Shown in pieces: positions 1 to 64,000 of a stretch of 64,000 bases of DNA. The notes under the pieces were generated by a model, which was not told the DNA's origin, made no database searches, and saw only the letters and a list, made by a program, of their open reading frames with translations. A program made the translations under genes and the position numbers. How positions within the stretch are numbered: position 1 is the stretch's first letter; each line of letters starts with the position of its first letter. The stretch comes from Rummeliibacillus pycnus (GTDB taxonomy: Bacteria > Bacillota > Bacilli > Bacillales_A > Planococcaceae), in NCBI RefSeq assembly GCF_002884495.1, contig NZ_KZ614145.1:2370423-2434422 (forward strand), written 5' to 3'.

Positions 1-63
1 TTTTGGCTGCCATATGACAAAAACTAATGTCACCAAAAAGATGAGTGTTGCTACAATCGCCAT
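1..63 (-). CDS. arsB: ArsB-like arsenite/anion transporter, N-terminus only (runs off the window)
   Basis: Only the first 21 codons lie in the window. They give a hydrophobic first membrane segment ending in VIWQPK, a pattern typical of the start of ArsB/ion-transporter superfamily pumps, which export arsenite across the cytoplasmic membrane. Two in-frame ATGs exist, at 69 and 63. The second is preferred because AGAAGGA lies about 8 nt upstream of it, whereas it is almost in contact with the first. The family call rests on a very short stretch, so another 12-TM anion transporter is possible. Confidence 0.5.
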   Translation of the reverse strand, partial: MAIVATLIFLVTLVFVIWQPK

Positions 64-261
64 TTCCATAATCCTTCTTTCTAAATAAATCCGAAATCCT
101 TTCTATATAATACCACCATACAATCAGGATGCACGATAGGATTTTTAAACGATCATTGAGCGTGGCGGTTTACTTGGTGAATCTAGTAATATTTGTAAGG
201 GATCATGGGCGTATTTTTTGCTTCATTGAGTTTGCTGATGAGGACTTAAATTGTTGAGAGA

Positions 262-330
262 GCGAATACTATGTATTTGGAGCGAATAATCCAGCGTAAG
301 GGGCGAATGAACGGGTACAGAGAGCGGATA
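262..330. repeat. Phased array A0 (GCGAAT core, about 21-bp step)
   Basis: GCGAAT/GCGGAT words begin at 262, 282, 303 and 324, giving steps of 20, 21 and 21 bp with unrelated spacers. This is a divergent member of the phased arrays found elsewhere in the window. It lies upstream of the ArsB-like gene. The rest of 70-480 holds no supported gene. Confidence 0.55.
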
Positions 331-427
331 ATTCTTTTGAATAAGCTTATCTCTATTATTAACTGCCAAACTCGTTACCTATTTTTAATATAAAAGAAAT
401 ACATTGGAAAAATTGAGAGAAAAATAA

Positions 428-491
428 CAAACTAAAAAAGCCCTTAACCTCCGAAGAGATTAAGGACTTAAATATTTGGGTACCTGGCACC
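428..491. repeat. Dispersed hairpin repeat, copy B1
   Basis: A hairpin-forming core (CTTAACCTC ... GAGATTAAG) is followed about 20 nt later by a GGTACCTGGCACC-like palindrome. Related copies are at 1021-1062, 1858-1945, 9206-9288 and 11891-11975. Confidence 0.6.
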
Positions 492-507
492 TAGTCTATA
501 GATGAGT

Positions 508-842
508 CTAATGTGTTTTCTTCAAATGTGCCTGAATCGTCCCCTTCATCTTCTTCAAATTCTCATCTTGATATAAGACAGTATTCTTATTTAACGCAAC
601 TTTTCCCCCTAGATATTTTTCACCAGTTTTAATTAATTGAGGTAAGTATGCTTTTAAATTTGATGGTCAAGTTCTTGGTATGCTAACTGATACTTTCCGC
701 CATCGGCAACTTCTGAATGATACAAAGCCTTAAGTGCATAGTTTTTCTCAAGATCAAGATTCACCATCAATTCTTTTAAGTGCTTTTGTAATTCTTTATT
801 GTCTTTAACCAGCTGGTTCATTTGAGATTTCACGTATTTCAT
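508..842 (-). pseudogene. Small coiled-coil protein, frameshifted
   Basis: The ATG at 842 opens a 62-codon frame (MKYVKSQMNQLVKDNKEL...) ending at 654. A shift of one base near 655-660 restores a frame that continues ...KAYLPQLIKTGEKYLGG... to a stop at 508-510, for about 111 residues in total. The N-terminal half is rich in K/E/L heptads and looks like a coiled coil. An AAAGGAG lies upstream of the start with a long spacer of about 13 nt. I do not recognise the family. Sequencing error or programmed frameshifting cannot be excluded, but the A/T-rich shift site has no clear slippery heptamer. Confidence 0.5.
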
Positions 843-1020
843 AGATATAGTCAAACTCCTTTCAGATATCCACAAGTATAGCACTAATCATGGGATTTCG
901 ATGGTATCCTATCTTCAATGTTGAAAAAGGACTGATCAGAATTATTCTATTGCTAAGAGTGCGGATAAATCTTAGCAATTAGTCAATAAAATGCTATTCT
1001 TCTGTTTTCAAACGTCTTCA

Positions 1021-1062
1021 TATAAAAAGCCCTCAACCTCCGATGAGATTAAGGACTTTAGT
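1021..1062. repeat. Dispersed hairpin repeat, copy B2 (core only)
   Basis: The same CTCAACCTC ... GAGATTAAG core as B1 appears here without the distal palindrome. It forms the 5' part of the open frame 991-1395, so any protein start upstream of it is suspect. Confidence 0.5.
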
Positions 1063-1091
1063 ACTTATGAAGTGCCCGACTTTAAAGGAAT

Positions 1092-1395
1092 GGACGTGCA
1101 ACCCCTGCAATTTCTTCAAGTAGAAGAAAATTCAATACCGACAGAACAAGTTTTGAAACTTATCTCCAAACATTTATATGAAACAGTGCCTTCACTAAAC
1201 GATGTGCAATACAAACAATTGCTCAAAAAGCAATGCAATCTAGAAGCAGTTTTTCTAGAAAAAAACCACAGCTTATCATTCGAGCAATCAGAAGGCACAG
1301 ATATAGAATTATCATGTTGCGCAGCGTGTATCACCTATTTTGGTCTATCGATTGAACAACTAGCAACCGTATTCATGCAAAATATAAAAAAATAA
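1092..1395 (+). CDS. Hypothetical protein, probably 5'-truncated by a repeat
   Basis: The frame is open from 991, but its first 24 or so codons are dispersed repeat B2. The first ATG after the repeat is at 1092 (MDVQPLQFLQ...), giving 100 residues. There is no well-spaced ribosome binding site: AAAGGA abuts the ATG. The protein is acidic to neutral, with a Cys-Cys-x2-Cys cluster near residue 75 (ELSCCAACITYF). I do not recognise it. It may be the C-terminal remnant of a longer gene cut by the repeat. Confidence 0.3.
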
Positions 1396-1576
1396 GTTAA
1401 CTATTAAGCCTTAAACTTTAAAATTCTCCACGAACGAATGACGTAAAATCATACCAAAACACCTAACTACTTTTAAACATCAGGTGTTCTGGTCCGGTGC
1501 CTGGTACCATAAAAATTGTTTCTTCATGCATTATTTAATACGTGAATGAGAATAATGAAGAAGAACAAAATGAATT

Positions 1577-1581
1577 GGAGG
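1577..1581 (+). promoter_or_regulatory. Ribosome binding site of sspH
   Basis: GGAGG is placed 7 nt before the ATG at 1589, which fixes the start of this very short gene. Confidence 0.8.
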
Positions 1582-1588
1582 TTTTTAA

Positions 1589-1768
1589 ATGGATATTCAA
1601 AGAGCACAAGAAATTGCTGCATCACCAGTTTTAGCGAATGTATTACATGATGGCGTTCCTATATACATTCAACATGTAGATGAAACAAAAGGAACAGCTA
1701 GAATATACCCTCTCCATGAACCAGAAAATGAAAAAGAGGTTGCATTGGAAAAGTTAAGAGAACATTAA
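1589..1768 (+). CDS. sspH: Small acid-soluble spore protein H (SspH family)
   Basis: A 59-residue protein beginning MDIQRAQEIAASP with the block GVPIYIQHVDETKGTARIYP followed by LHEPENEKEV, the conserved core of the H-type minor SASP family of Bacilli. These proteins are made in the forespore and packed in the spore core. The family is known to be transcribed by forespore sigma factors; I did not identify a convincing promoter, though GCATTA and GAATAAT words lie upstream. Length, start and ribosome binding site all fit. The gene stands alone and shows that the host forms endospores. Confidence 0.9.
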   Translation: MDIQRAQEIAASPVLANVLHDGVPIYIQHVDETKGTARIYPLHEPENEKEVALEKLREH

Positions 1769-1857
1769 CATTAATATAACAAGTAAGTAAATATCCTGCA
1801 TAATTAACATTCCTATATGTCACAAATAGCCCATTAAACTTTCAAATTAATACAAAC

Positions 1858-1945
1858 CGTATTTAAAAAGCCTTCAAAAACTCGGTTGAGATTGAAGGCT
1901 TTAATAGCTTACTTTCAAAGTTATTGAATACCTGATACCAATGTC
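1858..1945. repeat. Dispersed hairpin repeat, copy B3
   Basis: AAAAAGCCTTCAA ... TTGAAGGCTTT is a hairpin, followed by the TACCTGATACCA end shared with the other B copies. It lies in the 550-bp stretch between sspH and the tRNA array. Confidence 0.5.
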
Positions 1946-2038
1946 TAATGTAGTTCAAAACGACATTGAATTCAACTGATGCCACTGTCATTACCCGTAC
2001 CCTATGCTGTTATCTTAAAAAGCACCTATTACCTTTGG

Positions 2039-2218
2039 TTGACAAGCAAGTGCTTTAAGCTTATATGTTTTCTAAATGTATAAATCTCTTTAAGTTTGTA
2101 AGTTTTATAACTTTATAGTTGTTGGGCAGTATCCAAAGAAAAGCAACAACAGGACATATCAGAAAAAGGCTATAGTAGCTGTTAACATAAAGAAGCTAGA
2201 TGGGCAGTAGCTTCTTTT
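2039..2218 (+). ncRNA. Possible small RNA (promoter-like site plus terminator, no ORF)
   Basis: TTGACA at 2039-2044 and TATATG at 2062-2067 are separated by 17 bp. About 120 nt downstream is a terminator-like hairpin (AAGAAGCTA 2190-2198 / TAGCTTCTT 2208-2216, then TTTT). No ORF above a few codons lies between. TTGTTG/CAACAA arms near 2119-2150 would add structure. The -35 box also sits in the loop of an AAAGCAC/GTGCTTT hairpin, which weakens the promoter reading. Confidence 0.25.
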
Positions 2219-2269
2219 AATAGTCAAATAGTCTATACATTACAAGATTTCATGCATATCATTGCGCAA

Positions 2270-2307
2270 AAAAATCCTTTAGAACCAAATGATTCTAAAG
2301 GATTTTT
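2270..2307 (-). terminator. Terminator of the rrn-tRNA operon
   Basis: AAAATCCTTTAGAA and TTCTAAAGGATTTTT form a strong stem with T-rich tails on both sides, directly after the last tRNA. Confidence 0.85.
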
Positions 2308-2312
2308 AAGTA

Positions 2313-2384
2313 TGACCCCTACGAGATTCGAACTCGTGTTACCGCCGTGAAAGGGCGGTGTCTTAACCGCTTGACCAAGGGGCC
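2313..2384 (-). tRNA. tRNA-Glu (TTC)
   Basis: The cloverleaf reads GGCCCCTTGGTCAAGCGG... with anticodon TTC in the loop CTTTCAC. CCA is not encoded. It is the last gene of the array. Confidence 0.95.
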
Positions 2385-2391
2385 AATATGG

Positions 2392-2465
2392 CTCCGAAGG
2401 CAGGACTCGAACCTGCGACCCTCTGATTAACAGTCAGATGCTGCTACCAACTGAGCTACTTCGGA
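2392..2465 (-). tRNA. tRNA-Asn (GTT)
   Basis: Acceptor arms TCCGAAG/CTTCGGA, anticodon GTT. Confidence 0.93.
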
Positions 2466-2474
2466 ATAGTTAAA

Positions 2475-2551
<77 letters not shown>

Positions 2552-2556
2552 ATAAT

Positions 2557-2630
2557 TGGAGCGGGTGAAGAGAATCGAACTCTCGACAACAGCTTGGAAG
2601 GCTGTGGTTTTACCACTAAACTACACCCGC
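2557..2630 (-). tRNA. tRNA-Gly (TCC)
   Basis: Acceptor GCGGGTG, anticodon TCC, CCA encoded. Confidence 0.95.
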
Positions 2631-2633
2631 ATA

Positions 2634-2709
2634 TGGTGGGTCGGGACAGAATCGAACTGCCGACACTTAGAGCTTCAATCTAATGCTCTACCAACTGAGC
2701 TACCGACCC
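2634..2709 (-). tRNA. tRNA-Phe (GAA)
   Basis: Anticodon loop TTGAAGC between TTAGA/TCTAA, anticodon GAA, CCA encoded. Confidence 0.95.
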
Positions 2710-2735
2710 GTGATAACAATTAATTATGTAAAAAA

Positions 2736-2812
2736 TGGCGGTCCGGACGGGACTCGAACCCGCGACCTCCTGCGTGACAGGCAGGCATTCTAACCAGCTG
2801 AACTACCGGACC
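2736..2812 (-). tRNA. tRNA-Asp (GTC)
   Basis: Acceptor GGTCCGG, anticodon GTC, CCA encoded. Confidence 0.95.
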
Positions 2813-2816
2813 ATTT

Positions 2817-2893
<77 letters not shown>

Positions 2894-3006
2894 ATAGTAG
2901 TATAAATTTGTTTTAATTATGCACTAGGTAAATTGACGTCTTCCACGCTTCGCTTGCGTCGACGTTAATCGCAATCTTCGTTTTGCGATTTGCTCCACCC
3001 CGCGAT
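2894..3006 (-). repeat. Insert with a duplicated tRNA-fMet 5' end
   Basis: About 100 bp separate tRNA-fMet from tRNA-Ser. The far end repeats the first 15 nt of the tRNA-fMet gene. The insert contains two hairpins, an imperfect one (TTGACGTC/GACGTTAA) and a perfect 8-bp one (AATCGCAA/TTGCGATT). It is not a tRNA. Confidence 0.6.
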
Positions 3007-3031
3007 GATTATATAGTTGCTTTATAAATAA

Positions 3032-3124
3032 TGGAGGAGGAAGAGGGATTCGAACCCCCGCGCGGTATGACCCGCCTGTCGGTTTTCAAGACCGATCCCT
3101 TCAGCCAGACTTGGGTATTCCTCC
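3032..3124 (-). tRNA. tRNA-Ser (TGA)
   Basis: 93 nt with a long variable arm, anticodon TGA, CCA encoded. Confidence 0.95.
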
Positions 3125-3132
3125 AGGTAATA

Positions 3133-3206
3133 TGGCGGCCGAGGGGATCGAACCCCCGACCTTACGGGTATGAACCGTACGCTCTAGCCAGCTGAGCTAG
3201 GCCGCC
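3133..3206 (-). tRNA. tRNA-Met (CAT, elongator-like)
   Basis: Acceptor GGCGGCC/GGCCGCC fully paired, anticodon CAT. The body resembles the Bacillus elongator tRNA-Met. A lysidine-modified Ile2 tRNA is the alternative for any CAT anticodon. Confidence 0.85.
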
Positions 3207-3245
3207 ATAATAATTAAATCACTTCGTTTTATTTTAAATAAAAGA

Positions 3246-3334
3246 TGGTGCCGAGGACCGGAATCGAACCGGTACGGTAGTCACCTACCGCAGGATTTTA
3301 AGTCCTGTGCGTCTGCCAGTTCCGCCACCCCGGC
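3246..3334 (-). tRNA. tRNA-Leu (TAA)
   Basis: 89 nt with a long variable arm, anticodon TAA, CCA encoded. Confidence 0.95.
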
Positions 3335-3343
3335 ATCTCTTAA

Positions 3344-3418
3344 TGGAGCGGAAGACGGGGTTCGAACCCGCGACCCCCACCTTGGCAAGGTGATGTTCTA
3401 CCACTGAACTACTTCCGC
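3344..3418 (-). tRNA. tRNA-Gly (GCC)
   Basis: Acceptor GCGGAAG, anticodon GCC, CCA encoded. Confidence 0.95.
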
Positions 3419-3436
3419 AATATGTATTAAGAAAAA

Positions 3437-3466
3437 GCGGGCGATGGGATTAGATCTCACACCCGC
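3437..3466 (-). pseudogene. Internally deleted tRNA remnant (Leu- or His-type)
   Basis: 30 nt read GCGGGTGTG at one end and ATCCCATCGCCCGC at the other: an intact 7-bp acceptor stem with D, anticodon and most of the T arm gone. The 5' end matches both tRNA-Leu(TAG) and tRNA-His. A Leu identity is favoured because in the Bacillus trn order a Leu gene lies between Lys and Gly(GCC), exactly here. Confidence 0.65.
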
Positions 3467-3483
3467 GATTTATAATTAAATGA

Positions 3484-3556
3484 TGAGTCATGCAGGATTC
3501 GAACCAGCGACCCTCTGATTAAAAGTCAGATGCTCTACCAACTGAGCTAATGACTC
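3484..3556 (-). tRNA. tRNA-Lys (TTT)
   Basis: Acceptor GAGTCAT/ATGACTC, anticodon TTT. Confidence 0.94.
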
Positions 3557-3579
3557 ATTTAAAACAAATTTCAAGGAAA

Positions 3580-3655
3580 TGGTGGAGGATGACGGGATCG
3601 AACCGCCGACCCCCTGCTTGTAAGGCAGGTGCTCTCCCAGCTGAGCTAATCCTCC
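3580..3655 (-). tRNA. tRNA-Val (TAC)
   Basis: Acceptor GGAGGAT, anticodon TAC, CCA encoded. It is the first tRNA after 5S, as in Bacillus operons. Confidence 0.95.
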
Positions 3656-3659
3656 ATAA

Positions 3660-3691
3660 AAGGAACAACTGATAGATATCAGTTGTTCCTT
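3660..3691 (-). other. Perfect 15-bp hairpin between 5S rRNA and tRNA-Val
   Basis: AAGGAACAACTGATA (3660-3674) and its exact complement (3677-3691) are separated by 2 nt. The T tract after it on the minus strand is short (TTTT). It could be a processing stem or a partial terminator that sets the rRNA:tRNA ratio. Confidence 0.7.
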
Positions 3692-3696
3692 AGTGT

Positions 3697-3813
3697 GCCT
3701 AGCAACGTCCTACTCTCGCAGGGGGACAGCCCCCAACTACCATCGGCGCTAAAGAGCTTAACTTCTGTGTTCGGCATGGGAACAGGTGTGACCTCTTTGC
3801 CATCATTACTAGA
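3697..3813 (-). rRNA. rrf: 5S ribosomal RNA
   Basis: Contains the conserved 5S core (GGTCACACCTGTTCCCATGC, then GAAGTTAAGCTCTT) and closing ends TAGTAATG/CGTTGCTA. About 117 nt; the ends are set by pairing. Confidence 0.93.
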
Positions 3814-3936
3814 CCTTCGATTTACAATCTACTTCGCATTACTTCGTACTGCTCGTATCTTGAAAATCTCCTATATAGAAAGATTTTATTCTTTCAAAAC
3901 TGGATAAACGTTTATTGAAGTTCTTAAATCAACTTT

Positions 3937-8725
<4,789 letters not shown>

Positions 8726-8880
8726 AGTAAAGTTTGAAAGCTCATTTGCTTTGCTAGCGTTATCTATTGATAACAATTTTGTCCTTGTCACTAACAAATG
8801 TTAGTGATCAAAGTTTATTGATTAACGTTTGCTTGTTCAGTTTTCAAGGTTCATTTTCATTATCTTGCGACAACTTAATC

Positions 8881-8909
8881 ATTATATCAAAGTAATTATA
8901 ATGTGTCAA
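8881..8909 (-). promoter_or_regulatory. rrn promoter P2
   Basis: On the minus strand, TTGACA (8904-8909) and TATAAT (8881-8886) are separated by exactly 17 bp, a perfect SigA consensus about 155 bp before 16S. Confidence 0.85.
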
Positions 8910-8982
8910 CAACAAATATTTAAATAATGATTTGATATTTGTTATTACTCATTTATTTCCATGTCGTTTTAGCGACTTAAAA

Positions 8983-9011
8983 AGTATATAAAATAAATAT
9001 CTTATTGTCAA
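8983..9011 (-). promoter_or_regulatory. rrn promoter P1
   Basis: TTGACA (9006-9011) and TATACT (8983-8988) with a 17-bp spacer, about 100 bp upstream of P2. This is the usual tandem arrangement of Bacillus rrn operons. Confidence 0.8.
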
Positions 9012-9059
9012 TAATTATTTTTTATTTACGATAGATTTTCTAATGTTTTATAGTGACTA

Positions 9060-9154
9060 CATTGTTTCGCTCTCCATTGCCAGTACCTTCCGTAAAAATT
9101 ATCATATTGACTTTCCAGTTCTAGAGATTGCCTAGAACTTTCTCTATTATTTCT
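9060..9154 (-). pseudogene. Decayed tail of a polymorphic-toxin-like gene
   Basis: A minus-strand frame reads ...LESQYDNFYGRYWQWRAKQ, matching at protein and DNA level the fragment at 12857-12985 (GQYNNFRLRYWKWRAKQ). The F-x2-YWxW pattern resembles the ends of HNH/GH-E-type toxin domains. It has no start and no partner gene. Confidence 0.4.
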
Positions 9155-9205
9155 TAAAATATGTATCGGAAGATTATAATCTACTAACACCATTCTTGAC
9201 TAAAA

Positions 9206-9288
9206 GATAAAAGTCCTTAACCTCCAAAGAGATTAAGGACTTAATCTATAGTCTATGAAATGTTTAAGTACCCTGCACCAAAAACTTA
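9206..9288. repeat. Dispersed hairpin repeat, copy B4
   Basis: AAAGTCCTTAACCTC ... GAGATTAAGGACTT hairpin with the distal GTACCCTGCACCA end. It lies directly after the stop of the DUF3298-type gene and may serve as its terminator. Confidence 0.6.
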
Positions 9289-9945
9289 TTTTAAATATTT
9301 ACTTGGTACGGATACATATTGTATACCAGCCGCATACGAATTTACTTCATATGGATCAAAAACAACTTTTAACCCTTTAGAAGTCCAGAAGAAAGAATGT
9401 CCTGCAATCGTTGTTTGATGATCTGCAAACGGGTAATCATTCGGATGATTGAGCATATAGTTTTTCGCATAGCTTTTTCCATCTACGTAATTCTTTTCCG
9501 AACTAAATGCAGGTTTTAGACCTATGACCTTTCCTTTATACAGGTTAAAGGATTTTACAGTTTGCATTCCATGAGCCCCGCCATCATATGTATCATTTAC
9601 ACATAGTATGCTTATTTTTGAAGAGCTACTATATTTCTTTTTACAACTAATTTTTGACCAATATTGCATTCCTTTCATTGCTCTGCCACTCTTTAAATCT
9701 TTCTTCAACTTTGTTTGAAGCTTCGCATTAACCTTATAAATTTTTTTAGTGTGTTCCAGCATTTTTGCGTTTGCCCTCTTATATTTTGCTCCACTGATTA
9801 CAGCGTATTGATAATACCTATTATTTTTGTACTTCTTTATCTTTACTGTTGGTCCTACAGCCTGTGCATCATATTCAGATACTGTTGATGAAAACACTAA
9901 ACATATTGATAAAATACTTACTATGGAAATTATCCACTTTTTCAC
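9286..9945 (-). CDS. Secreted DUF3298/DUF4163-type protein
   Basis: 219 residues with a signal peptide of about 25 residues (MKKWIISIVSILSICLVFSS). The middle holds a DUF4163-like region and the C-terminus a DUF3298 signature: YDGGAHGMQTVKSFN near residue 120, then KGLKVVFDPYEVNSYAAG near residue 190. These paired domains occur in the extracellular parts of RsiV and of PdaC-type deacetylases; no catalytic domain is attached here. The GTG start at 9945 has AGGAGG 8 nt upstream. A decayed copy of its 3' end lies at 23324-23422. Confidence 0.7.
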   Translation of the reverse strand: MKKWIISIVSILSICLVFSSTVSEYDAQAVGPTVKIKKYKNNRYYQYAVISGAKYKRANAKMLEHTKKIYKVNAKLQTKLKKDLKSGRAMKGMQYWSKISCKKKYSSSSKISILCVNDTYDGGAHGMQTVKSFNLYKGKVIGLKPAFSSEKNYVDGKSYAKNYMLNHPNDYPFADHQTTIAGHSFFWTSKGLKVVFDPYEVNSYAAGIQYVSVPSKYLK

Positions 9946-9980
9946 TTACTTTTCCTCCTAATTAATCTTTTGCCTCTAAA

Positions 9981-10016
9981 TTTTACCATAAATATGGTAA
10001 AATAAAATACCATTAG
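9981..10016. promoter_or_regulatory. Overlapping ATGGTA palindromes (possible operator)
   Basis: TTTTACCATA (9981-9990) and TATGGTAAAA (9993-10002) form a perfect 10-bp inverted repeat. The second arm also pairs with TACCAT just downstream. It lies 36 bp before the DUF3298-type gene, in the divergent region shared with the NERD gene. Confidence 0.45.
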
Positions 10017-10174
10017 TATTGATGTTGTATATCAGTTGAAATAAGTAAATTCTAGAATTATTTAATAGACATGTTCTAACTCTATCTATTTTAGTTTTTA
10101 AATAATTCGATAGTCCCTTAGATATAAATATTGGCATATTTTATAAAAATATAATCACATTTAGAAGGAATCAC

Positions 10175-11029
10175 TTGATTAAGAAAAGAGGCAAAATTAT
10201 GGTTTTTGGCTTTCTCTTTAATAAAAAGAAAAAGAATGGAAAAAAAGTTACCAATCCTTCAGTTAAAAAGACTTCCACAAATAAGAAAAATAATGAACAA
10301 TGGGCAAACCGAAAAGGAGAACTTGGTGAATATAAAATTAATATCCAACTAGATCAGTTTCCAAAAAATTATAAATATCATAGTGACCTACTGATTAAGA
10401 ACGGAAAGTCTTCTACAGGCTACTCCCAAATTGACCACGTAATCATCACACCTTATGGAATATTTGTTATTGAAACAAAGAACTATCAAGGAACTATTTA
10501 TGGCGAAAAGAATCGAAAAACGTGGTTAATTAATGGCAAATTCAAAATGATGAATCCCTTACTACAAAATTACGGCCATATGCAAGCCATAAAAGATGAA
10601 ATTGATAAAAAATTTCATGAACACTTTATTTCAATCGTATCTTTTACTAAGCGATGCACTCTAAAAATTGATCCAAATTTACAGAAAATACAATCAAACG
10701 AATTGGTTATTTACGATATTCTATTATCGGAGGTTATAAATAGAAAAATTGCTATTCTCAAAATGCTTCACAATCAACCCGTATTAACAAATGATGAGAT
10801 TGAAAAGATCTACAATACACTTTCACAATCCAACGTCCTCGACCCCTCCATTAGAAAACAACATGTTGAGAAGATAATAACTAACAAGGAGAATGATGAC
10901 ACAGCCGCTAAAAATAAGTGCGTTATCTGTAAGAAACCTGTTTCAAATAAAGTACAATCGTATTGTTTATCAAATCCAAAATTCAAAGGAAACATCTATT
11001 GTTATGAACACCAAAAAAATCCCCTATAA
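10175..11029 (+). CDS. NERD-domain protein with C-terminal zinc-ribbon-like motif
   Basis: 284 residues. Residues 1-45 are very basic and unstructured (poly-K/N). The NERD (nuclease-related) domain follows with KGELGEYKIN (residue 48), then IDHVIITPYGIFVIETKNY (88-106), which supplies the D...E-T-K core of the restriction-endonuclease-like fold. The C-terminus carries CVICKKP ... CYEHQ, a plausible four-ligand zinc site. The TTG start is supported by AGAAGGA about 6 nt upstream; an ATG at 10199 (after AGAGG) would remove eight residues. NERD proteins are proposed DNA-acting enzymes, but the biochemical role is not established. Confidence 0.75.
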   Translation: MIKKRGKIMVFGFLFNKKKKNGKKVTNPSVKKTSTNKKNNEQWANRKGELGEYKINIQLDQFPKNYKYHSDLLIKNGKSSTGYSQIDHVIITPYGIFVIETKNYQGTIYGEKNRKTWLINGKFKMMNPLLQNYGHMQAIKDEIDKKFHEHFISIVSFTKRCTLKIDPNLQKIQSNELVIYDILLSEVINRKIAILKMLHNQPVLTNDEIEKIYNTLSQSNVLDPSIRKQHVEKIITNKENDDTAAKNKCVICKKPVSNKVQSYCLSNPKFKGNIYCYEHQKNPL

Positions 11030-11034
11030 GTATG

Positions 11035-11067
11035 AAAACTCTTATGTATAAATACATAAGAGTTTTT
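11035..11067 (+). terminator. Terminator of the NERD gene
   Basis: AAAACTCTTATGTAT/ATACATAAGAGTTTTT hairpin beginning 6 nt after the stop codon. Confidence 0.9.
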
Positions 11068-11240
11068 ATCTGCTTGGCGATGATGGAGACCTTCTTAAAA
11101 AGAGGGTAAAACGACAGGGAGGATTGGTTCTTACAGTATGCACGACGAATCATATATCCCTTTTGTTCCGATACCTGATACCAATGTATATCTCCTTATG
11201 AAACGTTTGTGTAATATTATCTATTTTTTTATTATCGTCT

Positions 11241-11590
11241 TTAATCTACTAACTCCAAATAATATTTATCGTTTTCTTCCATTTTATTTAAAAATTCTTC
11301 AAGGGAAGTCGCAATTTGAATATCATAATAGTAAATTGGACTTCTATTATTTTTATTCAATTCTATTGACGTTAAAGCTGATTAACTGCCTTCAAAAAAT
11401 ATTTGTTTGTTATTTTCATATTCATCATAGATTTCAATGTCAGGATAAAACTCAGAATCATTAACTCTTAATCGAAAATCTCTTATTGAATAAGGATCCA
11501 TAATTCGATTAATATTAAACTCTGAAGCTTTAATAAACCCGTAGCCGACTTCTAAATAACTAAATTCCTGATGAGTTGTTGTTGGGGAAG
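11241..11590 (-). pseudogene. Broken SUKH/SMI1-like gene
   Basis: Minus-strand frames separated by shifts give FSYLEVGYGFIKASEFN, then RIMDPYSIRDFRLRVNDSEF and EIYDEYENNKQIFFEGS, a stop, and a second in-frame piece IYYYDIQIATSLEEFLNKM ending at 11241. The order and the 'GYGFIKA-EFN-RI-DPYS' pattern resemble SMI1/KNR4-family immunity proteins. At least two lesions are needed, so it is dead. No open frame on the plus strand here is convincing. Confidence 0.45.
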
Positions 11591-11594
11591 AATC

Positions 11595-11876
11595 CTATTT
11601 CTTTAGTGATAAAAAAACAACCCACCAAATGGATTTACTCTTTGGCAGGTTATCTAGTTTACCAATCTTCTTCATCTTCTTCCCAGTTTTCTTTTTTTCG
11701 TTTAAATACTCCCAAAAGAATTCTAAAAAGTTATTAGCTTCTTGGGAATCATAACTTCCACTATCGACATCCCATGATATAACCGGGCATTCACCGTTTT
11801 TCATCTTATTTGTATCTAAACAATATGCGAAAGCATCTACATGAATGATTACTACAATTCCGTCTTCTAATCCATA
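11595..11876 (-). pseudogene. N-terminally truncated SUKH (SMI1/KNR4) immunity gene
   Basis: The reading frame from 11876 gives YGLEDGIVVIIHVDAFAYCL, then DTNKMKNGECPVISWDVDSG and ANNFLEFFWEYLNEKKK. The first part matches the same region of the neighbouring gene at 12325-12846 (YGLTDGIVVIVDVDAFG) at DNA level. The N-terminal half is missing, and the sequence upstream is dispersed repeat B5. The C-terminal portion is what a normal SUKH protein would carry. Confidence 0.6.
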
Positions 11877-11890
11877 ATTTTAGAATTAAT

Positions 11891-11975
11891 AAATCGTATT
11901 TAAAAAGCCTCCAACCCCAGTAGTGATTAAAGACTTTATTGCAGCTTATTTTCAGAATTATTTGAGTGCCTGACA
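11891..11975. repeat. Dispersed hairpin repeat, copy B5
   Basis: AAAAAGCCTCCAACC ... GATTAAAGACTTTA core with the distal GAGTGCCTGACACCA end. It sits exactly at the truncation edge of the SUKH remnant. Confidence 0.55.
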
Positions 11976-12045
11976 CCAAAACTTCCACTTCACATATGCT
12001 TAGCCTTTCTTTCATTTGTTTATATGCTTATGAGTGTTTATTTTT

Positions 12046-12315
12046 TTATAATAATTCTTTAATTATTTTTTCAGCCTTATGCAACTCTCCTAATAGCGTA
12101 TTTGGATAGTCATTATAACTATCCAAATACGCACGCACACCACCCAAAATATTTATCTCCTTGATATCTTCATTATTCTCTAATATTTCTAATGCTTTCT
12201 TATATCTTATATATATAAGTTGTAAAACTCCACTATTAATATCTTTAGCATAGTCTTCCTCATATTTATTTATCACCATTTTTATTTGTTCAATTAACTG
12301 CTTTTTCTTATCCAT
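12046..12315 (-). CDS. Small acidic helical protein, probable immunity protein
   Basis: 89 residues, acidic and helical (MDKKKQLIEQIKMVINKYEE...), with AGGAGG 5 nt before the ATG. It starts 9 nt after the stop of the upstream chimeric gene, whose last 60 residues look like the end of a toxin domain. Toxin followed immediately by immunity gene is the standard order, so an immunity role is inferred from position. The family is not recognised. Confidence 0.5.
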   Translation of the reverse strand: MDKKKQLIEQIKMVINKYEEDYAKDINSGVLQLIYIRYKKALEILENNEDIKEINILGGVRAYLDSYNDYPNTLLGELHKAEKIIKELL

Positions 12316-12324
12316 TATGTCCTC

Positions 12325-12846
12325 CTATCTACTCGGGACCTCTCGTGTCTCTTTTATCCACTCAGAGGGCCAGCCTTGTGGTAATAATATTTGATCCCAA
12401 TCGCCTTCTAGCAATGCTCCCGTTTTTGTATATTGCTTTTCAACTCTACCTATATTTAAAACTTGTCCTTTAGGTATTTCTATAACAGCTTCATATTGCC
12501 TAGTATTTTTCCAATCTGACACTAATGCCGTACTTATTTTTGCATTAATTCTATTCCCGAAAGCATCTACATCAACAATTACTACAATCCCATCAGTTAG
12601 TCCATAAAATTTTCTATAATCTTTAGTAATCTCTACAACCGATGCTCCTGCAAAATCATACCCTAAAATATCTATACTGAAAATTCCACCTGACCCATAT
12701 TTCTTCAAAAACCACTTGTAACTTTCAGGTAAAACAAGATTAAGCTTTTCTTCAATGAGCTCAATCTTTTCCTCACAAATACCTCCAGTGAAATCTTTTT
12801 CTTTACTAAATTCCTCGATAAATTTCTCGAAAGTTATCAAGTCCAT
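12325..12846 (-). CDS. Chimeric protein: SUKH immunity N-terminus joined to a toxin-like C-terminus
   Basis: Residues 1 to about 112 are a SUKH/SMI1-KNR4 domain (ICEEKIELIEEKLNLVLPES, YKWFLKKYGSGG, YGLTDGIVVIVDVDAFG). After VDAFG the protein departs from the SUKH pattern seen in the truncated paralog at 11595-11876. It ends NIGRVEKQYTKTGALLEG, then DQILLPQGWPSEWIKE, which has the look of a polymorphic-toxin enzymatic C-terminus. An in-frame recombination joining an immunity gene to the tail of a toxin gene is inferred. The ATG at 12846 is preferred to a GTG at 12855 because GAGGTGA lies 5 nt upstream of it. Confidence 0.55.
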   Translation of the reverse strand: MDLITFEKFIEEFSKEKDFTGGICEEKIELIEEKLNLVLPESYKWFLKKYGSGGIFSIDILGYDFAGASVVEITKDYRKFYGLTDGIVVIVDVDAFGNRINAKISTALVSDWKNTRQYEAVIEIPKGQVLNIGRVEKQYTKTGALLEGDWDQILLPQGWPSEWIKETREVPSR

Positions 12847-12856
12847 ATATTTCACC

Positions 12857-12985
12857 TCATTTGTTTTCCATTTCGAATTGTTTAGCTCTCCATTTCCAAT
12901 ATCTTAATCGGAAATTATTATATTGACCTTTCAATACTGGATTATTCCTAAAATTTTCTCCATTTTCTTATAGTCCATGTAATAT
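12857..12985 (-). pseudogene. C-terminal tail of an HNH-like polymorphic toxin
   Basis: A frame without a start reads ENFRNNPVLKGQYNNFRLRY, then WKWRAKQFEMENK and a stop at 12857-12859. It ends 11 nt before the SUKH start, with the SUKH ribosome binding site overlapping its stop, which is the usual toxin-immunity junction. A diverged copy is at 9060-9154. Confidence 0.5.
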
Positions 12986-13016
12986 CTTAGGTAGTAAGGT
13001 AGAGATACCTGGGAGT

Positions 13017-13344
13017 TTACATCAACTTTTGTATTTGTTCATATACTAATGAAAAGTCATCACTTGTACCAGTTAGTTTTCCTTTTTCAAATATTAAATT
13101 ACCCTCTGACCAGGGTGTGAAATTTAGTCTACCCTCTTTAAATTCTACTCTTTCACCATTACTTTTTTAACCTGTGGTTTATCTGAATACCATTTTGCAT
13201 TACCTGGTTCACCGCTAACACCATTTTTAATTAAACCATGTAATATTTTTTATAATCTACATGAGTTATTGCAATTATCTCTACCATATTACCAGATTCC
13301 TTTTGAATTAAATGGTGAAGTTCAGTTAGTTTGTTATCCACCAT
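13017..13344 (-). pseudogene. Frameshifted nuclease-toxin-like fragment
   Basis: ATG at 13344 with an upstream GAGAGGTG reads MVDNKLTELHHLIQKESGNM and continues ...ITHVDYKKYYMV to a stop. Two further frames continue KNGVSGEPGNAKWYSDKP, then LNFTPWSEGNLIFEKGKL, and end VYEQIQKLM at 13017. Pieces such as FTPWS and GTSDDF resemble HNH/LHH-type toxin domains. At least two frameshifts are present. Confidence 0.4.
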
Positions 13345-13395
13345 GCCGTAACACCTCTCCCATGTAATCGGCGTGACTGGTACCTAAAACTAACT

Positions 13396-13431
13396 ATAAA
13401 AAATGACCTTGATATAATTTCAAGGTCATCA
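13396..13431 (-). terminator. Terminator of the LXG operon
   Basis: ATGACCTTGA/TCAAGGTCAT hairpin followed on the minus strand by TTTTTTA. Confidence 0.85.
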
Positions 13432-13444
13432 ATAGAAGGCCATA

Positions 13445-13861
13445 TTATAAGCTTTCTATATAAACATCTGAATTAGTTTTTAGTCCCTTCTCTAATGCTT
13501 TCATTAACATATCTATTAAGTCCTCACCCTCACTTGTTATAAAGTAATTAGATAAGTTTGTGATATCCTTACTAATATTATCACCCCAAGGTGGTCTTTT
13601 AGATAAATCTTCAATATCCCATATTACTTGTGATGGACTATAATTCTGTAGCTTCTTTTTAATTTCTTCTAACTCAGTTATAGCATTATCAATATTCTTA
13701 TTCACAAGTTTCCCTTTATAGAGTTCATTTAATAAGCAAGGATACTCAGTTCCCCATCCATTTTGCTCTAAATGATAGCTTATTGTAGAGAAAAAAGAGT
13801 GTAAGAAATCGCCATGCCCAACTTGATACCAGTAATATTTCACCTTAAATCCCACAGCCAT
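13445..13861 (-). CDS. Imm70-like immunity protein
   Basis: 138 residues starting MAVGFKVKYYWYQVGHGDFL, with HSFFSTISYHLEQNGWGTEY and QVIWDIEDLSKRPPWGDNI later. This pattern agrees with what I recall of Imm70-family immunity proteins that neutralise LXG or CDI toxins. An upstream ATT-derived extension (MIEVRR) is unlikely: the ATG at 13861 has GAGGTGA 5 nt before it, overlapping the toxin stop at 13876. It should protect the cell from the REase-type toxin encoded just upstream. Confidence 0.65.
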   Translation of the reverse strand: MAVGFKVKYYWYQVGHGDFLHSFFSTISYHLEQNGWGTEYPCLLNELYKGKLVNKNIDNAITELEEIKKKLQNYSPSQVIWDIEDLSKRPPWGDNISKDITNLSNYFITSEGEDLIDMLMKALEKGLKTNSDVYIESL

Positions 13862-13875
13862 TCTTCTCACCTCAA

Positions 13876-15573
13876 TCAATTTGTTTTAAATCTTATATCT
13901 ACTTTACCATTTGTTTTATTCATAATCTTTTCATACAATCCATCTAGTATTTCATCTGATACATTTTGTCCTCTAATATCAATTAGAACAGACTGTTTTG
14001 TACCATTAGGCAAATCACTTAATCTTTTTTCTACCTGTTTTGACACGTTGTTAACTAATCTACTACGTCCGCTTGAAGTACTGATTTTATAATTTTTCAC
14101 CTCAATGCTATGCCCAGTCTGATACAAATCTGGTCTAGAGCTACCTTTTTCGCCATAAGGTACTTCTTTACCATCTTTAAAAGATTTTTGAGCATTATAC
14201 TCAGGGAAATCCTTCTCTACATCAATTTCAGACTGTCTCCATGATGGTCTAGTACCCTTACCGCTCCCCTTCATCTCCACCTTAGCCATAGTAAGCAACC
14301 GATCTCTCAACCCTACACTATCCACCGTATTAAACGGCACAACCCCCATATTCGCACCAGCTAATTGGTGTTGGGGTGCATATGGAAATAGGTTCGGGAT
14401 GGAGGTTTCTTTTAGTGCACCCTTTACTGTGCCTACTCCTGCTTTGGCTGCAGCTTTCGTTGTTGCCATTCCGGTCTTTGATACAGCACCTACCCCTTTG
14501 GTTCCTACTACGGACAATCCAATGGTTCCTAATGCATAGGCTATCCATTGTGCTCGTGACTTGGCATCTCCGTTGATCACATCTCGTTCAAACGAATCGC
14601 TGATTGCTTTCGAAAGATAATTGTAGGTTTCGATTGGGTGGGCGATTGCTTGGACTGTGCTCTCTACCGTTTTTACTGGATGAAGGACGGTATCAAATAT
14701 CCCTTTCACAAAGTCTTTTCCCGCTTTGTAGAGGCCACTTTTGATACCTTGCGCTGTTTTCAATAGGGTGACGATTTGTTTCTGATCTTCATCTAGGTTT
14801 GCATCGCCGATTTCTTCCGCAATCTTCAAATATTCATCTATAGAAGATGCATTTAAAAGTTTCTTTTGCAATTTTTCGATATTTTTTGTGTCATCTCTAG
14901 AACAACTATTTTCCAACAGCAACTCATCAATCTTATACTTGCTTAACGTGCCGCTTGTATAATTTTCTAGATGTAACTTGCCACTTTTCGTATGCGATTT
15001 GATGCTATCTATGTAGTGTTGCATATTCGATACATCATTGGATAATTGTTCTAGTGTTTTAGTTTGATTGTAATCAAATTGATGGATTTTTTCTACTGTA
15101 TCATGAATTTGTTTTTTGGCGTCATTGACTTCTTCGAGAAAGGATTCATCATTTAATTTTGGTGCTACAACAATATCTTGTACAGATAGAATCGTCTGAT
15201 TTGCCTCGTCTGTTAGCGTAATTGTATGATTCGCAGTGTTTTGCAGACTGCTTTTTAACTCTTCTTTTAAAAATGATTCGACAATCCTACCATTACTAGC
15301 GGACTCTAGCGCATGTAATTCTTTACCCATGATTTTTAGTTTACTTTCGTAATCTTCTATAAAATCTTTGTAATAAGAGATAAATGGCAGATGTACTTCT
15401 TTATAATAAGCCCGTACCGCATCACCACTTTTTCCTTTAAAGACATCTCCTAGTCCGATTATCCCTTGTACTGCCGTTTCAACCTCTGCAATCTCTTTTT
15501 GTTTATCTTTTAATGATTTAAGCTTTTTCTCTATTCCATTCTGTAAGCCAGCAACATCTAATACCTTCGAAAT
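13876..15573 (-). CDS. LXG-domain polymorphic toxin with REase-fold nuclease C-terminus (apparent ATT start)
   Basis: The in-frame protein is about 565 residues. Residues 1-230 are an LXG domain (SKVLDVAGLQNGIEKKLKSL near the start, VFKGKSGDAVRAYYKEVHLP near residue 45), used for type VII secretion. Residues 230-400 form a glycine/alanine-rich pretoxin region. The C-terminal 130 residues hold YGEKGSSRPDLYQTGHSIEV followed by KNY, giving the D...E-V-K catalytic core of a restriction-endonuclease-like nuclease. The first ATG in frame (15330) would delete the LXG N-terminus. The only in-frame codon suitably placed after GAGGTGA is ATT at 15571-15573, with a stop four codons upstream at 15580-15582. 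Either it starts at ATT or the start codon has been lost. Confidence 0.75.
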   Translation of the reverse strand: MSKVLDVAGLQNGIEKKLKSLKDKQKEIAEVETAVQGIIGLGDVFKGKSGDAVRAYYKEVHLPFISYYKDFIEDYESKLKIMGKELHALESASNGRIVESFLKEELKSSLQNTANHTITLTDEANQTILSVQDIVVAPKLNDESFLEEVNDAKKQIHDTVEKIHQFDYNQTKTLEQLSNDVSNMQHYIDSIKSHTKSGKLHLENYTSGTLSKYKIDELLLENSCSRDDTKNIEKLQKKLLNASSIDEYLKIAEEIGDANLDEDQKQIVTLLKTAQGIKSGLYKAGKDFVKGIFDTVLHPVKTVESTVQAIAHPIETYNYLSKAISDSFERDVINGDAKSRAQWIAYALGTIGLSVVGTKGVGAVSKTGMATTKAAAKAGVGTVKGALKETSIPNLFPYAPQHQLAGANMGVVPFNTVDSVGLRDRLLTMAKVEMKGSGKGTRPSWRQSEIDVEKDFPEYNAQKSFKDGKEVPYGEKGSSRPDLYQTGHSIEVKNYKISTSSGRSRLVNNVSKQVEKRLSDLPNGTKQSVLIDIRGQNVSDEILDGLYEKIMNKTNGKVDIRFKTN

Positions 15574-15602
15574 TTCGATTCACCTCACTTAACATAAATT
15601 TC

Positions 15603-15881
15603 TCATTTCAACAGTTTATAATCTCCCAGCTTTTCATCCAATTCGATCATACTCTGAACAGCTTGTCGGCTCGCTTCTTCGTTTTGTATTAGTAGGGTTT
15701 TGTAGGATTCTAACACTTGTTCGAGCGCTTGATGGAGCCCTTTCCATTTCTGAACGAGCGTTAGTACGTTATCCTCGCCAACTGTAGAAGGAAACGAAGT
15801 ATGAAGAGCATTCGTAGAGGATTTCATCTTCGAAAGGGCTTGTTCAATCTCACTGTGTTTGATTTTAATCTCCGTACTCAT
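15603..15881 (-). CDS. YwqI/YxiC-like (DUF5344) LXG-associated helical protein
   Basis: 92 residues, helical, MSTEIKIKHSEIEQALSKMK... with a W-x-G-like turn (VQKWKGLHQAL). Family members sit before LXG toxins in Bacillus (ywqH-I-J) and are known as Lap-type partners that bind the LXG domain for ESX export. Good GGAGG 9 nt before the ATG. It lies 29 nt upstream of the LXG start in the same operon. Confidence 0.75.
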   Translation of the reverse strand: MSTEIKIKHSEIEQALSKMKSSTNALHTSFPSTVGEDNVLTLVQKWKGLHQALEQVLESYKTLLIQNEEASRQAVQSMIELDEKLGDYKLLK

Positions 15882-15904
15882 CCACTATCACCTCCTAAAA
15901 CTTG

Positions 15905-16264
15905 TTATTTGCTTTTCTTCCTTTCAGCAGCAAGTTCTGCCTCAAGGCGTTTAATAATCTCTTTTATCGCAATTATTTCATCTTGTAAGCTTTTCATTTT
16001 GTCACCGAATACCGTATAAACAGAACTGAATTGTTGTCCATCTAACTCATGGTATTTAGTCAGCATCTGCTCGGTGCGAGTTTGATCAAACTTATTGGCC
16101 AACATCCCTTGCCAAGTGCTACTGGTAAGGGGAGGTTGAGTAATCTTTTTTTCATACTCGATAAATTCTTGTTGATGTGCTTGCAACTGACTATTACAAA
16201 TCTGAAGCCTTTGAAGTTGATGTTCCTTTTCACGTAAAAGTGCATAGTAATAAGCTAAAGACAT
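15905..16264 (-). CDS. YwqH-like (DUF5082) LXG-associated helical protein
   Basis: 119 residues, almost entirely coiled coil (LREKEHQLQRLQICNSQLQA..., ending AIKEIIKRLEAELAAERKK) with a central SSTWQGMLANKF WXG-like turn. It is the first gene of the LXG operon, matching YwqH in B. subtilis. AGAGGTGA lies before the ATG. The role is inferred as an export partner or targeting chaperone for the LXG toxin. Confidence 0.75.
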   Translation of the reverse strand: MSLAYYYALLREKEHQLQRLQICNSQLQAHQQEFIEYEKKITQPPLTSSTWQGMLANKFDQTRTEQMLTKYHELDGQQFSSVYTVFGDKMKSLQDEIIAIKEIIKRLEAELAAERKKSK

Positions 16265-16550
16265 ATGTTCATCACCTCTTCTATAAAAACAGAAGTCTCT
16301 TCGATTTCCTTAATCCCTATCCATGTCAATCCAGTGAACAGAATCAGCAAAATAGAATACAATTATGTTAATTATTAGAAATTATATCATGTAAAAAAAC
16401 GTCTATTAAGATTATTTTTACCTATTTATTTAAACAGAAATATTGAAAATAGAGCTTAAATTTTATTAAAGTGGAACGAATAAAATAGAAATTTATGGAT
16501 TCAAATTGTCATTCATAGATTCAAAAACTCAGAAAAACATATTTAAACAC

Positions 16551-16666
16551 TTACAACAATTGAACGTTTAAATGCTTATCTAAATAAATCTCTTGTTTAA
16601 TGGTGGCAACCTTAAACTTCTTCTCCTCGTACTAATGTGTTGAAATGTTTCAATCCGTACTTCCAT
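16551..16666 (-). pseudogene. Short frameshifted gene with strong ribosome binding site
   Basis: ATG at 16666 follows AGGAGGG by 6 nt and reads MEVRIETFQHISTR. A one-base shift then restores EEKKFKVATIKQEIYLDKHL to a stop at 16551. Not recognised. The rest of 16270-16800 has no supported gene, apart from an open but startless frame at 16714-16800 ending ...PEVVAVLTEALPELGDKGS, which may be another gene tail. Confidence 0.35.
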
Positions 16667-16683
16667 GATTATCCCTCCTATCA

Positions 16684-16722
16684 AAAAAGAAAATCCTAAA
16701 CCATTGTTGTGGTTTAGGATCC
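16684..16722 (-). terminator. Terminator downstream of the dual nuclease gene
   Basis: ATCCTAAACCA/TGGTTTAGGAT hairpin then TTTTTT on the minus strand. A near-identical hairpin follows the EAL gene at 42738-42778. Confidence 0.8.
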
Positions 16723-16805
16723 CTTATCTCCTAATTCAGGTAATGCTTCTGTTAAAACTGCAACAACTTCAGGAATCTTAACGCGCAGACACTCATCCTT
16801 ATGCC

Positions 16806-19800
16806 TTACCAAATTTCTTCTACCCATTCAGGGTGATCGATGAACGGATTGCGGTTTCCTTGAATATGGTATATTTTTTCGTTTCGTTGTCTTTCCCATT
16901 CACTTACTGGATCTTGCTCATTCCACTGTAGTAAAATAGAAAGTTTTCCGTGGAAAGGAGTTGTTCCATTATTGACTTTATCATTCAATTCTAAGTCAAC
17001 TTTGTCACCTTTTTCATAACGTGTTGCCATGTAAAAAAGGATTCTAGCTATATCGCCTTTTACTTCATCTGGCGGCTCAAAAGAATCAGAATCCCTTTTA
17101 CACTTGGAACAATTGCTTACCGCGCTTCCGCCATTATCAAAATCTAAGTTACCTCTTGCACCATTTACCTGTACGTCACTTGGTCGCAAATGATGAATAT
17201 CTGTACCAGGGCCATTACTCGTTCCAAAATTGCCATGTGATTTTGCCCAAGTATGCTCTCTATTCCAATCCCCAACATCGCCACCGGCTTTAACCTTTGG
17301 ACGAGATTCACCAGTATAAAGAAGGATGACATTATTCGGATTTTTCGGATCTTCATCTGTTATTTTTAAAGCATCCCATACTTCACTGTACGAAAGCACC
17401 CGGTTATCATCTATGATATCGTGTAATGAAGCCTTTAATACTTGACCCTTTTTACCAATCGCATCACTATAGTAATCATCCGTTGCATGATCAGCAGTAA
17501 CCGTTACGATAAAACTAGAGGTGGCAGATTTCTTTCCATCTGTAGCTGTGACTTTCACATTATGTGTACCTACAGGTAAATCCAAAGTTAGTTCTGAACT
17601 TTTAATAGTGCCTAATGTAGAACTAAATGTTAGTTCATCTCCGTCAGGATCTTGAAAAAAGTCTTTCAAATAAAAACTCAGTTTTTTTCCCACTGCTACA
17701 GTTTGATTATTAAAGCTTTTTTTGACTACGGGTGCACTATTCTCTGCTGGTGTGGAAGGTGGCGTAATTTTCTTACCTTCTGAATCTCTAAATTGAATTG
17801 TTTCAGGTTTTGCACCGTTTATATATTCGATATTTTTAAGCTTTTCAGCACCTCTAATTTCCCTCACATTTGATCCATCAATGATGACTTTTTCCAATGC
17901 AAGCCCTGAGAAGTTAATAATCGAACCCGTTTCTTTAGGCTTAATCGTAATTGCTGCACCTTCAAAGCCCTTACCTGTGAATCCTGCTCCTTTAAGCTCA
18001 GCATATTTCGAACTTGTAATGGTGATCCCTTTTGTAATCTTGCCACTCTCAAAATTTACTAAAATGCTTGGAGAAGAAAGTGTCAGATTTTTCGTTTTTA
18101 AGTTTGTGAAGTTGTACGTTTTTTCAGCTGTAATCGGTTCAGCATTACTTTCATCTGACTTTTCGGATAAATCTAGTTGTACCATTACTGGATCGTGGTC
18201 ACTTGCACGGCCAGCCATATCAGTGAAATCTGCATTAATATGAAGAATATCAATTTTTGTTGATTTAGCTAAATTGTTAGATACTAAAATATGATCTAAC
18301 ACTTGCGAATTTCCTTGGAAGAGGTACGTATAGCGATCCGCTTTATCCACTTTATGAATCATATTCGTCATGTGTTTGCCTTCTAGGATTTTTAACGAAT
18401 CCGTGAATTGGAAATCGTTATAGTCACCTACTGAGACAATATTGGCACTTGGGTTGTCTGTTTTAATTTTTTCTACAAAGTCTTTCACAACATTTGCAAT
18501 CTTATGACGTTGCACTTCGCTTTCCAATTTAGGTGGCTGTGTTGAGCCGAATAATGGTGTATCACCTGATTTAGAGTTCCAGTGATTCGCAATGACAACA
18601 ACACTCTTACCATTAAAATCAAATTGTGCAGCTAGTGGTTTTCGGCTATTATTGAATGCCGGATTTGTTGGATCAATTCGCCCTGGATTTAGTGTTAGCT
18701 TTCCATTCTTATATCCTACAGCTGTTGTAGCGTCACCACTTGGAATGCCTTGTGTGAGTTTTACTCGTTCTGGGTTATATAAGAATCCTACACGGATATT
18801 CGCATTCGGTGCACCACCGTCTGCATTATTAACTGGGTCGATATTAACGTAGTTATATTTTACGCCACCAGCTTTTTCTATTTCAGTCATTAATCGCTGA
18901 TAACTCTGGTCTGCCGCAGTGCCCCCTGTAGAAGAGCCGTTATTATCTTGAACCTCTGTGACACCAATAATATCAGGATTTTTCATATCCGAAGCAAATG
19001 CTCGAGCCAGTTTGTGAGCCTTATCATCAGAAGTTTCTTTCGTATTATTAGAGAAGTTTTCAAGATTATAAGAAGCAACGGTTAATTTGTCATTTGCTTT
19101 TACGATTGTTGTTGTTTCTGGTTTTGAATCACCTTCAACATGTTTTGATTTCATCTCATTATAATCCGCATAGATTTTATAATTTTGGAAGCCATAATTG
19201 ACTACCCCGGTAATAGGGCCCTTAAATTTATCGCCAGTGGCTACTTTAAAATCTCTCGCTTGCGTATTATCATAAAGTTTAAATTGAATTCTATCAGCAT
19301 TTGCATTATCTGCTGTAAGTAAGACACCCCCATGAATAGTATCCGTTTGTCTGTCTTCTAGTACTGTAATCAGATCGCCATGTTCCTGAGGTGCTACAGC
19401 TTTCACAGTTCCTACTTGAACCCTCATACCTTCAAGAGATTCCCAGAAATCAATAGCATCTTCCTCTGGATCAAATTTAGCAAATCCATCGTTATCAATT
19501 ACTTCAGACGGCAGACTATTGCGATCAATTACTATTGGTTCTGGAAGTGTTACATTGCTTTTCACAACACCCACTTTACCACCTTGGTCGTTTCGGGCAT
19601 TAATCTGTGTAACAGATAGATCTGTATCATTTTTTGAATCATTATAACCATCAATTTGGTATTCATCTACTTTTCCATCAACACTTACAAGATCCCCAAT
19701 TTTAACGTTTGCTACAGAGTTGCCCGTATAAACAATAATTCCTTCTGATGTTTTTGGATTGTTGTCCTTTTTATCATCAGGTGTTTGCATATGAAAATAG

Positions 19801-21320
19801 TTTCCGCTTCCTATTTTATAGACATATGTGACAATTCCTTCAATCCCTGAAACTTTCTCACCTCGTTTAGGCGATTGATGCGATGCTCCTTGAATATCGT
19901 GAATTTGGGTTCCTTGTTCTGGATCAAAAACAGTATATTCATACGAAGTAACCTGACTTTCTTTTAACCCTTCTTTTACAGCAAACGCTTTTAGTGTCAT
20001 ATTATTTTGAATAGCAATAGGCTTACCGTATACCTTACTAGATTTGGTAGGTTCTGTTCCATCTGTTGTGTAAAAAATAGTTGCACCTTCAGTTGTAGTC
20101 GTTAAAGTTACTTCAGTACCTTTTGCAACAGATCCTGCTTTAATTGATGACATGACAGACTGAACTACACTCTTATCTTCTATAATATCTGCTGTGGAAC
20201 GTGGGATGATTTGATAGACATCATCGAATTGTTGAACAATCCCAGTAACCGATTCATAAGTTTTCCCAACGGATAAGTTTAATGTCTTCGTTTCATCACG
20301 TACCACAAATTGTGTTTTACCATCTGTAACCGTATAGTTAGCCCAAGTACTACTATCATCAACAGATAGGATCTTAATATTTTTTGCTGTTACTAGGCGA
20401 GATTCATTCTCTTCCGAAACTTCTGCACCTGAAACGACTTTAGGTGTTGGTGTACCTACATTTGGCTTCTTTTCAACAACTGTTGCCCCATCTAATTGCA
20501 TTAATCCTCTGTAATCAGCTATTTTACCCGTTAAAGTGACTTGATCACCAACCGCTACATCTAAAGTAGATGGACGTACAGCTATCCCGCCCGTACCATC
20601 CTGAACAGAAATCGTATTTTTTAATTTTGCTGCAACTACTGCCTCGATCGTAACAGTTTCGCCTATTGGTAGAGCTCTTGCTTGTTCAATCGATTTGATG
20701 TCAACTGAGTTTCCTGGATCTACTGGAGATCCATCCATTGTATGTTGACCGAGGTTAGATGCATCATCCTTCGATAATTGTTCCCACTCATTAGTTGGAT
20801 TGAATGGGTCGTCAATAATTGTATCACCTGCAGTAATATTGGATTTTCGTACTAATGTTACATCCGCCATGTTAGTGTCTGTCTGACCAACTTGTCCAAT
20901 AGAATCAACGATGTTATCAGATTTTTTTAAAACTACAGGGTCATCACCATTAAAATTAATAACAGTAGAATTTGAAAAATTCCCCTTACTCTTTATCTCG
21001 CTATTAGCGCTATTATTATAAATCACATAAGTTTTTCCATCAGCTAAACTTCCTGATAGATTTAATGTTGCAGTTGCTGTAGTTTTTCCATTTGCGTATA
21101 GCTCTAACTTATACTGACTTAAATCAATAGTGGATCCAGTCCCATTATATAGTTCAATTGCTTTATTATTACCGCTCCCCTCAATGTACTCAGAAATAAT
21201 CAGTTCTGAAGCATGTCCTGTTGCAGCAGCAGATGTTGGAATGGTTGGTGTTAAGATACTTGCTACTAGCAATGTCGATAAAAACGCGTTTAATGGCCTT
21301 TTCCATTTTCTTTTATTCAT
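16806..21320 (-). CDS. Giant secreted protein with two nuclease domains (EEP and endonuclease I)
   Basis: 1504 residues with signal peptide (to about residue 33). In order: lamin-tail domain (38-150, ELIISEYIEGSGNNKAIELY); DUF6359/OB-fold region (about 205-380); chitobiase-type domain (about 400-465, GATIFYTTDGTEPT); further OB-fold regions to about 740; an ExeM/YhcR-like endonuclease/exonuclease/phosphatase domain (about 755-1060) with YNLENFSNN, IGVTEVQDN, IANHWNSKSGD, GDYNDF and SDHDPVM; a link region; an Ig/cadherin-like repeat (about 1180-1270, FFQDPDGDELTF); and a C-terminal endonuclease I domain with DWNREHTWAKSHGNFG, DIHHLRPSDVQVNGARGNLD. Both catalytic sets look complete. It should degrade extracellular DNA or RNA for phosphate and nucleoside scavenging. 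No sortase or SLH anchor is visible. Confidence 0.85.
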   Translation of the reverse strand: MNKRKWKRPLNAFLSTLLVASILTPTIPTSAAATGHASELIISEYIEGSGNNKAIELYNGTGSTIDLSQYKLELYANGKTTATATLNLSGSLADGKTYVIYNNSANSEIKSKGNFSNSTVINFNGDDPVVLKKSDNIVDSIGQVGQTDTNMADVTLVRKSNITAGDTIIDDPFNPTNEWEQLSKDDASNLGQHTMDGSPVDPGNSVDIKSIEQARALPIGETVTIEAVVAAKLKNTISVQDGTGGIAVRPSTLDVAVGDQVTLTGKIADYRGLMQLDGATVVEKKPNVGTPTPKVVSGAEVSEENESRLVTAKNIKILSVDDSSTWANYTVTDGKTQFVVRDETKTLNLSVGKTYESVTGIVQQFDDVYQIIPRSTADIIEDKSVVQSVMSSIKAGSVAKGTEVTLTTTTEGATIFYTTDGTEPTKSSKVYGKPIAIQNNMTLKAFAVKEGLKESQVTSYEYTVFDPEQGTQIHDIQGASHQSPKRGEKVSGIEGIVTYVYKIGSGNYFHMQTPDDKKDNNPKTSEGIIVYTGNSVANVKIGDLVSVDGKVDEYQIDGYNDSKNDTDLSVTQINARNDQGGKVGVVKSNVTLPEPIVIDRNSLPSEVIDNDGFAKFDPEEDAIDFWESLEGMRVQVGTVKAVAPQEHGDLITVLEDRQTDTIHGGVLLTADNANADRIQFKLYDNTQARDFKVATGDKFKGPITGVVNYGFQNYKIYADYNEMKSKHVEGDSKPETTTIVKANDKLTVASYNLENFSNNTKETSDDKAHKLARAFASDMKNPDIIGVTEVQDNNGSSTGGTAADQSYQRLMTEIEKAGGVKYNYVNIDPVNNADGGAPNANIRVGFLYNPERVKLTQGIPSGDATTAVGYKNGKLTLNPGRIDPTNPAFNNSRKPLAAQFDFNGKSVVVIANHWNSKSGDTPLFGSTQPPKLESEVQRHKIANVVKDFVEKIKTDNPSANIVSVGDYNDFQFTDSLKILEGKHMTNMIHKVDKADRYTYLFQGNSQVLDHILVSNNLAKSTKIDILHINADFTDMAGRASDHDPVMVQLDLSEKSDESNAEPITAEKTYNFTNLKTKNLTLSSPSILVNFESGKITKGITITSSKYAELKGAGFTGKGFEGAAITIKPKETGSIINFSGLALEKVIIDGSNVREIRGAEKLKNIEYINGAKPETIQFRDSEGKKITPPSTPAENSAPVVKKSFNNQTVAVGKKLSFYLKDFFQDPDGDELTFSSTLGTIKSSELTLDLPVGTHNVKVTATDGKKSATSSFIVTVTADHATDDYYSDAIGKKGQVLKASLHDIIDDNRVLSYSEVWDALKITDEDPKNPNNVILLYTGESRPKVKAGGDVGDWNREHTWAKSHGNFGTSNGPGTDIHHLRPSDVQVNGARGNLDFDNGGSAVSNCSKCKRDSDSFEPPDEVKGDIARILFYMATRYEKGDKVDLELNDKVNNGTTPFHGKLSILLQWNEQDPVSEWERQRNEKIYHIQGNRNPFIDHPEWVEEIW

Positions 21321-21360
21321 TTAAACTAGTTCCTTTCTTCATCAGAATTTGCTAAAAGAA

Positions 21361-22854
21361 TTAAAGTGTTGCCTCTTCTACTTCAATACCTTCAAAAGAA
21401 ATATTACTGCCATTACTGCCTTTAACACCCGAAACATCTAATTGACCGTTTACTTTAATATTAGAAAAGGTAATTTTAGATGCCGTTCCAGTTAATACTA
21501 AATTCCCATTAATAACGGCATTCTCTAGTTTAGAAAATCCAGTGATGTCTACTTTGATGTTTCCTTTAAAAACTTTTGCTTTATCAGAAGTACCGTTAAA
21601 CTCTTTTGGTGAAACTACTTTTATGTCTCCTTCTCCGCCATTTGCTCCCCCGATTGCAAATGTAATATCAAATGTAATCTCCACTGTTACAGCTTTACCA
21701 TCTTTTGTTACAGTTGCTTTCACTATTGAACCAGCTGTTGCAGAATCTACTGTTGCAAATTTTGAACTATTGTTAGAAAACTGTGCACTTCCAGATACTG
21801 TTGTGAATGTAACTTTATCCGCATCTATTAATGGTACTGATTGCACACCGTATTGATCAGTTGTTTTGAAATCTGCAGCTCTTAATAAATCAGCTAGACT
21901 ATATGCTTTTGTTACTTTATCGATTACCTTAACTTTAGATGTAGGTTCTTTCGTACCACTTCTAAATACTTCTACTTTCGAAACTTTTGAAGGATCAATG
22001 GAGTAAGTTACAGGGACAGAAATTTTTTCACCTGTTTTAGTAATTGTAACAATACGGTTAACTGTCTTTTCCGTTGTATCTTTCCCGTTTTCCTTAAAGA
22101 AAGCAGCATTTAAAGTAGGAGTAGCCGTTATAGTGTATTCGCCTTTTGCTTTGTCTAAAGTAATCTTTTCCGCTTTTGTTGAAGCTAAAACTACAGGCTC
22201 GTCTGAAGTATATTTTGAATCTTTTGCTGCTGAAGCAAGGGTGTAACTACCTAAAACATAAACTGTAGGAACTCTGTTTGCAGTGTAAGTAACGATTAAA
22301 CCTTCTTTGTATGATTTTAAAACTCCGTTTGCATCTTTTATTGGGCCGTTTGCTAAAGTAGCATTCAAGTAATATTTTCCTTCAAATAATGCAAGTCCTA
22401 CGTTAAGAACACCATTTTTGTAGTATTTGCCTTCATAAAGACCTGTTGTTACTTTCTTAACACCTTTTACGTAGTAAGCACCTTTGTAAGTACCTGTAGC
22501 TTTTACACCTTTTTTATAGTAGTACCCTTTGTATAGACCTGTTGTTACTTTTTTTACACCTTTATAGTAGTAAGCGTCCTTGTAAATGCCTGTAGCTTTT
22601 ACGCCGTTTTCAAAATAGTACTTTTTGTTGTAAAGGCCAGTAAGTTTTTTACCGTCTTTATAAAGCTTACCCTTGTAAGATTTATAACCTTTCACTGCTT
22701 TGTTAGTTTTTGCGTTTACAAGTATACCTTTGCTAGTCACGCTGTAAGTAATTTTTGCTGAAGCATCTACACCCGGAACACCCACTGCAATCGTTAATAC
22801 GGAAGCACCAAGAACATATGCTGTTGCAGATTTAACAAATTTAAAATTTGTCAC
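21361..22854 (-). CDS. Surface protein with YG-rich repeat module, paralog 1
   Basis: 497 residues. The signal peptide ends near residue 31. Residues 35-185 form about eight modules of 15-17 residues patterned G-x-Y-(K)-x-x-Y-Y-x-K-G-V-K-x-T (GLYNKKYYFENGVKAT, GTYKGAYYVKGVKKVTT). The rest is beta-rich Ig-like sequence ending in a small repetitive LDVSGVKG... stretch. The module is shared with the genes at 25309 and 28316 and resembles aromatic cell-wall-binding repeats; wall anchoring is inferred. The start is GTG with AAGGAGG 8-9 nt upstream. Confidence 0.7.
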   Translation of the reverse strand: MTNFKFVKSATAYVLGASVLTIAVGVPGVDASAKITYSVTSKGILVNAKTNKAVKGYKSYKGKLYKDGKKLTGLYNKKYYFENGVKATGIYKDAYYYKGVKKVTTGLYKGYYYKKGVKATGTYKGAYYVKGVKKVTTGLYEGKYYKNGVLNVGLALFEGKYYLNATLANGPIKDANGVLKSYKEGLIVTYTANRVPTVYVLGSYTLASAAKDSKYTSDEPVVLASTKAEKITLDKAKGEYTITATPTLNAAFFKENGKDTTEKTVNRIVTITKTGEKISVPVTYSIDPSKVSKVEVFRSGTKEPTSKVKVIDKVTKAYSLADLLRAADFKTTDQYGVQSVPLIDADKVTFTTVSGSAQFSNNSSKFATVDSATAGSIVKATVTKDGKAVTVEITFDITFAIGGANGGEGDIKVVSPKEFNGTSDKAKVFKGNIKVDITGFSKLENAVINGNLVLTGTASKITFSNIKVNGQLDVSGVKGSNGSNISFEGIEVEEATL

Positions 22855-22924
22855 AACTAAAAGTCCTCCTTAATGGTTATTATTTCTATTTAGTTGATTT
22901 AAATTGGAAAAGATGAACATCCTA

Positions 22925-22953
22925 ATTATTTACTATTAAAAACAATATTTCCA
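22925..22953 (-). promoter_or_regulatory. Shared-design promoter of surface paralog 1
   Basis: TGGAAA (22948-22953), 17 bp, AATAAT (22925-22930), followed by TAGG. The same design is found at the two paralogs. Confidence 0.6.
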
Positions 22954-23133
22954 CCTCCTTATCTATAAAAAAACTTAATATTTACAAATTTAATATTTTA
23001 AAAATATACCTTGATCATCCAGTAATAAAACCAACTGTTAGAATTTTTTTCTTTAAATAGACATGCTTGAAGGTAATCATTGTCTAGGTATTGTATGTTG
23101 CTTTTAGAATACTCATGAATCTCCCTCCTAACT

Positions 23134-23168
23134 AAAAAACTCTCATGCACGAATACATGAGGGTTAGA
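23134..23168 (-). terminator. Orphan minus-strand terminator
   Basis: AACTCTCATG/CATGAGGGTT hairpin with TTTTTT after it on the minus strand. The only upstream candidate is the DUF3298 remnant. Another hairpin (ACTCC.ATCTTC/GAAGAT.GGAGT) lies at 23226-23256. No gene is supported in 22860-23320. Confidence 0.6.
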
Positions 23169-23323
23169 ATTTAAGATCATAATATATATTTAAAAAGAGA
23201 ATCCAATTGCTATGAATCTAAAAAAACTCCGATCTTCAGAAGAAGATAGGAGTCTTTGAATCAGTTCGTCCAATGTGGATAGAGGGATGTTTCAATTCGT
23301 CTTCTGTGACTGGTAACAAAACC

Positions 23324-23422
23324 TTATTTTAATATTTTCTTGATTCTGATTGAATACTTGCAGCAAAAGAATTTACTTCATATGGATTAATGATAACTTT
23401 TAACCCTTTTATAATCCAGAAA
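23324..23422 (-). pseudogene. Decayed 3' end of a DUF3298-type gene
   Basis: The minus-strand frame reads FWIIKGLKVIINPYEVNSFA, then ASIQSESRKILK and a stop. It aligns with the last 33 residues of the protein at 9286-9945 (FWTSKGLKVVFDPYEVNSYA). The rest of the gene is gone. Confidence 0.7.
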
Positions 23423-23504
23423 AGTTATAGATGGCTTCGCAAGTTTTTTTAGACAAATCATAAAATATACTTCATGGTATTTCTTCAAATATTCTAATAT
23501 AAAA

Positions 23505-23538
23505 ACACCTGATTTTCTTTTTACAATCAGGTATTTTA
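23505..23538. terminator. Hairpin with AACACCTGATT/AATCAGGTATTTT arms
   Basis: Terminator-like in both directions. A similar AACACCT/AGGTGTT hairpin is at 1457-1490. There is no obvious upstream gene. Confidence 0.5.
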
Positions 23539-23696
23539 CATTTATTTTAATAATTAGATCAAATTAGTATTAAGCTAATGTTATTTAAAATCTATCAACG
23601 GTCTACAAAAATAATCCATTTATACGATTTCTCCATACATGGAAAATATGGTATTTTATATAGGTATAAAATATTAATACTAAGGAGTTGGATTTA

Positions 23697-25091
23697 GTGA
23701 AAAGAGTTATTCAGTATTGTTCTCTTGTTTTGCTGTTCACTTTATGTGCAGTTGGTTTTAATATATCTCACGCACGTGCAGCTGCAGGAAACCTTGCATT
23801 TAACACATGGAAAACCGAATTTATCAAAACCGTTCAGGGCGAAACGTATACACTTAATATTCCTAAAGACGGTGTCGTTACATTAGAAATGAAAAATAAT
23901 CTTAATGCAAAATGGGATATGGTGCTAACAAACAAGAACCAAAAAGAATTACTAACAATGACTTCGACAACATATATCTTAAATGGCAATTCAACGAAGA
24001 AAGAAATTGGCATTCCTAAAGGAACTTATACTTTACAAATCAAAGGTAACTGGGGCAACTTTGATACAACAGCTAGCCTTTTCCAAGTAAAATACAGTGC
24101 TCGCTCAGATTTTGAAAAAGAAGATAATACATTACTTCAAGATGCGAATGCTATTTCACTTAACAAAGCATATTACGGAAATATCAGTTCAAGCAATGAC
24201 CAAGATAGCTATAAATTCACAGTAAGAGCTAACAGTAACATTACTTTAAATTTAAGCAATCATAAAGATGTACAATGGGACGCTGTGATCTATGATGCCA
24301 GTGAAAGAGAATATCTACGATTGAGAAGTAAAGATGCAAATTCAGGGAAAGTAACAAAAAATGTAGGATTATCACGTGGTACTTATTATGTAGTTGTTCG
24401 ACAAATGGATTCACCTAAATACGCTAATGAACGATACAACTTTAAAGTTTCTACGAATACAAACCAAAACGTTGAACAAGAAAATAACGACTCCATGTCT
24501 AGTGCAACAGTCATTCCATTCGCTACTAATTATACAGGAATCATCTCAACAACAAGTGATTTTGACTATTATCGTGCAGAGATCAAAAAGAATAATACGT
24601 ACACAGTATTTTCACTTCGTAATAAGGCTAATACTTCTTGGTTAGTAACCATTTATAACGAAATGGGCGGAGAAGTTGGTAAATTTACTACCAAAAATAC
24701 AAATTCAGGATCATCTTCATTCTCGACTTACTTACCGCAAGGGTTGTACTACGTTCGTGTGACAGATAATTCAAACACAGTGAATAAACCATATACAATC
24801 AATGTTTACACAAAAACTAAATCTGCTGCTCCTTCCACAAAAAATATTTCAGTAACAAACAAAAAAGGTGCCAAAGATACAGTTACCGTAAAAAAAGTAA
24901 GTAAACAAATTGTGGTTCGTATCTATAACTCAAAAGGTAAATTGTTAAAGAAATCCACTGCTACTTCTACTACAGTGAAAGTAAGTAAATTAAACCTTGG
25001 CAAAAAAGCTGGTACAATTTACGTAACAATCCAAAAATCAGGTCAATTAGAAAGTTCTAAAACAAAAGTGAATTTTAAAAAGGAAAAATAA
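23697..25091 (+). CDS. Secreted protein with PPC-like beta domains
   Basis: 464 residues from the GTG at 23697, with AAGGAG 9 nt upstream; an in-frame TTG at 23688 abuts that site and is unlikely. A signal peptide covers about residues 1-30. Three PPC-like (bacterial pre-peptidase C-terminal) beta-sandwich repeats follow; the second and third begin FEKEDNTLLQDANAISLN and VEQENNDSMSSATVIPF, each leading to D-x-D-x-Y/Y-Y and G-T-Y-Y-V-x-V. The last 90 residues are a lysine-rich repeat domain. No catalytic domain is seen, so it is probably a binding or structural exoprotein. Confidence 0.7.
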   Translation: MKRVIQYCSLVLLFTLCAVGFNISHARAAAGNLAFNTWKTEFIKTVQGETYTLNIPKDGVVTLEMKNNLNAKWDMVLTNKNQKELLTMTSTTYILNGNSTKKEIGIPKGTYTLQIKGNWGNFDTTASLFQVKYSARSDFEKEDNTLLQDANAISLNKAYYGNISSSNDQDSYKFTVRANSNITLNLSNHKDVQWDAVIYDASEREYLRLRSKDANSGKVTKNVGLSRGTYYVVVRQMDSPKYANERYNFKVSTNTNQNVEQENNDSMSSATVIPFATNYTGIISTTSDFDYYRAEIKKNNTYTVFSLRNKANTSWLVTIYNEMGGEVGKFTTKNTNSGSSSFSTYLPQGLYYVRVTDNSNTVNKPYTINVYTKTKSAAPSTKNISVTNKKGAKDTVTVKKVSKQIVVRIYNSKGKLLKKSTATSTTVKVSKLNLGKKAGTIYVTIQKSGQLESSKTKVNFKKEK

Positions 25092-25112
25092 CAATCAAAT
25101 TACCAAACTTTA

Positions 25113-25151
25113 TAAAAACCCTTGCATTTCGACAAATGCAAGGGTTTTTAA
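25113..25151 (+). terminator. Terminator of the PPC-like gene
   Basis: AAAAACCCTTGCATTT/AAATGCAAGGGTTTTT, a long perfect stem. Confidence 0.95.
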
Positions 25152-25221
25152 CATCAATCCACCTACCATAACCCATAAACTAAATCCTCTTAAATCATTT
25201 GAATATTTTCGCTCAAAATTA

Positions 25222-25250
25222 TGGTAAATTAAACCTATATAGTTGATAAT
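25222..25250 (+). promoter_or_regulatory. Shared-design promoter of surface paralog 2
   Basis: TGGTAA (25222-25227), 17 bp ending TAGTT, GATAAT (25245-25250) then TAG. Confidence 0.6.
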
Positions 25251-25308
25251 TAGAATAGAAGTGATGGACAAAATTGATAATCACATATAAAAAAGGAGGA
25301 TATTATTC

Positions 25309-27843
25309 GTGTTACAGTATAAACTTGCTAAAACCGCAACTGCTCTAGTACTTGGAGCTTCAGTTCTAACAACTTCAGTAGTCCATTCAGGTGCAGAGGC
25401 TTCTGCAAAAACCACTTACAAAGTGACTAAAAATGGCATTCTCGTAAATGCAAAAACAAATAAATTCATTAAAGGGTACAAGTCTTTTAATGGTGTACTA
25501 TTTAAAGACGGTAAATCTTTTACTGGTATTTACAACAAACGCTACTACAAAATCGGTGTGAAAGCTACTGGTACTTACAAAGGGGCTTACTACGTAAAAG
25601 GTGTTAAAAAAGTAACCACAGGTACTTACGCTGGTGCTTATTATGTGAAGGGAATCAAAAAAGTCGCAACAGGTACTTATGCCGGTGCTTACTATGTGAA
25701 GGGGATCAAAAAAGTAACCACTGGTACTTATGAAAATGCATACTATGTAAAAGGTAAAAAAGTGGTTGATACGGGTCTTTATAAAGACAAATTTTATAAA
25801 GATGGCGTACTCAATGTAGGACTAGCACTATTCAATGAAAAATACTATTTTGATGCGGATCTAGCAAATGATACATACCTAGATAACGGGGTTGAAAAAG
25901 CATTTGAAGGTGGACTTGTTGTTGGCCCTAAAGTAAAGTCTTTGGAAACCGTAAACGCAAAACAAATTAAAATTACTTTCAATCGTTCAATAGATGCATC
26001 AACGATTATCGGGGAAGCAAATAGGTTGAAAAATATAACAGTGACAAAAGTGGGTTCCTCTACTCTAACGGATTTAACAGCTGAAGTATCAGCAGATAAA
26101 AAATCAGTAATCATCACAGCTAGTTCTGGTACGATTTTCTCTGGTTCCTACGCGGTAGAAGTAACAGATCAAGTAGAAACAACGACTAAAGAAAAATTCG
26201 CAGCCAACACTCAAATTGTAAGAGTCGATGATAAAACGGCTCCAACCTATGTGGATTTTACAAAACAAAATGCTTCTACCTTTGTTTTTAATTTTTCTGA
26301 ACCCATCAATGATTTAGGATTAATCGTATTAAAATATACAGATGGTTCTTCTATTCAAGTACCAGCGGATAATATCACAATTGAAGGTTCTTCTATTAAA
26401 ATTGTATTACCTTCCACTGTGACAGCTGGCAAAGATATTAAAGTAGCATTCACGGGTTTAACGGACTATGCTACCAATATCCTTGAAACACCATTCTCTG
26501 TCACCATTCAAAAAGGTGAAAAAGATGGTGTAGCACCAGGGGTTACTAGTGTAACACCTATAAATGCCAAAAAATTCACCATCAAATTCTCTGAAGGGGT
26601 TCAAGAGTTTGACAAAACAGACCTAGCTATTTCTGGTTCGAACGCTTCCATCAAAACAATCACTCAAGATAAAACAGATAAAACAAAATACATGGTAGAG
26701 TTAAATTCTGCAGTATCAGGCTTAGTGAATGTATCAATAGCTGACAAATCATACACGGATCTATCTGGGGAAGCTGGGAAAGCATTCAATCAAATCATCA
26801 ATTTTGTAGCTGATACTGTCAAACCAACTGTAACTGCTTCACTTTCTATGGATAAAGACGACAAACAAGTATTAACCCTTACAACCAGTGAAGATACAAC
26901 ACTAGTTGCTTCAGGTACAATCATTCTACCAGCAAAAGCTGTTAAAAACTATGTGACAGCTACAGGCAATATAAAGTTTGAAGCTGCAGATTTAACACCG
27001 GTACCAGGGTCTTCAACTCAATACACAATTGCATTATCTAAACTAAAGTTTGAAGATAAAGCACTCGAAAAAGATACTACTTACACAGTAGACTTAATCG
27101 CAAATGTATTTGCCGACGTAGCAGATAACCAAAATACTGCCAAAAAATCTGCATTCTCATTCACACGCGGTGAAGACAAAGATAATGCAAAACCAGTCAT
27201 AACGGACAAACAAGTGACTGTTGTGGACAATGATACATTTACAGTGGACTTCGGTACGGATGTAGCTATGGACAATTCAACAATAGTCCATAAAGATAAC
27301 TACTACGTAGCAGGTGCGATCGTTGACTCTGTCACTTTAAATGCAAATGGTGTAGCTACAGTAAAACTTGTCTCTGGTTCAAACAACTATTCTGGAAACC
27401 GTACTGTAAAAATTAAAGGCATCAAAGCACTAAACGGTAACACGATGGATGATTTTGTGACAACTAAATCATTCAACGAAAATGTAAAACCAACAATTTC
27501 TTCAGCAAAAGTTTCTAAAATTGTAAAAGCAACACCAGCCGATTCCAATAACCCTGCAAACCCAGGCTCAACAACTGTGATTGTGACATTCAGTGAAGCC
27601 GTAAAAGTTAATAATGACACAACATACAAACTAACTATTGGTGGTAAAGAAGTAACAGGCACAGTTGCATCGGTATCCAAAACAACTACAGCTAACAAAG
27701 AAGTAACTCTAACGATCAATAAAGAATTAACAACTACTGACTTTACAAGTGGCGTGATCTTAACATCCGATGATTATCAAATTGTAGATGAAGCTAATAA
27801 TAAAGCGGATATAGCAGATAACGGGATTGTTGTGACTTTATAG
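25309..27843 (+). CDS. Surface protein with YG-rich repeat module and SbsA-type Ig domains, paralog 2
   Basis: 844 residues with signal peptide to about residue 31. Residues 35-190 hold about nine 15-17 residue modules, three of them nearly identical (GTYAGAYYVKGIKKVTT type). From residue 205 on, four or five SbsA-like Ig domains follow, each opening with a phrase such as VKSLETVNAKQIKITFNRSI or VTSVTPINAKKFTIKFSEGV. These domains are typical of S-layer proteins. The start is GTG with GGAGG 9 nt upstream. Probably a surface-layer or adhesive protein attached by its N-terminal repeats instead of SLH domains (inference). Confidence 0.75.
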   Translation: MLQYKLAKTATALVLGASVLTTSVVHSGAEASAKTTYKVTKNGILVNAKTNKFIKGYKSFNGVLFKDGKSFTGIYNKRYYKIGVKATGTYKGAYYVKGVKKVTTGTYAGAYYVKGIKKVATGTYAGAYYVKGIKKVTTGTYENAYYVKGKKVVDTGLYKDKFYKDGVLNVGLALFNEKYYFDADLANDTYLDNGVEKAFEGGLVVGPKVKSLETVNAKQIKITFNRSIDASTIIGEANRLKNITVTKVGSSTLTDLTAEVSADKKSVIITASSGTIFSGSYAVEVTDQVETTTKEKFAANTQIVRVDDKTAPTYVDFTKQNASTFVFNFSEPINDLGLIVLKYTDGSSIQVPADNITIEGSSIKIVLPSTVTAGKDIKVAFTGLTDYATNILETPFSVTIQKGEKDGVAPGVTSVTPINAKKFTIKFSEGVQEFDKTDLAISGSNASIKTITQDKTDKTKYMVELNSAVSGLVNVSIADKSYTDLSGEAGKAFNQIINFVADTVKPTVTASLSMDKDDKQVLTLTTSEDTTLVASGTIILPAKAVKNYVTATGNIKFEAADLTPVPGSSTQYTIALSKLKFEDKALEKDTTYTVDLIANVFADVADNQNTAKKSAFSFTRGEDKDNAKPVITDKQVTVVDNDTFTVDFGTDVAMDNSTIVHKDNYYVAGAIVDSVTLNANGVATVKLVSGSNNYSGNRTVKIKGIKALNGNTMDDFVTTKSFNENVKPTISSAKVSKIVKATPADSNNPANPGSTTVIVTFSEAVKVNNDTTYKLTIGGKEVTGTVASVSKTTTANKEVTLTINKELTTTDFTSGVILTSDDYQIVDEANNKADIADNGIVVTL

Positions 27844-27876
27844 TTTTTGGTGTCACTTATAAAGATTTATAAAGAT

Positions 27877-27908
27877 GATCTTAATCTGTTATGATTAAGA
27901 TCTTTTTT
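27877..27908 (+). terminator. Terminator of surface paralog 2
   Basis: GATCTTAATC/GATTAAGATC followed by TTTTTT. Confidence 0.9.
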
Positions 27909-28189
27909 ATAGCACCTTCGGCGATTAAATAAATTCTGTATATTTGTTGATTGAACACTTTCGCTAGTAGACATCCAAAAATTAATAGCATTATATTACT
28001 CAAATCAATTTTCCAATTTTCCACCTTGCATTGAAGTAGAAAATGAATAAAATAGTAAGTTGTTTTTATTTCTATACATTTATATAGATTTGGGGTAAAA
28101 TCTCAATCTCTATCTAATATATTTCAGACTCCCTTTATTACAGTTAAAAGCCTTAACTTCAATCTAACACCTAGATTTATCTTCTTAAA

Positions 28190-28230
28190 TAAAAAAGAAA
28201 AGACCTCACTCTCTAAAGAGAGCGAGGTCT
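28190..28230 (-). terminator. Terminator of surface paralog 3
   Basis: AGACCTCACTCTCT pairs with AGAGAGCGAGGTCT with one mismatch; T-rich on the minus strand. Confidence 0.85.
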
Positions 28231-28315
28231 AATTCATTTAAGAATGTTTGGTTGACCACTAAGAGTCTTTATTATGGGATTTTGCCCAAATAAGAACCTA
28301 AACTTTCTATACTAA

Positions 28316-30976
28316 TTATTTTACGTTAATATTGATTGCCTTAGTTGCAACAACTGGGTTACCAGCAGTTGTTGTATCAACTACTTTATAAGTTAATACA
28401 CCTTCAACAGGACCAGCTACTGTTACATTATCAACTGCATTTGTACCAGGAGTTACAGTACCAGTTGTAGATACTGGAGTATATGATACAACCAATTTAC
28501 CAATTACTAAATCTGCAGCAGTTTTTGTACCATCATCATTTACATCTACATAGATATTATCAGTAGCATCAATGCGAACTTTGTGAGCTGAAGTTGCATC
28601 TAAAGTAACACCGTTAAGAATAGCATCTTTACCAGTTACACCATCTGTTACATCTAATACAGATTTATAGTTAAGCGTTGTAGTATTATAATCAATTGTT
28701 GCAGGTGATTTCCAAGTTACACCAGTAATTTTAGAAGCACCCATTGAAACTGTGATTGTTTTAGTAGCTACTACATTGCCAGCAGCATCTTTAACAGTAA
28801 CAGTTGTAGTACCTGATTTTTTAGCATTAAATTTAAAGAATGAACCTGTACCTAATGTTACATCTCCATTGTCAGCTTTACCATTACCTGCACCGCCAGT
28901 TAATGCAGTTGTATCTAAGCTAATAATATCCTTATTGTATAGAACTTGATAATTAGATAAGTCAGAAACGTCACCATTATAAACGCCTTCTGATGAATAT
29001 TTTTTAACTTTATAAGCAACTGAATTGTCACTTGCTAAATCTCCATTTAATGTATCATCAGAAGATAGAGATGATGCATCATATGCTAAATCTAGTTTAG
29101 ATGAATTATTAACTGCTGTTGTTGTTGCTACAAAGCTACCCAATACATTTCCATCTACATCTTTAAATGTTACAGTACCAGTTTGACCAGCAACTGTTGG
29201 AGCAAACGATAATGAACCTTTACCAGAAGCAGCAGATGTTGTTAAATCACCAGTTACACTAGTTAATGAAGAAGGATAAACTTCATTGATATCACCTGTA
29301 GCTGCAGCAAATGGATCGCCATATTGGTCAGTTGCAGTAAATGAAGTTGTATTTGTTCCACCAACAATTAGTTTTACTGAGCTTGAACTTGGTGTTACTT
29401 TAGCAATTTTACGTGCAGTACCTTTAACATTTACTGTTACTTGTTTTGTAACAGTTCCTACAGTAATTGTAAGTGTTGCAGTACCAATACCGTTAGCTGT
29501 GATTACATTATTAGTTGGATTAACAGATACTACTGTTGGATCAGAAGATTTTACAGTATAACCAGTTGTTCCGTATTCAGCAGAACTTGATCCAGTACCA
29601 ACAAGTAAATAATCGAATTGAGCTGTTTCGCCAACTACTAAAGTATTACTATTGGAAACGAATGCTCCGCCAACTTTTAAATCTGCTTCTTTAATAGTTG
29701 TTGCAGAATTATCAATGTTAGCAATATTAAAATCTACTTTGTCAGATGTTAAAATTGTTGATCCTTTAGCAATTGTTACTTGTGCTTTGTAAGCACCTGT
29801 TGGTAATGCTGCAGTATTAATAAATTTACCATCTGTGCTTATTGCAGAACCAAATAAATCATTAGTTTTATCAACTCCTGAGTTATTCCATGCACGAATT
29901 TGTACAGAATATCCTGCTGATACCAAATAATCAACTGAAGTTGGAACACCATCTACTAATACAGTTAATTTTTGATCTTTTCTATCATCATCAAAAGTAG
30001 CAGTTTGAAGAGCAACAGCTTTTGGTCCAAATTTATAGTTAACTGTGAAATCTTTAGTTTCAGTACCAACTTTTACAGATGCTTTAACATCAGTGTTAGC
30101 AGGTAAAGTACCGTTTAATTTAACTGTAGCTGTTTTCCAATCAGCTGATGGAGTTACAGAAACAACTTCATTTCCAGCAACTGTGATATCAGCAGCTTTT
30201 AGTTTACCAAGAGCAGCACCAGAAAGTGTGATTTCTGATTGGTTAGCTGCGCTTACAGAAGCAACTGCAGTTGGAACTACAACACCGTTTTCGTAAGCGT
30301 TAGTGTCGTTGTTGTATTCAATTACGCCGTTTGCAAGACCAGCATCTTTGTATAGTTTTTCTTGGAATAATGCAAGACCAATGTTAAGTACGCCATCTTT
30401 GTAAAGTTTTTCTTTTTCAAGTGCGAAACCTTTAACAAGTACGCCTGCTTTGTAAAGTTTGTCTTTGTATACGCCAGTAACTAGTTTACCGTTAGTGTAA
30501 ACTTTACCATTGTATTCGCCTTCAACGCGTTTACCGTCTTTGTAAGTATAACCGTATTTAGTTACGCCAGTGAATTTAACACCTTTTACGTAATATACGT
30601 TTTTAGAAGTTTTACCAGTGTAAAGAGCGCCTTTTACATAGTATTTACCGTTATAAGTACCAGTAGTTACTTTTTTAACGCCTTTTACGTAGTAAGCACC
30701 TTTATAAGTACCTGTAGCTTTTACGCCACTTTTATAGTAATACTTTTTGTTGTAAAGGCCAGTGAATTTTTTACCGTCTTTATAAAGTTTACCTTTATAT
30801 GATACGTAACCTTTCACTGTTTTGTTTGTTTTTGCGTTTACAAGTGTACCGTTTTTGTTCACTTTGTAAGTAGTTTTTGCTGAAGCATTTGCGCCTGGAA
30901 CTACTACTGCACTAGTAAGTACAGAAGCACCAAGAACAAGTGCTGTTGCAGACTTAACAAATTTGAAATTTGCCAT
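28316..30976 (-). CDS. Major S-layer-like surface protein with YG-rich repeat module, paralog 3
   Basis: 886 residues, signal peptide to about residue 31. About eleven YG-rich modules cover residues 35-225 (GLYNKKYYYKSGVKAT, GTYKGAYYVKGVKKVTT, GEYNGKVYTNGKLVT). The remainder is Ala/Thr/Val-rich beta structure including a BIG2-like domain near residues 465-525 (YTVKSSDPTVVSVNPTNN). Composition (many T, V, A, K; no Cys) and size fit an S-layer protein. GGGAGG precedes the ATG, and the 5' leader is about 70 nt. Strong codon bias towards a few codons suggests high expression. No SLH, LPXTG or GW motif is present, so the repeat module is the likely anchor (inference). Confidence 0.75.
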   Translation of the reverse strand: MANFKFVKSATALVLGASVLTSAVVVPGANASAKTTYKVNKNGTLVNAKTNKTVKGYVSYKGKLYKDGKKFTGLYNKKYYYKSGVKATGTYKGAYYVKGVKKVTTGTYNGKYYVKGALYTGKTSKNVYYVKGVKFTGVTKYGYTYKDGKRVEGEYNGKVYTNGKLVTGVYKDKLYKAGVLVKGFALEKEKLYKDGVLNIGLALFQEKLYKDAGLANGVIEYNNDTNAYENGVVVPTAVASVSAANQSEITLSGAALGKLKAADITVAGNEVVSVTPSADWKTATVKLNGTLPANTDVKASVKVGTETKDFTVNYKFGPKAVALQTATFDDDRKDQKLTVLVDGVPTSVDYLVSAGYSVQIRAWNNSGVDKTNDLFGSAISTDGKFINTAALPTGAYKAQVTIAKGSTILTSDKVDFNIANIDNSATTIKEADLKVGGAFVSNSNTLVVGETAQFDYLLVGTGSSSAEYGTTGYTVKSSDPTVVSVNPTNNVITANGIGTATLTITVGTVTKQVTVNVKGTARKIAKVTPSSSSVKLIVGGTNTTSFTATDQYGDPFAAATGDINEVYPSSLTSVTGDLTTSAASGKGSLSFAPTVAGQTGTVTFKDVDGNVLGSFVATTTAVNNSSKLDLAYDASSLSSDDTLNGDLASDNSVAYKVKKYSSEGVYNGDVSDLSNYQVLYNKDIISLDTTALTGGAGNGKADNGDVTLGTGSFFKFNAKKSGTTTVTVKDAAGNVVATKTITVSMGASKITGVTWKSPATIDYNTTTLNYKSVLDVTDGVTGKDAILNGVTLDATSAHKVRIDATDNIYVDVNDDGTKTAADLVIGKLVVSYTPVSTTGTVTPGTNAVDNVTVAGPVEGVLTYKVVDTTTAGNPVVATKAININVK

Positions 30977-31055
30977 GAATTAAAATCCTCCCTTATTGGA
31001 TATGATTAGCATTTTGCTGGTTTGTATGTTTCATCAGCTAATCATGCTTAGCCTA

Positions 31056-31084
31056 ATTATCGACTATTGGAGGGAGAATTTCCA
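31056..31084 (-). promoter_or_regulatory. Shared-design promoter of surface paralog 3
   Basis: TGGAAA (31079-31084), 17 bp ending TAGTC, GATAAT (31056-31061) then TAGG. The 31090-31680 stretch upstream is A/T-rich with no supported gene. Confidence 0.65.
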
Positions 31085-31679
31085 CCTTTTTTTCTGTAAA
31101 AATATTCAACAAATAAAGTCTAATATCACTATTTTATCAAAATAAACAGAAAATCATTATACATATTTTCACAAATTACAATGTTTTTACAAATTATCTG
31201 TGATTAATACAATTCAATCCCAATACATAGGTATATAGGTTTATTTTAGAGAATAATAATCTACTAATTTTAAGTGATTTTTATGTATTTTTTCGGTTGT
31301 AATATTTGCATATAAATGAAATAAATCTATTTTTTCGTAAAAACACATATCTCCCATTCGGAATATCTGAATATTTTGAGTTTCTTCCTTTATATATAAT
31401 GTTTTTTTATCAGAAGATTTTTAAATTTTTTTGAAGATCCCATTTAGCTATTCAATGACAGATTCCAAGATATAGTATCACTATTACAATTGTTACGAAA
31501 ATGATGGATTTTGTAATAAAATAGCAGATGGTTTTCATTCAATTTTAGTGATTGTTTCCTTAACTATTAATTGGTCCTTTAAGGATTTTGCTCGTTAATC
31601 TCTTATAGTGGATTATTCAAAAGGATGTGATCGAGTGGTGGAATCATTATGGGGAAACGGAGAAGTGGATTACTCCATA

Positions 31680-31718
31680 TAAAAAAGTCCATCTGAAAGC
31701 TTTATCCTCTCAGATGGC
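31680..31718 (-). terminator. Terminator of the 31742-32164 gene
   Basis: CCATCTGA/TCAGATGG stem with TTTTTT on the minus strand. Confidence 0.75.
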
Positions 31719-31741
31719 GTTGTATTCAATAACATTCTATT

Positions 31742-32164
31742 TTAAACATATTCTGAAAAACCGTATTTGAATATACTCTCTCGAATCTCTGGTAACGTGA
31801 AAATAAGAGAATCTTCATTTACTTCTTCATAATCAAAAAGTACCTCATTCCCCCAGATGGTGATGGGAACATCTTTGAATAACTCGTCTAAGTACTCTCC
31901 AATAATAGCACTTGGTTCATATTCTGGATTTAAAGAATAGGATGCTTTTGCATGATTTTTCTTCACTATAACAATTCCCCTATTGGTCAACTTAGATAAA
32001 CGTCCTCTAATCCTTGTGACCTCTTGCTTTTTACTTTGCTTTTTCCATCTTAACCAGAACTTTTTTGTTTTAAAAACAATTCTTTCAATACTCGTTGGTT
32101 CTCCAATTTCATCTAGTGCCAATAATATGGCCAGATCAAATTGCGTGTCTATTAAATGTTTCAT
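31742..32164 (-). CDS. Hypothetical protein, possibly winged-helix
   Basis: 140 residues. Two ATGs stand side by side; the second (32164) is 6 nt from GAAGGGGG and is preferred. The N-terminal 80 residues (DLAILLALDEIGEPTSIERI ... RLSKLTNRGIVIVKKNHA, then SYSLNP) look like a winged helix: helix-turn-helix followed by a basic beta wing. The acidic C-terminal half is unrecognised. It could be a small transcriptional regulator; no partner gene identifies the target. Confidence 0.5.
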   Translation of the reverse strand: MKHLIDTQFDLAILLALDEIGEPTSIERIVFKTKKFWLRWKKQSKKQEVTRIRGRLSKLTNRGIVIVKKNHAKASYSLNPEYEPSAIIGEYLDELFKDVPITIWGNEVLFDYEEVNEDSLIFTLPEIRESIFKYGFSEYV

Positions 32165-32445
32165 CATGATCCCCCTTCAAGTTATTTGAAGCCAGAGTTT
32201 CATATGTTCTAAGGCATAATGATGTTTAAACTAAGATGGTGAATTAGTCATTGAAAATCAATTTAGAATTGTAGTATTCGTTTTGGGCGTTACTTGTTTA
32301 TTTGCTCTTTTGATCATTGTATTTGTATTCCTATCCAATTATGTCTTTCATACTAGAGAATTATAGGGATGTTTTTTAAGGATTCTGGCAAGGATTTTAA
32401 ATCAACAATTTTCTCTATTAAAAAATGAAGCTGGCAAAGTTTGTT

Positions 32446-32545
32446 GGTTTACTCGCGAGTTTGGGAGATTTACTCGCGCTCTCGGTGGATTTACTCGCGA
32501 GTTTGTTCAGTTTATTTGCGACTTTCGGCGTTTTATTTGCGATTC
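32446..32545. repeat. Phased array A1 (ACTCGCG core, exact 21-bp step)
   Basis: The words ACTCGCG, ACTCGCG, ACTCGCG, ATTTGCG, ATTTGCG begin at 32451, 32472, 32493, 32514 and 32535, every step 21 bp. Downstream to about 32635 it shares the tail ACAATTTAGGT...TTTTGGATTGCT with arrays A2-A4, including a decayed form of the CGCGGC/GCCGCG module. Confidence 0.85.
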
Positions 32546-32640
32546 CAACAATTTAGGTCCTATTCGGTTTCTTTTGGATTGCTTGATCAGGAGTGGCTGC
32601 TATTTCTATCAATCTCTTCCCGGTCAATGGAATCCAAATT

Positions 32641-32671
32641 AAAAAAACTCATCAACAATTGTTGGTGAGTT
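32641..32671 (-). terminator. Terminator of the dehydratase gene
   Basis: ACTCATCAAC/GTTGGTGAGT stem with a run of T on the minus strand. Confidence 0.85.
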
Positions 32672-32684
32672 GGTTTTGATTTTT

Positions 32685-34514
32685 TTAAGCACCTGCTTTG
32701 GTTAAGTTTGATTTTTCGCTGATTTTGGTGTTTGCCATTTTGATGATGGTTTCTTTTATTTCTTCGGGATTTAGATGTAATAATGTCTCCATTACTTTGT
32801 ACAGTTCTTGTTTGTTGATGGGTTCTGCTTTGCCGATGAAGATTTTCGGAAATACTTGCTTTTTCTGAATTTCGTTGTCGTTTAGTAGTTCTTCAAATAG
32901 TTTTTCGCCGGGTCTGATACCTGAAAACTCGATGCCGATTTCCTCTTCCGTATAGCCTGATAGTGTGATTAGATTCTTTGCTAGGTCCACGATTTTAACG
33001 GGCTCCCCCATATTCAAGACGAATACTTCCCCACCTCTTGCCAGCGCACCAGCCTGAAGGACGAGCCGAGATGCTTCCGGAATTGTCATAAAATATCTTG
33101 TCATGTCTGGATGTGTTACTGTTACGGGACCGCCTGCTGCGATTTGCTTTTTGAAGAGTGGGATGACACTGCCACGGCTTCCTAATACATTGCCAAAGCG
33201 GACTGCGACAAATTTTGTAGTGCTCTCTTTTGCTAAATTTTGTACGATCATTTCAGCAAAACGCTTTGTTGCCCCCATAATATTGGGTGGATTGACGGCT
33301 TTATCTGTAGAGACCATGACGAAGCTTGCCACTCCAAATGCATGAGCCGCTTCTGCTACATTTCTTGTTCCGAAGATATTATTCTTCACTGCTTCGGTTG
33401 GGTTTTCTTCCATTAATGGCACATGCTTATGCGCTGCTGCATGATAAACGACATCGGGTAAAAATTTGGCCATGATCTCAAAAATTCTACCTTGATCTTG
33501 AACATCCGCGATGATTGGGATTAACTCTATTTCATCTTGATAGCTGTTTCTTAGCTCCATGTCGATTGTGTAAATACTATTTTCACCATGCCCAAGTAGT
33601 AATAACCGTTTCGGATAGAATTTGCAAATTTGTCGGCAAATTTCAGATCCTATTGACCCCCCTGCTCCTGTTACCAACACTGTTTTCCCTGTTATTTCGC
33701 CAGCAATACTGGTCATGTCTAATTCTACTGGCTCTCTGCCCAATAGGTCTTCCACTTGTACATCTCTCAATTGGTTGATGGAAATTTTCCCTGAAACGAG
33801 GTCTTCTATAGAAGGCATAATCTTCGTTTTTGCTTTTGTTTTTGCACATTCTTCGTAGATTCTTTTAATTTCTAATTTTGTAAGAGAGGGAATTGCAATG
33901 ACAATATTCTCGACTTTTAATTTTTCTACTAGTTTTGGAATGTCTCGAATTTTCCCTTTTACTTCAACTCCGAATATCTGTAACTTTATTTTTTTCGGAT
34001 CATCGTCTACAAATGCAATTGGGTACAGATCAGTTTCTTGATTTTTTAACAATTGTCGAACCACCATCGTACCAGCAGATCCTGCTCCAACGATTAATGT
34101 GCGTTTTTTATCTGGGTTTGGTGCGATAAAACGATCTCGGAAAACTCTCCATGAAAATCTTGAGCCCCCAATAAAAATCACATGCATCATCCAAGTAATT
34201 GCTAAAACACGTATATTCATTTGCTGAAAAGCGATTAGTTGAACAACCGCTGTTGTAAGAAATGAAAATGTCACAGCCTTTACGATAGCTAATAATTCTC
34301 CAATGCTCGCATACTCCCATGCATTTTGATACAAGCGATACATCGTCGCAAAAATGTGATGACTAATTAATAATGTGATAGAACTGACCCAAAGCAATGA
34401 CATCGAATAGGTCTGCATTAGAGGATCTACTAAAAAATACCCAAAGAATATTGCTTCGCAAACAATTATAGAATCTAGTAGCATGAGTAATGGCAGTCTT
34501 TTATTATATGGCAC
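32685..34514 (-). CDS. Membrane UDP-GlcNAc 4,6-dehydratase / CapD-EpsC-PglF family
   Basis: 609 residues. Four N-terminal membrane segments (about 10-115) are followed by a CoA-binding-like Rossmann region (RTLIVGAGSAGTMVVRQLL near residue 140). The catalytic extended SDR domain starts near residue 280 (VLVTGAGGSIGSEICRQI), with VSTDKAVNPPNIMGATKR near 395 giving the TDK-type active site. Enzymes of this family make 4-keto-6-deoxy UDP-sugars for capsule, exopolysaccharide or glycan decoration on the cytoplasmic face. It stands alone between terminators, so the polysaccharide it serves is not shown. Confidence 0.88.
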   Translation of the reverse strand: MPYNKRLPLLMLLDSIIVCEAIFFGYFLVDPLMQTYSMSLLWVSSITLLISHHIFATMYRLYQNAWEYASIGELLAIVKAVTFSFLTTAVVQLIAFQQMNIRVLAITWMMHVIFIGGSRFSWRVFRDRFIAPNPDKKRTLIVGAGSAGTMVVRQLLKNQETDLYPIAFVDDDPKKIKLQIFGVEVKGKIRDIPKLVEKLKVENIVIAIPSLTKLEIKRIYEECAKTKAKTKIMPSIEDLVSGKISINQLRDVQVEDLLGREPVELDMTSIAGEITGKTVLVTGAGGSIGSEICRQICKFYPKRLLLLGHGENSIYTIDMELRNSYQDEIELIPIIADVQDQGRIFEIMAKFLPDVVYHAAAHKHVPLMEENPTEAVKNNIFGTRNVAEAAHAFGVASFVMVSTDKAVNPPNIMGATKRFAEMIVQNLAKESTTKFVAVRFGNVLGSRGSVIPLFKKQIAAGGPVTVTHPDMTRYFMTIPEASRLVLQAGALARGGEVFVLNMGEPVKIVDLAKNLITLSGYTEEEIGIEFSGIRPGEKLFEELLNDNEIQKKQVFPKIFIGKAEPINKQELYKVMETLLHLNPEEIKETIIKMANTKISEKSNLTKAGA

Positions 34515-34594
34515 TTCGAATCCTCCTTCATCTCAAAATTGAATCTACTATATAAACTGTTTCATTATATGGTGCTTTTTTATTACCTATGACT

Positions 34595-34725
34595 AAAAAA
34601 TTCGTTCCTTCGAGAAATTTGGAGAATTTGTGCTGAAATTGATAGTGAAATGGTCTTTAATTTTTTTACAAAACAGTTGAATTTTAAATTTCACTAGGTG
34701 AAATAGGTTAAAAAATTCGTTCCTT
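34595..34725 (-). promoter_or_regulatory. Leader region with 17-bp direct repeat and ATTTCAC palindrome
   Basis: TAAAAAATTCGTTCCTT occurs at 34594-34610 and 34709-34725. Between them is ATTTCAC-TAG-GTGAAAT near 34684-34700. This is the upstream region of the dehydratase gene; function unknown. Confidence 0.4.
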
Positions 34726-34828
34726 ATAGATTTTATAACCTATACAGAAACTGGGGTACACAGTGATAACGCCATGTATATTTGGTATGAATCTGCTGTT
34801 TAAGCTTCGTTTTGAATGTTTTTGTAAT

Positions 34829-34865
34829 AAAAAACCACCTAATCCTTTTAGATTAGGCGGTTTTT
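34829..34865. terminator. Terminator of the VanZ gene
   Basis: AAAACCACCTAATC/GATTAGGCGGTTTTT. The VanZ stop lies inside the hairpin's 5' arm. Confidence 0.85.
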
Positions 34866-35287
34866 CGATGTGGTCTGTTGTTGCTTATCTGTTTCCATCT
34901 TGTCATTGTACTGATCAGTAAGAGTAAAGCTACAGCAGCACTAAAAGAGTCTAGCATCACATCATCGAATGATGATGTTCTTCCGCTTACTAATAATTGA
35001 TGAAATTCATCGGTCCCTGCGTAGAGCGTTGTGCAAAGCCAGGCCCAGAAAAATCGATTTTTCTTAAAGATAAAGTATAACAGGATTGCTAAAAAACCGA
35101 ACACGATGATATGTGCCAGCTTCCGGATGATGAAATTCAAGAAATCCGAAGCTGACTCACTTAATCCCAACGATGATTGAATAATACTCATTGTATTAGA
35201 CCCCGTCGCAGAAGGAGAAGCCGTGATCTTGTAGATTACGATTAGCCATATAATGGCCATGAACGGTGCAAAGTAACTTTTTCTCAT
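34853..35287 (-). CDS. VanZ-family membrane protein
   Basis: 144 residues from the ATG at 35287 (GAAGGA 7-8 nt upstream); a longer frame from 35323 lacks a site. Four membrane segments are seen, with the VanZ hallmarks RKLAHIIVFGFLAILL and TDEFHQLLVSGRTSSFDDVM. VanZ proteins are known from teicoplanin resistance clusters, but in genomes like this they are general envelope proteins of unknown activity. Confidence 0.85.
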   Translation of the reverse strand: MRKSYFAPFMAIIWLIVIYKITASPSATGSNTMSIIQSSLGLSESASDFLNFIIRKLAHIIVFGFLAILLYFIFKKNRFFWAWLCTTLYAGTDEFHQLLVSGRTSSFDDVMLDSFSAAVALLLLISTMTRWKQISNNRPHRKTA

Positions 35288-35417
35288 AAGAACATCCTTC
35301 GATACTTCGTTAGTGAAGAGCATGATGTAAAAAGTTTAGCCTTCTTTACTACATAATATGCGTTGTCTATCGATCAATTCTTTTGAGCTTGTGATGGTTG
35401 TTTTTTTTTAAATAAAA

Positions 35418-35457
35418 TGTGGCCCTAATCCGGAAAATGATTAGAGCCACATTTTTT
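35418..35457. terminator. Terminator of the large GW autolysin
   Basis: GTGGCCCTAATC and GATTAGAGCCAC form an imperfect stem with A/T tracts on both sides. Confidence 0.75.
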
Positions 35458-38138
35458 TAGAATTTCATAACAATTGATGAGCTAATCCAGGCTTTTGTGG
35501 TTGTGCCTGGGATGTAGATTTGATACCAAGTCTTATTGTTTTCGTCTTTTGCTGTTACCACTTGACCTTTGGCATCAGTTACTAGTTTTAGATAGTTGTC
35601 TTTGTTAAGTGTCGTTACAATAGTAGAGTCTTTTGTTGTTGCTTTGTCGCGAACATTACAACCGTCTACGTTTGTGACTGCTAGATTTTGAATGTTTAAA
35701 TAGTCACTTCTAATCCATGCTTGTTCATTGCCATTAAAGCTGACGCGGAACCAGCGACCTTTGAAGTTACCGTTGCTATCTTCATAGTCCCAGATATCTT
35801 TGTTATGACCTAAAATAGCAACTTGCTGTCCTAATGTTAGAGTGCCAATTTGTCGAGCTGCTGTTGCATACGGCATTGAGTAGACAGGGGTAAGTACTGT
35901 TGCTGTCGCCGTGATCCCTTTGTCAAATGTAAAGAATGTATCGGGCTGCGGCTTGTCTGATGGAATGATGTGATCATAGACTATCGAGATCGGTGCTGGA
36001 TTCAACGTACTAATAGGTTGAGCTGCATAGTAGTTACTATCATAAGGTTTCATCTCTTCCATTAGTCTCGCAATGTTGCGACCCCAAGTTTGGTCTGTTG
36101 CATATTTTGTATTCATCCCTGCAATGCTAACACCGTTGTTATAAATGGCACCAGCTTTTAGATATTTGTTGTAGATTGCATCGGCATAGTATTCAAGTCC
36201 AGCTTGTCCAGTTGGAAAATATAAGGCACATGTAAATGGTGCTGAGTCATATGCTTGATAGCCGAAGAAATTGTTTTTATATTGTGAGATTAATGAACTT
36301 CCCCATCCAGTTTCCCAAATAGCATGGGCAAACATAAATTGTGCATTGACCCCATACTTCTCTTGAACTTTCAGAAATGCTGGAATCATTTTATATAGAT
36401 TATTGGTTGTGATGCTAGTTCCTTTTTTCTTTATGAGATAGTCTTGCATTTCTTTCTGCGTAATATTTGAAGTCTTTCTCAAATTCTCTGCTAGATAGTT
36501 GTTCCCTGTTAGATCGGGGGTAATCCAGACGGTTTTACCACCAATAGATCCTTGATAATAAGTAGTACCGTTAATGACTTCTGTTTTCTTAGCAGTAAAG
36601 GCCGTTGCCCGATAGTTTGCAAGCGAGCTATAAACGACGTTATTTGTTGTGCCATTTGAAATATTATAAGCTTTGCCGAAGCCTGTTAGATACAGTTTGA
36701 TATTAGTCGCGGTAGAAGAAGTGATATCTGATAAGGTAACTTGTCCTTTTTCTACCCAACCTACTGCTTTCGTCTTTGTACCGTCTGTTCGACTGATTTC
36801 GTAGTAGGTTTTGTTATCTACCGTAGCTTGTTTAAATACATAGAAGGTTTCCTTTGTATAGGTCGTACCCGCTTCAACTGTTTTGGTTAAATCGGTTAAA
36901 TCTTGATAGATTTTGGTTGTGGTACTTTTAAGTGTGCCGACTTTTGTAATGGCAGTTGCTACAGGTTGTTCCGGTGTTTCTGGTTTTGTTGGATCTGTTG
37001 ATGGATCTGTTGGCTCTTCAGGAGCTGGTGTACTCGGTTTTGTATAGTTTTTGACTTGTGTTGAAGATACCCAAATATTCGTGTTGTTTGTAGTTGTTCC
37101 TTGATACCAAATTTCAGTTCCTGCTTTGAGTGCTTTTTTAATAATGAATTTTTTGTCTTTATAGGCAGTTAATGATTTCTCGATAATGTCGTTTTTGCCT
37201 CCCCATTGAATGCTGTAGCCTGCTCCTGTTCCATTTAAGGCTTGCTCCGTTTTTGGGATTGAGGCCGTTGCTTGCGTTACTGTTTTGATATCTGAACTTT
37301 TGATCCAACCAAATTTAGCGGAGGTGCTAGTTGGATGAGTGCTAAGTTGGAAGTAGATATCTTTGCCAATTGTCGCTTGTTGTGTAATGTAATAGGTTTT
37401 GCCGAGTTTCTTTTCGGTTGCTTGTGATGATTTTTTTAGGTTATGAATGTCTGGATAGATATTGGCAATTTGTGTATTGATGCGACCAAGTCTATTGACC
37501 GATGTAAGTACTGGTTTGACTACTGTTGTTGGTTTTTTCGTTGTGAGCTGATCCGATTTTAACCACACCGTTTGTCCATTTAATGTGCCACTATACCATG
37601 TTTCATTCCCAACTTTTTCAGTTGTTTTTGTATTGAATCGTTTTCCTTTGTCTTTAGATAAAGAAGTGAAAAGGATATTACGCTCTCCACCCCATGGTCT
37701 TGTGTATCCTTTACCTGTTCCCATTATATATCTAGGTGTCGTACTATTTTTGGTAATCGTATACGTTTTGGTTGTAAGATCTTTTGCTTTCACCCACCCA
37801 ACTGCTGGTTGTGTAGAGTTTTTGTAGTTACTCACTTGGTAATAGGTTGTCTTGTTATATACTGCTGTTTTGTTTATGTAATAAGTAAGTTTCAGCTTTT
37901 GGATCCCTGCTGTTGTTCCTTTTGTTGCAGTTGGTGATTTATAAATAATCGCTTTCTCGCTTTTGAGTTGACCCAGTTTACTAGTATTGGTTTGTTTTAC
38001 TTTATTGGTAGGTTGCGTAACAGCTGTCTTTGCATCTGCTTTTAACGCAGGAAGTGCCATCGATATAGAGGATGCAAGCATAGCTGCTGAGATCACTGCT
38101 GTTGTTAACCTTTTCGTTGTCTTTTGATATGAAGACAT
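35457..38138 (-). CDS. GW-repeat N-acetylglucosaminidase autolysin (GH73), large
   Basis: 893 residues with signal peptide to about residue 37. Six GW/SH3-like modules precede the enzyme (about 50-545), ending in phrases such as VGWVKAKDL, TVWLKSDQL, FGWIKSSDI, NIWVSSTQV and VGWVEKGQV, with a PTDPSTDPTKPE linker near 375. The GH73 glucosaminidase domain (about 560-720) carries AHAIWETGWGSSLISQYKNN with the likely catalytic Glu, then FFGYQAYD and MNTKYATD. A C-terminal SH3 region follows (about 745-893). GW modules bind lipoteichoic or wall teichoic acids, so it should act at the wall in daughter-cell separation or turnover. Its paralog is at 43588. Confidence 0.88.
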   Translation of the reverse strand: MSSYQKTTKRLTTAVISAAMLASSISMALPALKADAKTAVTQPTNKVKQTNTSKLGQLKSEKAIIYKSPTATKGTTAGIQKLKLTYYINKTAVYNKTTYYQVSNYKNSTQPAVGWVKAKDLTTKTYTITKNSTTPRYIMGTGKGYTRPWGGERNILFTSLSKDKGKRFNTKTTEKVGNETWYSGTLNGQTVWLKSDQLTTKKPTTVVKPVLTSVNRLGRINTQIANIYPDIHNLKKSSQATEKKLGKTYYITQQATIGKDIYFQLSTHPTSTSAKFGWIKSSDIKTVTQATASIPKTEQALNGTGAGYSIQWGGKNDIIEKSLTAYKDKKFIIKKALKAGTEIWYQGTTTNNTNIWVSSTQVKNYTKPSTPAPEEPTDPSTDPTKPETPEQPVATAITKVGTLKSTTTKIYQDLTDLTKTVEAGTTYTKETFYVFKQATVDNKTYYEISRTDGTKTKAVGWVEKGQVTLSDITSSTATNIKLYLTGFGKAYNISNGTTNNVVYSSLANYRATAFTAKKTEVINGTTYYQGSIGGKTVWITPDLTGNNYLAENLRKTSNITQKEMQDYLIKKKGTSITTNNLYKMIPAFLKVQEKYGVNAQFMFAHAIWETGWGSSLISQYKNNFFGYQAYDSAPFTCALYFPTGQAGLEYYADAIYNKYLKAGAIYNNGVSIAGMNTKYATDQTWGRNIARLMEEMKPYDSNYYAAQPISTLNPAPISIVYDHIIPSDKPQPDTFFTFDKGITATATVLTPVYSMPYATAARQIGTLTLGQQVAILGHNKDIWDYEDSNGNFKGRWFRVSFNGNEQAWIRSDYLNIQNLAVTNVDGCNVRDKATTKDSTIVTTLNKDNYLKLVTDAKGQVVTAKDENNKTWYQIYIPGTTTKAWISSSIVMKF

Positions 38139-38276
38139 GTTGATCCTTCCTTTCTATGAAAATGATGGATTTTTATTAACTATAGCATGGTTTTAAGGGA
38201 TTTGTATAAGGGGAATTTGGAGTTTTATTGAAATATTGATAGATTTGGAGAGGGCGTGGGTTGGAATCTGGAGATT

Positions 38277-38458
38277 ACTCGCGTTCTCGGGTGGTTTACT
38301 CGCGACTTTGGTGGGTTTACTCACGTTCTGGGGTGGTTTACTCGCGACTTTCGGTCATTTACTCTCATTTACAACAATTTAGGTTCTACTTGCTCTCTTT
38401 TGGATTGCTCTCATCGGGCGCGGCTGCTATTTTCGTTGAGCTTCTTTTTTCTGCCGCG
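38277..38458. repeat. Phased array A2 with hairpin module
   Basis: ACTCGCG-type words begin at 38277, 38298, 38319, 38340 and 38361, all steps exactly 21 bp. After a 50-bp tail comes CGCGGC (38419-38424), 28 nt, GCCGCG (38453-38458). It lies upstream of the large autolysin gene and downstream of bdbC. Confidence 0.9.
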
Positions 38459-38482
38459 AATAATGGGGGTGAGTATTTGATT

Positions 38483-38640
38483 ACTCTTGCGTTTGGTGAT
38501 TACTCGCGTTCTCGGGTGGTTTACTCGCGACTTTCGGTCATTTACTCTCATTTACAACAATTTAGGTTCTATCGGATCTCTTTTCGATTGCTCTTATTGG
38601 GCGCGGCTACGATTTTCGTTTAACTCTATTTTCTGCCGCG
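38483..38640. repeat. Phased array A3 with hairpin module
   Basis: Words begin at 38483, 38502, 38523 and 38544 (steps 19, 21, 21). The tail and the CGCGGC (38602-38607), 27 nt, GCCGCG (38635-38640) module are a tandem copy of A2. Confidence 0.88.
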
Positions 38641-38663
38641 ATCAATGGGGGTGAGTATTTGAT

Positions 38664-38864
38664 TACTCTTGCGTTTGGTGATTACTCACGTTCTCGGGTG
38701 GTTTACTCACGACTTTGGTGGGTTTACTCGCGTTCTCGGGTGGTTTACTCGCGACTTTCGGTCATTTACTCTCATTTACAACAATTTAAGTTCTATCGGA
38801 TCTCTTTTCGATTGCTCTCATTGGGCGCGGCTACGATTCCAATCAACCACCAGTTTCTGCCGCG
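38664..38864. repeat. Phased array A4 with hairpin module
   Basis: Words begin at 38664, 38684, 38705, 38726, 38747 and 38768 (steps 20, 21, 21, 21, 21), then CGCGGC (38826-38831), 27 nt, GCCGCG (38859-38864). A3 and A4 differ by two inserted 21-bp units. Confidence 0.9.
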
Positions 38865-38880
38865 GACAATGTTACCATAT

Positions 38881-38919
38881 AAAAAACCAGGAATGTTGTT
38901 AATCCAACATTCCTGGTTA
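38881..38919 (-). terminator. Terminator of bdbDC
   Basis: AACCAGGAATGTTG/CCAACATTCCTGGTT with a T tract on the minus strand. Confidence 0.92.
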
Positions 38920-38926
38920 GTAAACT

Positions 38927-39331
38927 TTATTTACGTTTCCATAGTATGATCATTGAAATGGTGATGATTGTAAAAGCAATGAATGCTAGAAATGGAATCG
39001 TCACGAAACCGAACCAATTGATATATTGTCCAGAGCATGGCACGCCGCTTGAGCATGTTGCGAATTCGTGCATGGACGGAATTTTTTGGAGTGCATAGTG
39101 ATAGGCAGATGTTATCAAGCCAATGATTGAGATTGGTAGAATATATTTATATATATTTTTGTCGTTATGATAAAAAGCAAGTCCAAGGAAGATAACGAGA
39201 GGATACATCATGATTCTCTGATACCAGCAAAGTGTACAGGGGATGAAGCCCATATATTCGCTGAAAAACAGGCTTCCCCCCATCGCAATAATCGATGTAA
39301 TCCATGCTAACAGTAGGGGTTTATTTACCAT
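38927..39331 (-). CDS. bdbC: BdbC disulfide bond formation protein (DsbB-like)
   Basis: 134 residues from the ATG at 39331, which lies inside the end of bdbD (11-nt overlap) with GAGG 6-7 nt upstream; a frame start at 39343 is less likely. Four membrane segments. The two quinone-reductase cysteine pairs are present: CTLCWYQR near residue 38, and C-x5-C in ATCSSGVPCSGQ near residue 98. It reoxidises BdbD with electrons passed to quinone. Overlap indicates translational coupling. Confidence 0.93.
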   Translation of the reverse strand: MVNKPLLLAWITSIIAMGGSLFFSEYMGFIPCTLCWYQRIMMYPLVIFLGLAFYHNDKNIYKYILPISIIGLITSAYHYALQKIPSMHEFATCSSGVPCSGQYINWFGFVTIPFLAFIAFTIITISMIILWKRK

Positions 39332-39962
39332 TTGCAGCCTCATCTACCATTTTCGCAAAGTCATCCATTGTTTTGCCTTTGAATTCTTTACCCCCGATGA
39401 AGATTGAAGGAGTTGCTTGGACTTTTAGTTTGTTTGCTGTTTTCATATCTTTGTCAAAGGCAGCGTTTGCTTTATTTTCCTCGAAAGCTTTTGCTACTTT
39501 TTCAGTTTCATCTTTGCTTGCTACTTTGGATAATAAGGTTTTCAAAAAGGCTTCGTTCATCGTATTTTCTTTACCATCTTTTGTTGTTTGGTTTGCGAAT
39601 AATAATTCATGGAATTTCCAGAACTTCTCGTTGCCCAGTTGTTGATAAACGGTTTCAGCAAATAGTGCTGCCGTTTTGGAATCTGGGGCAATAAATGCAT
39701 AATTCATAAAGTAAAGTTTAGCTTTCCCTGTTTGGACGAATTGCTGAACGATGTAAGGTAAAACATTTTTGTTGAACTCGCTACAATGAGGACATTTATA
39801 ATCACCAAATTCAACAATTTCAACGGGTGCTGATTTTTCACCTAAAAATGGTTGATCCTTATAATCAATCGTCGAAGACTTTCCACTTTTTCCATTTAAC
39901 ATAATCACAGCAATAACACATACTGCTAAAATACCAATAATCCAAAATATTTTTTTAGACAT
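39321..39962 (-). CDS. bdbD: BdbD thiol-disulfide oxidoreductase (DsbA-like)
   Basis: 213 residues with an N-terminal membrane anchor (about 5-22). The DsbA-type thioredoxin fold carries FGDYKCPHCSEFN (CPHC active site near residue 57) and the cis-proline loop VQATPSIFIGG near 180. It introduces disulfides into exported proteins; in Bacillus such pairs serve competence and secreted proteins. GGAGAG precedes the ATG. Confidence 0.93.
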   Translation of the reverse strand: MSKKIFWIIGILAVCVIAVIMLNGKSGKSSTIDYKDQPFLGEKSAPVEIVEFGDYKCPHCSEFNKNVLPYIVQQFVQTGKAKLYFMNYAFIAPDSKTAALFAETVYQQLGNEKFWKFHELLFANQTTKDGKENTMNEAFLKTLLSKVASKDETEKVAKAFEENKANAAFDKDMKTANKLKVQATPSIFIGGKEFKGKTMDDFAKMVDEAANGK

Positions 39963-40014
39963 ATTAAAACTCTCCTTTTCGAACTACATCATGTAGTGTA
40001 ATTAAGTAAAAAAT

Positions 40015-40863
40015 TTACGCAAGCGCGTAAATAAAAAAGATACAGATTAAGCTAAAAATCGTAAATGATTTGAAAGCTATTTTCATTGGAATCTTTAGTT
40101 GACGATCCTTTAAAGGATTTAATATATATTCAATTCTGTAATTTACAGATGTATCTGCGAAAGACGCATAAACAAATGGCATTGAATTTAGTTTTCCTAC
40201 CTTCAACATTTTCAACAAAGCACTACCTATGTACATAGATGTGGCTTGTTTTTCAATCGCTAAGTGATCGGCCATTACTTCTTGTATAATTCTATATTTT
40301 TGATTGAACCATTTTAAGATAGGTATATAGGCCATGGACGATGCACAAAGTGATAACAAAAATAGTTTAAGCGGATCATCATTTCTTTGATGATACATTT
40401 CATGATAAATAACTGCTTCTAGTTCTTCTTCTGTTAAGAGATTCATCAGTCCAGTTGAAATCATGATTTTAGGAGAAATAAATCCCATTGTAATAGCAAG
40501 TGGCACAGGATAGGAAATCACCAAAATGGATTCTTTTTTAATGCTGTATTGTTTATTTAAATCAATTGTTAGCTTGTTCTCTCGATATTGCTGGAATTTT
40601 CTTTTCATCTTCATCGTTTGGATCCATTGAGATCCGAGTTTCCATCCAGAGAATACTAGAGTATAGATGACCAATGCGTCGAGAGCATATTTAAGTGATG
40701 CCATACCGATTGCTTTTAATGCACTTTGGCATGCATCCACAAGATTAAATTTCATATCCCAACCAACGAAATAGGCAATAACATATAACGCCATTTGAGT
40801 AAAAATAGTTCCGTAAATTAAAAGTGACACGATGAACATGGTCTTTGATTGACGTTTTTCCAT
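40015..40863 (-). CDS. M56 (BlaR1-type) membrane metalloprotease
   Basis: 282 residues. Membrane helices lie near 10-32, 55-75 and at the C-terminus. The HEMYH zinc motif (residue about 152) followed by the downstream Glu in QEVMADHLA marks the M56 gluzincin-like family. There is no extracellular beta-lactam sensor domain as in BlaR1, so it resembles the short regulator-linked M56 proteins. It begins 3 nt after the BlaI-type repressor's stop, so the two form an operon in which the protease probably cleaves or modulates the repressor (inference). Confidence 0.82.
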   Translation of the reverse strand: MEKRQSKTMFIVSLLIYGTIFTQMALYVIAYFVGWDMKFNLVDACQSALKAIGMASLKYALDALVIYTLVFSGWKLGSQWIQTMKMKRKFQQYRENKLTIDLNKQYSIKKESILVISYPVPLAITMGFISPKIMISTGLMNLLTEEELEAVIYHEMYHQRNDDPLKLFLLSLCASSMAYIPILKWFNQKYRIIQEVMADHLAIEKQATSMYIGSALLKMLKVGKLNSMPFVYASFADTSVNYRIEYILNPLKDRQLKIPMKIAFKSFTIFSLICIFFIYALA

Positions 40864-40866
40864 ATG

Positions 40867-41280
40867 CTATCGATCCTTTTTTAGTTCTTTAATCTTCATC
40901 TCAAGTTTCGCGACTAACTCATCATCTACGTCTTCCAGTGCATCGAGCATATGACTTACTACCACATTTCCGAATTCATCCATCAATTCATTCGTCATTT
41001 CTTTTGATTGCGTGTCCAAAAACTCATTTCTCGATTGAATAGGTTTGTACATAGAGGATCTTCCCTCTGCTCTCTTTTGAAGAATCTCCTTTTCTACTAA
41101 CCGATTCATCACAGTCATAACCGTGTTAAAGTTCACCGCTTTCTCCTTTTCAAGAAAGTGTTGAACTTCTTTGATGGTCATTTCATCATTGTTCCATAAA
41201 ATGTCCATGATCTTGGCTTCGAGCGGTCCAAAAAAGCGGTTCAATCCACTTTCATGCATTTTAAATTTACGAATTTTCAT
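40867..41280 (-). CDS. BlaI/MecI/CopY-family repressor
   Basis: 137 residues. The winged helix covers residues 10-85 (LEAKIMDILWNNDEMTIKEV, then NTVMTVMNRLVEKEIL), followed by a helical dimerisation tail. This family represses its own operon until cleaved at a site in the tail or relieved by metal. A dyad directly upstream overlaps the promoter. Confidence 0.88.
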   Translation of the reverse strand: MKIRKFKMHESGLNRFFGPLEAKIMDILWNNDEMTIKEVQHFLEKEKAVNFNTVMTVMNRLVEKEILQKRAEGRSSMYKPIQSRNEFLDTQSKEMTNELMDEFGNVVVSHMLDALEDVDDELVAKLEMKIKELKKDR

Positions 41281-41287
41281 GATTAGG

Positions 41288-41340
41288 CCACCTCACATTG
41301 TTACATTACTCATTGTAGTGTGAGATGGTTGGGGCGTCAA
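41288..41340 (-). promoter_or_regulatory. Promoter and operator of the BlaI-M56 operon
   Basis: Minus-strand TTGACG (41335-41340), 17 bp, TACAAT (41312-41317). CCACCTCACA (41288-41297) and TGTGAGATGG (41319-41328) are near-perfect inverted arms. One arm covers the spacer beside the -10, the other contains the AGGTGG ribosome binding site of the repressor gene. Confidence 0.7.
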
Positions 41341-41572
41341 TTATTTATTCTTTGAAATCGAGATATTTGGAAATGATATTGGTAAGATTAATTTCCAATT
41401 ACAATATAGACTTAAAATGAAACAAAAGCTTTAAACTCGATCAAACTGTATAAAAACGAATAATAGACCAACATTAGAATGCAACCAATATGGCAATCCA
41501 TTTATCGGTATACATTTCCCTAAATTTGCCAATACACTTCCCCCTATAATAATTAATAGCGAAGCTTAATGC

Positions 41573-41739
41573 TTATTTTTGTAGCAAGTCGTTTAGAGAA
41601 CGATAAGTATCTTCTGTCAAAAATACTCCAGTTATTCTCTCATTTATAAATCTCGCAACAACAAGTTGGTCATATTCAATATTAAAATCTTTATATCTAA
41701 TTTAACATGAGATAAACCCTCTCGAATTAAATTTTTCAT
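41573..41739 (-). pseudogene. Frameshifted small gene of unknown family
   Basis: ATG at 41739 reads MKNLIREGLSHVKLDIK. One base shift then continues DFNIEYDQLVVARFINERIT, GVFLTEDTYRSLNDLLQK to the stop at 41573: about 55 residues. Not recognised. The remainder of 41341-41850 has no supported gene. Confidence 0.4.
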
Positions 41740-41850
41740 AATTGAATGTTTAGGGCGCCTGTCATTTACAAGTCTTTAAAAAAAATTAACATTGCTTTAA
41801 CAATAAAACATTAAAATAAGGAAAAACACCTTTATACATAAGGAGATCGT

Positions 41851-42723
41851 ATGAATTTTTCACTATATTCCGGGGATTCACCTGTTAACCCATTCTCATA
41901 TTTAAAATACTTATATAGCCGGCGTCATGAGGATCTCTTGAATTTCAAAAGATACAATGAACTAAAAAAAATATTAAAAAGCGAAAAGCTAAACACATTT
42001 TTTCAGCCCATTGTCAATTTGCATACAGATGAAACATTTGGCTTTGAGGCGTTAAATAGACCATCTAACTCAAAATTATTTTCAAATGCCGATGTGTTTT
42101 ATAAATTTGTTGGGCAAACGGATATGGTTTTTGCATTTGAAAAGTTTTGTAGGAATCTTTCTTTACAAAGATATATGACTAGACTTTCGGAAAACTCCAT
42201 TGCAAAACATTACACATTATTTTTAAATGTCCATCCATCAATTCTAATGGATAAAAACTATCACAATGGCGAAACATTAAAACTTTTAGAAAATGTTGGA
42301 CTACAACCAAATCAAGTCGTTTTTGAAATAACGGAGCGTAGTGCTGTCACAGATTACCAAGAATTTGAGCGAGTTCTCTCCAATTATCGTTCACAGGGTT
42401 ATCGCATTGCTATTGATGATGTGGGCTCTGGCTATAATAGTTTAAAGACATTAATCTACCTAAAACCAGAGTTTGTCAAATTAGATCGTTCACTTATTCA
42501 AAATATTCATCATAATGAGGCCAGCCAAAAACTAGCTTCGATGATATATGATTATGCAGAACAATCTAATACAAAAATTATTGCTGAAGGCTTAGAACAT
42601 TTAGAAGAAATAAAATACCTTCAATCTGTTGGAATTCATTATGGGCAAGGTTACGCACTAGGTAAACCCAAAATGGAAATACTGAATGGTAGTATTCCTA
42701 ATAGTTCACCAGATTATCTGTGA
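41851..42723 (+). CDS. EAL-domain cyclic-di-GMP phosphodiesterase
   Basis: 290 residues, a stand-alone cytoplasmic EAL domain (about 40-275) without GGDEF or sensor domain. Active-site signatures are present: GFEALNR (the EAL triad), FLNVHPSI, VVFEITER, IAIDDVGSGYNSL, VKLDRSLI, IIAEGLEH and GQGYALGKP. All metal and substrate ligands appear conserved, so it should hydrolyse c-di-GMP. AAGGAG lies before the ATG. Its position beside surface and autolysin genes suggests, but does not show, a link to motility or matrix control. Confidence 0.88.
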   Translation: MNFSLYSGDSPVNPFSYLKYLYSRRHEDLLNFKRYNELKKILKSEKLNTFFQPIVNLHTDETFGFEALNRPSNSKLFSNADVFYKFVGQTDMVFAFEKFCRNLSLQRYMTRLSENSIAKHYTLFLNVHPSILMDKNYHNGETLKLLENVGLQPNQVVFEITERSAVTDYQEFERVLSNYRSQGYRIAIDDVGSGYNSLKTLIYLKPEFVKLDRSLIQNIHHNEASQKLASMIYDYAEQSNTKIIAEGLEHLEEIKYLQSVGIHYGQGYALGKPKMEILNGSIPNSSPDYL

Positions 42724-42737
42724 AATTGATCCTTTCA

Positions 42738-42778
42738 AAAAAGAAAGTCCTAAGCCATTTTAGTGGTTTAGGACTCTT
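42738..42778 (+). terminator. Terminator of the EAL gene
   Basis: AGTCCTAAGCCA/TGGTTTAGGACT hairpin 15-25 nt after the stop. The sequence resembles 16684-16722. Confidence 0.8.
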
Positions 42779-42929
42779 CATTTGGGCAAGATCCTCGGAT
42801 TTTCGGTGCTAAAAAGTCTAATTTAATAGTATCTTTTACACAAAAAATAACTCCTCATTAAAGTTCTTTTATTCGTTACTCAATCCATGAAAAAAAGCTT
42901 TTAGATAGATACCTCAAAGTCCTTTAATT

Positions 42930-43083
42930 AGCAGATCCTTGGAAATTTAAAAGCATTCCTTCCTATCAATTCTTCTGTTGTTATGGTCTTCTGCTTATCC
43001 TCTTTTGCTCCTTGGATAATGGCTTTTCGAACGGTTCGATTGCCTGCCCCATCATATTCATACAGAATAACGTCTACTTTTGG
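42930..43083 (-). pseudogene. Unidentified gene tail, 5'-truncated
   Basis: A minus-strand frame reads KVDVILYEYDGAGNRTVRKA, IIQGAKEDKQKTITTEELIG, RNAFKFPRIC to a stop at 42930. Not recognised. It is cut at about 43083, where a DeoR-type fragment begins on the other strand. Confidence 0.35.
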
Positions 43084-43084
43084 A

Positions 43085-43413
43085 GAACAATCCGTTACCA
43101 CATATGATTTCTTATTTAACTTTGACCGCTTAAATATAATATTAGCAAAGCATTTATATGCGCAAGTGGGGTTTCTTTAGAAAATGGTATATCTGATTTT
43201 AGTTTAGAAGAAGCCGTTACGAGAAGAAAAATCATAGAGATCTCAAAAGAAACATATTTAGCATGTGATCATACGAAATTCAATAAAAATGTAATGGTGC
43301 AAATTTGTTCATTAAACGATGTGACGGCAATTGTAACAGATGACAAATTAACAGAAGCCACTGAAAAAAGATTCACGGAAAATGGTGTATCTTTAATAGT
43401 AGCGAAAGCTTAA
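43085..43413 (+). pseudogene. Duplicated C-terminal fragment of the phosphonate DeoR regulator
   Basis: About 330 bp are nearly identical to 55169-55493, the last 108 codons of the DeoR gene. A 5-nt insertion near 43133 breaks the frame, and substitutions are few and mostly synonymous. There is no start, no helix-turn-helix part and no operon. A recent partial duplication or recombination relic. Confidence 0.88.
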
Positions 43414-43450
43414 AAAAATGATAATCGAATACTATTTCCATCAAATAGGA

Positions 43451-43502
43451 AAGAGAAGGCCATTTTCACTAGTTCTATAACTGTTGTAAATGGCCTTCTC
43501 TA
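43451..43502. terminator. Terminator after the DeoR fragment
   Basis: AGAGAAGGCCATTT/AAATGGCCTTCTCT with a long loop. Confidence 0.7.
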
Positions 43503-43547
43503 ATAAATATATAAAAATACATCTGAATAGATTCTCTAGAAAAAATA

Positions 43548-43586
43548 ACATGGGATCACCCGTATATAAGAGGTGATCCCATTATT
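43548..43586 (-). terminator. Terminator of the small GW autolysin
   Basis: AATGGGATCACC/GGTGATCCCATGTT arms. Confidence 0.85.
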
Positions 43587-43587
43587 G

Positions 43588-45165
43588 TTAGTTATACATT
43601 TGAATAAGTGAACCGCTGATCCAAACTTTTTTTGTTGTGCCTGGTTTGTAGATTTGGTACCAAGTGGTTTTGTTTTTATCTTTCTTTGTTACGTATTTGT
43701 TGTTTTTTGTGACAAATTTGATGGGCATGTTTTTGTTGACGGATGCTACTTTTGTATATTTTGTATCCGCTCCGTTCCTTAGGTTTGCTGTGTCGCTAGT
43801 GAAGCCTAGGTTTGAAACGGCGATTTGGTCGCTACGAACCCATGCTTGTTTGCCACTATACTGGATACGATACCAGCGAACTGTTTTGCCGCTTTCGTTT
43901 TTGAAGTCACGGACATCCGTATGATATGCCTTTAATGTGATGGCCTTACCTTTTTGATAGATACCATATCGAGCTGAGTAGATATATGGGAGGCTGTATA
44001 CGATTGCTCCTGATGAAACATCGACTTTTGCCGTAATGCTTGATGGCATGATCCGGTATTGCTCTGGTTGAGTTTTGGTTTCTGGAATGACGTTATTGTA
44101 CTCTTTAGGTGCTTGGAATACCTTTGTACTTGCTACCTTGTCATTGTAATATGAGCTATCGTAAGGTTTGATTTGAGCCATCAAATTAGCAATTTTCTCA
44201 CTCCACCCTTTGTCTGTTGCATATTTTACGTTCATACCTAGCAGTGTTGGACCGTTATAATAGGGACCTGTTGTTGTTAAGTAATCACGATAAATTTTGT
44301 AGGCATAGGCAGTTAAACCATCTTTTCCTGTTGGAAAATATTTTGCACAGGTGAGTGCGCATGTATCATATGCTTGATAGCCAAAGTAGTTATTTTTGTA
44401 CAGTGAAATGGTGGAACTTCCCCAACCTGTTTCTAAGATAGAATGTGCGAACATAAATTGTGCATTTATGCCTGCTTCTTTTTGTAATGTGATAAATGTT
44501 GGCGCTAATTTGTAAAGAACATTGTTTGGTAATTTCCCTTTGCTCAATAGGAAGGCACGCATTTCATCTACTGTAATGTTAGATGTTTTTCTAAGGTTGA
44601 GGGCAATGTATGGGTTGGTTTCTACATTTGCTGATGAAATCCAAACCGTTTTACCATTTAGTGTTCCTTGATACCATTTCGCTGTACCAATCTTTTCGGT
44701 ACGTGTGATTTTAAATGCTTTGGCACGATCATCACTTAGCGTAAAGACTTTGTTTTTGGTGCCACCCCAAGGCATATTGAAGGCTTGTCCTGACCCCGCT
44801 ATGTATACAGTAGATTTTGTTGTATTTAGCAGTGTACGTGTGTTGCGTTTTAAGTCAGTTGATTCTACCCACCCAATTTCTTTGGAGCCTTGGAATAATT
44901 GATAGTAGGTTTTCTTATCGATTGTCGTTTTATTTTTGACGTAAAAGGATCTGCCTGTGTAGGTGGTATTGGCTAATTGGAAGTCTTTTTTGTTATCAGG
45001 GCTTTTGTAGATTTTGTCGGTTTTCGATTTGATGTAGGCCAGTTCATTGACCTCTTTTTTGACGAAAGATTCCGATTCTTTCGCAGAGGCTTGTCCGTGT
45101 GAGATGAAGACCGTTGATAATAGTATTGTGAGTATCATGCCGATTATTTTAAGTGTCCTGTTCAT
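43588..45165 (-). CDS. GW-repeat N-acetylglucosaminidase autolysin (GH73), small
   Basis: 525 residues with signal peptide to about residue 28. Two GW/SH3-like modules (about 40-110, ending IGWVESTDL; 115-190, ending TVWISSANV) precede a GH73 domain (about 195-345) with AHSILETGWGSSTISLYKNN and YFGYQAYD. A C-terminal SH3 region ends KVWISGSLIQMYN. It is a shortened paralog of the protein at 35457, with two rather than six N-terminal modules. Expected to act on peptidoglycan glycans at the wall, tethered by teichoic acids. Confidence 0.87.
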   Translation of the reverse strand: MNRTLKIIGMILTILLSTVFISHGQASAKESESFVKKEVNELAYIKSKTDKIYKSPDNKKDFQLANTTYTGRSFYVKNKTTIDKKTYYQLFQGSKEIGWVESTDLKRNTRTLLNTTKSTVYIAGSGQAFNMPWGGTKNKVFTLSDDRAKAFKITRTEKIGTAKWYQGTLNGKTVWISSANVETNPYIALNLRKTSNITVDEMRAFLLSKGKLPNNVLYKLAPTFITLQKEAGINAQFMFAHSILETGWGSSTISLYKNNYFGYQAYDTCALTCAKYFPTGKDGLTAYAYKIYRDYLTTTGPYYNGPTLLGMNVKYATDKGWSEKIANLMAQIKPYDSSYYNDKVASTKVFQAPKEYNNVIPETKTQPEQYRIMPSSITAKVDVSSGAIVYSLPYIYSARYGIYQKGKAITLKAYHTDVRDFKNESGKTVRWYRIQYSGKQAWVRSDQIAVSNLGFTSDTANLRNGADTKYTKVASVNKNMPIKFVTKNNKYVTKKDKNKTTWYQIYKPGTTKKVWISGSLIQMYN

Positions 45166-45318
45166 TGTGCTCTCCTTTCAGTGGATTTGTTATATATGGT
45201 TATTGTAACCGAAATTGGTAGTGATTTAAACATGAGATAGGATTTTATATTGGAAATTGTCGAGGGGAGGGGGGAGACGTGAATTCTGTTGTTTTGGAAT
45301 GACTTAAATTATTCTAAA

Positions 45319-45412
45319 CGCGGATTCAATTCTTTTTTTCGCGGATTGAAACCCTGATATCGCGGATATTTCATTGTTTTTCGCGGACTATGGTCTCTAT
45401 TTCGCGGATATT
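45319..45412. repeat. Phased array A5 (CGCGGA core, exact 21-bp step)
   Basis: CGCGGA words begin at 45319, 45340, 45361, 45382 and 45403, every step exactly 21 bp, although the spacers are unrelated. The core word differs from A1-A4 but the phase is the same. It lies upstream of the small autolysin gene. Confidence 0.9.
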
Positions 45413-45483
45413 AATGAATGGGTTTGTTTTTCATTTTTCATAGATATATGATGAAATCTTGGCTATTCTTTTTCTTATCCCAA

Positions 45484-45514
45484 CCAAAAAAACAGCCTCA
45501 ATTCTGAGGCTGTT
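45484..45514 (-). terminator. Terminator of the tagG-tagH-glycosyltransferase cluster
   Basis: AACAGCCTCA/TGAGGCTGTT with TTTTTTT on the minus strand. Confidence 0.9.
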
Positions 45515-45523
45515 TGCATGTTA

Positions 45524-47071
45524 CTATAACAATGGTTTTTGGCGATCTTCTGCAATGGTTTGTTCGATTAGGTCACGCCATTTATTGTAGTAGCTTTCTG
45601 GTGTGTATGATGCTTCGATTAGGTTGAAGGCGTTGTTGCCCATTTGTTTGGCGTCTTCTGGTTTTTCTAACAGTTGTTTGATGCGGTCTGCAAGTGCTTC
45701 GATGTCACCATCTGGGACTAGATAGCCGGTTTCGCCATCTTTGATAATTTGGGCTGGGCCATAGTTGATCTCGTAGCTTACAACTGGTGTACGGTTGGCA
45801 AATGATTCAAGCATAACAAGGCTGAATCCTTCTGCTTTTGAGGTGACAAGTGAGACCATTGATTTGGCAAAAACTTCATCAGTACGATTTGTATAGCCTT
45901 TTAGTTTGACGCTGTGCTGTACTTTTAGCTTTTTGATTAATTTCTTTAGATTGTCTTCCTCATCGCCTGCTCCATAGATTTCAAGTTTGGCACCTGGGAC
46001 ATCTCGGGCTACTTCAAGGAATGCCTCGATCGCGTGGTCGATGCGTTTGTCTTTGGCGTAACGTGCTACAAGTGAAACAAGTAGCGGATCTTTTTCTACT
46101 TTGGCTACTGGTAGTTCGACACAGTTTGGAATGACGTGGATATTGCCGCGATTGCCGATTTCTTTGTGTAAGTCAAGTTGTTGCTGTTCAGTAAGCACAA
46201 CTACAGGGAAGCCTTTTGGAATAATGTCCAAAATCGGTTGGACTGCTTCGCGATACGGACTACCAAGTGTATAAGGTTCTTCAAAATGATTGGAGTGTAG
46301 CATATAAATTTTGTATGCTAAATCATCGTCCATTTCGATGACACGTTCTGCTGTCGCTGCTCCATCTACGATCACGACTGGTTTCACTACTTCGGTGCGA
46401 CATAGTTCTTCAAGCCAATACGTATGGAATTCTTTACGATTCGCAAAGTCTTCTACTTTTTTGTATGCTGGATCAAATAAATAGATACGCTGTTGTTTAC
46501 CTGTTTGATAGTTAAACCACATCGTTAAGAAGCAGAAGCCATCTGGTGTGAAGTAGCGTTCTTGGTTCTTTTTGTTGTTGGCTGGGTGATACAGTGTTTC
46601 GCGAATTTTAAAGCCATCTTTGTGAAATTCTTCACGGCGGATTCGCACACGGTTTTCATCAAAATAATCGATGAATTTTAGAATACCGTCATCATCCCAT
46701 TGTTTATATTTAATATAAGTACCATTCATAAAATAGCGAGCAAAATAGCCCCCATCTTGAACCCAATAGTCACCTTCGAATTTTTTTATATTTTGTTCAT
46801 AACGTTCTTTTTGTGAATTTGATACATCTTTTTCAGCAAACTTTTCACGATAGTAATCATAGACATTTATGATTTCAACATCTTTACCTAGTTGTCCTGT
46901 TGCACGTAGTTCTGATGCGATTTCAGGGTAGTCCATTTTAAAGTCCATTGTGAGCAGGACAGAACGGTAATCATTATTTGAAAATAGTGCAGAGCGGTGA
47001 AGCATGACTTTGTTGACGCCACCTTTTTCAACGTCCATATCCCATGCTGTCATATATATTGTTCTTTTCAT
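45524..47071 (-). CDS. TagE/TarM-like teichoic acid glycosyltransferase (GT4)
   Basis: 515 residues from the ATG at 47071 (MKRTIYMTAWDMDVEKGGVN; AAAGGA upstream); a frame start at 47137 is not supported. The N-terminal Rossmann half contains the inserted beta region typical of TagE/TarM enzymes (about 100-220, YFMNGTYIKYKQWDDDG, GFCFLTMWFNYQTGKQQRIY). The C-terminal half has the GT-B signature: SLVARYAKDKRIDHAIEAF, KLKGYTNRTDEVFAKS, TSKAEGFSLVMLESFA (the E-x7-E motif). It should add sugars to poly(glycerol or ribitol phosphate). It sits just downstream of tagGH. Confidence 0.85.
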   Translation of the reverse strand: MKRTIYMTAWDMDVEKGGVNKVMLHRSALFSNNDYRSVLLTMDFKMDYPEIASELRATGQLGKDVEIINVYDYYREKFAEKDVSNSQKERYEQNIKKFEGDYWVQDGGYFARYFMNGTYIKYKQWDDDGILKFIDYFDENRVRIRREEFHKDGFKIRETLYHPANNKKNQERYFTPDGFCFLTMWFNYQTGKQQRIYLFDPAYKKVEDFANRKEFHTYWLEELCRTEVVKPVVIVDGAATAERVIEMDDDLAYKIYMLHSNHFEEPYTLGSPYREAVQPILDIIPKGFPVVVLTEQQQLDLHKEIGNRGNIHVIPNCVELPVAKVEKDPLLVSLVARYAKDKRIDHAIEAFLEVARDVPGAKLEIYGAGDEEDNLKKLIKKLKVQHSVKLKGYTNRTDEVFAKSMVSLVTSKAEGFSLVMLESFANRTPVVSYEINYGPAQIIKDGETGYLVPDGDIEALADRIKQLLEKPEDAKQMGNNAFNLIEASYTPESYYNKWRDLIEQTIAEDRQKPLL

Positions 47072-47113
47072 TAGAAAGTCACATCCTTTTACGATATGTA
47101 AGAAAAAAGAGTG

Positions 47114-47146
47114 AATCACGGATTGAAATAGGTTCAATCCGTGATT
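47114..47146 (-). terminator. Hairpin between tagH and the glycosyltransferase
   Basis: AATCACGGATTGAA/TTCAATCCGTGATT, a perfect 14-bp stem with a 5-nt loop. The T run starts about 5 nt after it on the minus strand, so it may attenuate rather than fully stop read-through. Confidence 0.65.
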
Positions 47147-47183
47147 TTGAAGAAGAAATTAAAGTACTTTTTTATTCTTCCAT

Positions 47184-48820
<1,637 letters not shown>

Positions 48821-49222
48821 TTCGATTTTTTCCTCAATTTCATATATTGAATTTGTTTTAACTAGTAGTATTTTGTTTACTCATAAGTATCGTTAAATTG
48901 GTAATTTCCAATAACTTTCTCGAGCTGTACAGAAGCATGAATATAAGTGAAAAATGCATCCACATCCCATTCAATTATTCATTATTTGAAGTATGAAAAT
49001 CCACATATAACATTACTTGATATCAATAGAAAAACACTTCACATAGTATAACATATTAATGAAAAATATTCCGTCCGTGCAATAGGCATTTTTATGAAAG
49101 AGTAATTGTAAATATCCGAACAGAAATCATTTTAATAGCAGACAGATTTACTTCATAATAACTTATCAAAATAAACATTTTCAAACTAGTTACTGTAACC
49201 ATAAAGTAAACTCTTTATAAAT

Positions 49223-49275
49223 AAAAGCACCCTTCAAAGTAGACGTTTCAACTGTCCACTCTAAGGGCACTTTTA
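49223..49275 (-). terminator. Terminator of the phosphonate operon
   Basis: AAAAGTGCCCTTA pairs with TGAAGGGTGCTTTT; the inner arms AGTGGAC/GTCTACT add to the stem. Confidence 0.85.
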
Positions 49276-49292
49276 GATGAGATTATGTTTCC

Positions 49293-50099
49293 TTATTGAA
49301 TATTCGCTTGCATTTGTTTTTCTTCTATCTGATCAATTAAAGGAAGCAAATCTGCCATCGTATCAATGGTATAACTTGCCCCGTTTTCTAAGAAGGTTGC
49401 ACGAACTTTTTTGATGATTTCATTCTTTTGTTCATTACTTAATGATAGAAATTCTTCTTGGGTTAGTCCCATTTCAGAGCTTCCAATAATCACACCTACA
49501 GCTGGAATCCCTGCGTTTACTGCTTCTTTCATATCTGATACTGTATCCCCTACTTTAATAGCAGCTGTTACAGAAGATACATTTAATGCTTCTAGATTGT
49601 GGAAAATCATATATGGATATGGACGCCCATAGTTGTTTGTATCATCAGGTGTAACTAAATAATCTGGTGTATAGCCTTTTAGCTTAGCGTGTTTTGTGAC
49701 AACTTCCATCATGGAGGCAGTGTAACCAGTTGTTGAGCCAATTTTAATGCCTTTCTCTTTTAAATGAGCAATTGTTTCAATCACTGTTGGAATCGGATCT
49801 GTATAAGTTGCTAATGTAGCCATTAGCTCTTCTTCAAATTGAGCGTAAAGTGTATTTACATCTTCTTCGTTTGAAGGGCGATTATATCGATTTTGCCATT
49901 CCTCTTGAATTCTAGACATCTCTAGCATTGTACGGATATGATCAATTTTCAACATGCCCATCGGTTTTCGTGCTTCTTCAATCGATACATCAATACCAGC
50001 TGTTTTGAAAATATTCACAAACACATTGACTGGAGCAAAGCAGCCAAAATCTACTGTTGTTCCTGCCCAATCTAAAATTACCGCTTCAATTTTCGCCAT
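49293..50099 (-). CDS. phnX: Phosphonoacetaldehyde hydrolase (phosphonatase)
   Basis: 268 residues of the HAD superfamily. The nucleophile motif DWAGTTVD is at residue 9, the Schiff-base lysine lies in RKPMGMLKIDHIR near residue 50, and the later motifs are GSTTGYTASMM and KVGDTVSDMKEAVNAG. It cleaves the C-P bond of phosphonoacetaldehyde to acetaldehyde and phosphate. Its ATG overlaps the phnW stop (TAATG), so translation is coupled. Confidence 0.95.
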   Translation of the reverse strand: MAKIEAVILDWAGTTVDFGCFAPVNVFVNIFKTAGIDVSIEEARKPMGMLKIDHIRTMLEMSRIQEEWQNRYNRPSNEEDVNTLYAQFEEELMATLATYTDPIPTVIETIAHLKEKGIKIGSTTGYTASMMEVVTKHAKLKGYTPDYLVTPDDTNNYGRPYPYMIFHNLEALNVSSVTAAIKVGDTVSDMKEAVNAGIPAVGVIIGSSEMGLTQEEFLSLSNEQKNEIIKKVRATFLENGASYTIDTMADLLPLIDQIEEKQMQANIQ

Positions 50100-51187
50100 T
50101 ATACATTCACTCCCATATATTGATCGATTGCATCACATAATACGCTTAAATCCTCTATTGAAACATCGCCGATATTCCCGATACGGAAAGTATCAACATC
50201 CGTTAGTTTTCCTGGATATAGTACGAATCCTGTTTTTTTCATATTTTCATAGAAATCTTGGAAGTTAAATTCAGCATTTGGAAACAAGAATGTTGAGATA
50301 ATTGGCGATTGTTTCGCTTCATCAATATAAGCATGCATGTTCACTTTCGCTAAACGTTGACGTATATAAGCATTGTTTGCAGCATATCGTGCAGTTCGTG
50401 CTTTGACGCCACCTTCTTCGGCAAGTTCTTTCAGAGCTTCTGCAAATGCTGCTACAACATGGGTTGGCGATGTAAAACGCCATTTGCCATCCACATCAAT
50501 CACGCGCCATTGATCATATAAGTCTAATGAAACACTTCTCGCAGTACCTTTTGTGTCTAAAAGTTTTTCCTTGTTGGCAATGACAAATCCAAAACCTGGT
50601 ACACCTTGGATACATTTGTTTGCACTACTTATTAAGTAGTCAATTTGTAATTCTTCAATGTTCATCTCAACGCCACCAAAGCTACTCATTGCATCTACGA
50701 TAAATGTTGCGTTATATTTTTTCGCAATATTGCCAATCTCTGCAATAGGATTCAAAATGCCTGTTGTTGTTTCGCAATGTACGATTGCTATATGCGTGAA
50801 ATTTTGGTCTTTTAGTAACTCTTCTACATGTTGAAGAGTTGGATACTCATTGTATGGTACGTTGTAAACTTCATGCTGTAGACCTATTATTTTCGCCATT
50901 TGTGCCATACGCTCACCGTAAGCACCATTTGCAATAATGAGTAGCATGTCCTCGTCAGCAACTACTGATGTTAAAACAGATTCTACGACAAAACTTCCAC
51001 TTCCTTGCATCAAAACTGCTGTGTATTTATCTTCTGTTGTGCCTGCAATTCGAACTAATTCTTTACGAATTTGTTGTGTAATCGACTTATATTCATCATC
51101 CCACGTACAACGATCTTCTAACATTTGTTTCTTGACTGCATCAGTAGTTGTTAATGGTCCGGGTGTTAATAGTTTATAGCGATTCAT
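50099..51187 (-). CDS. phnW: 2-aminoethylphosphonate:pyruvate aminotransferase
   Basis: 362 residues, a PLP-dependent class V aminotransferase. N-terminal LLTPGPLTTTDAVKKQML, PLP region DAMSSFGGVEMN (Asp near 169), and lysine in SSANKCIQGVPGFGFVIAN near residue 192. It converts 2-aminoethylphosphonate and pyruvate to phosphonoacetaldehyde and alanine, the substrate of PhnX. Confidence 0.95.
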   Translation of the reverse strand: MNRYKLLTPGPLTTTDAVKKQMLEDRCTWDDEYKSITQQIRKELVRIAGTTEDKYTAVLMQGSGSFVVESVLTSVVADEDMLLIIANGAYGERMAQMAKIIGLQHEVYNVPYNEYPTLQHVEELLKDQNFTHIAIVHCETTTGILNPIAEIGNIAKKYNATFIVDAMSSFGGVEMNIEELQIDYLISSANKCIQGVPGFGFVIANKEKLLDTKGTARSVSLDLYDQWRVIDVDGKWRFTSPTHVVAAFAEALKELAEEGGVKARTARYAANNAYIRQRLAKVNMHAYIDEAKQSPIISTFLFPNAEFNFQDFYENMKKTGFVLYPGKLTDVDTFRIGNIGDVSIEDLSVLCDAIDQYMGVNV

Positions 51188-51199
51188 TGTATTCTCTCC

Positions 51200-52186
51200 T
51201 TATTGGGCACTTTTGAAAAATGCTTGATGTTGTTCTAGTAAATCAACAGTTAATGGTGTTTCCCATTTTGTTGCGTGTTTTGGTTCATGCTCCTTTGCTA
51301 CTGTTTCACCTTTATAGAGAGCAACAGGATATTGTTTTAATAGGGCTGGTCTTGCTTTATCTGCAATGACTTTTGCAATTTTCATCGCTAATTTTTGTTT
51401 GTCGCCACCTTTATTGACTACTGCTACAGATTCAGTTAATGAGAAATTTCCTTCTGTCGGATCGATATATTGAATGGGTTGACCTTCTACTTTTGCATTT
51501 ACAGCTTGTGCACGTAAGCCAAACCCTACTGCTACTTCACCTGTTTGAACTTTCTTGATCGGACCAGAACCTGAACTTTCAAGATGTGGACCAACATTTG
51601 CTAAAAGGTTATGCAATACTTCTTTCCCTTTTTCTTCTCCATATTGATGAAGAATAGCTTGGATTAATAACCAGCCTGTTGAAGAATCCATAATGTTTGG
51701 AATAGATACTAAGTCTTTATATTCAGGTTTCGTTAAATCAACGATAGACGTTGGTGTATCTAGTTTCTTTTGCTTTAACACTTCTGTATTGACGAAGATA
51801 GCACCCATATTCCCTAAAATCGGTAATGCATAAGAGGGTTGGGAATCAATTGCCTCCTTTGAACCTTTAATATCTGTAAACATATTGTTTTTCTTTTGAG
51901 CACTATCGATGAAATAAGAAGCCATTGTTACAACATCTGCTTCTATCTTATTTCCTTCAGCAATCATTTTGCCTCCAAGTTCAGAAGTCCCCATCGATTG
52001 AATGATATATTTGCCTGATAAGCCTTCATCCTTTAATGCTTGTTCCATGGCTGTGATCGCTTCTTCATCCGCATTGGAATAGATGATCACCTTATCATTC
52101 TCTGATGCTTTCCCACTACAAGCTGTTAACACGAGCACAATACTACAAATGAGTAATAGCCAAACTGAATTTTTTATTTTTTTCAT
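51200..52186 (-). CDS. phnS: 2-aminoethylphosphonate ABC transporter, substrate-binding lipoprotein
   Basis: 328 residues with a lipoprotein signal (LVLTACSG; Cys near residue 23). The fold is like iron(III)/phosphonate-type family 1 binding proteins (IIYSNADEEAITAMEQALKD, ELGGKMIAEG). Its start overlaps the permease stop by ATGA, and it is followed by phnW after 12 nt, so the substrate is inferred to be 2-aminoethylphosphonate. Confidence 0.85.
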   Translation of the reverse strand: MKKIKNSVWLLLICSIVLVLTACSGKASENDKVIIYSNADEEAITAMEQALKDEGLSGKYIIQSMGTSELGGKMIAEGNKIEADVVTMASYFIDSAQKKNNMFTDIKGSKEAIDSQPSYALPILGNMGAIFVNTEVLKQKKLDTPTSIVDLTKPEYKDLVSIPNIMDSSTGWLLIQAILHQYGEEKGKEVLHNLLANVGPHLESSGSGPIKKVQTGEVAVGFGLRAQAVNAKVEGQPIQYIDPTEGNFSLTESVAVVNKGGDKQKLAMKIAKVIADKARPALLKQYPVALYKGETVAKEHEPKHATKWETPLTVDLLEQHQAFFKSAQ

Positions 52187-53811
52187 TTTGCGTTCTCCTT
52201 TTTCTTCTGTTTATATAGCCAAAATTCACAAATTAGTTTGATCAATACATTTGTTGCTAGAATGAAAATCGATAAGATAAAGATGTCATTAAACTTATTA
52301 AAATGTTGTAACTCTTTAATCTTTGCAGAAACTAATAATGTTTCAGTTGATACTAAGAAGATTATCCCGCTTACAGTGACCATCGCATTAATGAAAAAGT
52401 AACTAAACATTTCAAGAATGGTTGATTTTACATTTGGGATGATAACTCGGTATACGGTTTGGAACCAAGAATCATGTAATAATTCGCCGATCACCTCCCA
52501 ATTTGAATCCATCTTTTGAAGCGCATTCTTTGCCATTAAATAGGGTGTTGTGAAGAAGTGAATAATATTGCAAATGATGATAATCATAAAGGTGCCCTTT
52601 AAGGAACTATTATTGAAGAGAAATAAATAGCTTAGACCAAGTACCATTCCTGGAATGGTATTTGTCATCATGGCAATGAAATCAAATGATCTGTGCCCTT
52701 TTACAGTTGTTCGAGCACTTAATAGGGCACTTGTGAAAGCAACGACTACGCCAACAATTGCTGTAAATAGCGCTACAAAAATCGAATGCCAATAAACAGT
52801 CGTTAATTCATCCATTTGTATAAACCGTTTCAAGAAATCCAGTGTAAATGTTAAGTTAAATGGGTAGGCAACAGTAAAAGGTGCTACAAACATAATGGCA
52901 AAGATTCCAAGCACAACAATTGCCACAATCGAGGCTACAGTACCAAATGTTACATCTCTCCACCTATTCATCGTAAGTTCAGTTGTAGAAATGGTGGTTT
53001 GCTGAAAATTCAACTTTTCCAATGCTCCAAGTAATACCACACTAACAATTGCTGGGATAAGCATTAAAACGGAAATCACTGCTCCCTGCTGGAAGTTTGG
53101 TATGGAACCAAGCATTGTTTGATATAGCGTTGTAGCAATCACTTCATATGTCCCACCTATCGAGGCAGGAATCCCAAAGTCTGTAAAGCTAAGGACAAAG
53201 GTTAATACAAATGCTCCACCTATTGCCCCAAGCATAGGTCTAAAAATGGTATGGTAAAACTTGCGTATAAATCGATCACCCATTAAATCCGATACGAGTA
53301 AAAATCTCTTATCAACATAATAGAAAGCATTTTGAATCAAAATAAATGCCGCTGGTAACGTGTATAATATGTAACCAACTAATAATCCATTAAATCCATA
53401 TATCGCAAAAAGTGGTTTTCCAATCAGTTTTGTTAATAACCCTTGATTGCCAAATACATAAATTAGTACAAATCCATATGTAATCGTAGGTAAAAACATG
53501 GGAAGTGTAATGCCAAACTGTATGAATTTCTTCGCAGGTTTTGCGACATTCGTCATTTCAATAGAATAAGCGAGAAAAAAGGCTATACCTGTTGTGACAA
53601 GTGCTGATACGGATGAAACCTTTAAACTGTTCCACATCGCCATCATAATTTCACTCGATGTAAATGCCTCTAGATAAGGGCTTATACTAAACACGCGATC
53701 CGTATAAAGTGATTGCCAAATTGTCATCAGCATAGGCGCTACAAGAAATAGGATAAAGAACAAGATGAGTGGCACAAATGCTATTTTCATCGCTCTTTTT
53801 GTACTATGCAT
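52183..53811 (-). CDS. 2-aminoethylphosphonate ABC transporter, fused two-domain permease
   Basis: 542 residues from the ATG at 53811 (GGTGA 5 nt upstream); a start at 53823 is less well placed. About twelve membrane segments form two BPD_transp_1 units, so PhnU- and PhnV-like halves are fused in one chain. EAA-like loops are visible near residues 180-215 (VSDLMGDRFIRKFYHTIFRP) and 455-475 (VIGELLHDSWFQTVYRVIIP). The N-terminus overlaps the ATPase gene. Confidence 0.85.
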   Translation of the reverse strand: MHSTKRAMKIAFVPLILFFILFLVAPMLMTIWQSLYTDRVFSISPYLEAFTSSEIMMAMWNSLKVSSVSALVTTGIAFFLAYSIEMTNVAKPAKKFIQFGITLPMFLPTITYGFVLIYVFGNQGLLTKLIGKPLFAIYGFNGLLVGYILYTLPAAFILIQNAFYYVDKRFLLVSDLMGDRFIRKFYHTIFRPMLGAIGGAFVLTFVLSFTDFGIPASIGGTYEVIATTLYQTMLGSIPNFQQGAVISVLMLIPAIVSVVLLGALEKLNFQQTTISTTELTMNRWRDVTFGTVASIVAIVVLGIFAIMFVAPFTVAYPFNLTFTLDFLKRFIQMDELTTVYWHSIFVALFTAIVGVVVAFTSALLSARTTVKGHRSFDFIAMMTNTIPGMVLGLSYLFLFNNSSLKGTFMIIIICNIIHFFTTPYLMAKNALQKMDSNWEVIGELLHDSWFQTVYRVIIPNVKSTILEMFSYFFINAMVTVSGIIFLVSTETLLVSAKIKELQHFNKFNDIFILSIFILATNVLIKLICEFWLYKQKKKENAK

Positions 53812-54556
53812 AAGCTTCACCAAATAATCTAAAGATATTTTGTCGCTTTACTTGTAATTGCTTCAAAATAAAATTCTCAACAAACAGATCTTGTGGTTTT
53901 GATACGATTTCTTCTGGCGTTCCAAACTGTGCAATTTGAGCATCATTAATAATGACCACTTTGTCTGACATCGTAAGTGCTTCTTCTGGATCATGTGTAA
54001 CAATAATGGTCGTTAAGTTAAATTCTTTCGCAATTGATTTTATTCGCTCTTTGATGGATTCTTTAATCACACCATCAAGTGCGCTTAGTGGTTCATCCAT
54101 TAAGAGAATTTTTGGTTTCATGATGAGGGTTCTAGCGATTGATACACGTTGTTTTTGCCCTCCGGATAATTCATGAATTTTTTTATCTAAATGAGGACCC
54201 AGCTCTAAAAAATCGATATATTTTTGAATTTCTTCTCTAGACATTTTTTCTTTTTTGTTTTTAAATCCATAAGTAATGTTGTCATATGCATTTAAATGAG
54301 GGAAAAGTGCAAAATCTTGAAAAACAATATTAAAATCTCGATTTTTCATTGGCACATTACTTATGTCTTGGTTATTAAATAGTATTTGTCCCTCTGAAAT
54401 AGGTGTCAGTCCTAAAATCATATTTAGTAGGGTAGTTTTGCCACTTCCACTTGGGCCAAGTAGTGAAATAATTTCTCCTTGCTGAAATGTCAAATTCACG
54501 TTTTCAAGAATGACTTTATTTTTATAGCGTTTGCTTACATTTTTTAATTGAAGCAA
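53804..54556 (-). CDS. phnT: 2-aminoethylphosphonate ABC transporter, ATP-binding protein
   Basis: About 250 residues. Walker A GPSGSGKTT, signature LSGGQKQRVSIAR, Walker B ILLMDEPLSALD, switch TIIVTHDPEEA. The start is a TTG at 54556 (8 nt after GGGAGG); a GTG at 54565 lies inside the ribosome binding site. It is the first gene of the operon phnT-permease-phnS-phnW-phnX, and every junction in the operon is tight or overlapping. Confidence 0.85.
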   Translation of the reverse strand: MLQLKNVSKRYKNKVILENVNLTFQQGEIISLLGPSGSGKTTLLNMILGLTPISEGQILFNNQDISNVPMKNRDFNIVFQDFALFPHLNAYDNITYGFKNKKEKMSREEIQKYIDFLELGPHLDKKIHELSGGQKQRVSIARTLIMKPKILLMDEPLSALDGVIKESIKERIKSIAKEFNLTTIIVTHDPEEALTMSDKVVIINDAQIAQFGTPEEIVSKPQDLFVENFILKQLQVKRQNIFRLFGEAYA

Positions 54557-54584
54557 ATCACTCACCTCCCGTTTTCTTACATTT

Positions 54585-54720
54585 AGTATAAAAAAGGAAT
54601 GTAAAGAGAGTAATTATGCTTTGTAAATGTTGAGTAAATGTTGATATAATCATGACAAACTTTTAACTAAGTTATATATAATCATTTTAGAAACTAAAAA
54701 CTGAAAACTAAGAAGAACAG
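54585..54720. promoter_or_regulatory. Divergent control region phnT / DeoR regulator
   Basis: On the plus strand TATAAT lies at 54645-54650 with TTGTAA 18 bp upstream. Two adjacent 11-bp direct repeats, GTAAATGTTGA at 54623-54633 and 54634-54644, fill the space just before this -10 and are candidate binding sites for the regulator. On the minus strand TTACTC, 17 bp, TATACT is a candidate phnT promoter. Confidence 0.5.
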
Positions 54721-54728
54721 GTGATAAA

Positions 54729-55493
54729 ATGTTTCCACTAAAACGGCAACAACTGATTATGGATATTATGTTAGAAGAGAAACTGATGAAGCTTCCAGTA
54801 CTTGCAGAACGTTTAAATATTTCAATTGAAACGCTTCGTCGCGACATTCAAACGCTTGTGCAAGAAGATAAAGTTGAAAAGGTATATGGAGGGATTAAGC
54901 TAAAGGAACTAGAATTAGGTGAATCACTCATTGAACAACGACTAACAACAAACCTAGTCGCAAAAAGAGTGATTGCAAAGAAATGTTGCACCTTTATTCA
55001 AGAAGGTGAATGTATTTTCTTAGATAGTGGCTCGACAACATTACAATTCGTCCAATACATTAAATCGTTTCAGCATTTAACGGTAGTGACAAACTCTTTG
55101 CCAATTGTTATGGAATTATTAGCAAGTCACATTGATGTCATTATGATTGGCGGAAAAATTCGCCACTCGGAACAATCCGTTACCACATATGATTTCTTAT
55201 TTAACTTTGACCGCTTAAATATTAGCAAAGCATTTATATGCGCAAGTGGGGTTTCTTTAGAAAATGGTATATCCGATTTTAGTTTTGAAGAAGCAGTGAC
55301 AAGAAGAAAAATCATAGAAATTTCAAAAGAAACATATCTAGCTTGTGATCATACAAAATTCAATAAGGATGTAATGGTACAAATTTGTTCATTAAACGAC
55401 GTAACGGCTATTGTAACAGATGACAAATTATCAGAAGCCACTAAAAAACGTTTTACTGAAAATGGTGTGTCTTTAATTCTAGCAACAACTTAA
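54729..55493 (+). CDS. DeoR-family regulator of the phosphonate operon
   Basis: 254 residues. DeoR helix-turn-helix at residues 3-55 (FPLKRQQLIMDIMLEEKLMK, LPVLAERLNISIETLRRDI), then the sugar-phosphate-isomerase-like sensor domain with IFLDSGSTTLQFVQYI and ICASGVSLENGISDF. Divergent from phnT, so it is inferred to control 2-aminoethylphosphonate use, with a phosphorylated intermediate as a plausible ligand. A second, broken copy of its C-terminal part is at 43085-43413. Confidence 0.85.
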   Translation: MFPLKRQQLIMDIMLEEKLMKLPVLAERLNISIETLRRDIQTLVQEDKVEKVYGGIKLKELELGESLIEQRLTTNLVAKRVIAKKCCTFIQEGECIFLDSGSTTLQFVQYIKSFQHLTVVTNSLPIVMELLASHIDVIMIGGKIRHSEQSVTTYDFLFNFDRLNISKAFICASGVSLENGISDFSFEEAVTRRKIIEISKETYLACDHTKFNKDVMVQICSLNDVTAIVTDDKLSEATKKRFTENGVSLILATT

Positions 55494-55618
55494 GATAAGC
55501 AGATTCCATTGCTTTTTCTTGGAATCATGATAGTTTTGAGAGAATTCATGTGGGGTATTGTTATTTTTGAAGTCTTAAATTGTAGGCGAGGATTCAATTT
55601 CTTCTGGTTACCACAAAA

Positions 55619-55651
55619 TAAAAGCCCTACCGTTTGTCGGTAGGGCTTTTA
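55619..55651. terminator. Bidirectional terminator
   Basis: AAAAGCCCTACCG/CGGTAGGGCTTTT serves both the DeoR gene and the minus-strand polymerase gene. Confidence 0.95.
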
Positions 55652-55655
55652 TCTA

Positions 55656-56831
55656 TTATTTTCCGAATACTTGTTTGACGACGCGTTCTGCTGCTTTGCC
55701 ATCTTCCCAAACGCAGAATTTTTCGTTAAAGCGGTCGAATTGTTCTTGTGAGTAGTGTCCTTCTTTAAGGGCACGTCCGATTTCTTCAAATAAGTCTTGT
55801 TCGTTTTGAACGATTTTCCCTGGTGCATCTGCTTCGATGTCGATATAGAAACCGCGTAGGCGATCTCGATAATCCTCTAGGTCATACATATAGAAGATAA
55901 TTGGGCGATTTAAGATCGCATAGTCGAAGAATACGGATGAGTAGTCTGTGATTAATAGGTCACTGATTAAGTATAGGTCTGCGATATCATAGTAATTTGA
56001 AACGTCTTTGATAAAATCACCATATTGACTGAAGTCAAAGTTTTCGGATACTAGATAGTGCATACGTGCAAGTAATACAAAATCGTCACCATATTGTTCT
56101 TTTAGTTTTTGAATATCAAATTGGAATTTGAATTTGTACTTTCCTCTTTTGAAGAATTGGTCATCACGCCATGTTGGTGCATAAAGGACAATTTTCTTAT
56201 CATCTGGTATATTCAGCGATTTTCGGATTTTTGCAATTTTCGCTGGATTTTGGTTTTGGAGTGCATCATTACGTGGGTAACCTGAATCAATCATTGGTCC
56301 ACTGAAATGGAATGCACGCGCAAGAATTTCATGAGTATATGGGTTTGGTGCTACAAGATAGCTCCAGTTTTTAGATTCCGCTTTGATGTTCTTGCGGTAT
56401 TTCTTGGTTTTTGTACCAGGCATATGAACTTCTTCGATGTCTGTTCCTAGTTTTTTGAGTGGTGTACCATGCCAAGTTTGAAGATAGACTGTATCTTTTG
56501 GTCGTGTCATCCATTTTGGATAGCGTACGTTGTTAACCCAATATTGTGCACGTGGGAAAGTAAATAACCATTTTAGAGTGAATCGTTTCATATAAGGAAC
56601 GCCCATTTCTTCGAACAATGGGATACTTTCTTTATCAACACTCCAAATTAGTTTATATTCTGGATTATGTTCTTTCATATATTCATAAATGGCTCTTGGA
56701 TTATCGCTATAACGTTTACCATGGAAGCTTTCAAAAATGACCAAGTTTTTAATACGAGGTGCTTTGCGTCCTATAAAGCGGAAAGCCTTCTCAAAATATT
56801 TCTTAAATGTTTTGTTGTTTTTCAACATCAT
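55656..56831 (-). CDS. CDP-glycerol glycerophosphotransferase family protein (TagB/TagF-like), single domain
   Basis: 391 residues. N-terminal Rossmann half with VIFESFHGKRYSDNPRAIYE. The catalytic motifs of the family are TWHGTPLKKLG (residue about 134), SGYPRNDAL (about 215), YAPTWRD and LLITDYSSVFFDYA (about 310). These enzymes transfer glycerol or ribitol phosphate from the CDP donor to a growing teichoic acid at the inner membrane face. It cannot be decided from sequence whether this one primes (TagB) or polymerises (TagF). No strong ribosome binding site precedes the two adjacent ATG codons. Confidence 0.85.
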   Translation of the reverse strand: MMLKNNKTFKKYFEKAFRFIGRKAPRIKNLVIFESFHGKRYSDNPRAIYEYMKEHNPEYKLIWSVDKESIPLFEEMGVPYMKRFTLKWLFTFPRAQYWVNNVRYPKWMTRPKDTVYLQTWHGTPLKKLGTDIEEVHMPGTKTKKYRKNIKAESKNWSYLVAPNPYTHEILARAFHFSGPMIDSGYPRNDALQNQNPAKIAKIRKSLNIPDDKKIVLYAPTWRDDQFFKRGKYKFKFQFDIQKLKEQYGDDFVLLARMHYLVSENFDFSQYGDFIKDVSNYYDIADLYLISDLLITDYSSVFFDYAILNRPIIFYMYDLEDYRDRLRGFYIDIEADAPGKIVQNEQDLFEEIGRALKEGHYSQEQFDRFNEKFCVWEDGKAAERVVKQVFGK

Positions 56832-57123
56832 CTTTTCACTCTTTCATGTGGTATTAAAAAGTTTATGTAAAAAATTAACCTGCCAATTATCATAACATAG
56901 ATAGGCACGTCCATCAATCAGGCTCTATAATCGCAACTTTTAAACTAGGTATATTTGTGTCATTTTGAAGGACAATAAGTTACTGAATTCGTATCGATAA
57001 ATTTAACTAATTTAGAAATTTTCGTCGTTTTTTCATTAAAAAATAATTAAATTGCTCTTATTAGACTCAAAAAAGTGCTACTATACGAAAGGTACTATTT
57101 TAATGTAAACGAGGTGATTTTCG

Positions 57124-60100
57124 ATGATCATAAATGAACTATATGGAAATTTTAAAGAAGTTTTAGATGACCGAAACCATAAAGAAGCCCATCGAAGAAA
57201 TCAATTATACACAAAATACTATGATACATTACCTATTATCGATCATGCCATCTTATATGAAGTTAGGGACGGTCAAAGTGTAACTGATTCCCCTTTCGCA
57301 GTATTCAAATATATTTTAGAACATGACACAGATAAAAAATATCAACATATATGGTCCATTCAATCTTCCGAAGAGTTGGAAAAGGTGATTGCCCCTTATC
57401 GTGAGATGCCAAACGTAACATTTGTTGAACGTAATAGCGAAGATTATTTAAAATGGCTTGTACAAGCACAGTATTTATTGAATAACTCTACTTTCCAATC
57501 ATTCTTCGTTCCTCGACCTGAACAAATCTACATTAATACATGGCATGGAACACCTTTAAAATATATGGGCTATGATATTCCGGGGAATCCTTCTGGAAGT
57601 CAAAATGTCGTTCGTAACTTTTTGAATGCTGATTATATTATTAGTCCAAATGAACATTCTACCCAGCTTTTTGCCAATGCATTCCGTTTAGATGGGATTT
57701 ATGAAGGTTCTATTTTAGAGATGGGTTATCCACGCAATGATTTAACATTCAATTCAAAGCGTGAAGAGATCGTAGCACAATTAAACCAACAAGGTCTGGC
57801 TGTTTCGTCAAACAAGAAGATTGTATTGTACTCTCCTACTTGGAAAGGAACAGATACTAATAACGCTGATGATAATATGAAACAAATTATTGCCGAAATG
57901 GATTATTTAGCGGAACAAATTGGACCTCACTATCATGTGCTGATGAAGGTTCATCCATTCTTATATGATGTAGCCACAAATTACCCAGAGGCTCAAAGTA
58001 GACTCGTATCAGATAAAATGGATATGAATGAATTACTAAGTGTTGTAGATGTTTTAATCACTGACTATTCAAGTGTATTCTTCGACTATTTAGTGACGGA
58101 CAAGCCTATTTTGTTCTATGCATGGGACAAAGACTTATATGCTCAAAATCGTGGTATGTACTTAGATGAAAAAGAACTACCAGGCCCCATTTATGAACAT
58201 ATTCATGATGTAGCGAATGCGATTCTTCATATTGATGATGTTCAAAAAGAATATAAAGATGTTTATCAAACTGCTAAAAAACGTTTTGTCGCTTATGACG
58301 ATGGCAATGTTACGGATCGTTTATATCGTTTAGTATTTAACAAGGAATCTGTAGATGGATTAAAAATTGTACGTTTTGAAAATAAAAAAGAAAAGATTTT
58401 CATCTATCCTGGTGGACTAATCAATAATGGGATCACTAATAGTTTTATCAACCTAACCAATAATATTGATTATGACCGTTACGATGTGACTGCATTTGTA
58501 GCTGCTTCAAGCAAAGAAGAAGTCTTGTATAACCAAAGTCGCATTCATCCAAAAGTACGTTTTCTTTTCAAACCAGGTGTACCCGTTTATACATTCCGGG
58601 AAGCTGTTCTTGATCGACTTATTCGTACACATGGTCTAACACCCAAGTTGAAGCCACACTATCCGACAAAGGCGTATGAACGCGAAATTCGAAGACTCAC
58701 TGGTGGCGTCCATTTTGACTATGCCATTGACTTTAGTGGCTACAGTTATTATTGGTCAAAGCTGATATTAGCATCTAATAGTAAACGTAAAATTTGTTTT
58801 TTACACAGTGATATGAAAGCCGATCGAAATCGTACAGTTAATGGTGTTAAACCACACTATCAAAATTTACTGACCATGTTCTCCGTCTATTATCAATTTG
58901 ATAAATTACTGGCTGTTTCTGAAGCCACTATGGAATTAAATCAATCTAAACTAACAAAATTTACAACAGATGAACAATTTGGTTTTTGTGTAAATACGAT
59001 TGACCCAAATCGGATTTTAAACCCACCTAAAAAAGTATTTGATGAACATAAAGATGTTTCTCATATCGTTTTAACAAATGAAATCGGTCAATGGCAGGCA
59101 TCACTTAAAACTGCTTCTATTTATCAAACACTTGACGAGATTGTTCAAGGAAACCCAACTATCGATCATGTTGTGCGAGTAGATGATGATATCCATGTTT
59201 TGGCTAAATATCACTGGCATAATGAAGATTATTGTAAAATCATGATCAATGATATTTATGTTGGATGGTGTAAGGCATCTCTATTATTGATTAATCCATA
59301 TGACAATGAACAAGATGTAAATATTACGTATCAGGTTATGAATACTTTTGGAAAGCTTACAAACGTATCACCTAAATATTATGTATGGAATTTACCTTTT
59401 GGTGCGCCAGGGGCTCACAAGAAATCTGACGTCACATTTTTCAAAGATATGATTGTACACATTTCAAAAATGGCTGTAACACCACAAGCCTCCTACTACT
59501 TCATATCAATCGATCATCATGAGCTTGGCTGGATCAACAGTAATGCAGTTACCTTATTAGATAAAATAGGGTCAATGGCCAATCGTAATTTTCTTTCACG
59601 TGCCATTGCAAATACCTATGTGCAATTCCACTATAATAAGCATAAGGAATTGATTGATAAAGCGCATCGACTTGCGAAAATAGAGGAAAAAGTAAAACAA
59701 TATGGCTATATTTTAGAAGATATTGATGGCTATAAACTTTTTACAGAGCCTCCAACTAGACCAGATAGTCAAATTGTCAAACATAAAAAAGATTTACGGG
59801 GTAAGCTTATTTATGTTCATAAAAAACAAGTATTTAAAGAGCACGTCTATTACTTTATAAAAAAAGGGAGCTATGTCGAAGGTTGGATTGATAGCCGTAG
59901 TGTTCGATTAGTTCCTGACGATTATTCTGTGTTCATCGATGAAAAGGATATTACGTACCCTGCGATTGTTGAAACAGCTTCAGTTGAAGTATATAAAGAG
60001 CTTCCTACTACAGCAAAAGTTGCTGACTTCTTATTACCGGATGAACTGCATTTAAAAGCAGTAACGGTGAAAAAAGAAATGCGTACAGGGCACGGTCATT

Positions 60101-60723
60101 CTGTATTACTTTATGATGGTGACCAAAAAATTGGCTGGGTAGAGAAAAAAGTTGTAACACCTTATAATTGCTGGATTGATATTCACAACAATATTATTCA
60201 GTTAAATGATGATGATTCCTTTAAATTTGTTACAATGGGTCGTCTATCACCAGAAAAAGCACAAGATAAGCTAATTAAAGCATTTGCTCAAATTCATGAA
60301 GAATACCCAAATACCAAGTTATATCTATTGGGCGATGGCCAGTTAAGAAAATCATTAGATTCCTTAGTAAAAAAATTAAATCTAAAGGATTCCGTATTCT
60401 TAACAGGGCAATTAGATAACCCCTTCTCATTTATGAAGCAATGCGATGTTTTTGTTCTGTCATCAAAATATGAAGGACAGCCAATGGTATTACTCGAAGC
60501 ATTAACATTGAAAATGAAAATTGTCGCAACAAATATTGTTGCAAATCGTGCCGCTTTAGCAAATGGAGACTACGGCTTATTAACCGAAGATACTTCTGTA
60601 GAAAGTATTTATAAAGCGATGAAGAAAATCTATTTAGAACCAAATATGTCATTTAAAGAATTTGACTACCGTACTTATAACCAACAAGCAATTGAAAACT
60701 TCTATCGTGAAATTCGAGATTAG
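57124..60723 (+). CDS. Fused teichoic polymerase / glycosyltransferase with GW-like modules inserted in the GT4 domain
   Basis: 1199 residues. Residues 1-410 are a CDP-glycerol glycerophosphotransferase domain (INTWHGTPLKYMGYDIPG, MGYPRNDLTF, VLITDYSSVFFDYL). Residues about 420-640 look like the N-terminal half of a GT4 enzyme (KIFIYPGGLINNGITNSF, KICFLHSDMKADRNRTVNG, KLLAVSEATM). Residues about 645-1025 hold four GW/SH3-like modules (DIYVGWCKASLLL, ELGWINSNAVTLL, VEGWIDSRSVRLV, IGWVEKKVV). The GT4 C-terminal half then resumes (FKFVTMGRLSPEKAQDKLIK, SKYEGQPMVLLEALTLKM). There is no signal peptide, so these modules are cytoplasmic. GAGGTGA precedes the ATG. Confidence 0.85.
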   Translation: MIINELYGNFKEVLDDRNHKEAHRRNQLYTKYYDTLPIIDHAILYEVRDGQSVTDSPFAVFKYILEHDTDKKYQHIWSIQSSEELEKVIAPYREMPNVTFVERNSEDYLKWLVQAQYLLNNSTFQSFFVPRPEQIYINTWHGTPLKYMGYDIPGNPSGSQNVVRNFLNADYIISPNEHSTQLFANAFRLDGIYEGSILEMGYPRNDLTFNSKREEIVAQLNQQGLAVSSNKKIVLYSPTWKGTDTNNADDNMKQIIAEMDYLAEQIGPHYHVLMKVHPFLYDVATNYPEAQSRLVSDKMDMNELLSVVDVLITDYSSVFFDYLVTDKPILFYAWDKDLYAQNRGMYLDEKELPGPIYEHIHDVANAILHIDDVQKEYKDVYQTAKKRFVAYDDGNVTDRLYRLVFNKESVDGLKIVRFENKKEKIFIYPGGLINNGITNSFINLTNNIDYDRYDVTAFVAASSKEEVLYNQSRIHPKVRFLFKPGVPVYTFREAVLDRLIRTHGLTPKLKPHYPTKAYEREIRRLTGGVHFDYAIDFSGYSYYWSKLILASNSKRKICFLHSDMKADRNRTVNGVKPHYQNLLTMFSVYYQFDKLLAVSEATMELNQSKLTKFTTDEQFGFCVNTIDPNRILNPPKKVFDEHKDVSHIVLTNEIGQWQASLKTASIYQTLDEIVQGNPTIDHVVRVDDDIHVLAKYHWHNEDYCKIMINDIYVGWCKASLLLINPYDNEQDVNITYQVMNTFGKLTNVSPKYYVWNLPFGAPGAHKKSDVTFFKDMIVHISKMAVTPQASYYFISIDHHELGWINSNAVTLLDKIGSMANRNFLSRAIANTYVQFHYNKHKELIDKAHRLAKIEEKVKQYGYILEDIDGYKLFTEPPTRPDSQIVKHKKDLRGKLIYVHKKQVFKEHVYYFIKKGSYVEGWIDSRSVRLVPDDYSVFIDEKDITYPAIVETASVEVYKELPTTAKVADFLLPDELHLKAVTVKKEMRTGHGHSVLLYDGDQKIGWVEKKVVTPYNCWIDIHNNIIQLNDDDSFKFVTMGRLSPEKAQDKLIKAFAQIHEEYPNTKLYLLGDGQLRKSLDSLVKKLNLKDSVFLTGQLDNPFSFMKQCDVFVLSSKYEGQPMVLLEALTLKMKIVATNIVANRAALANGDYGLLTEDTSVESIYKAMKKIYLEPNMSFKEFDYRTYNQQAIENFYREIRD

Positions 60724-60752
60724 TCGAATATTTAAAGAAAATTTGTGAATAG

Positions 60753-60806
60753 AAAAATGCCTGCCCGTGGATATCGGTAGAAACCGATTTTCTGGGCAGG
60801 CATTTT
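60753..60806 (+). terminator. Terminator of the fused polymerase gene
   Basis: AAAATGCCTGCCC/GGGCAGGCATTTT outer stem with an inner ATCGGTAGAAACCGAT hairpin. Confidence 0.9.
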
Positions 60807-60831
60807 ATTTACTTAGACTACTCCCATCATC

Positions 60832-60993
60832 CGCGGCCTATTTTTTCTTTACAATTGAATTCTTGCCGCGATCCATAAGGAGCTTTCTTGGGGGCACTCG
60901 TTACTCACGAGTTTAGTGATTTTACTCGCGTTCTGCGGGGAAATACTCGCGTTCTCCCGTAATTTACTCGCGGATTTTCAAATTGTATCCGCG
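60832..60993. repeat. Phased array A6 with hairpin module
   Basis: CGCGGC (60832-60837), 27 nt, GCCGCG (60865-60870), then ACTCACG, ACTCGCG, ACTCGCG, ACTCGCG and ATCCGCG beginning at 60903, 60924, 60945, 60966 and 60987, every step exactly 21 bp. Between converging genes. Confidence 0.9.
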
Positions 60994-61048
60994 TTTTAGC
61001 TACTTTATGTCCTAGATATCAGCTCAAACCTTAGATGCTCTTATTATC

Positions 61049-61210
61049 CGCGGCCGAATTTTTCTTTACAACCAAAATCTTGCCGCGCTCAATAAAGAGC
61101 ATTCTTGGGTTCAGAGGTTACTCGCGAGTTCAGTGATTTTACTCGCGTTCTGTGGGGAAATACTCGCGTTCTCTCGCAATTTACTCGCGGATTTTCAAAT
61201 TGTATCCGCG
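61049..61210. repeat. Phased array A7 with hairpin module
   Basis: Tandem copy of A6 at a distance of 217 bp. CGCGGC (61049-61054), 27 nt, GCCGCG (61082-61087), then words at 61120, 61141, 61162, 61183 and 61204, again exactly 21 bp apart. Confidence 0.9.
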
Positions 61211-61261
61211 TTTCGTCTAATTTATGTCCCTATTATCCATAGAGTGACTCTTCTTAACAAT

Positions 61262-61303
61262 AAAGAGGACCACGAAAAACAATTTGTTTTCGTGGTCCTC
61301 TTT
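61262..61303. terminator. Terminator of galE
   Basis: AAGAGGACCACGAAAA/TTTTCGTGGTCCTCTT, long perfect stem. Confidence 0.95.
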
Positions 61304-61305
61304 GT

Positions 61306-62325
61306 TTAGTTAAATCCGTTGGGATTATTAGATTGCCAGCGCCAAGCATCTTCGCACATTCTTTCAATATCATATTGTGCTTTCCAATGAAGATTTTGCT
61401 CTGCTTTTGTTGTATCAGCATAACAAATTGCACTATCTCCTGCTCTGCGCTCTGTTATTTGATAAGGAACTTTCTTACCTGACACTTTTTCAAATGCATG
61501 AACAAGTTCAAGTACACTATAACCATTACCTGTTCCCAAATTAAAAGCTTCTACACCCGTATGATCAGATAAATATTCTAATGCACTTAAATGTCCTTTT
61601 GCCAGGTCTACAACGTGGATATAATCTCGGACACCTGTTCCATCTGGTGTATCGTAATCATCCCCAAAGACAGATAACACTTCACGTTTTCCGACTGCAA
61701 CCTGTGTAATATACGGCATTAAATTATTTGGAATACCAGATGGATTTTCTCCGATTTTGCCACTTTCATGAGCTCCAATTGGATTAAAGTAACGCAGTAG
61801 TGCGACTCGCCATTCTGGATCAGCCAACCCTACATCTTGAAGTATTTGTTCGACCATCAGCTTTGTTTGACCGTATGGATTGATGGCACTTAATGGGAAG
61901 GTCTCATCAATTGGAACTACTTTTGGAATACCATAAACAGTTGCTGATGAGCTAAAGACGATTTTCTTTACATTATGACGTTGCATAGCCTTTATGAGAA
62001 CAATAGATCCTTGCACGTTATTTTCGTAATATAGTAGTGGATTTTCAACTGATTCACCAACTGCCTTTAATCCAGCAAAGTGTATAACACCATCAATTTG
62101 ATAATCCGTAAAAAGTTGATTTAGTATCTGCTGATCCCGAATATCACCTTTTACAAATGGAAAATCTTTTCCTGTTATCTCTTTTACTCGTTGAAGTGCA
62201 GTCTCACTACTATTATGCAAATTATCGAGTGCCACTATTTTATACCCGGCTTCTAACAACTCTACACATGTATGTGATCCAATAAACCCTGCTGCTCCTG
62301 TTACTAAAATGCTTTTAGCCTTCAA
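61306..62325 (-). CDS. galE: UDP-glucose 4-epimerase
   Basis: 339 residues from a TTG at 62325 with GAGGG 8 nt upstream; the ATG at 62364 would add a 13-residue basic extension that the family lacks. SDR nucleotide site VTGAAGFIGSH, catalytic SSSATVYG and YGQTK (Y-x3-K), and the C-terminal RRAGDSAICYADT. It interconverts UDP-Glc and UDP-Gal (or the GlcNAc pair) and probably supplies sugars for wall polymer decoration by the neighbouring transferases. Confidence 0.92.
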   Translation of the reverse strand: MKAKSILVTGAAGFIGSHTCVELLEAGYKIVALDNLHNSSETALQRVKEITGKDFPFVKGDIRDQQILNQLFTDYQIDGVIHFAGLKAVGESVENPLLYYENNVQGSIVLIKAMQRHNVKKIVFSSSATVYGIPKVVPIDETFPLSAINPYGQTKLMVEQILQDVGLADPEWRVALLRYFNPIGAHESGKIGENPSGIPNNLMPYITQVAVGKREVLSVFGDDYDTPDGTGVRDYIHVVDLAKGHLSALEYLSDHTGVEAFNLGTGNGYSVLELVHAFEKVSGKKVPYQITERRAGDSAICYADTTKAEQNLHWKAQYDIERMCEDAWRWQSNNPNGFN

Positions 62326-62392
62326 AATGTTTTCCCTCGCTTTTTTAATGAGCATCAGCATCACTTCAATCTACATAAATCAATTTAGGATC

Positions 62393-64000
62393 TTATATGA
62401 GAGATTCGTCTTTTAGGTGACTTTGGTGCTCTTTTGGTTTTGATGATTTTTTGAATACTTCATGCACTATTTTTTCTGTTGCATTTCCTGTTTCCCAACA
62501 ACAAATTTGATCGTAAAAATTATTGTATTTGTCTTTATATTGAGCATTGATTTGATCAATATTCTGTATCGCATCAATCATTTCATCTGTTGTCTTTACG
62601 ATTGGTCCCGGCATTTGATTTTCATAATCTAAATAAAAGCCACGTAGCTTATCACGATAATTTTCTAGGTCATATGCGTAGAAAAGAATCGGTCTTCGTA
62701 AATTTGAATAGTCAAAGAATACAGAAGAGTAATCCGTTATAAGCATATCTGAGATTAAGTAAAGATCTGCTATATCATCATATTTTGATAAATTATAGAT
62801 AAAACCTTCATATCCATCAATATTCAAGTTGTCAGCAATAAAATAATGCATCCGTAAAATAATGATATAGTCATTCCCTAGTTTTTCGCGGAGCTTTTGT
62901 AGATCAAATTTTAAATCGAATTTATATTTACCCGCTTCGTAAAATTCATCATCTCTCCAAGTTGGTGCATATAAAATGACCTTTTTATCTAATGGTATAT
63001 CGAGTGATTTCTTTACTTTGGTAATATACTCTTCATTATTATTTTTGTATAATGTATCATTACGCGGATATCCATATTCTAGCATTTTCTTCTCAAATTT
63101 AAACGCCGATCTGAATATTTTTGATGAATAAGGATTTGCTGCAATAAGATAGTCCCAAAGTCTTGACTGTTGGTAGAAGTTCTTTTTATATTTTGGATTT
63201 GCTGAATAAACTTCATCCATATCAAAAACAAGTCTTTTTAATGGTGTTCCATGCCATGTTTCCAAGAAAATATTTCCTTCTCTTTTTTTCAGATGGAGGG
63301 GTTGTCGCATATTGCTGACCCAATATTTTGCAGTGGCTAAATGATAATAATACGCAAGACTTAACCTTTTAACCTGTTTTGCATTGCCTGGTAACTTTCT
63401 ACCTGTTTCGTTGAAAATCCAAACAAATTCATATTCTGGGTAATGCTCGACCATATATTCATAGATTGCCTTTGGGCTATCCGCATATTGTTTTCCTAGA
63501 AAACTGGCAAAAACGATTTTGTTTTCTTTTAACGGTAACTTCATAAAAACATCACGATAAATTTGACGATAAAATTTGTTAAGACTTTTTAGGGATTTCT
63601 TTGTATCTCTACCAAAATGATGGAGTTTTAACACACGAAGATACTTCTTCAATTGTTTATTTTGTAATGCACGAAGTTCTCCACGTATTACGACGTTTTG
63701 TTTCTTCACACGTTCCTTTGAAACTAACTTCATACTGCTAGAAAGTAAATGAAAAGCAGGTTCAATTTTATCCTCTTCTTTCATCAGTAAGATGAATTTT
63801 GAACGATATAGTTGAATAAGCTGCTTATCTAAATATTTGTTCACTTCTTCGTCATTTGCGTAGTGGTTTTTTAGACGAATATAAACATCTACAAAGTCTT
63901 GTAGCAATTCATCACGATTACGTTGATTGAGAGATGGATTGGTAATCGGATCGTTGCGATCGCGTCGGAAATAACAAGCGGATTTCACTCTTACCATTTT
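62393..64000 (-). CDS. CDP-glycerol glycerophosphotransferase with upstream GT2 tail (partial, runs off the window)
   Basis: The frame is open to the window edge, so the apparent ATG at 63997 is internal. The first 95 residues visible (KSACYFRRDRNDPITNPSLN ... LLQDFVDVYIRLKNHYA) resemble the end of a GT2 glycosyltransferase as found in bifunctional TagF-like proteins. After a basic helical linker the transferase domain covers about residues 150-515 with IFLETWHGTPLKRLVFDMDE, YGYPRND, YAPTWRDDE and MLITDYSSVFFDYS. It is the third such enzyme in 8 kb. Substrate and polymer are not determined by sequence alone. Confidence 0.85.
   Translation of the reverse strand, partial: KMVRVKSACYFRRDRNDPITNPSLNQRNRDELLQDFVDVYIRLKNHYANDEEVNKYLDKQLIQLYRSKFILLMKEEDKIEPAFHLLSSSMKLVSKERVKKQNVVIRGELRALQNKQLKKYLRVLKLHHFGRDTKKSLKSLNKFYRQIYRDVFMKLPLKENKIVFASFLGKQYADSPKAIYEYMVEHYPEYEFVWIFNETGRKLPGNAKQVKRLSLAYYYHLATAKYWVSNMRQPLHLKKREGNIFLETWHGTPLKRLVFDMDEVYSANPKYKKNFYQQSRLWDYLIAANPYSSKIFRSAFKFEKKMLEYGYPRNDTLYKNNNEEYITKVKKSLDIPLDKKVILYAPTWRDDEFYEAGKYKFDLKFDLQKLREKLGNDYIIILRMHYFIADNLNIDGYEGFIYNLSKYDDIADLYLISDMLITDYSSVFFDYSNLRRPILFYAYDLENYRDKLRGFYLDYENQMPGPIVKTTDEMIDAIQNIDQINAQYKDKYNNFYDQICCWETGNATEKIVHEVFKKSSKPKEHQSHLKDESLI

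What the first reader, a model, noticed from the sequence alone, without database searches (positions are those of the whole stretch)
32446..61210. Intergenic arrays of CGCG-type words phased at 21 bp, with different core words
By direct counting, five arrays (A1 32451, A2 38277, A5 45319, A6 60903, A7 61120) have five words each at exact 21-bp intervals. A3 and A4 keep 21 bp apart from their first step (19 or 20). A0 (262-330) has 20, 21, 21. The core changes between arrays (ACTCGCG, ATTTGCG, CGCGGA, GCGAAT) and the spacers are unrelated, yet the period holds. 21 bp is two turns of B-DNA, so all words face the same side of the helix. That pattern suggests binding by an oligomeric protein, a nucleoid or transcription-blocking function, or an element that expands in 21-bp units. 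All arrays are intergenic. I know of no description; similar strings may appear in databases as spurious YSR-rich proteins.
Basis: seen in the sequence. Interest (0 to 1): 0.88.

Follow-up and report, generated by a model that had tools for sequence, protein, structure and literature searches.

The report
Two-helix-turn intergenic repeat arrays
The window really holds short DNA words repeated every 21 bases (two turns of the helix) in the gaps between genes; they belong to a published but unexplained class of bacterial repeats, and the new clue is that their A+T and G+C content alternates once per helix turn, as in DNA that is easy to bend or wrap.

Summary
Genome-wide, 50 of 52 CTCGCG pairs 8-38 bp apart lie exactly 21 bp apart; the reversed-pattern control found none. 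It is not a new kind: Subirana & Messeguer (2021, PMC8161180) described Bacillus tandem repeats of constant size (20-21 or 52 nt) and variable sequence, noted the two helix turns, and proposed a nucleoid protein or small RNAs.

What I add: (1) in four relatives plus the window, 47 of 339 intergenic gaps hold a repeat, 45 with period 20-21 or its double, in many words; (2) arrays are common between convergent genes, rare between divergent ones, without strand preference; (3) between loci of this genome words are 0.88 and spacers 0.52 identical; (4) AT content alternates every ~10.5 bp, and the published 52-nt repeats show the same wave; (5) copy number differs by whole units between near-identical genomes.

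Best reading: DNA-level bending/wrapping elements at gene ends, bound by an unidentified word-specific protein. Gyrase wrapping is possible, but its cleavage core is not enriched. A tolerated satellite remains a serious rival.

The parts
260..330 (-). A0: four GCGAAT/GCGGAT-type words, steps 20, 21, 21; on the minus strand TTATTCGC-like
   Evidence: not matched by the array model at E 1e-3
32447..32543 (+). A1: five words TTTACTCGCG / TTTATTTGCG at exact 21-bp steps
   Evidence: (E 9.9e-26)
32544..32640 (+). A1 tail, resembles the tail of A2
   Evidence: by eye; D1 (64% over 163 nt including the array)
38274..38370 (+). A2: five words, steps 21
38481..38553 (+). A3: words at 38500, 38521, 38542 preceded by one 19 bp upstream
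   Evidence: tandem copy of A2
38663..38776 (+). A4: words at 38682-38766, steps 21, preceded by one 19 bp upstream
   Evidence: tandem copy of A2
38371..38480 (+). linker between A2 and A3 with inverted CGCGGC...GCCGCG words
   Evidence: alignment of nine such linkers
45319..45409 (-). A5: five CGCGGA words (TCCGCG on the minus strand), steps 21
   Evidence: minus-strand match, E 1.8e-10
60829..60895 (+). linker before A6 with CCGCGG...GCCGCG
60902..60994 (+). A6: five words, steps 21 (first word ACTCACG)
   Evidence: (E 6.1e-40)
61046..61112 (+). linker between A6 and A7, CCGCGG...GCCGCG
   Evidence: 217-bp tandem period
61119..61211 (+). A7: five words, steps 21
   Evidence: (E 1.3e-40)
60757..60812 (.). 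terminator-like hairpin after the left gene; A6-A7 lie between it and the next one
   Evidence: by eye
61267..61307 (.). terminator-like hairpin of the convergent right gene
   Evidence: by eye

Best explanation
The arrays are double-stranded-DNA elements that shape the chromosome at the 3' sides of transcription units. Shown by sequence: the unit is two helix turns (20-21 bp); a word of about 8-14 bp is kept while the spacer drifts; AT-rich and GC-rich patches alternate about every 10.5 bp; arrays are rare between divergent promoters and show no strand preference towards genes. Inferred: copies of a word-binding protein sit side by side on one face of the helix, the phased composition lets the DNA bend or wrap towards them, and the resulting patch acts as a topological or nucleoid anchor between neighbouring genes. 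Copy number changes by unequal exchange or slippage in whole units, which keeps the phase. The protein is not identified.
For: Period: 50 of 52 pairs at 21 in the own genome; 45 of 47 repeat-bearing intergenic gaps (of 339) in four relatives plus the window have best lag 20, 21, 40, 41 or 42; of 585 steps between copies of each array's commonest 6-mer, 490 are 20 or 21. Words 0.882 vs spacers 0.519 identity over 14 loci. AT wave: WW share at the half-unit harmonic 0.341 vs 0.174 in column-permuted arrays, above its null in 42 of 56; Bacillaceae TTTA(C/T)TCGCG arrays have 0.641 of their AT-profile power there; the 52-nt class has h5 share 0.117 vs 0.040 (SD 0.008) for all 27 published consensus units, while array-free intergenic and coding 52-bp windows give 0.047 and 0.040. 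Variable columns follow the wave set by conserved ones: mean r 0.186, 41 of 59 positive, null 0.003 (SD 0.049). Predicted curvature 6.83 vs 4.65 degrees per turn. Placement: convergent 17 of 52, tandem 27 of 216, divergent 3 of 71 gaps (convergent vs divergent p 3e-5); 0 of 58 arrays divergent in named Bacillaceae loci against 30 of 145 gaps. No strand bias: 11 of 22.
Against: No protein, binding assay or phenotype. Many different words occur within one genome (G215), which asks for several proteins or for shape-only recognition. When arrays are collapsed to 13 groups by shared 7-mers the AT-wave test weakens (9 of 13, p 0.057) though curvature holds (p 0.021). In the window itself the spacer-phase test is only 3 of 6 positive. 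The curvature model's parameters are recalled from memory. Tandem vs divergent gaps alone differ only at p 0.07. Arrays are absent at the gatB 3' site of all three congeners examined, so no single array is essential. About a fifth of array RNAs (19 of 90 folds) fold with z below -2, so an RNA role is not excluded.
Confidence: 0.42

Rival explanations
1. Tolerated (selfish or neutral) satellite. 20-21-bp units are born by local duplication, favoured by helix geometry, expand and contract by slippage or unequal exchange, and survive only where they do not break genes or promoters.
For: Copy number differs by whole units between two genomes aligned at 99.1-99.5% (27 vs 14, 5 vs 1, 9 vs 5); long arrays of nearly identical units in G034 and G215; absence from congeners at the gatB site; avoidance of divergent gaps is what harmlessness predicts.
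Against: Words stay constant while spacers of the same age diverge; the decamer TTTACTCGCG recurs at step 20-21 in 48 of 56 scanned stretches from Neobacillus, Peribacillus, Calidifontibacillus and Bacillus species; spacers partly keep the AT phase.
Confidence: 0.27
2. Gyrase wrapping sites: helically phased GC/AT composition favours wrapping on the gyrase C-terminal domains downstream of genes, as BIME-2 elements do in E. coli.
For: The E. coli gyrase motif has two arms with 10.75-bp periodic GC% and gyrase is drawn downstream of transcribed loci; BIME-2 carry gyrase sites (PMC6379681, passages and section 23). Gyrases of E. coli, B. anthracis and M. tuberculosis all prefer 10-11-bp periodic GC (PMC12324340, passages and section 12). 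Arrays have that periodicity and that placement.
Against: The cleavage core G-N-A-N-G-N-N-C-N-T-N-C is not enriched: 47 sites with 5 or 6 of 6 letters against 61.4 expected from dinucleotide shuffles, 0 against 3.8 with all 6. Gyrase alone does not explain conserved words.
Confidence: 0.15
3. Small or sponge RNAs transcribed from the arrays (proposed by Subirana & Messeguer for the 52-nt class).
For: PMC8625621 reports transcription of 52-nt satellites in B. coagulans (passages); 19 of 90 array folds have z below -2.
Against: No sense-strand bias in 22 tandem gaps; mean fold z only -0.49; A6-A7 and several own-genome arrays lie between terminator-like hairpins (by eye). No Rfam family matched the arrays at gathering score.
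Confidence: 0.08
4. Protein-coding heptapeptide repeats.
For: 21 is seven codons; ORFs of 120 and 96 codons overlap A2-A4.
Against: 154 of 585 counted steps are 20 bp, which breaks the frame; arrays occur in either orientation; the two ORFs were not tested against protein libraries.
Confidence: 0.01

Closest known systems
Constant-size, variable-sequence bacterial tandem repeats, 20-21 nt class (Subirana & Messeguer 2021, PMC8161180)
   Same: Unit of 20-21 nt (with some 40-41), several families per genome with different sequence, short conserved signal (TCGCGG in B. weihaiensis), mostly non-coding, abundant in B. simplex and B. muralis, which one search also hit.
   Different: Window arrays are short (about 5 words) with highly degenerate spacers and are grouped in ~180-220 bp super-units. 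Gene context, helical AT phasing and word-versus-spacer constraint were not in the parts of the paper I read.
52-nt class of the same authors
   Same: Constant size near a whole number of helix turns (5 x 10.4), variable sequence, conserved short signals; same AT wave at 10.4 bp.
   Different: Unit length; not found in this window.
BIME/REP elements and strong gyrase sites
   Same: Intergenic, repeated, some bind gyrase (PMC6379681).
   Different: No REP palindrome architecture tested or seen; gyrase cleavage core not enriched.
STAR elements of Staphylococcus (PMC3532100)
   Same: Intergenic direct repeats, locus-specific spacers, copy-number change.
   Different: 14-bp repeat with 40-44 bp spacers, not two helix turns.
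TAACTGA heptamer repeats (PMC4679880)
   Same: Short intergenic word repeats of unknown role.
   Different: Contiguous heptamers, mostly just upstream of start codons.

Membership tests
20-21 nt constant-size bacterial tandem repeats | unit length 20-21 nt | tested here: met
   50 of 52 pairs at 21 in the genome; window arrays
20-21 nt constant-size bacterial tandem repeats | at least four repeats, 60% or more with the same length within 1 nt | tested here: met
   A1, A2, A5, A6, A7 have five words with equal steps; their program SATFIND was not run
20-21 nt constant-size bacterial tandem repeats | short conserved signal inside a variable repeat | tested here: met
   words 0.882 vs spacers 0.519 identity
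20-21 nt constant-size bacterial tandem repeats | several families of the same length and different sequence in one genome | tested here: inconclusive
   clear in G215, G165 and G192; in the own genome one main word family was seen, and only part of the genome was read
20-21 nt constant-size bacterial tandem repeats | not protein coding | tested here: met
   intergenic by ORF calls, 20-bp steps, both orientations
BIME-2 / gyrase sites | 10-11 bp periodic GC composition | tested here: met
BIME-2 / gyrase sites | gyrase cleavage core | tested here: not met
   47 observed vs 61.4 expected; 0 vs 3.8
BIME-2 / gyrase sites | gyrase binding in vivo | not testable with these tools
   needs Topo-Seq or ChIP
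CRISPR | long constant repeat with cas genes | not tested
   unit far too short; no cas search was run

The most novel reading that the evidence does not exclude
The two published constant-size satellite classes (20-21 and 52 nt) and the window's arrays are one class of helically phased DNA: sequence-free except for a lineage's own word, always a whole number of helix turns, built to be wrapped (by gyrase, HU or a dedicated protein) at the 3' sides of genes, and so act as topological insulators that bacteria gain, resize and lose quickly.
Probability: 0.3. Interest if true: 0.82.

Novelty: new member of a known kind. Interest (0 to 1): 0.6.

Why it matters
The constant-size bacterial satellites have had no accepted function; [quoted passage not shown] A shared 10.4-10.5-bp AT/GC wave explains why only 2-turn and 5-turn units are seen and turns the question into simple tests: bending or cyclisation assays, Topo-Seq, and pull-down with array DNA. 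If right, many Gram-positive genomes carry lineage-specific DNA-shape elements at gene ends.

Tried and rejected
Coding heptads: set aside because 154 of 585 steps are 20 bp. Sense-strand RNA or Rho-type element: no strand skew towards genes (11 of 22 by C-G skew, 10 of 22 by pyrimidine skew). Known RNA family: none over the arrays at gathering score, and in 60600-61350 at E up to 5 only weak hits, all below gathering score and none inside A6-A7. First idea that arrays are confined to one family: wrong, since one search found the same word in Bacillaceae-named genomes and one period-20 array in outgroup genome G349. Gyrase cleavage sites: core not enriched. Curvature from phased pyrimidine-purine steps: no excess (p 0.22). 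A regulator encoded beside the arrays: Pfam scan of ten proteins flanking or near window arrays gave surface, sugar-transfer and thiol-redox families and one protein with none; no shared DNA-binding family. Orthologous survey at the gatB 3' site: with lag score 5 or more, one of 30 relatives has a 21-bp array (G244, another word); G002 scored 5.4 at lag 15; G141 shows about 21-bp words by eye at score 3.8; congener G144 scored 4.8 at lag 22 over its terminator hairpin. The first version of that script picked the wrong gene in several genomes and was redone. Literature: five searches before or beside the decisive one did not show another description; one search found PMC8161180.

Controls that weaken: with a poorer gene caller trained on 20-kb pieces, gave 14 of 18 in-family and 2 of 11 outgroup repeats in the 20-22/40-42 class; one in each set looks protein-coding by eye. 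The ten in-family genomes were chosen because they held hits or long contigs, not at random. In one search chains of one array are sometimes counted more than once. In one search, 11 of the 56 arrays were picked by hand.
Full report
Observation. The genome (one contig, 3,851,193 bp) has 52 CTCGCG pairs with gap 2-32, 50 of them at step 21; the pattern read backwards has none. An nhmmer profile grown from one unit finds 35 matches in the window and ten fetched stretches of this genome. Eleven of the 15 loci I listed lie between 2.268 and 2.443 Mb, a surface-polysaccharide and autolysin neighbourhood as far as the window shows.

Anatomy. Arrays of about five words sit in units of about 180-220 bp, repeated one to four times per locus, with a linker carrying two inverted CGCGG words about 30 bp apart. 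Super-units of about 190-220 bp with other words and unrelated linkers exist in G165 and G192. Between 14 loci, word columns are 0.882 identical, spacers 0.519 and linker/tail 0.575 (words vs spacers p 7e-11; spacers vs tail p 0.36), so words are kept and spacers drift like the linker.

Distribution. ACTCGCG pairs occur in 32 of 261 genomes of the same family; some of these are single pairs that look like chance inside genes. The backward control word GCGCTCA turned out to be the word of another genus of the family (G215: 223 and 253 pairs), with steps of chiefly 20 or 21 in the listed rows. In 299 genomes of the class, CTCGCG pairs outside the family are about as common as the control, yet a scan of 84,980 named species genomes for TTTACTCGCG pairs at step 20-21 gave 56 stretches, 48 of them from Neobacillus, Peribacillus, Calidifontibacillus and Bacillus species. 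Two of the eight others, a filamentous cyanobacterium and Anabaena azotica, show longer 21-bp arrays by eye.

Word-agnostic scan. With a gene caller of my own, 47 of 339 intergenic gaps of 100 bp or more in 840 kb of four relatives plus the window hold a repeat; best lags are 20 (2), 21 (10), 40 (8), 41 (9), 42 (16), 39 (1), 11 (1). A first scan gave 34 of 52 in-family intergenic windows with period 20-22 or 40-42 and 0 of 7 in twenty outgroup genomes; a repeat with more outgroup DNA gave 14 of 18 and 2 of 11. Words differ widely, also inside one genome.

Placement. Repeat-bearing gaps: 17 of 52 convergent, 27 of 216 tandem, 3 of 71 divergent; convergent vs divergent p 3e-5, tandem vs divergent p 0.07. 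In 22 tandem gaps of the relatives the array starts a median 32 bp after the upstream stop and 220 bp before the next start, and its composition skew ignores gene direction (11 of 22). In 47 of the 48 named Bacillaceae-type stretches, 0 of 58 counted arrays are divergent against 30 of 145 gaps; there the two distances are 129.5 and 195 bp, and 28 of 44 tandem arrays run against the gene.

Helical composition. If only the 21-bp period mattered, AT content could take any shape within the unit. Instead its power sits at half the unit: WW dinucleotide share 0.341 against 0.174 after permuting unit columns, above its null in 42 of 56 arrays (p 7e-7). Collapsed to 13 word groups it is 9 of 13 (p 0.057). 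Predicted curvature rises from 4.65 to 6.83 degrees per turn (42 of 56; 9 of 13, p 0.021), against 4.20 in array-free gaps. In 36 named Bacillaceae arrays the AT profile has 0.641 of its power at 10.5 bp; in 41 distinct units of this genome 0.405. Variable columns follow the wave fixed by the conserved ones (mean r 0.186, 41 of 59 positive, null 0.003 with SD 0.049), though only 3 of 6 in the window. As an independent test I took the published consensus units of the 52-nt class: AT power at 10.4 bp is 0.117 for all 27 against 0.040 (SD 0.008), beyond all 2000 shuffles; 0.1195 for 25; 0.115 for 20 after removing look-alikes, where it is the largest harmonic in 8 of 20. Natural 52-bp windows give 0.047 and 0.040.

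Turnover. G033 and G034 (20-kb pieces aligning at 99.1-99.5%) share three arrays with 14 vs 27, 1 vs 5 and 5 vs 9 copies and length differences of 251, 84 and 41 bp, close to whole units. Downstream of gatB this genome has an array; three congeners have none, and G244 has one with another word.

Literature. PMC8161180 (parts 1-3 of 5 of the text and the tables read) describes the class and offers a nucleoid protein or small RNAs. The 2020 paper of the authors is not held. Gyrase papers were seen as passages and single sections. In the papers seen I found no statement of helical AT phasing of these satellites; searches cover only the open library.

Mechanism. Shown: phasing, word constraint, AT wave, placement, whole-unit dynamics. 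Inferred: bending or wrapping, a word-binding protein, an insulating or anchoring role. Gyrase is an attractive candidate because gyrases, one of Bacillus anthracis among them, prefer 10-11-bp periodic GC, but its cleavage core is not enriched (47 vs 61.4 expected). A tolerated satellite with a geometric birth bias remains possible. The reading is therefore held at 0.42.

Noticed in passing
window 43085-43437 and 55170-55517: A near-copy (exact over 53 nt, 87% over a further 300 nt) of the 3' part of a DeoR-type regulator gene (54729-55493) lies about 12 kb away without the rest of the gene.
   Followed up: partly
window 12325-21320: LXG-domain protein with a SUKH-type protein next to it, and a 1504-aa multidomain protein with endonuclease I and exo/endonuclease-phosphatase domains: looks like a polymorphic-toxin neighbourhood.
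   Followed up: partly
G000:C1 2.268-2.443 Mb: Eleven of the 15 array loci I listed lie in 4.5% of the chromosome, around surface-polysaccharide, glycerophosphotransferase and GW/SH3 autolysin genes.
   Followed up: partly
linkers of G000 units, e.g. window 60829-60895 and 61046-61112: Two inverted CCGCGG/GCCGCG words about 30 bp apart are invariant or nearly so in nine aligned linkers and could form a hairpin or cruciform.
   Followed up: partly
window 38261-38623 and 38659-38949: ORFs of 120 and 96 codons running over arrays A2-A4, likely to be annotated as spurious proteins.
   Followed up: no
L278 and L304: Arrays with GCGCGAGTAAAG and CCGCGAGTA words at about 21 bp in two cyanobacteria (Phorm 6, Anabaena azotica).
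   Followed up: no
L253, L256, L280: TTTACTCGCG pairs 21 bp apart in the same sequence setting in Marivita and an alphaproteobacterial MAG; they look like a conserved operator rather than an array.
   Followed up: no
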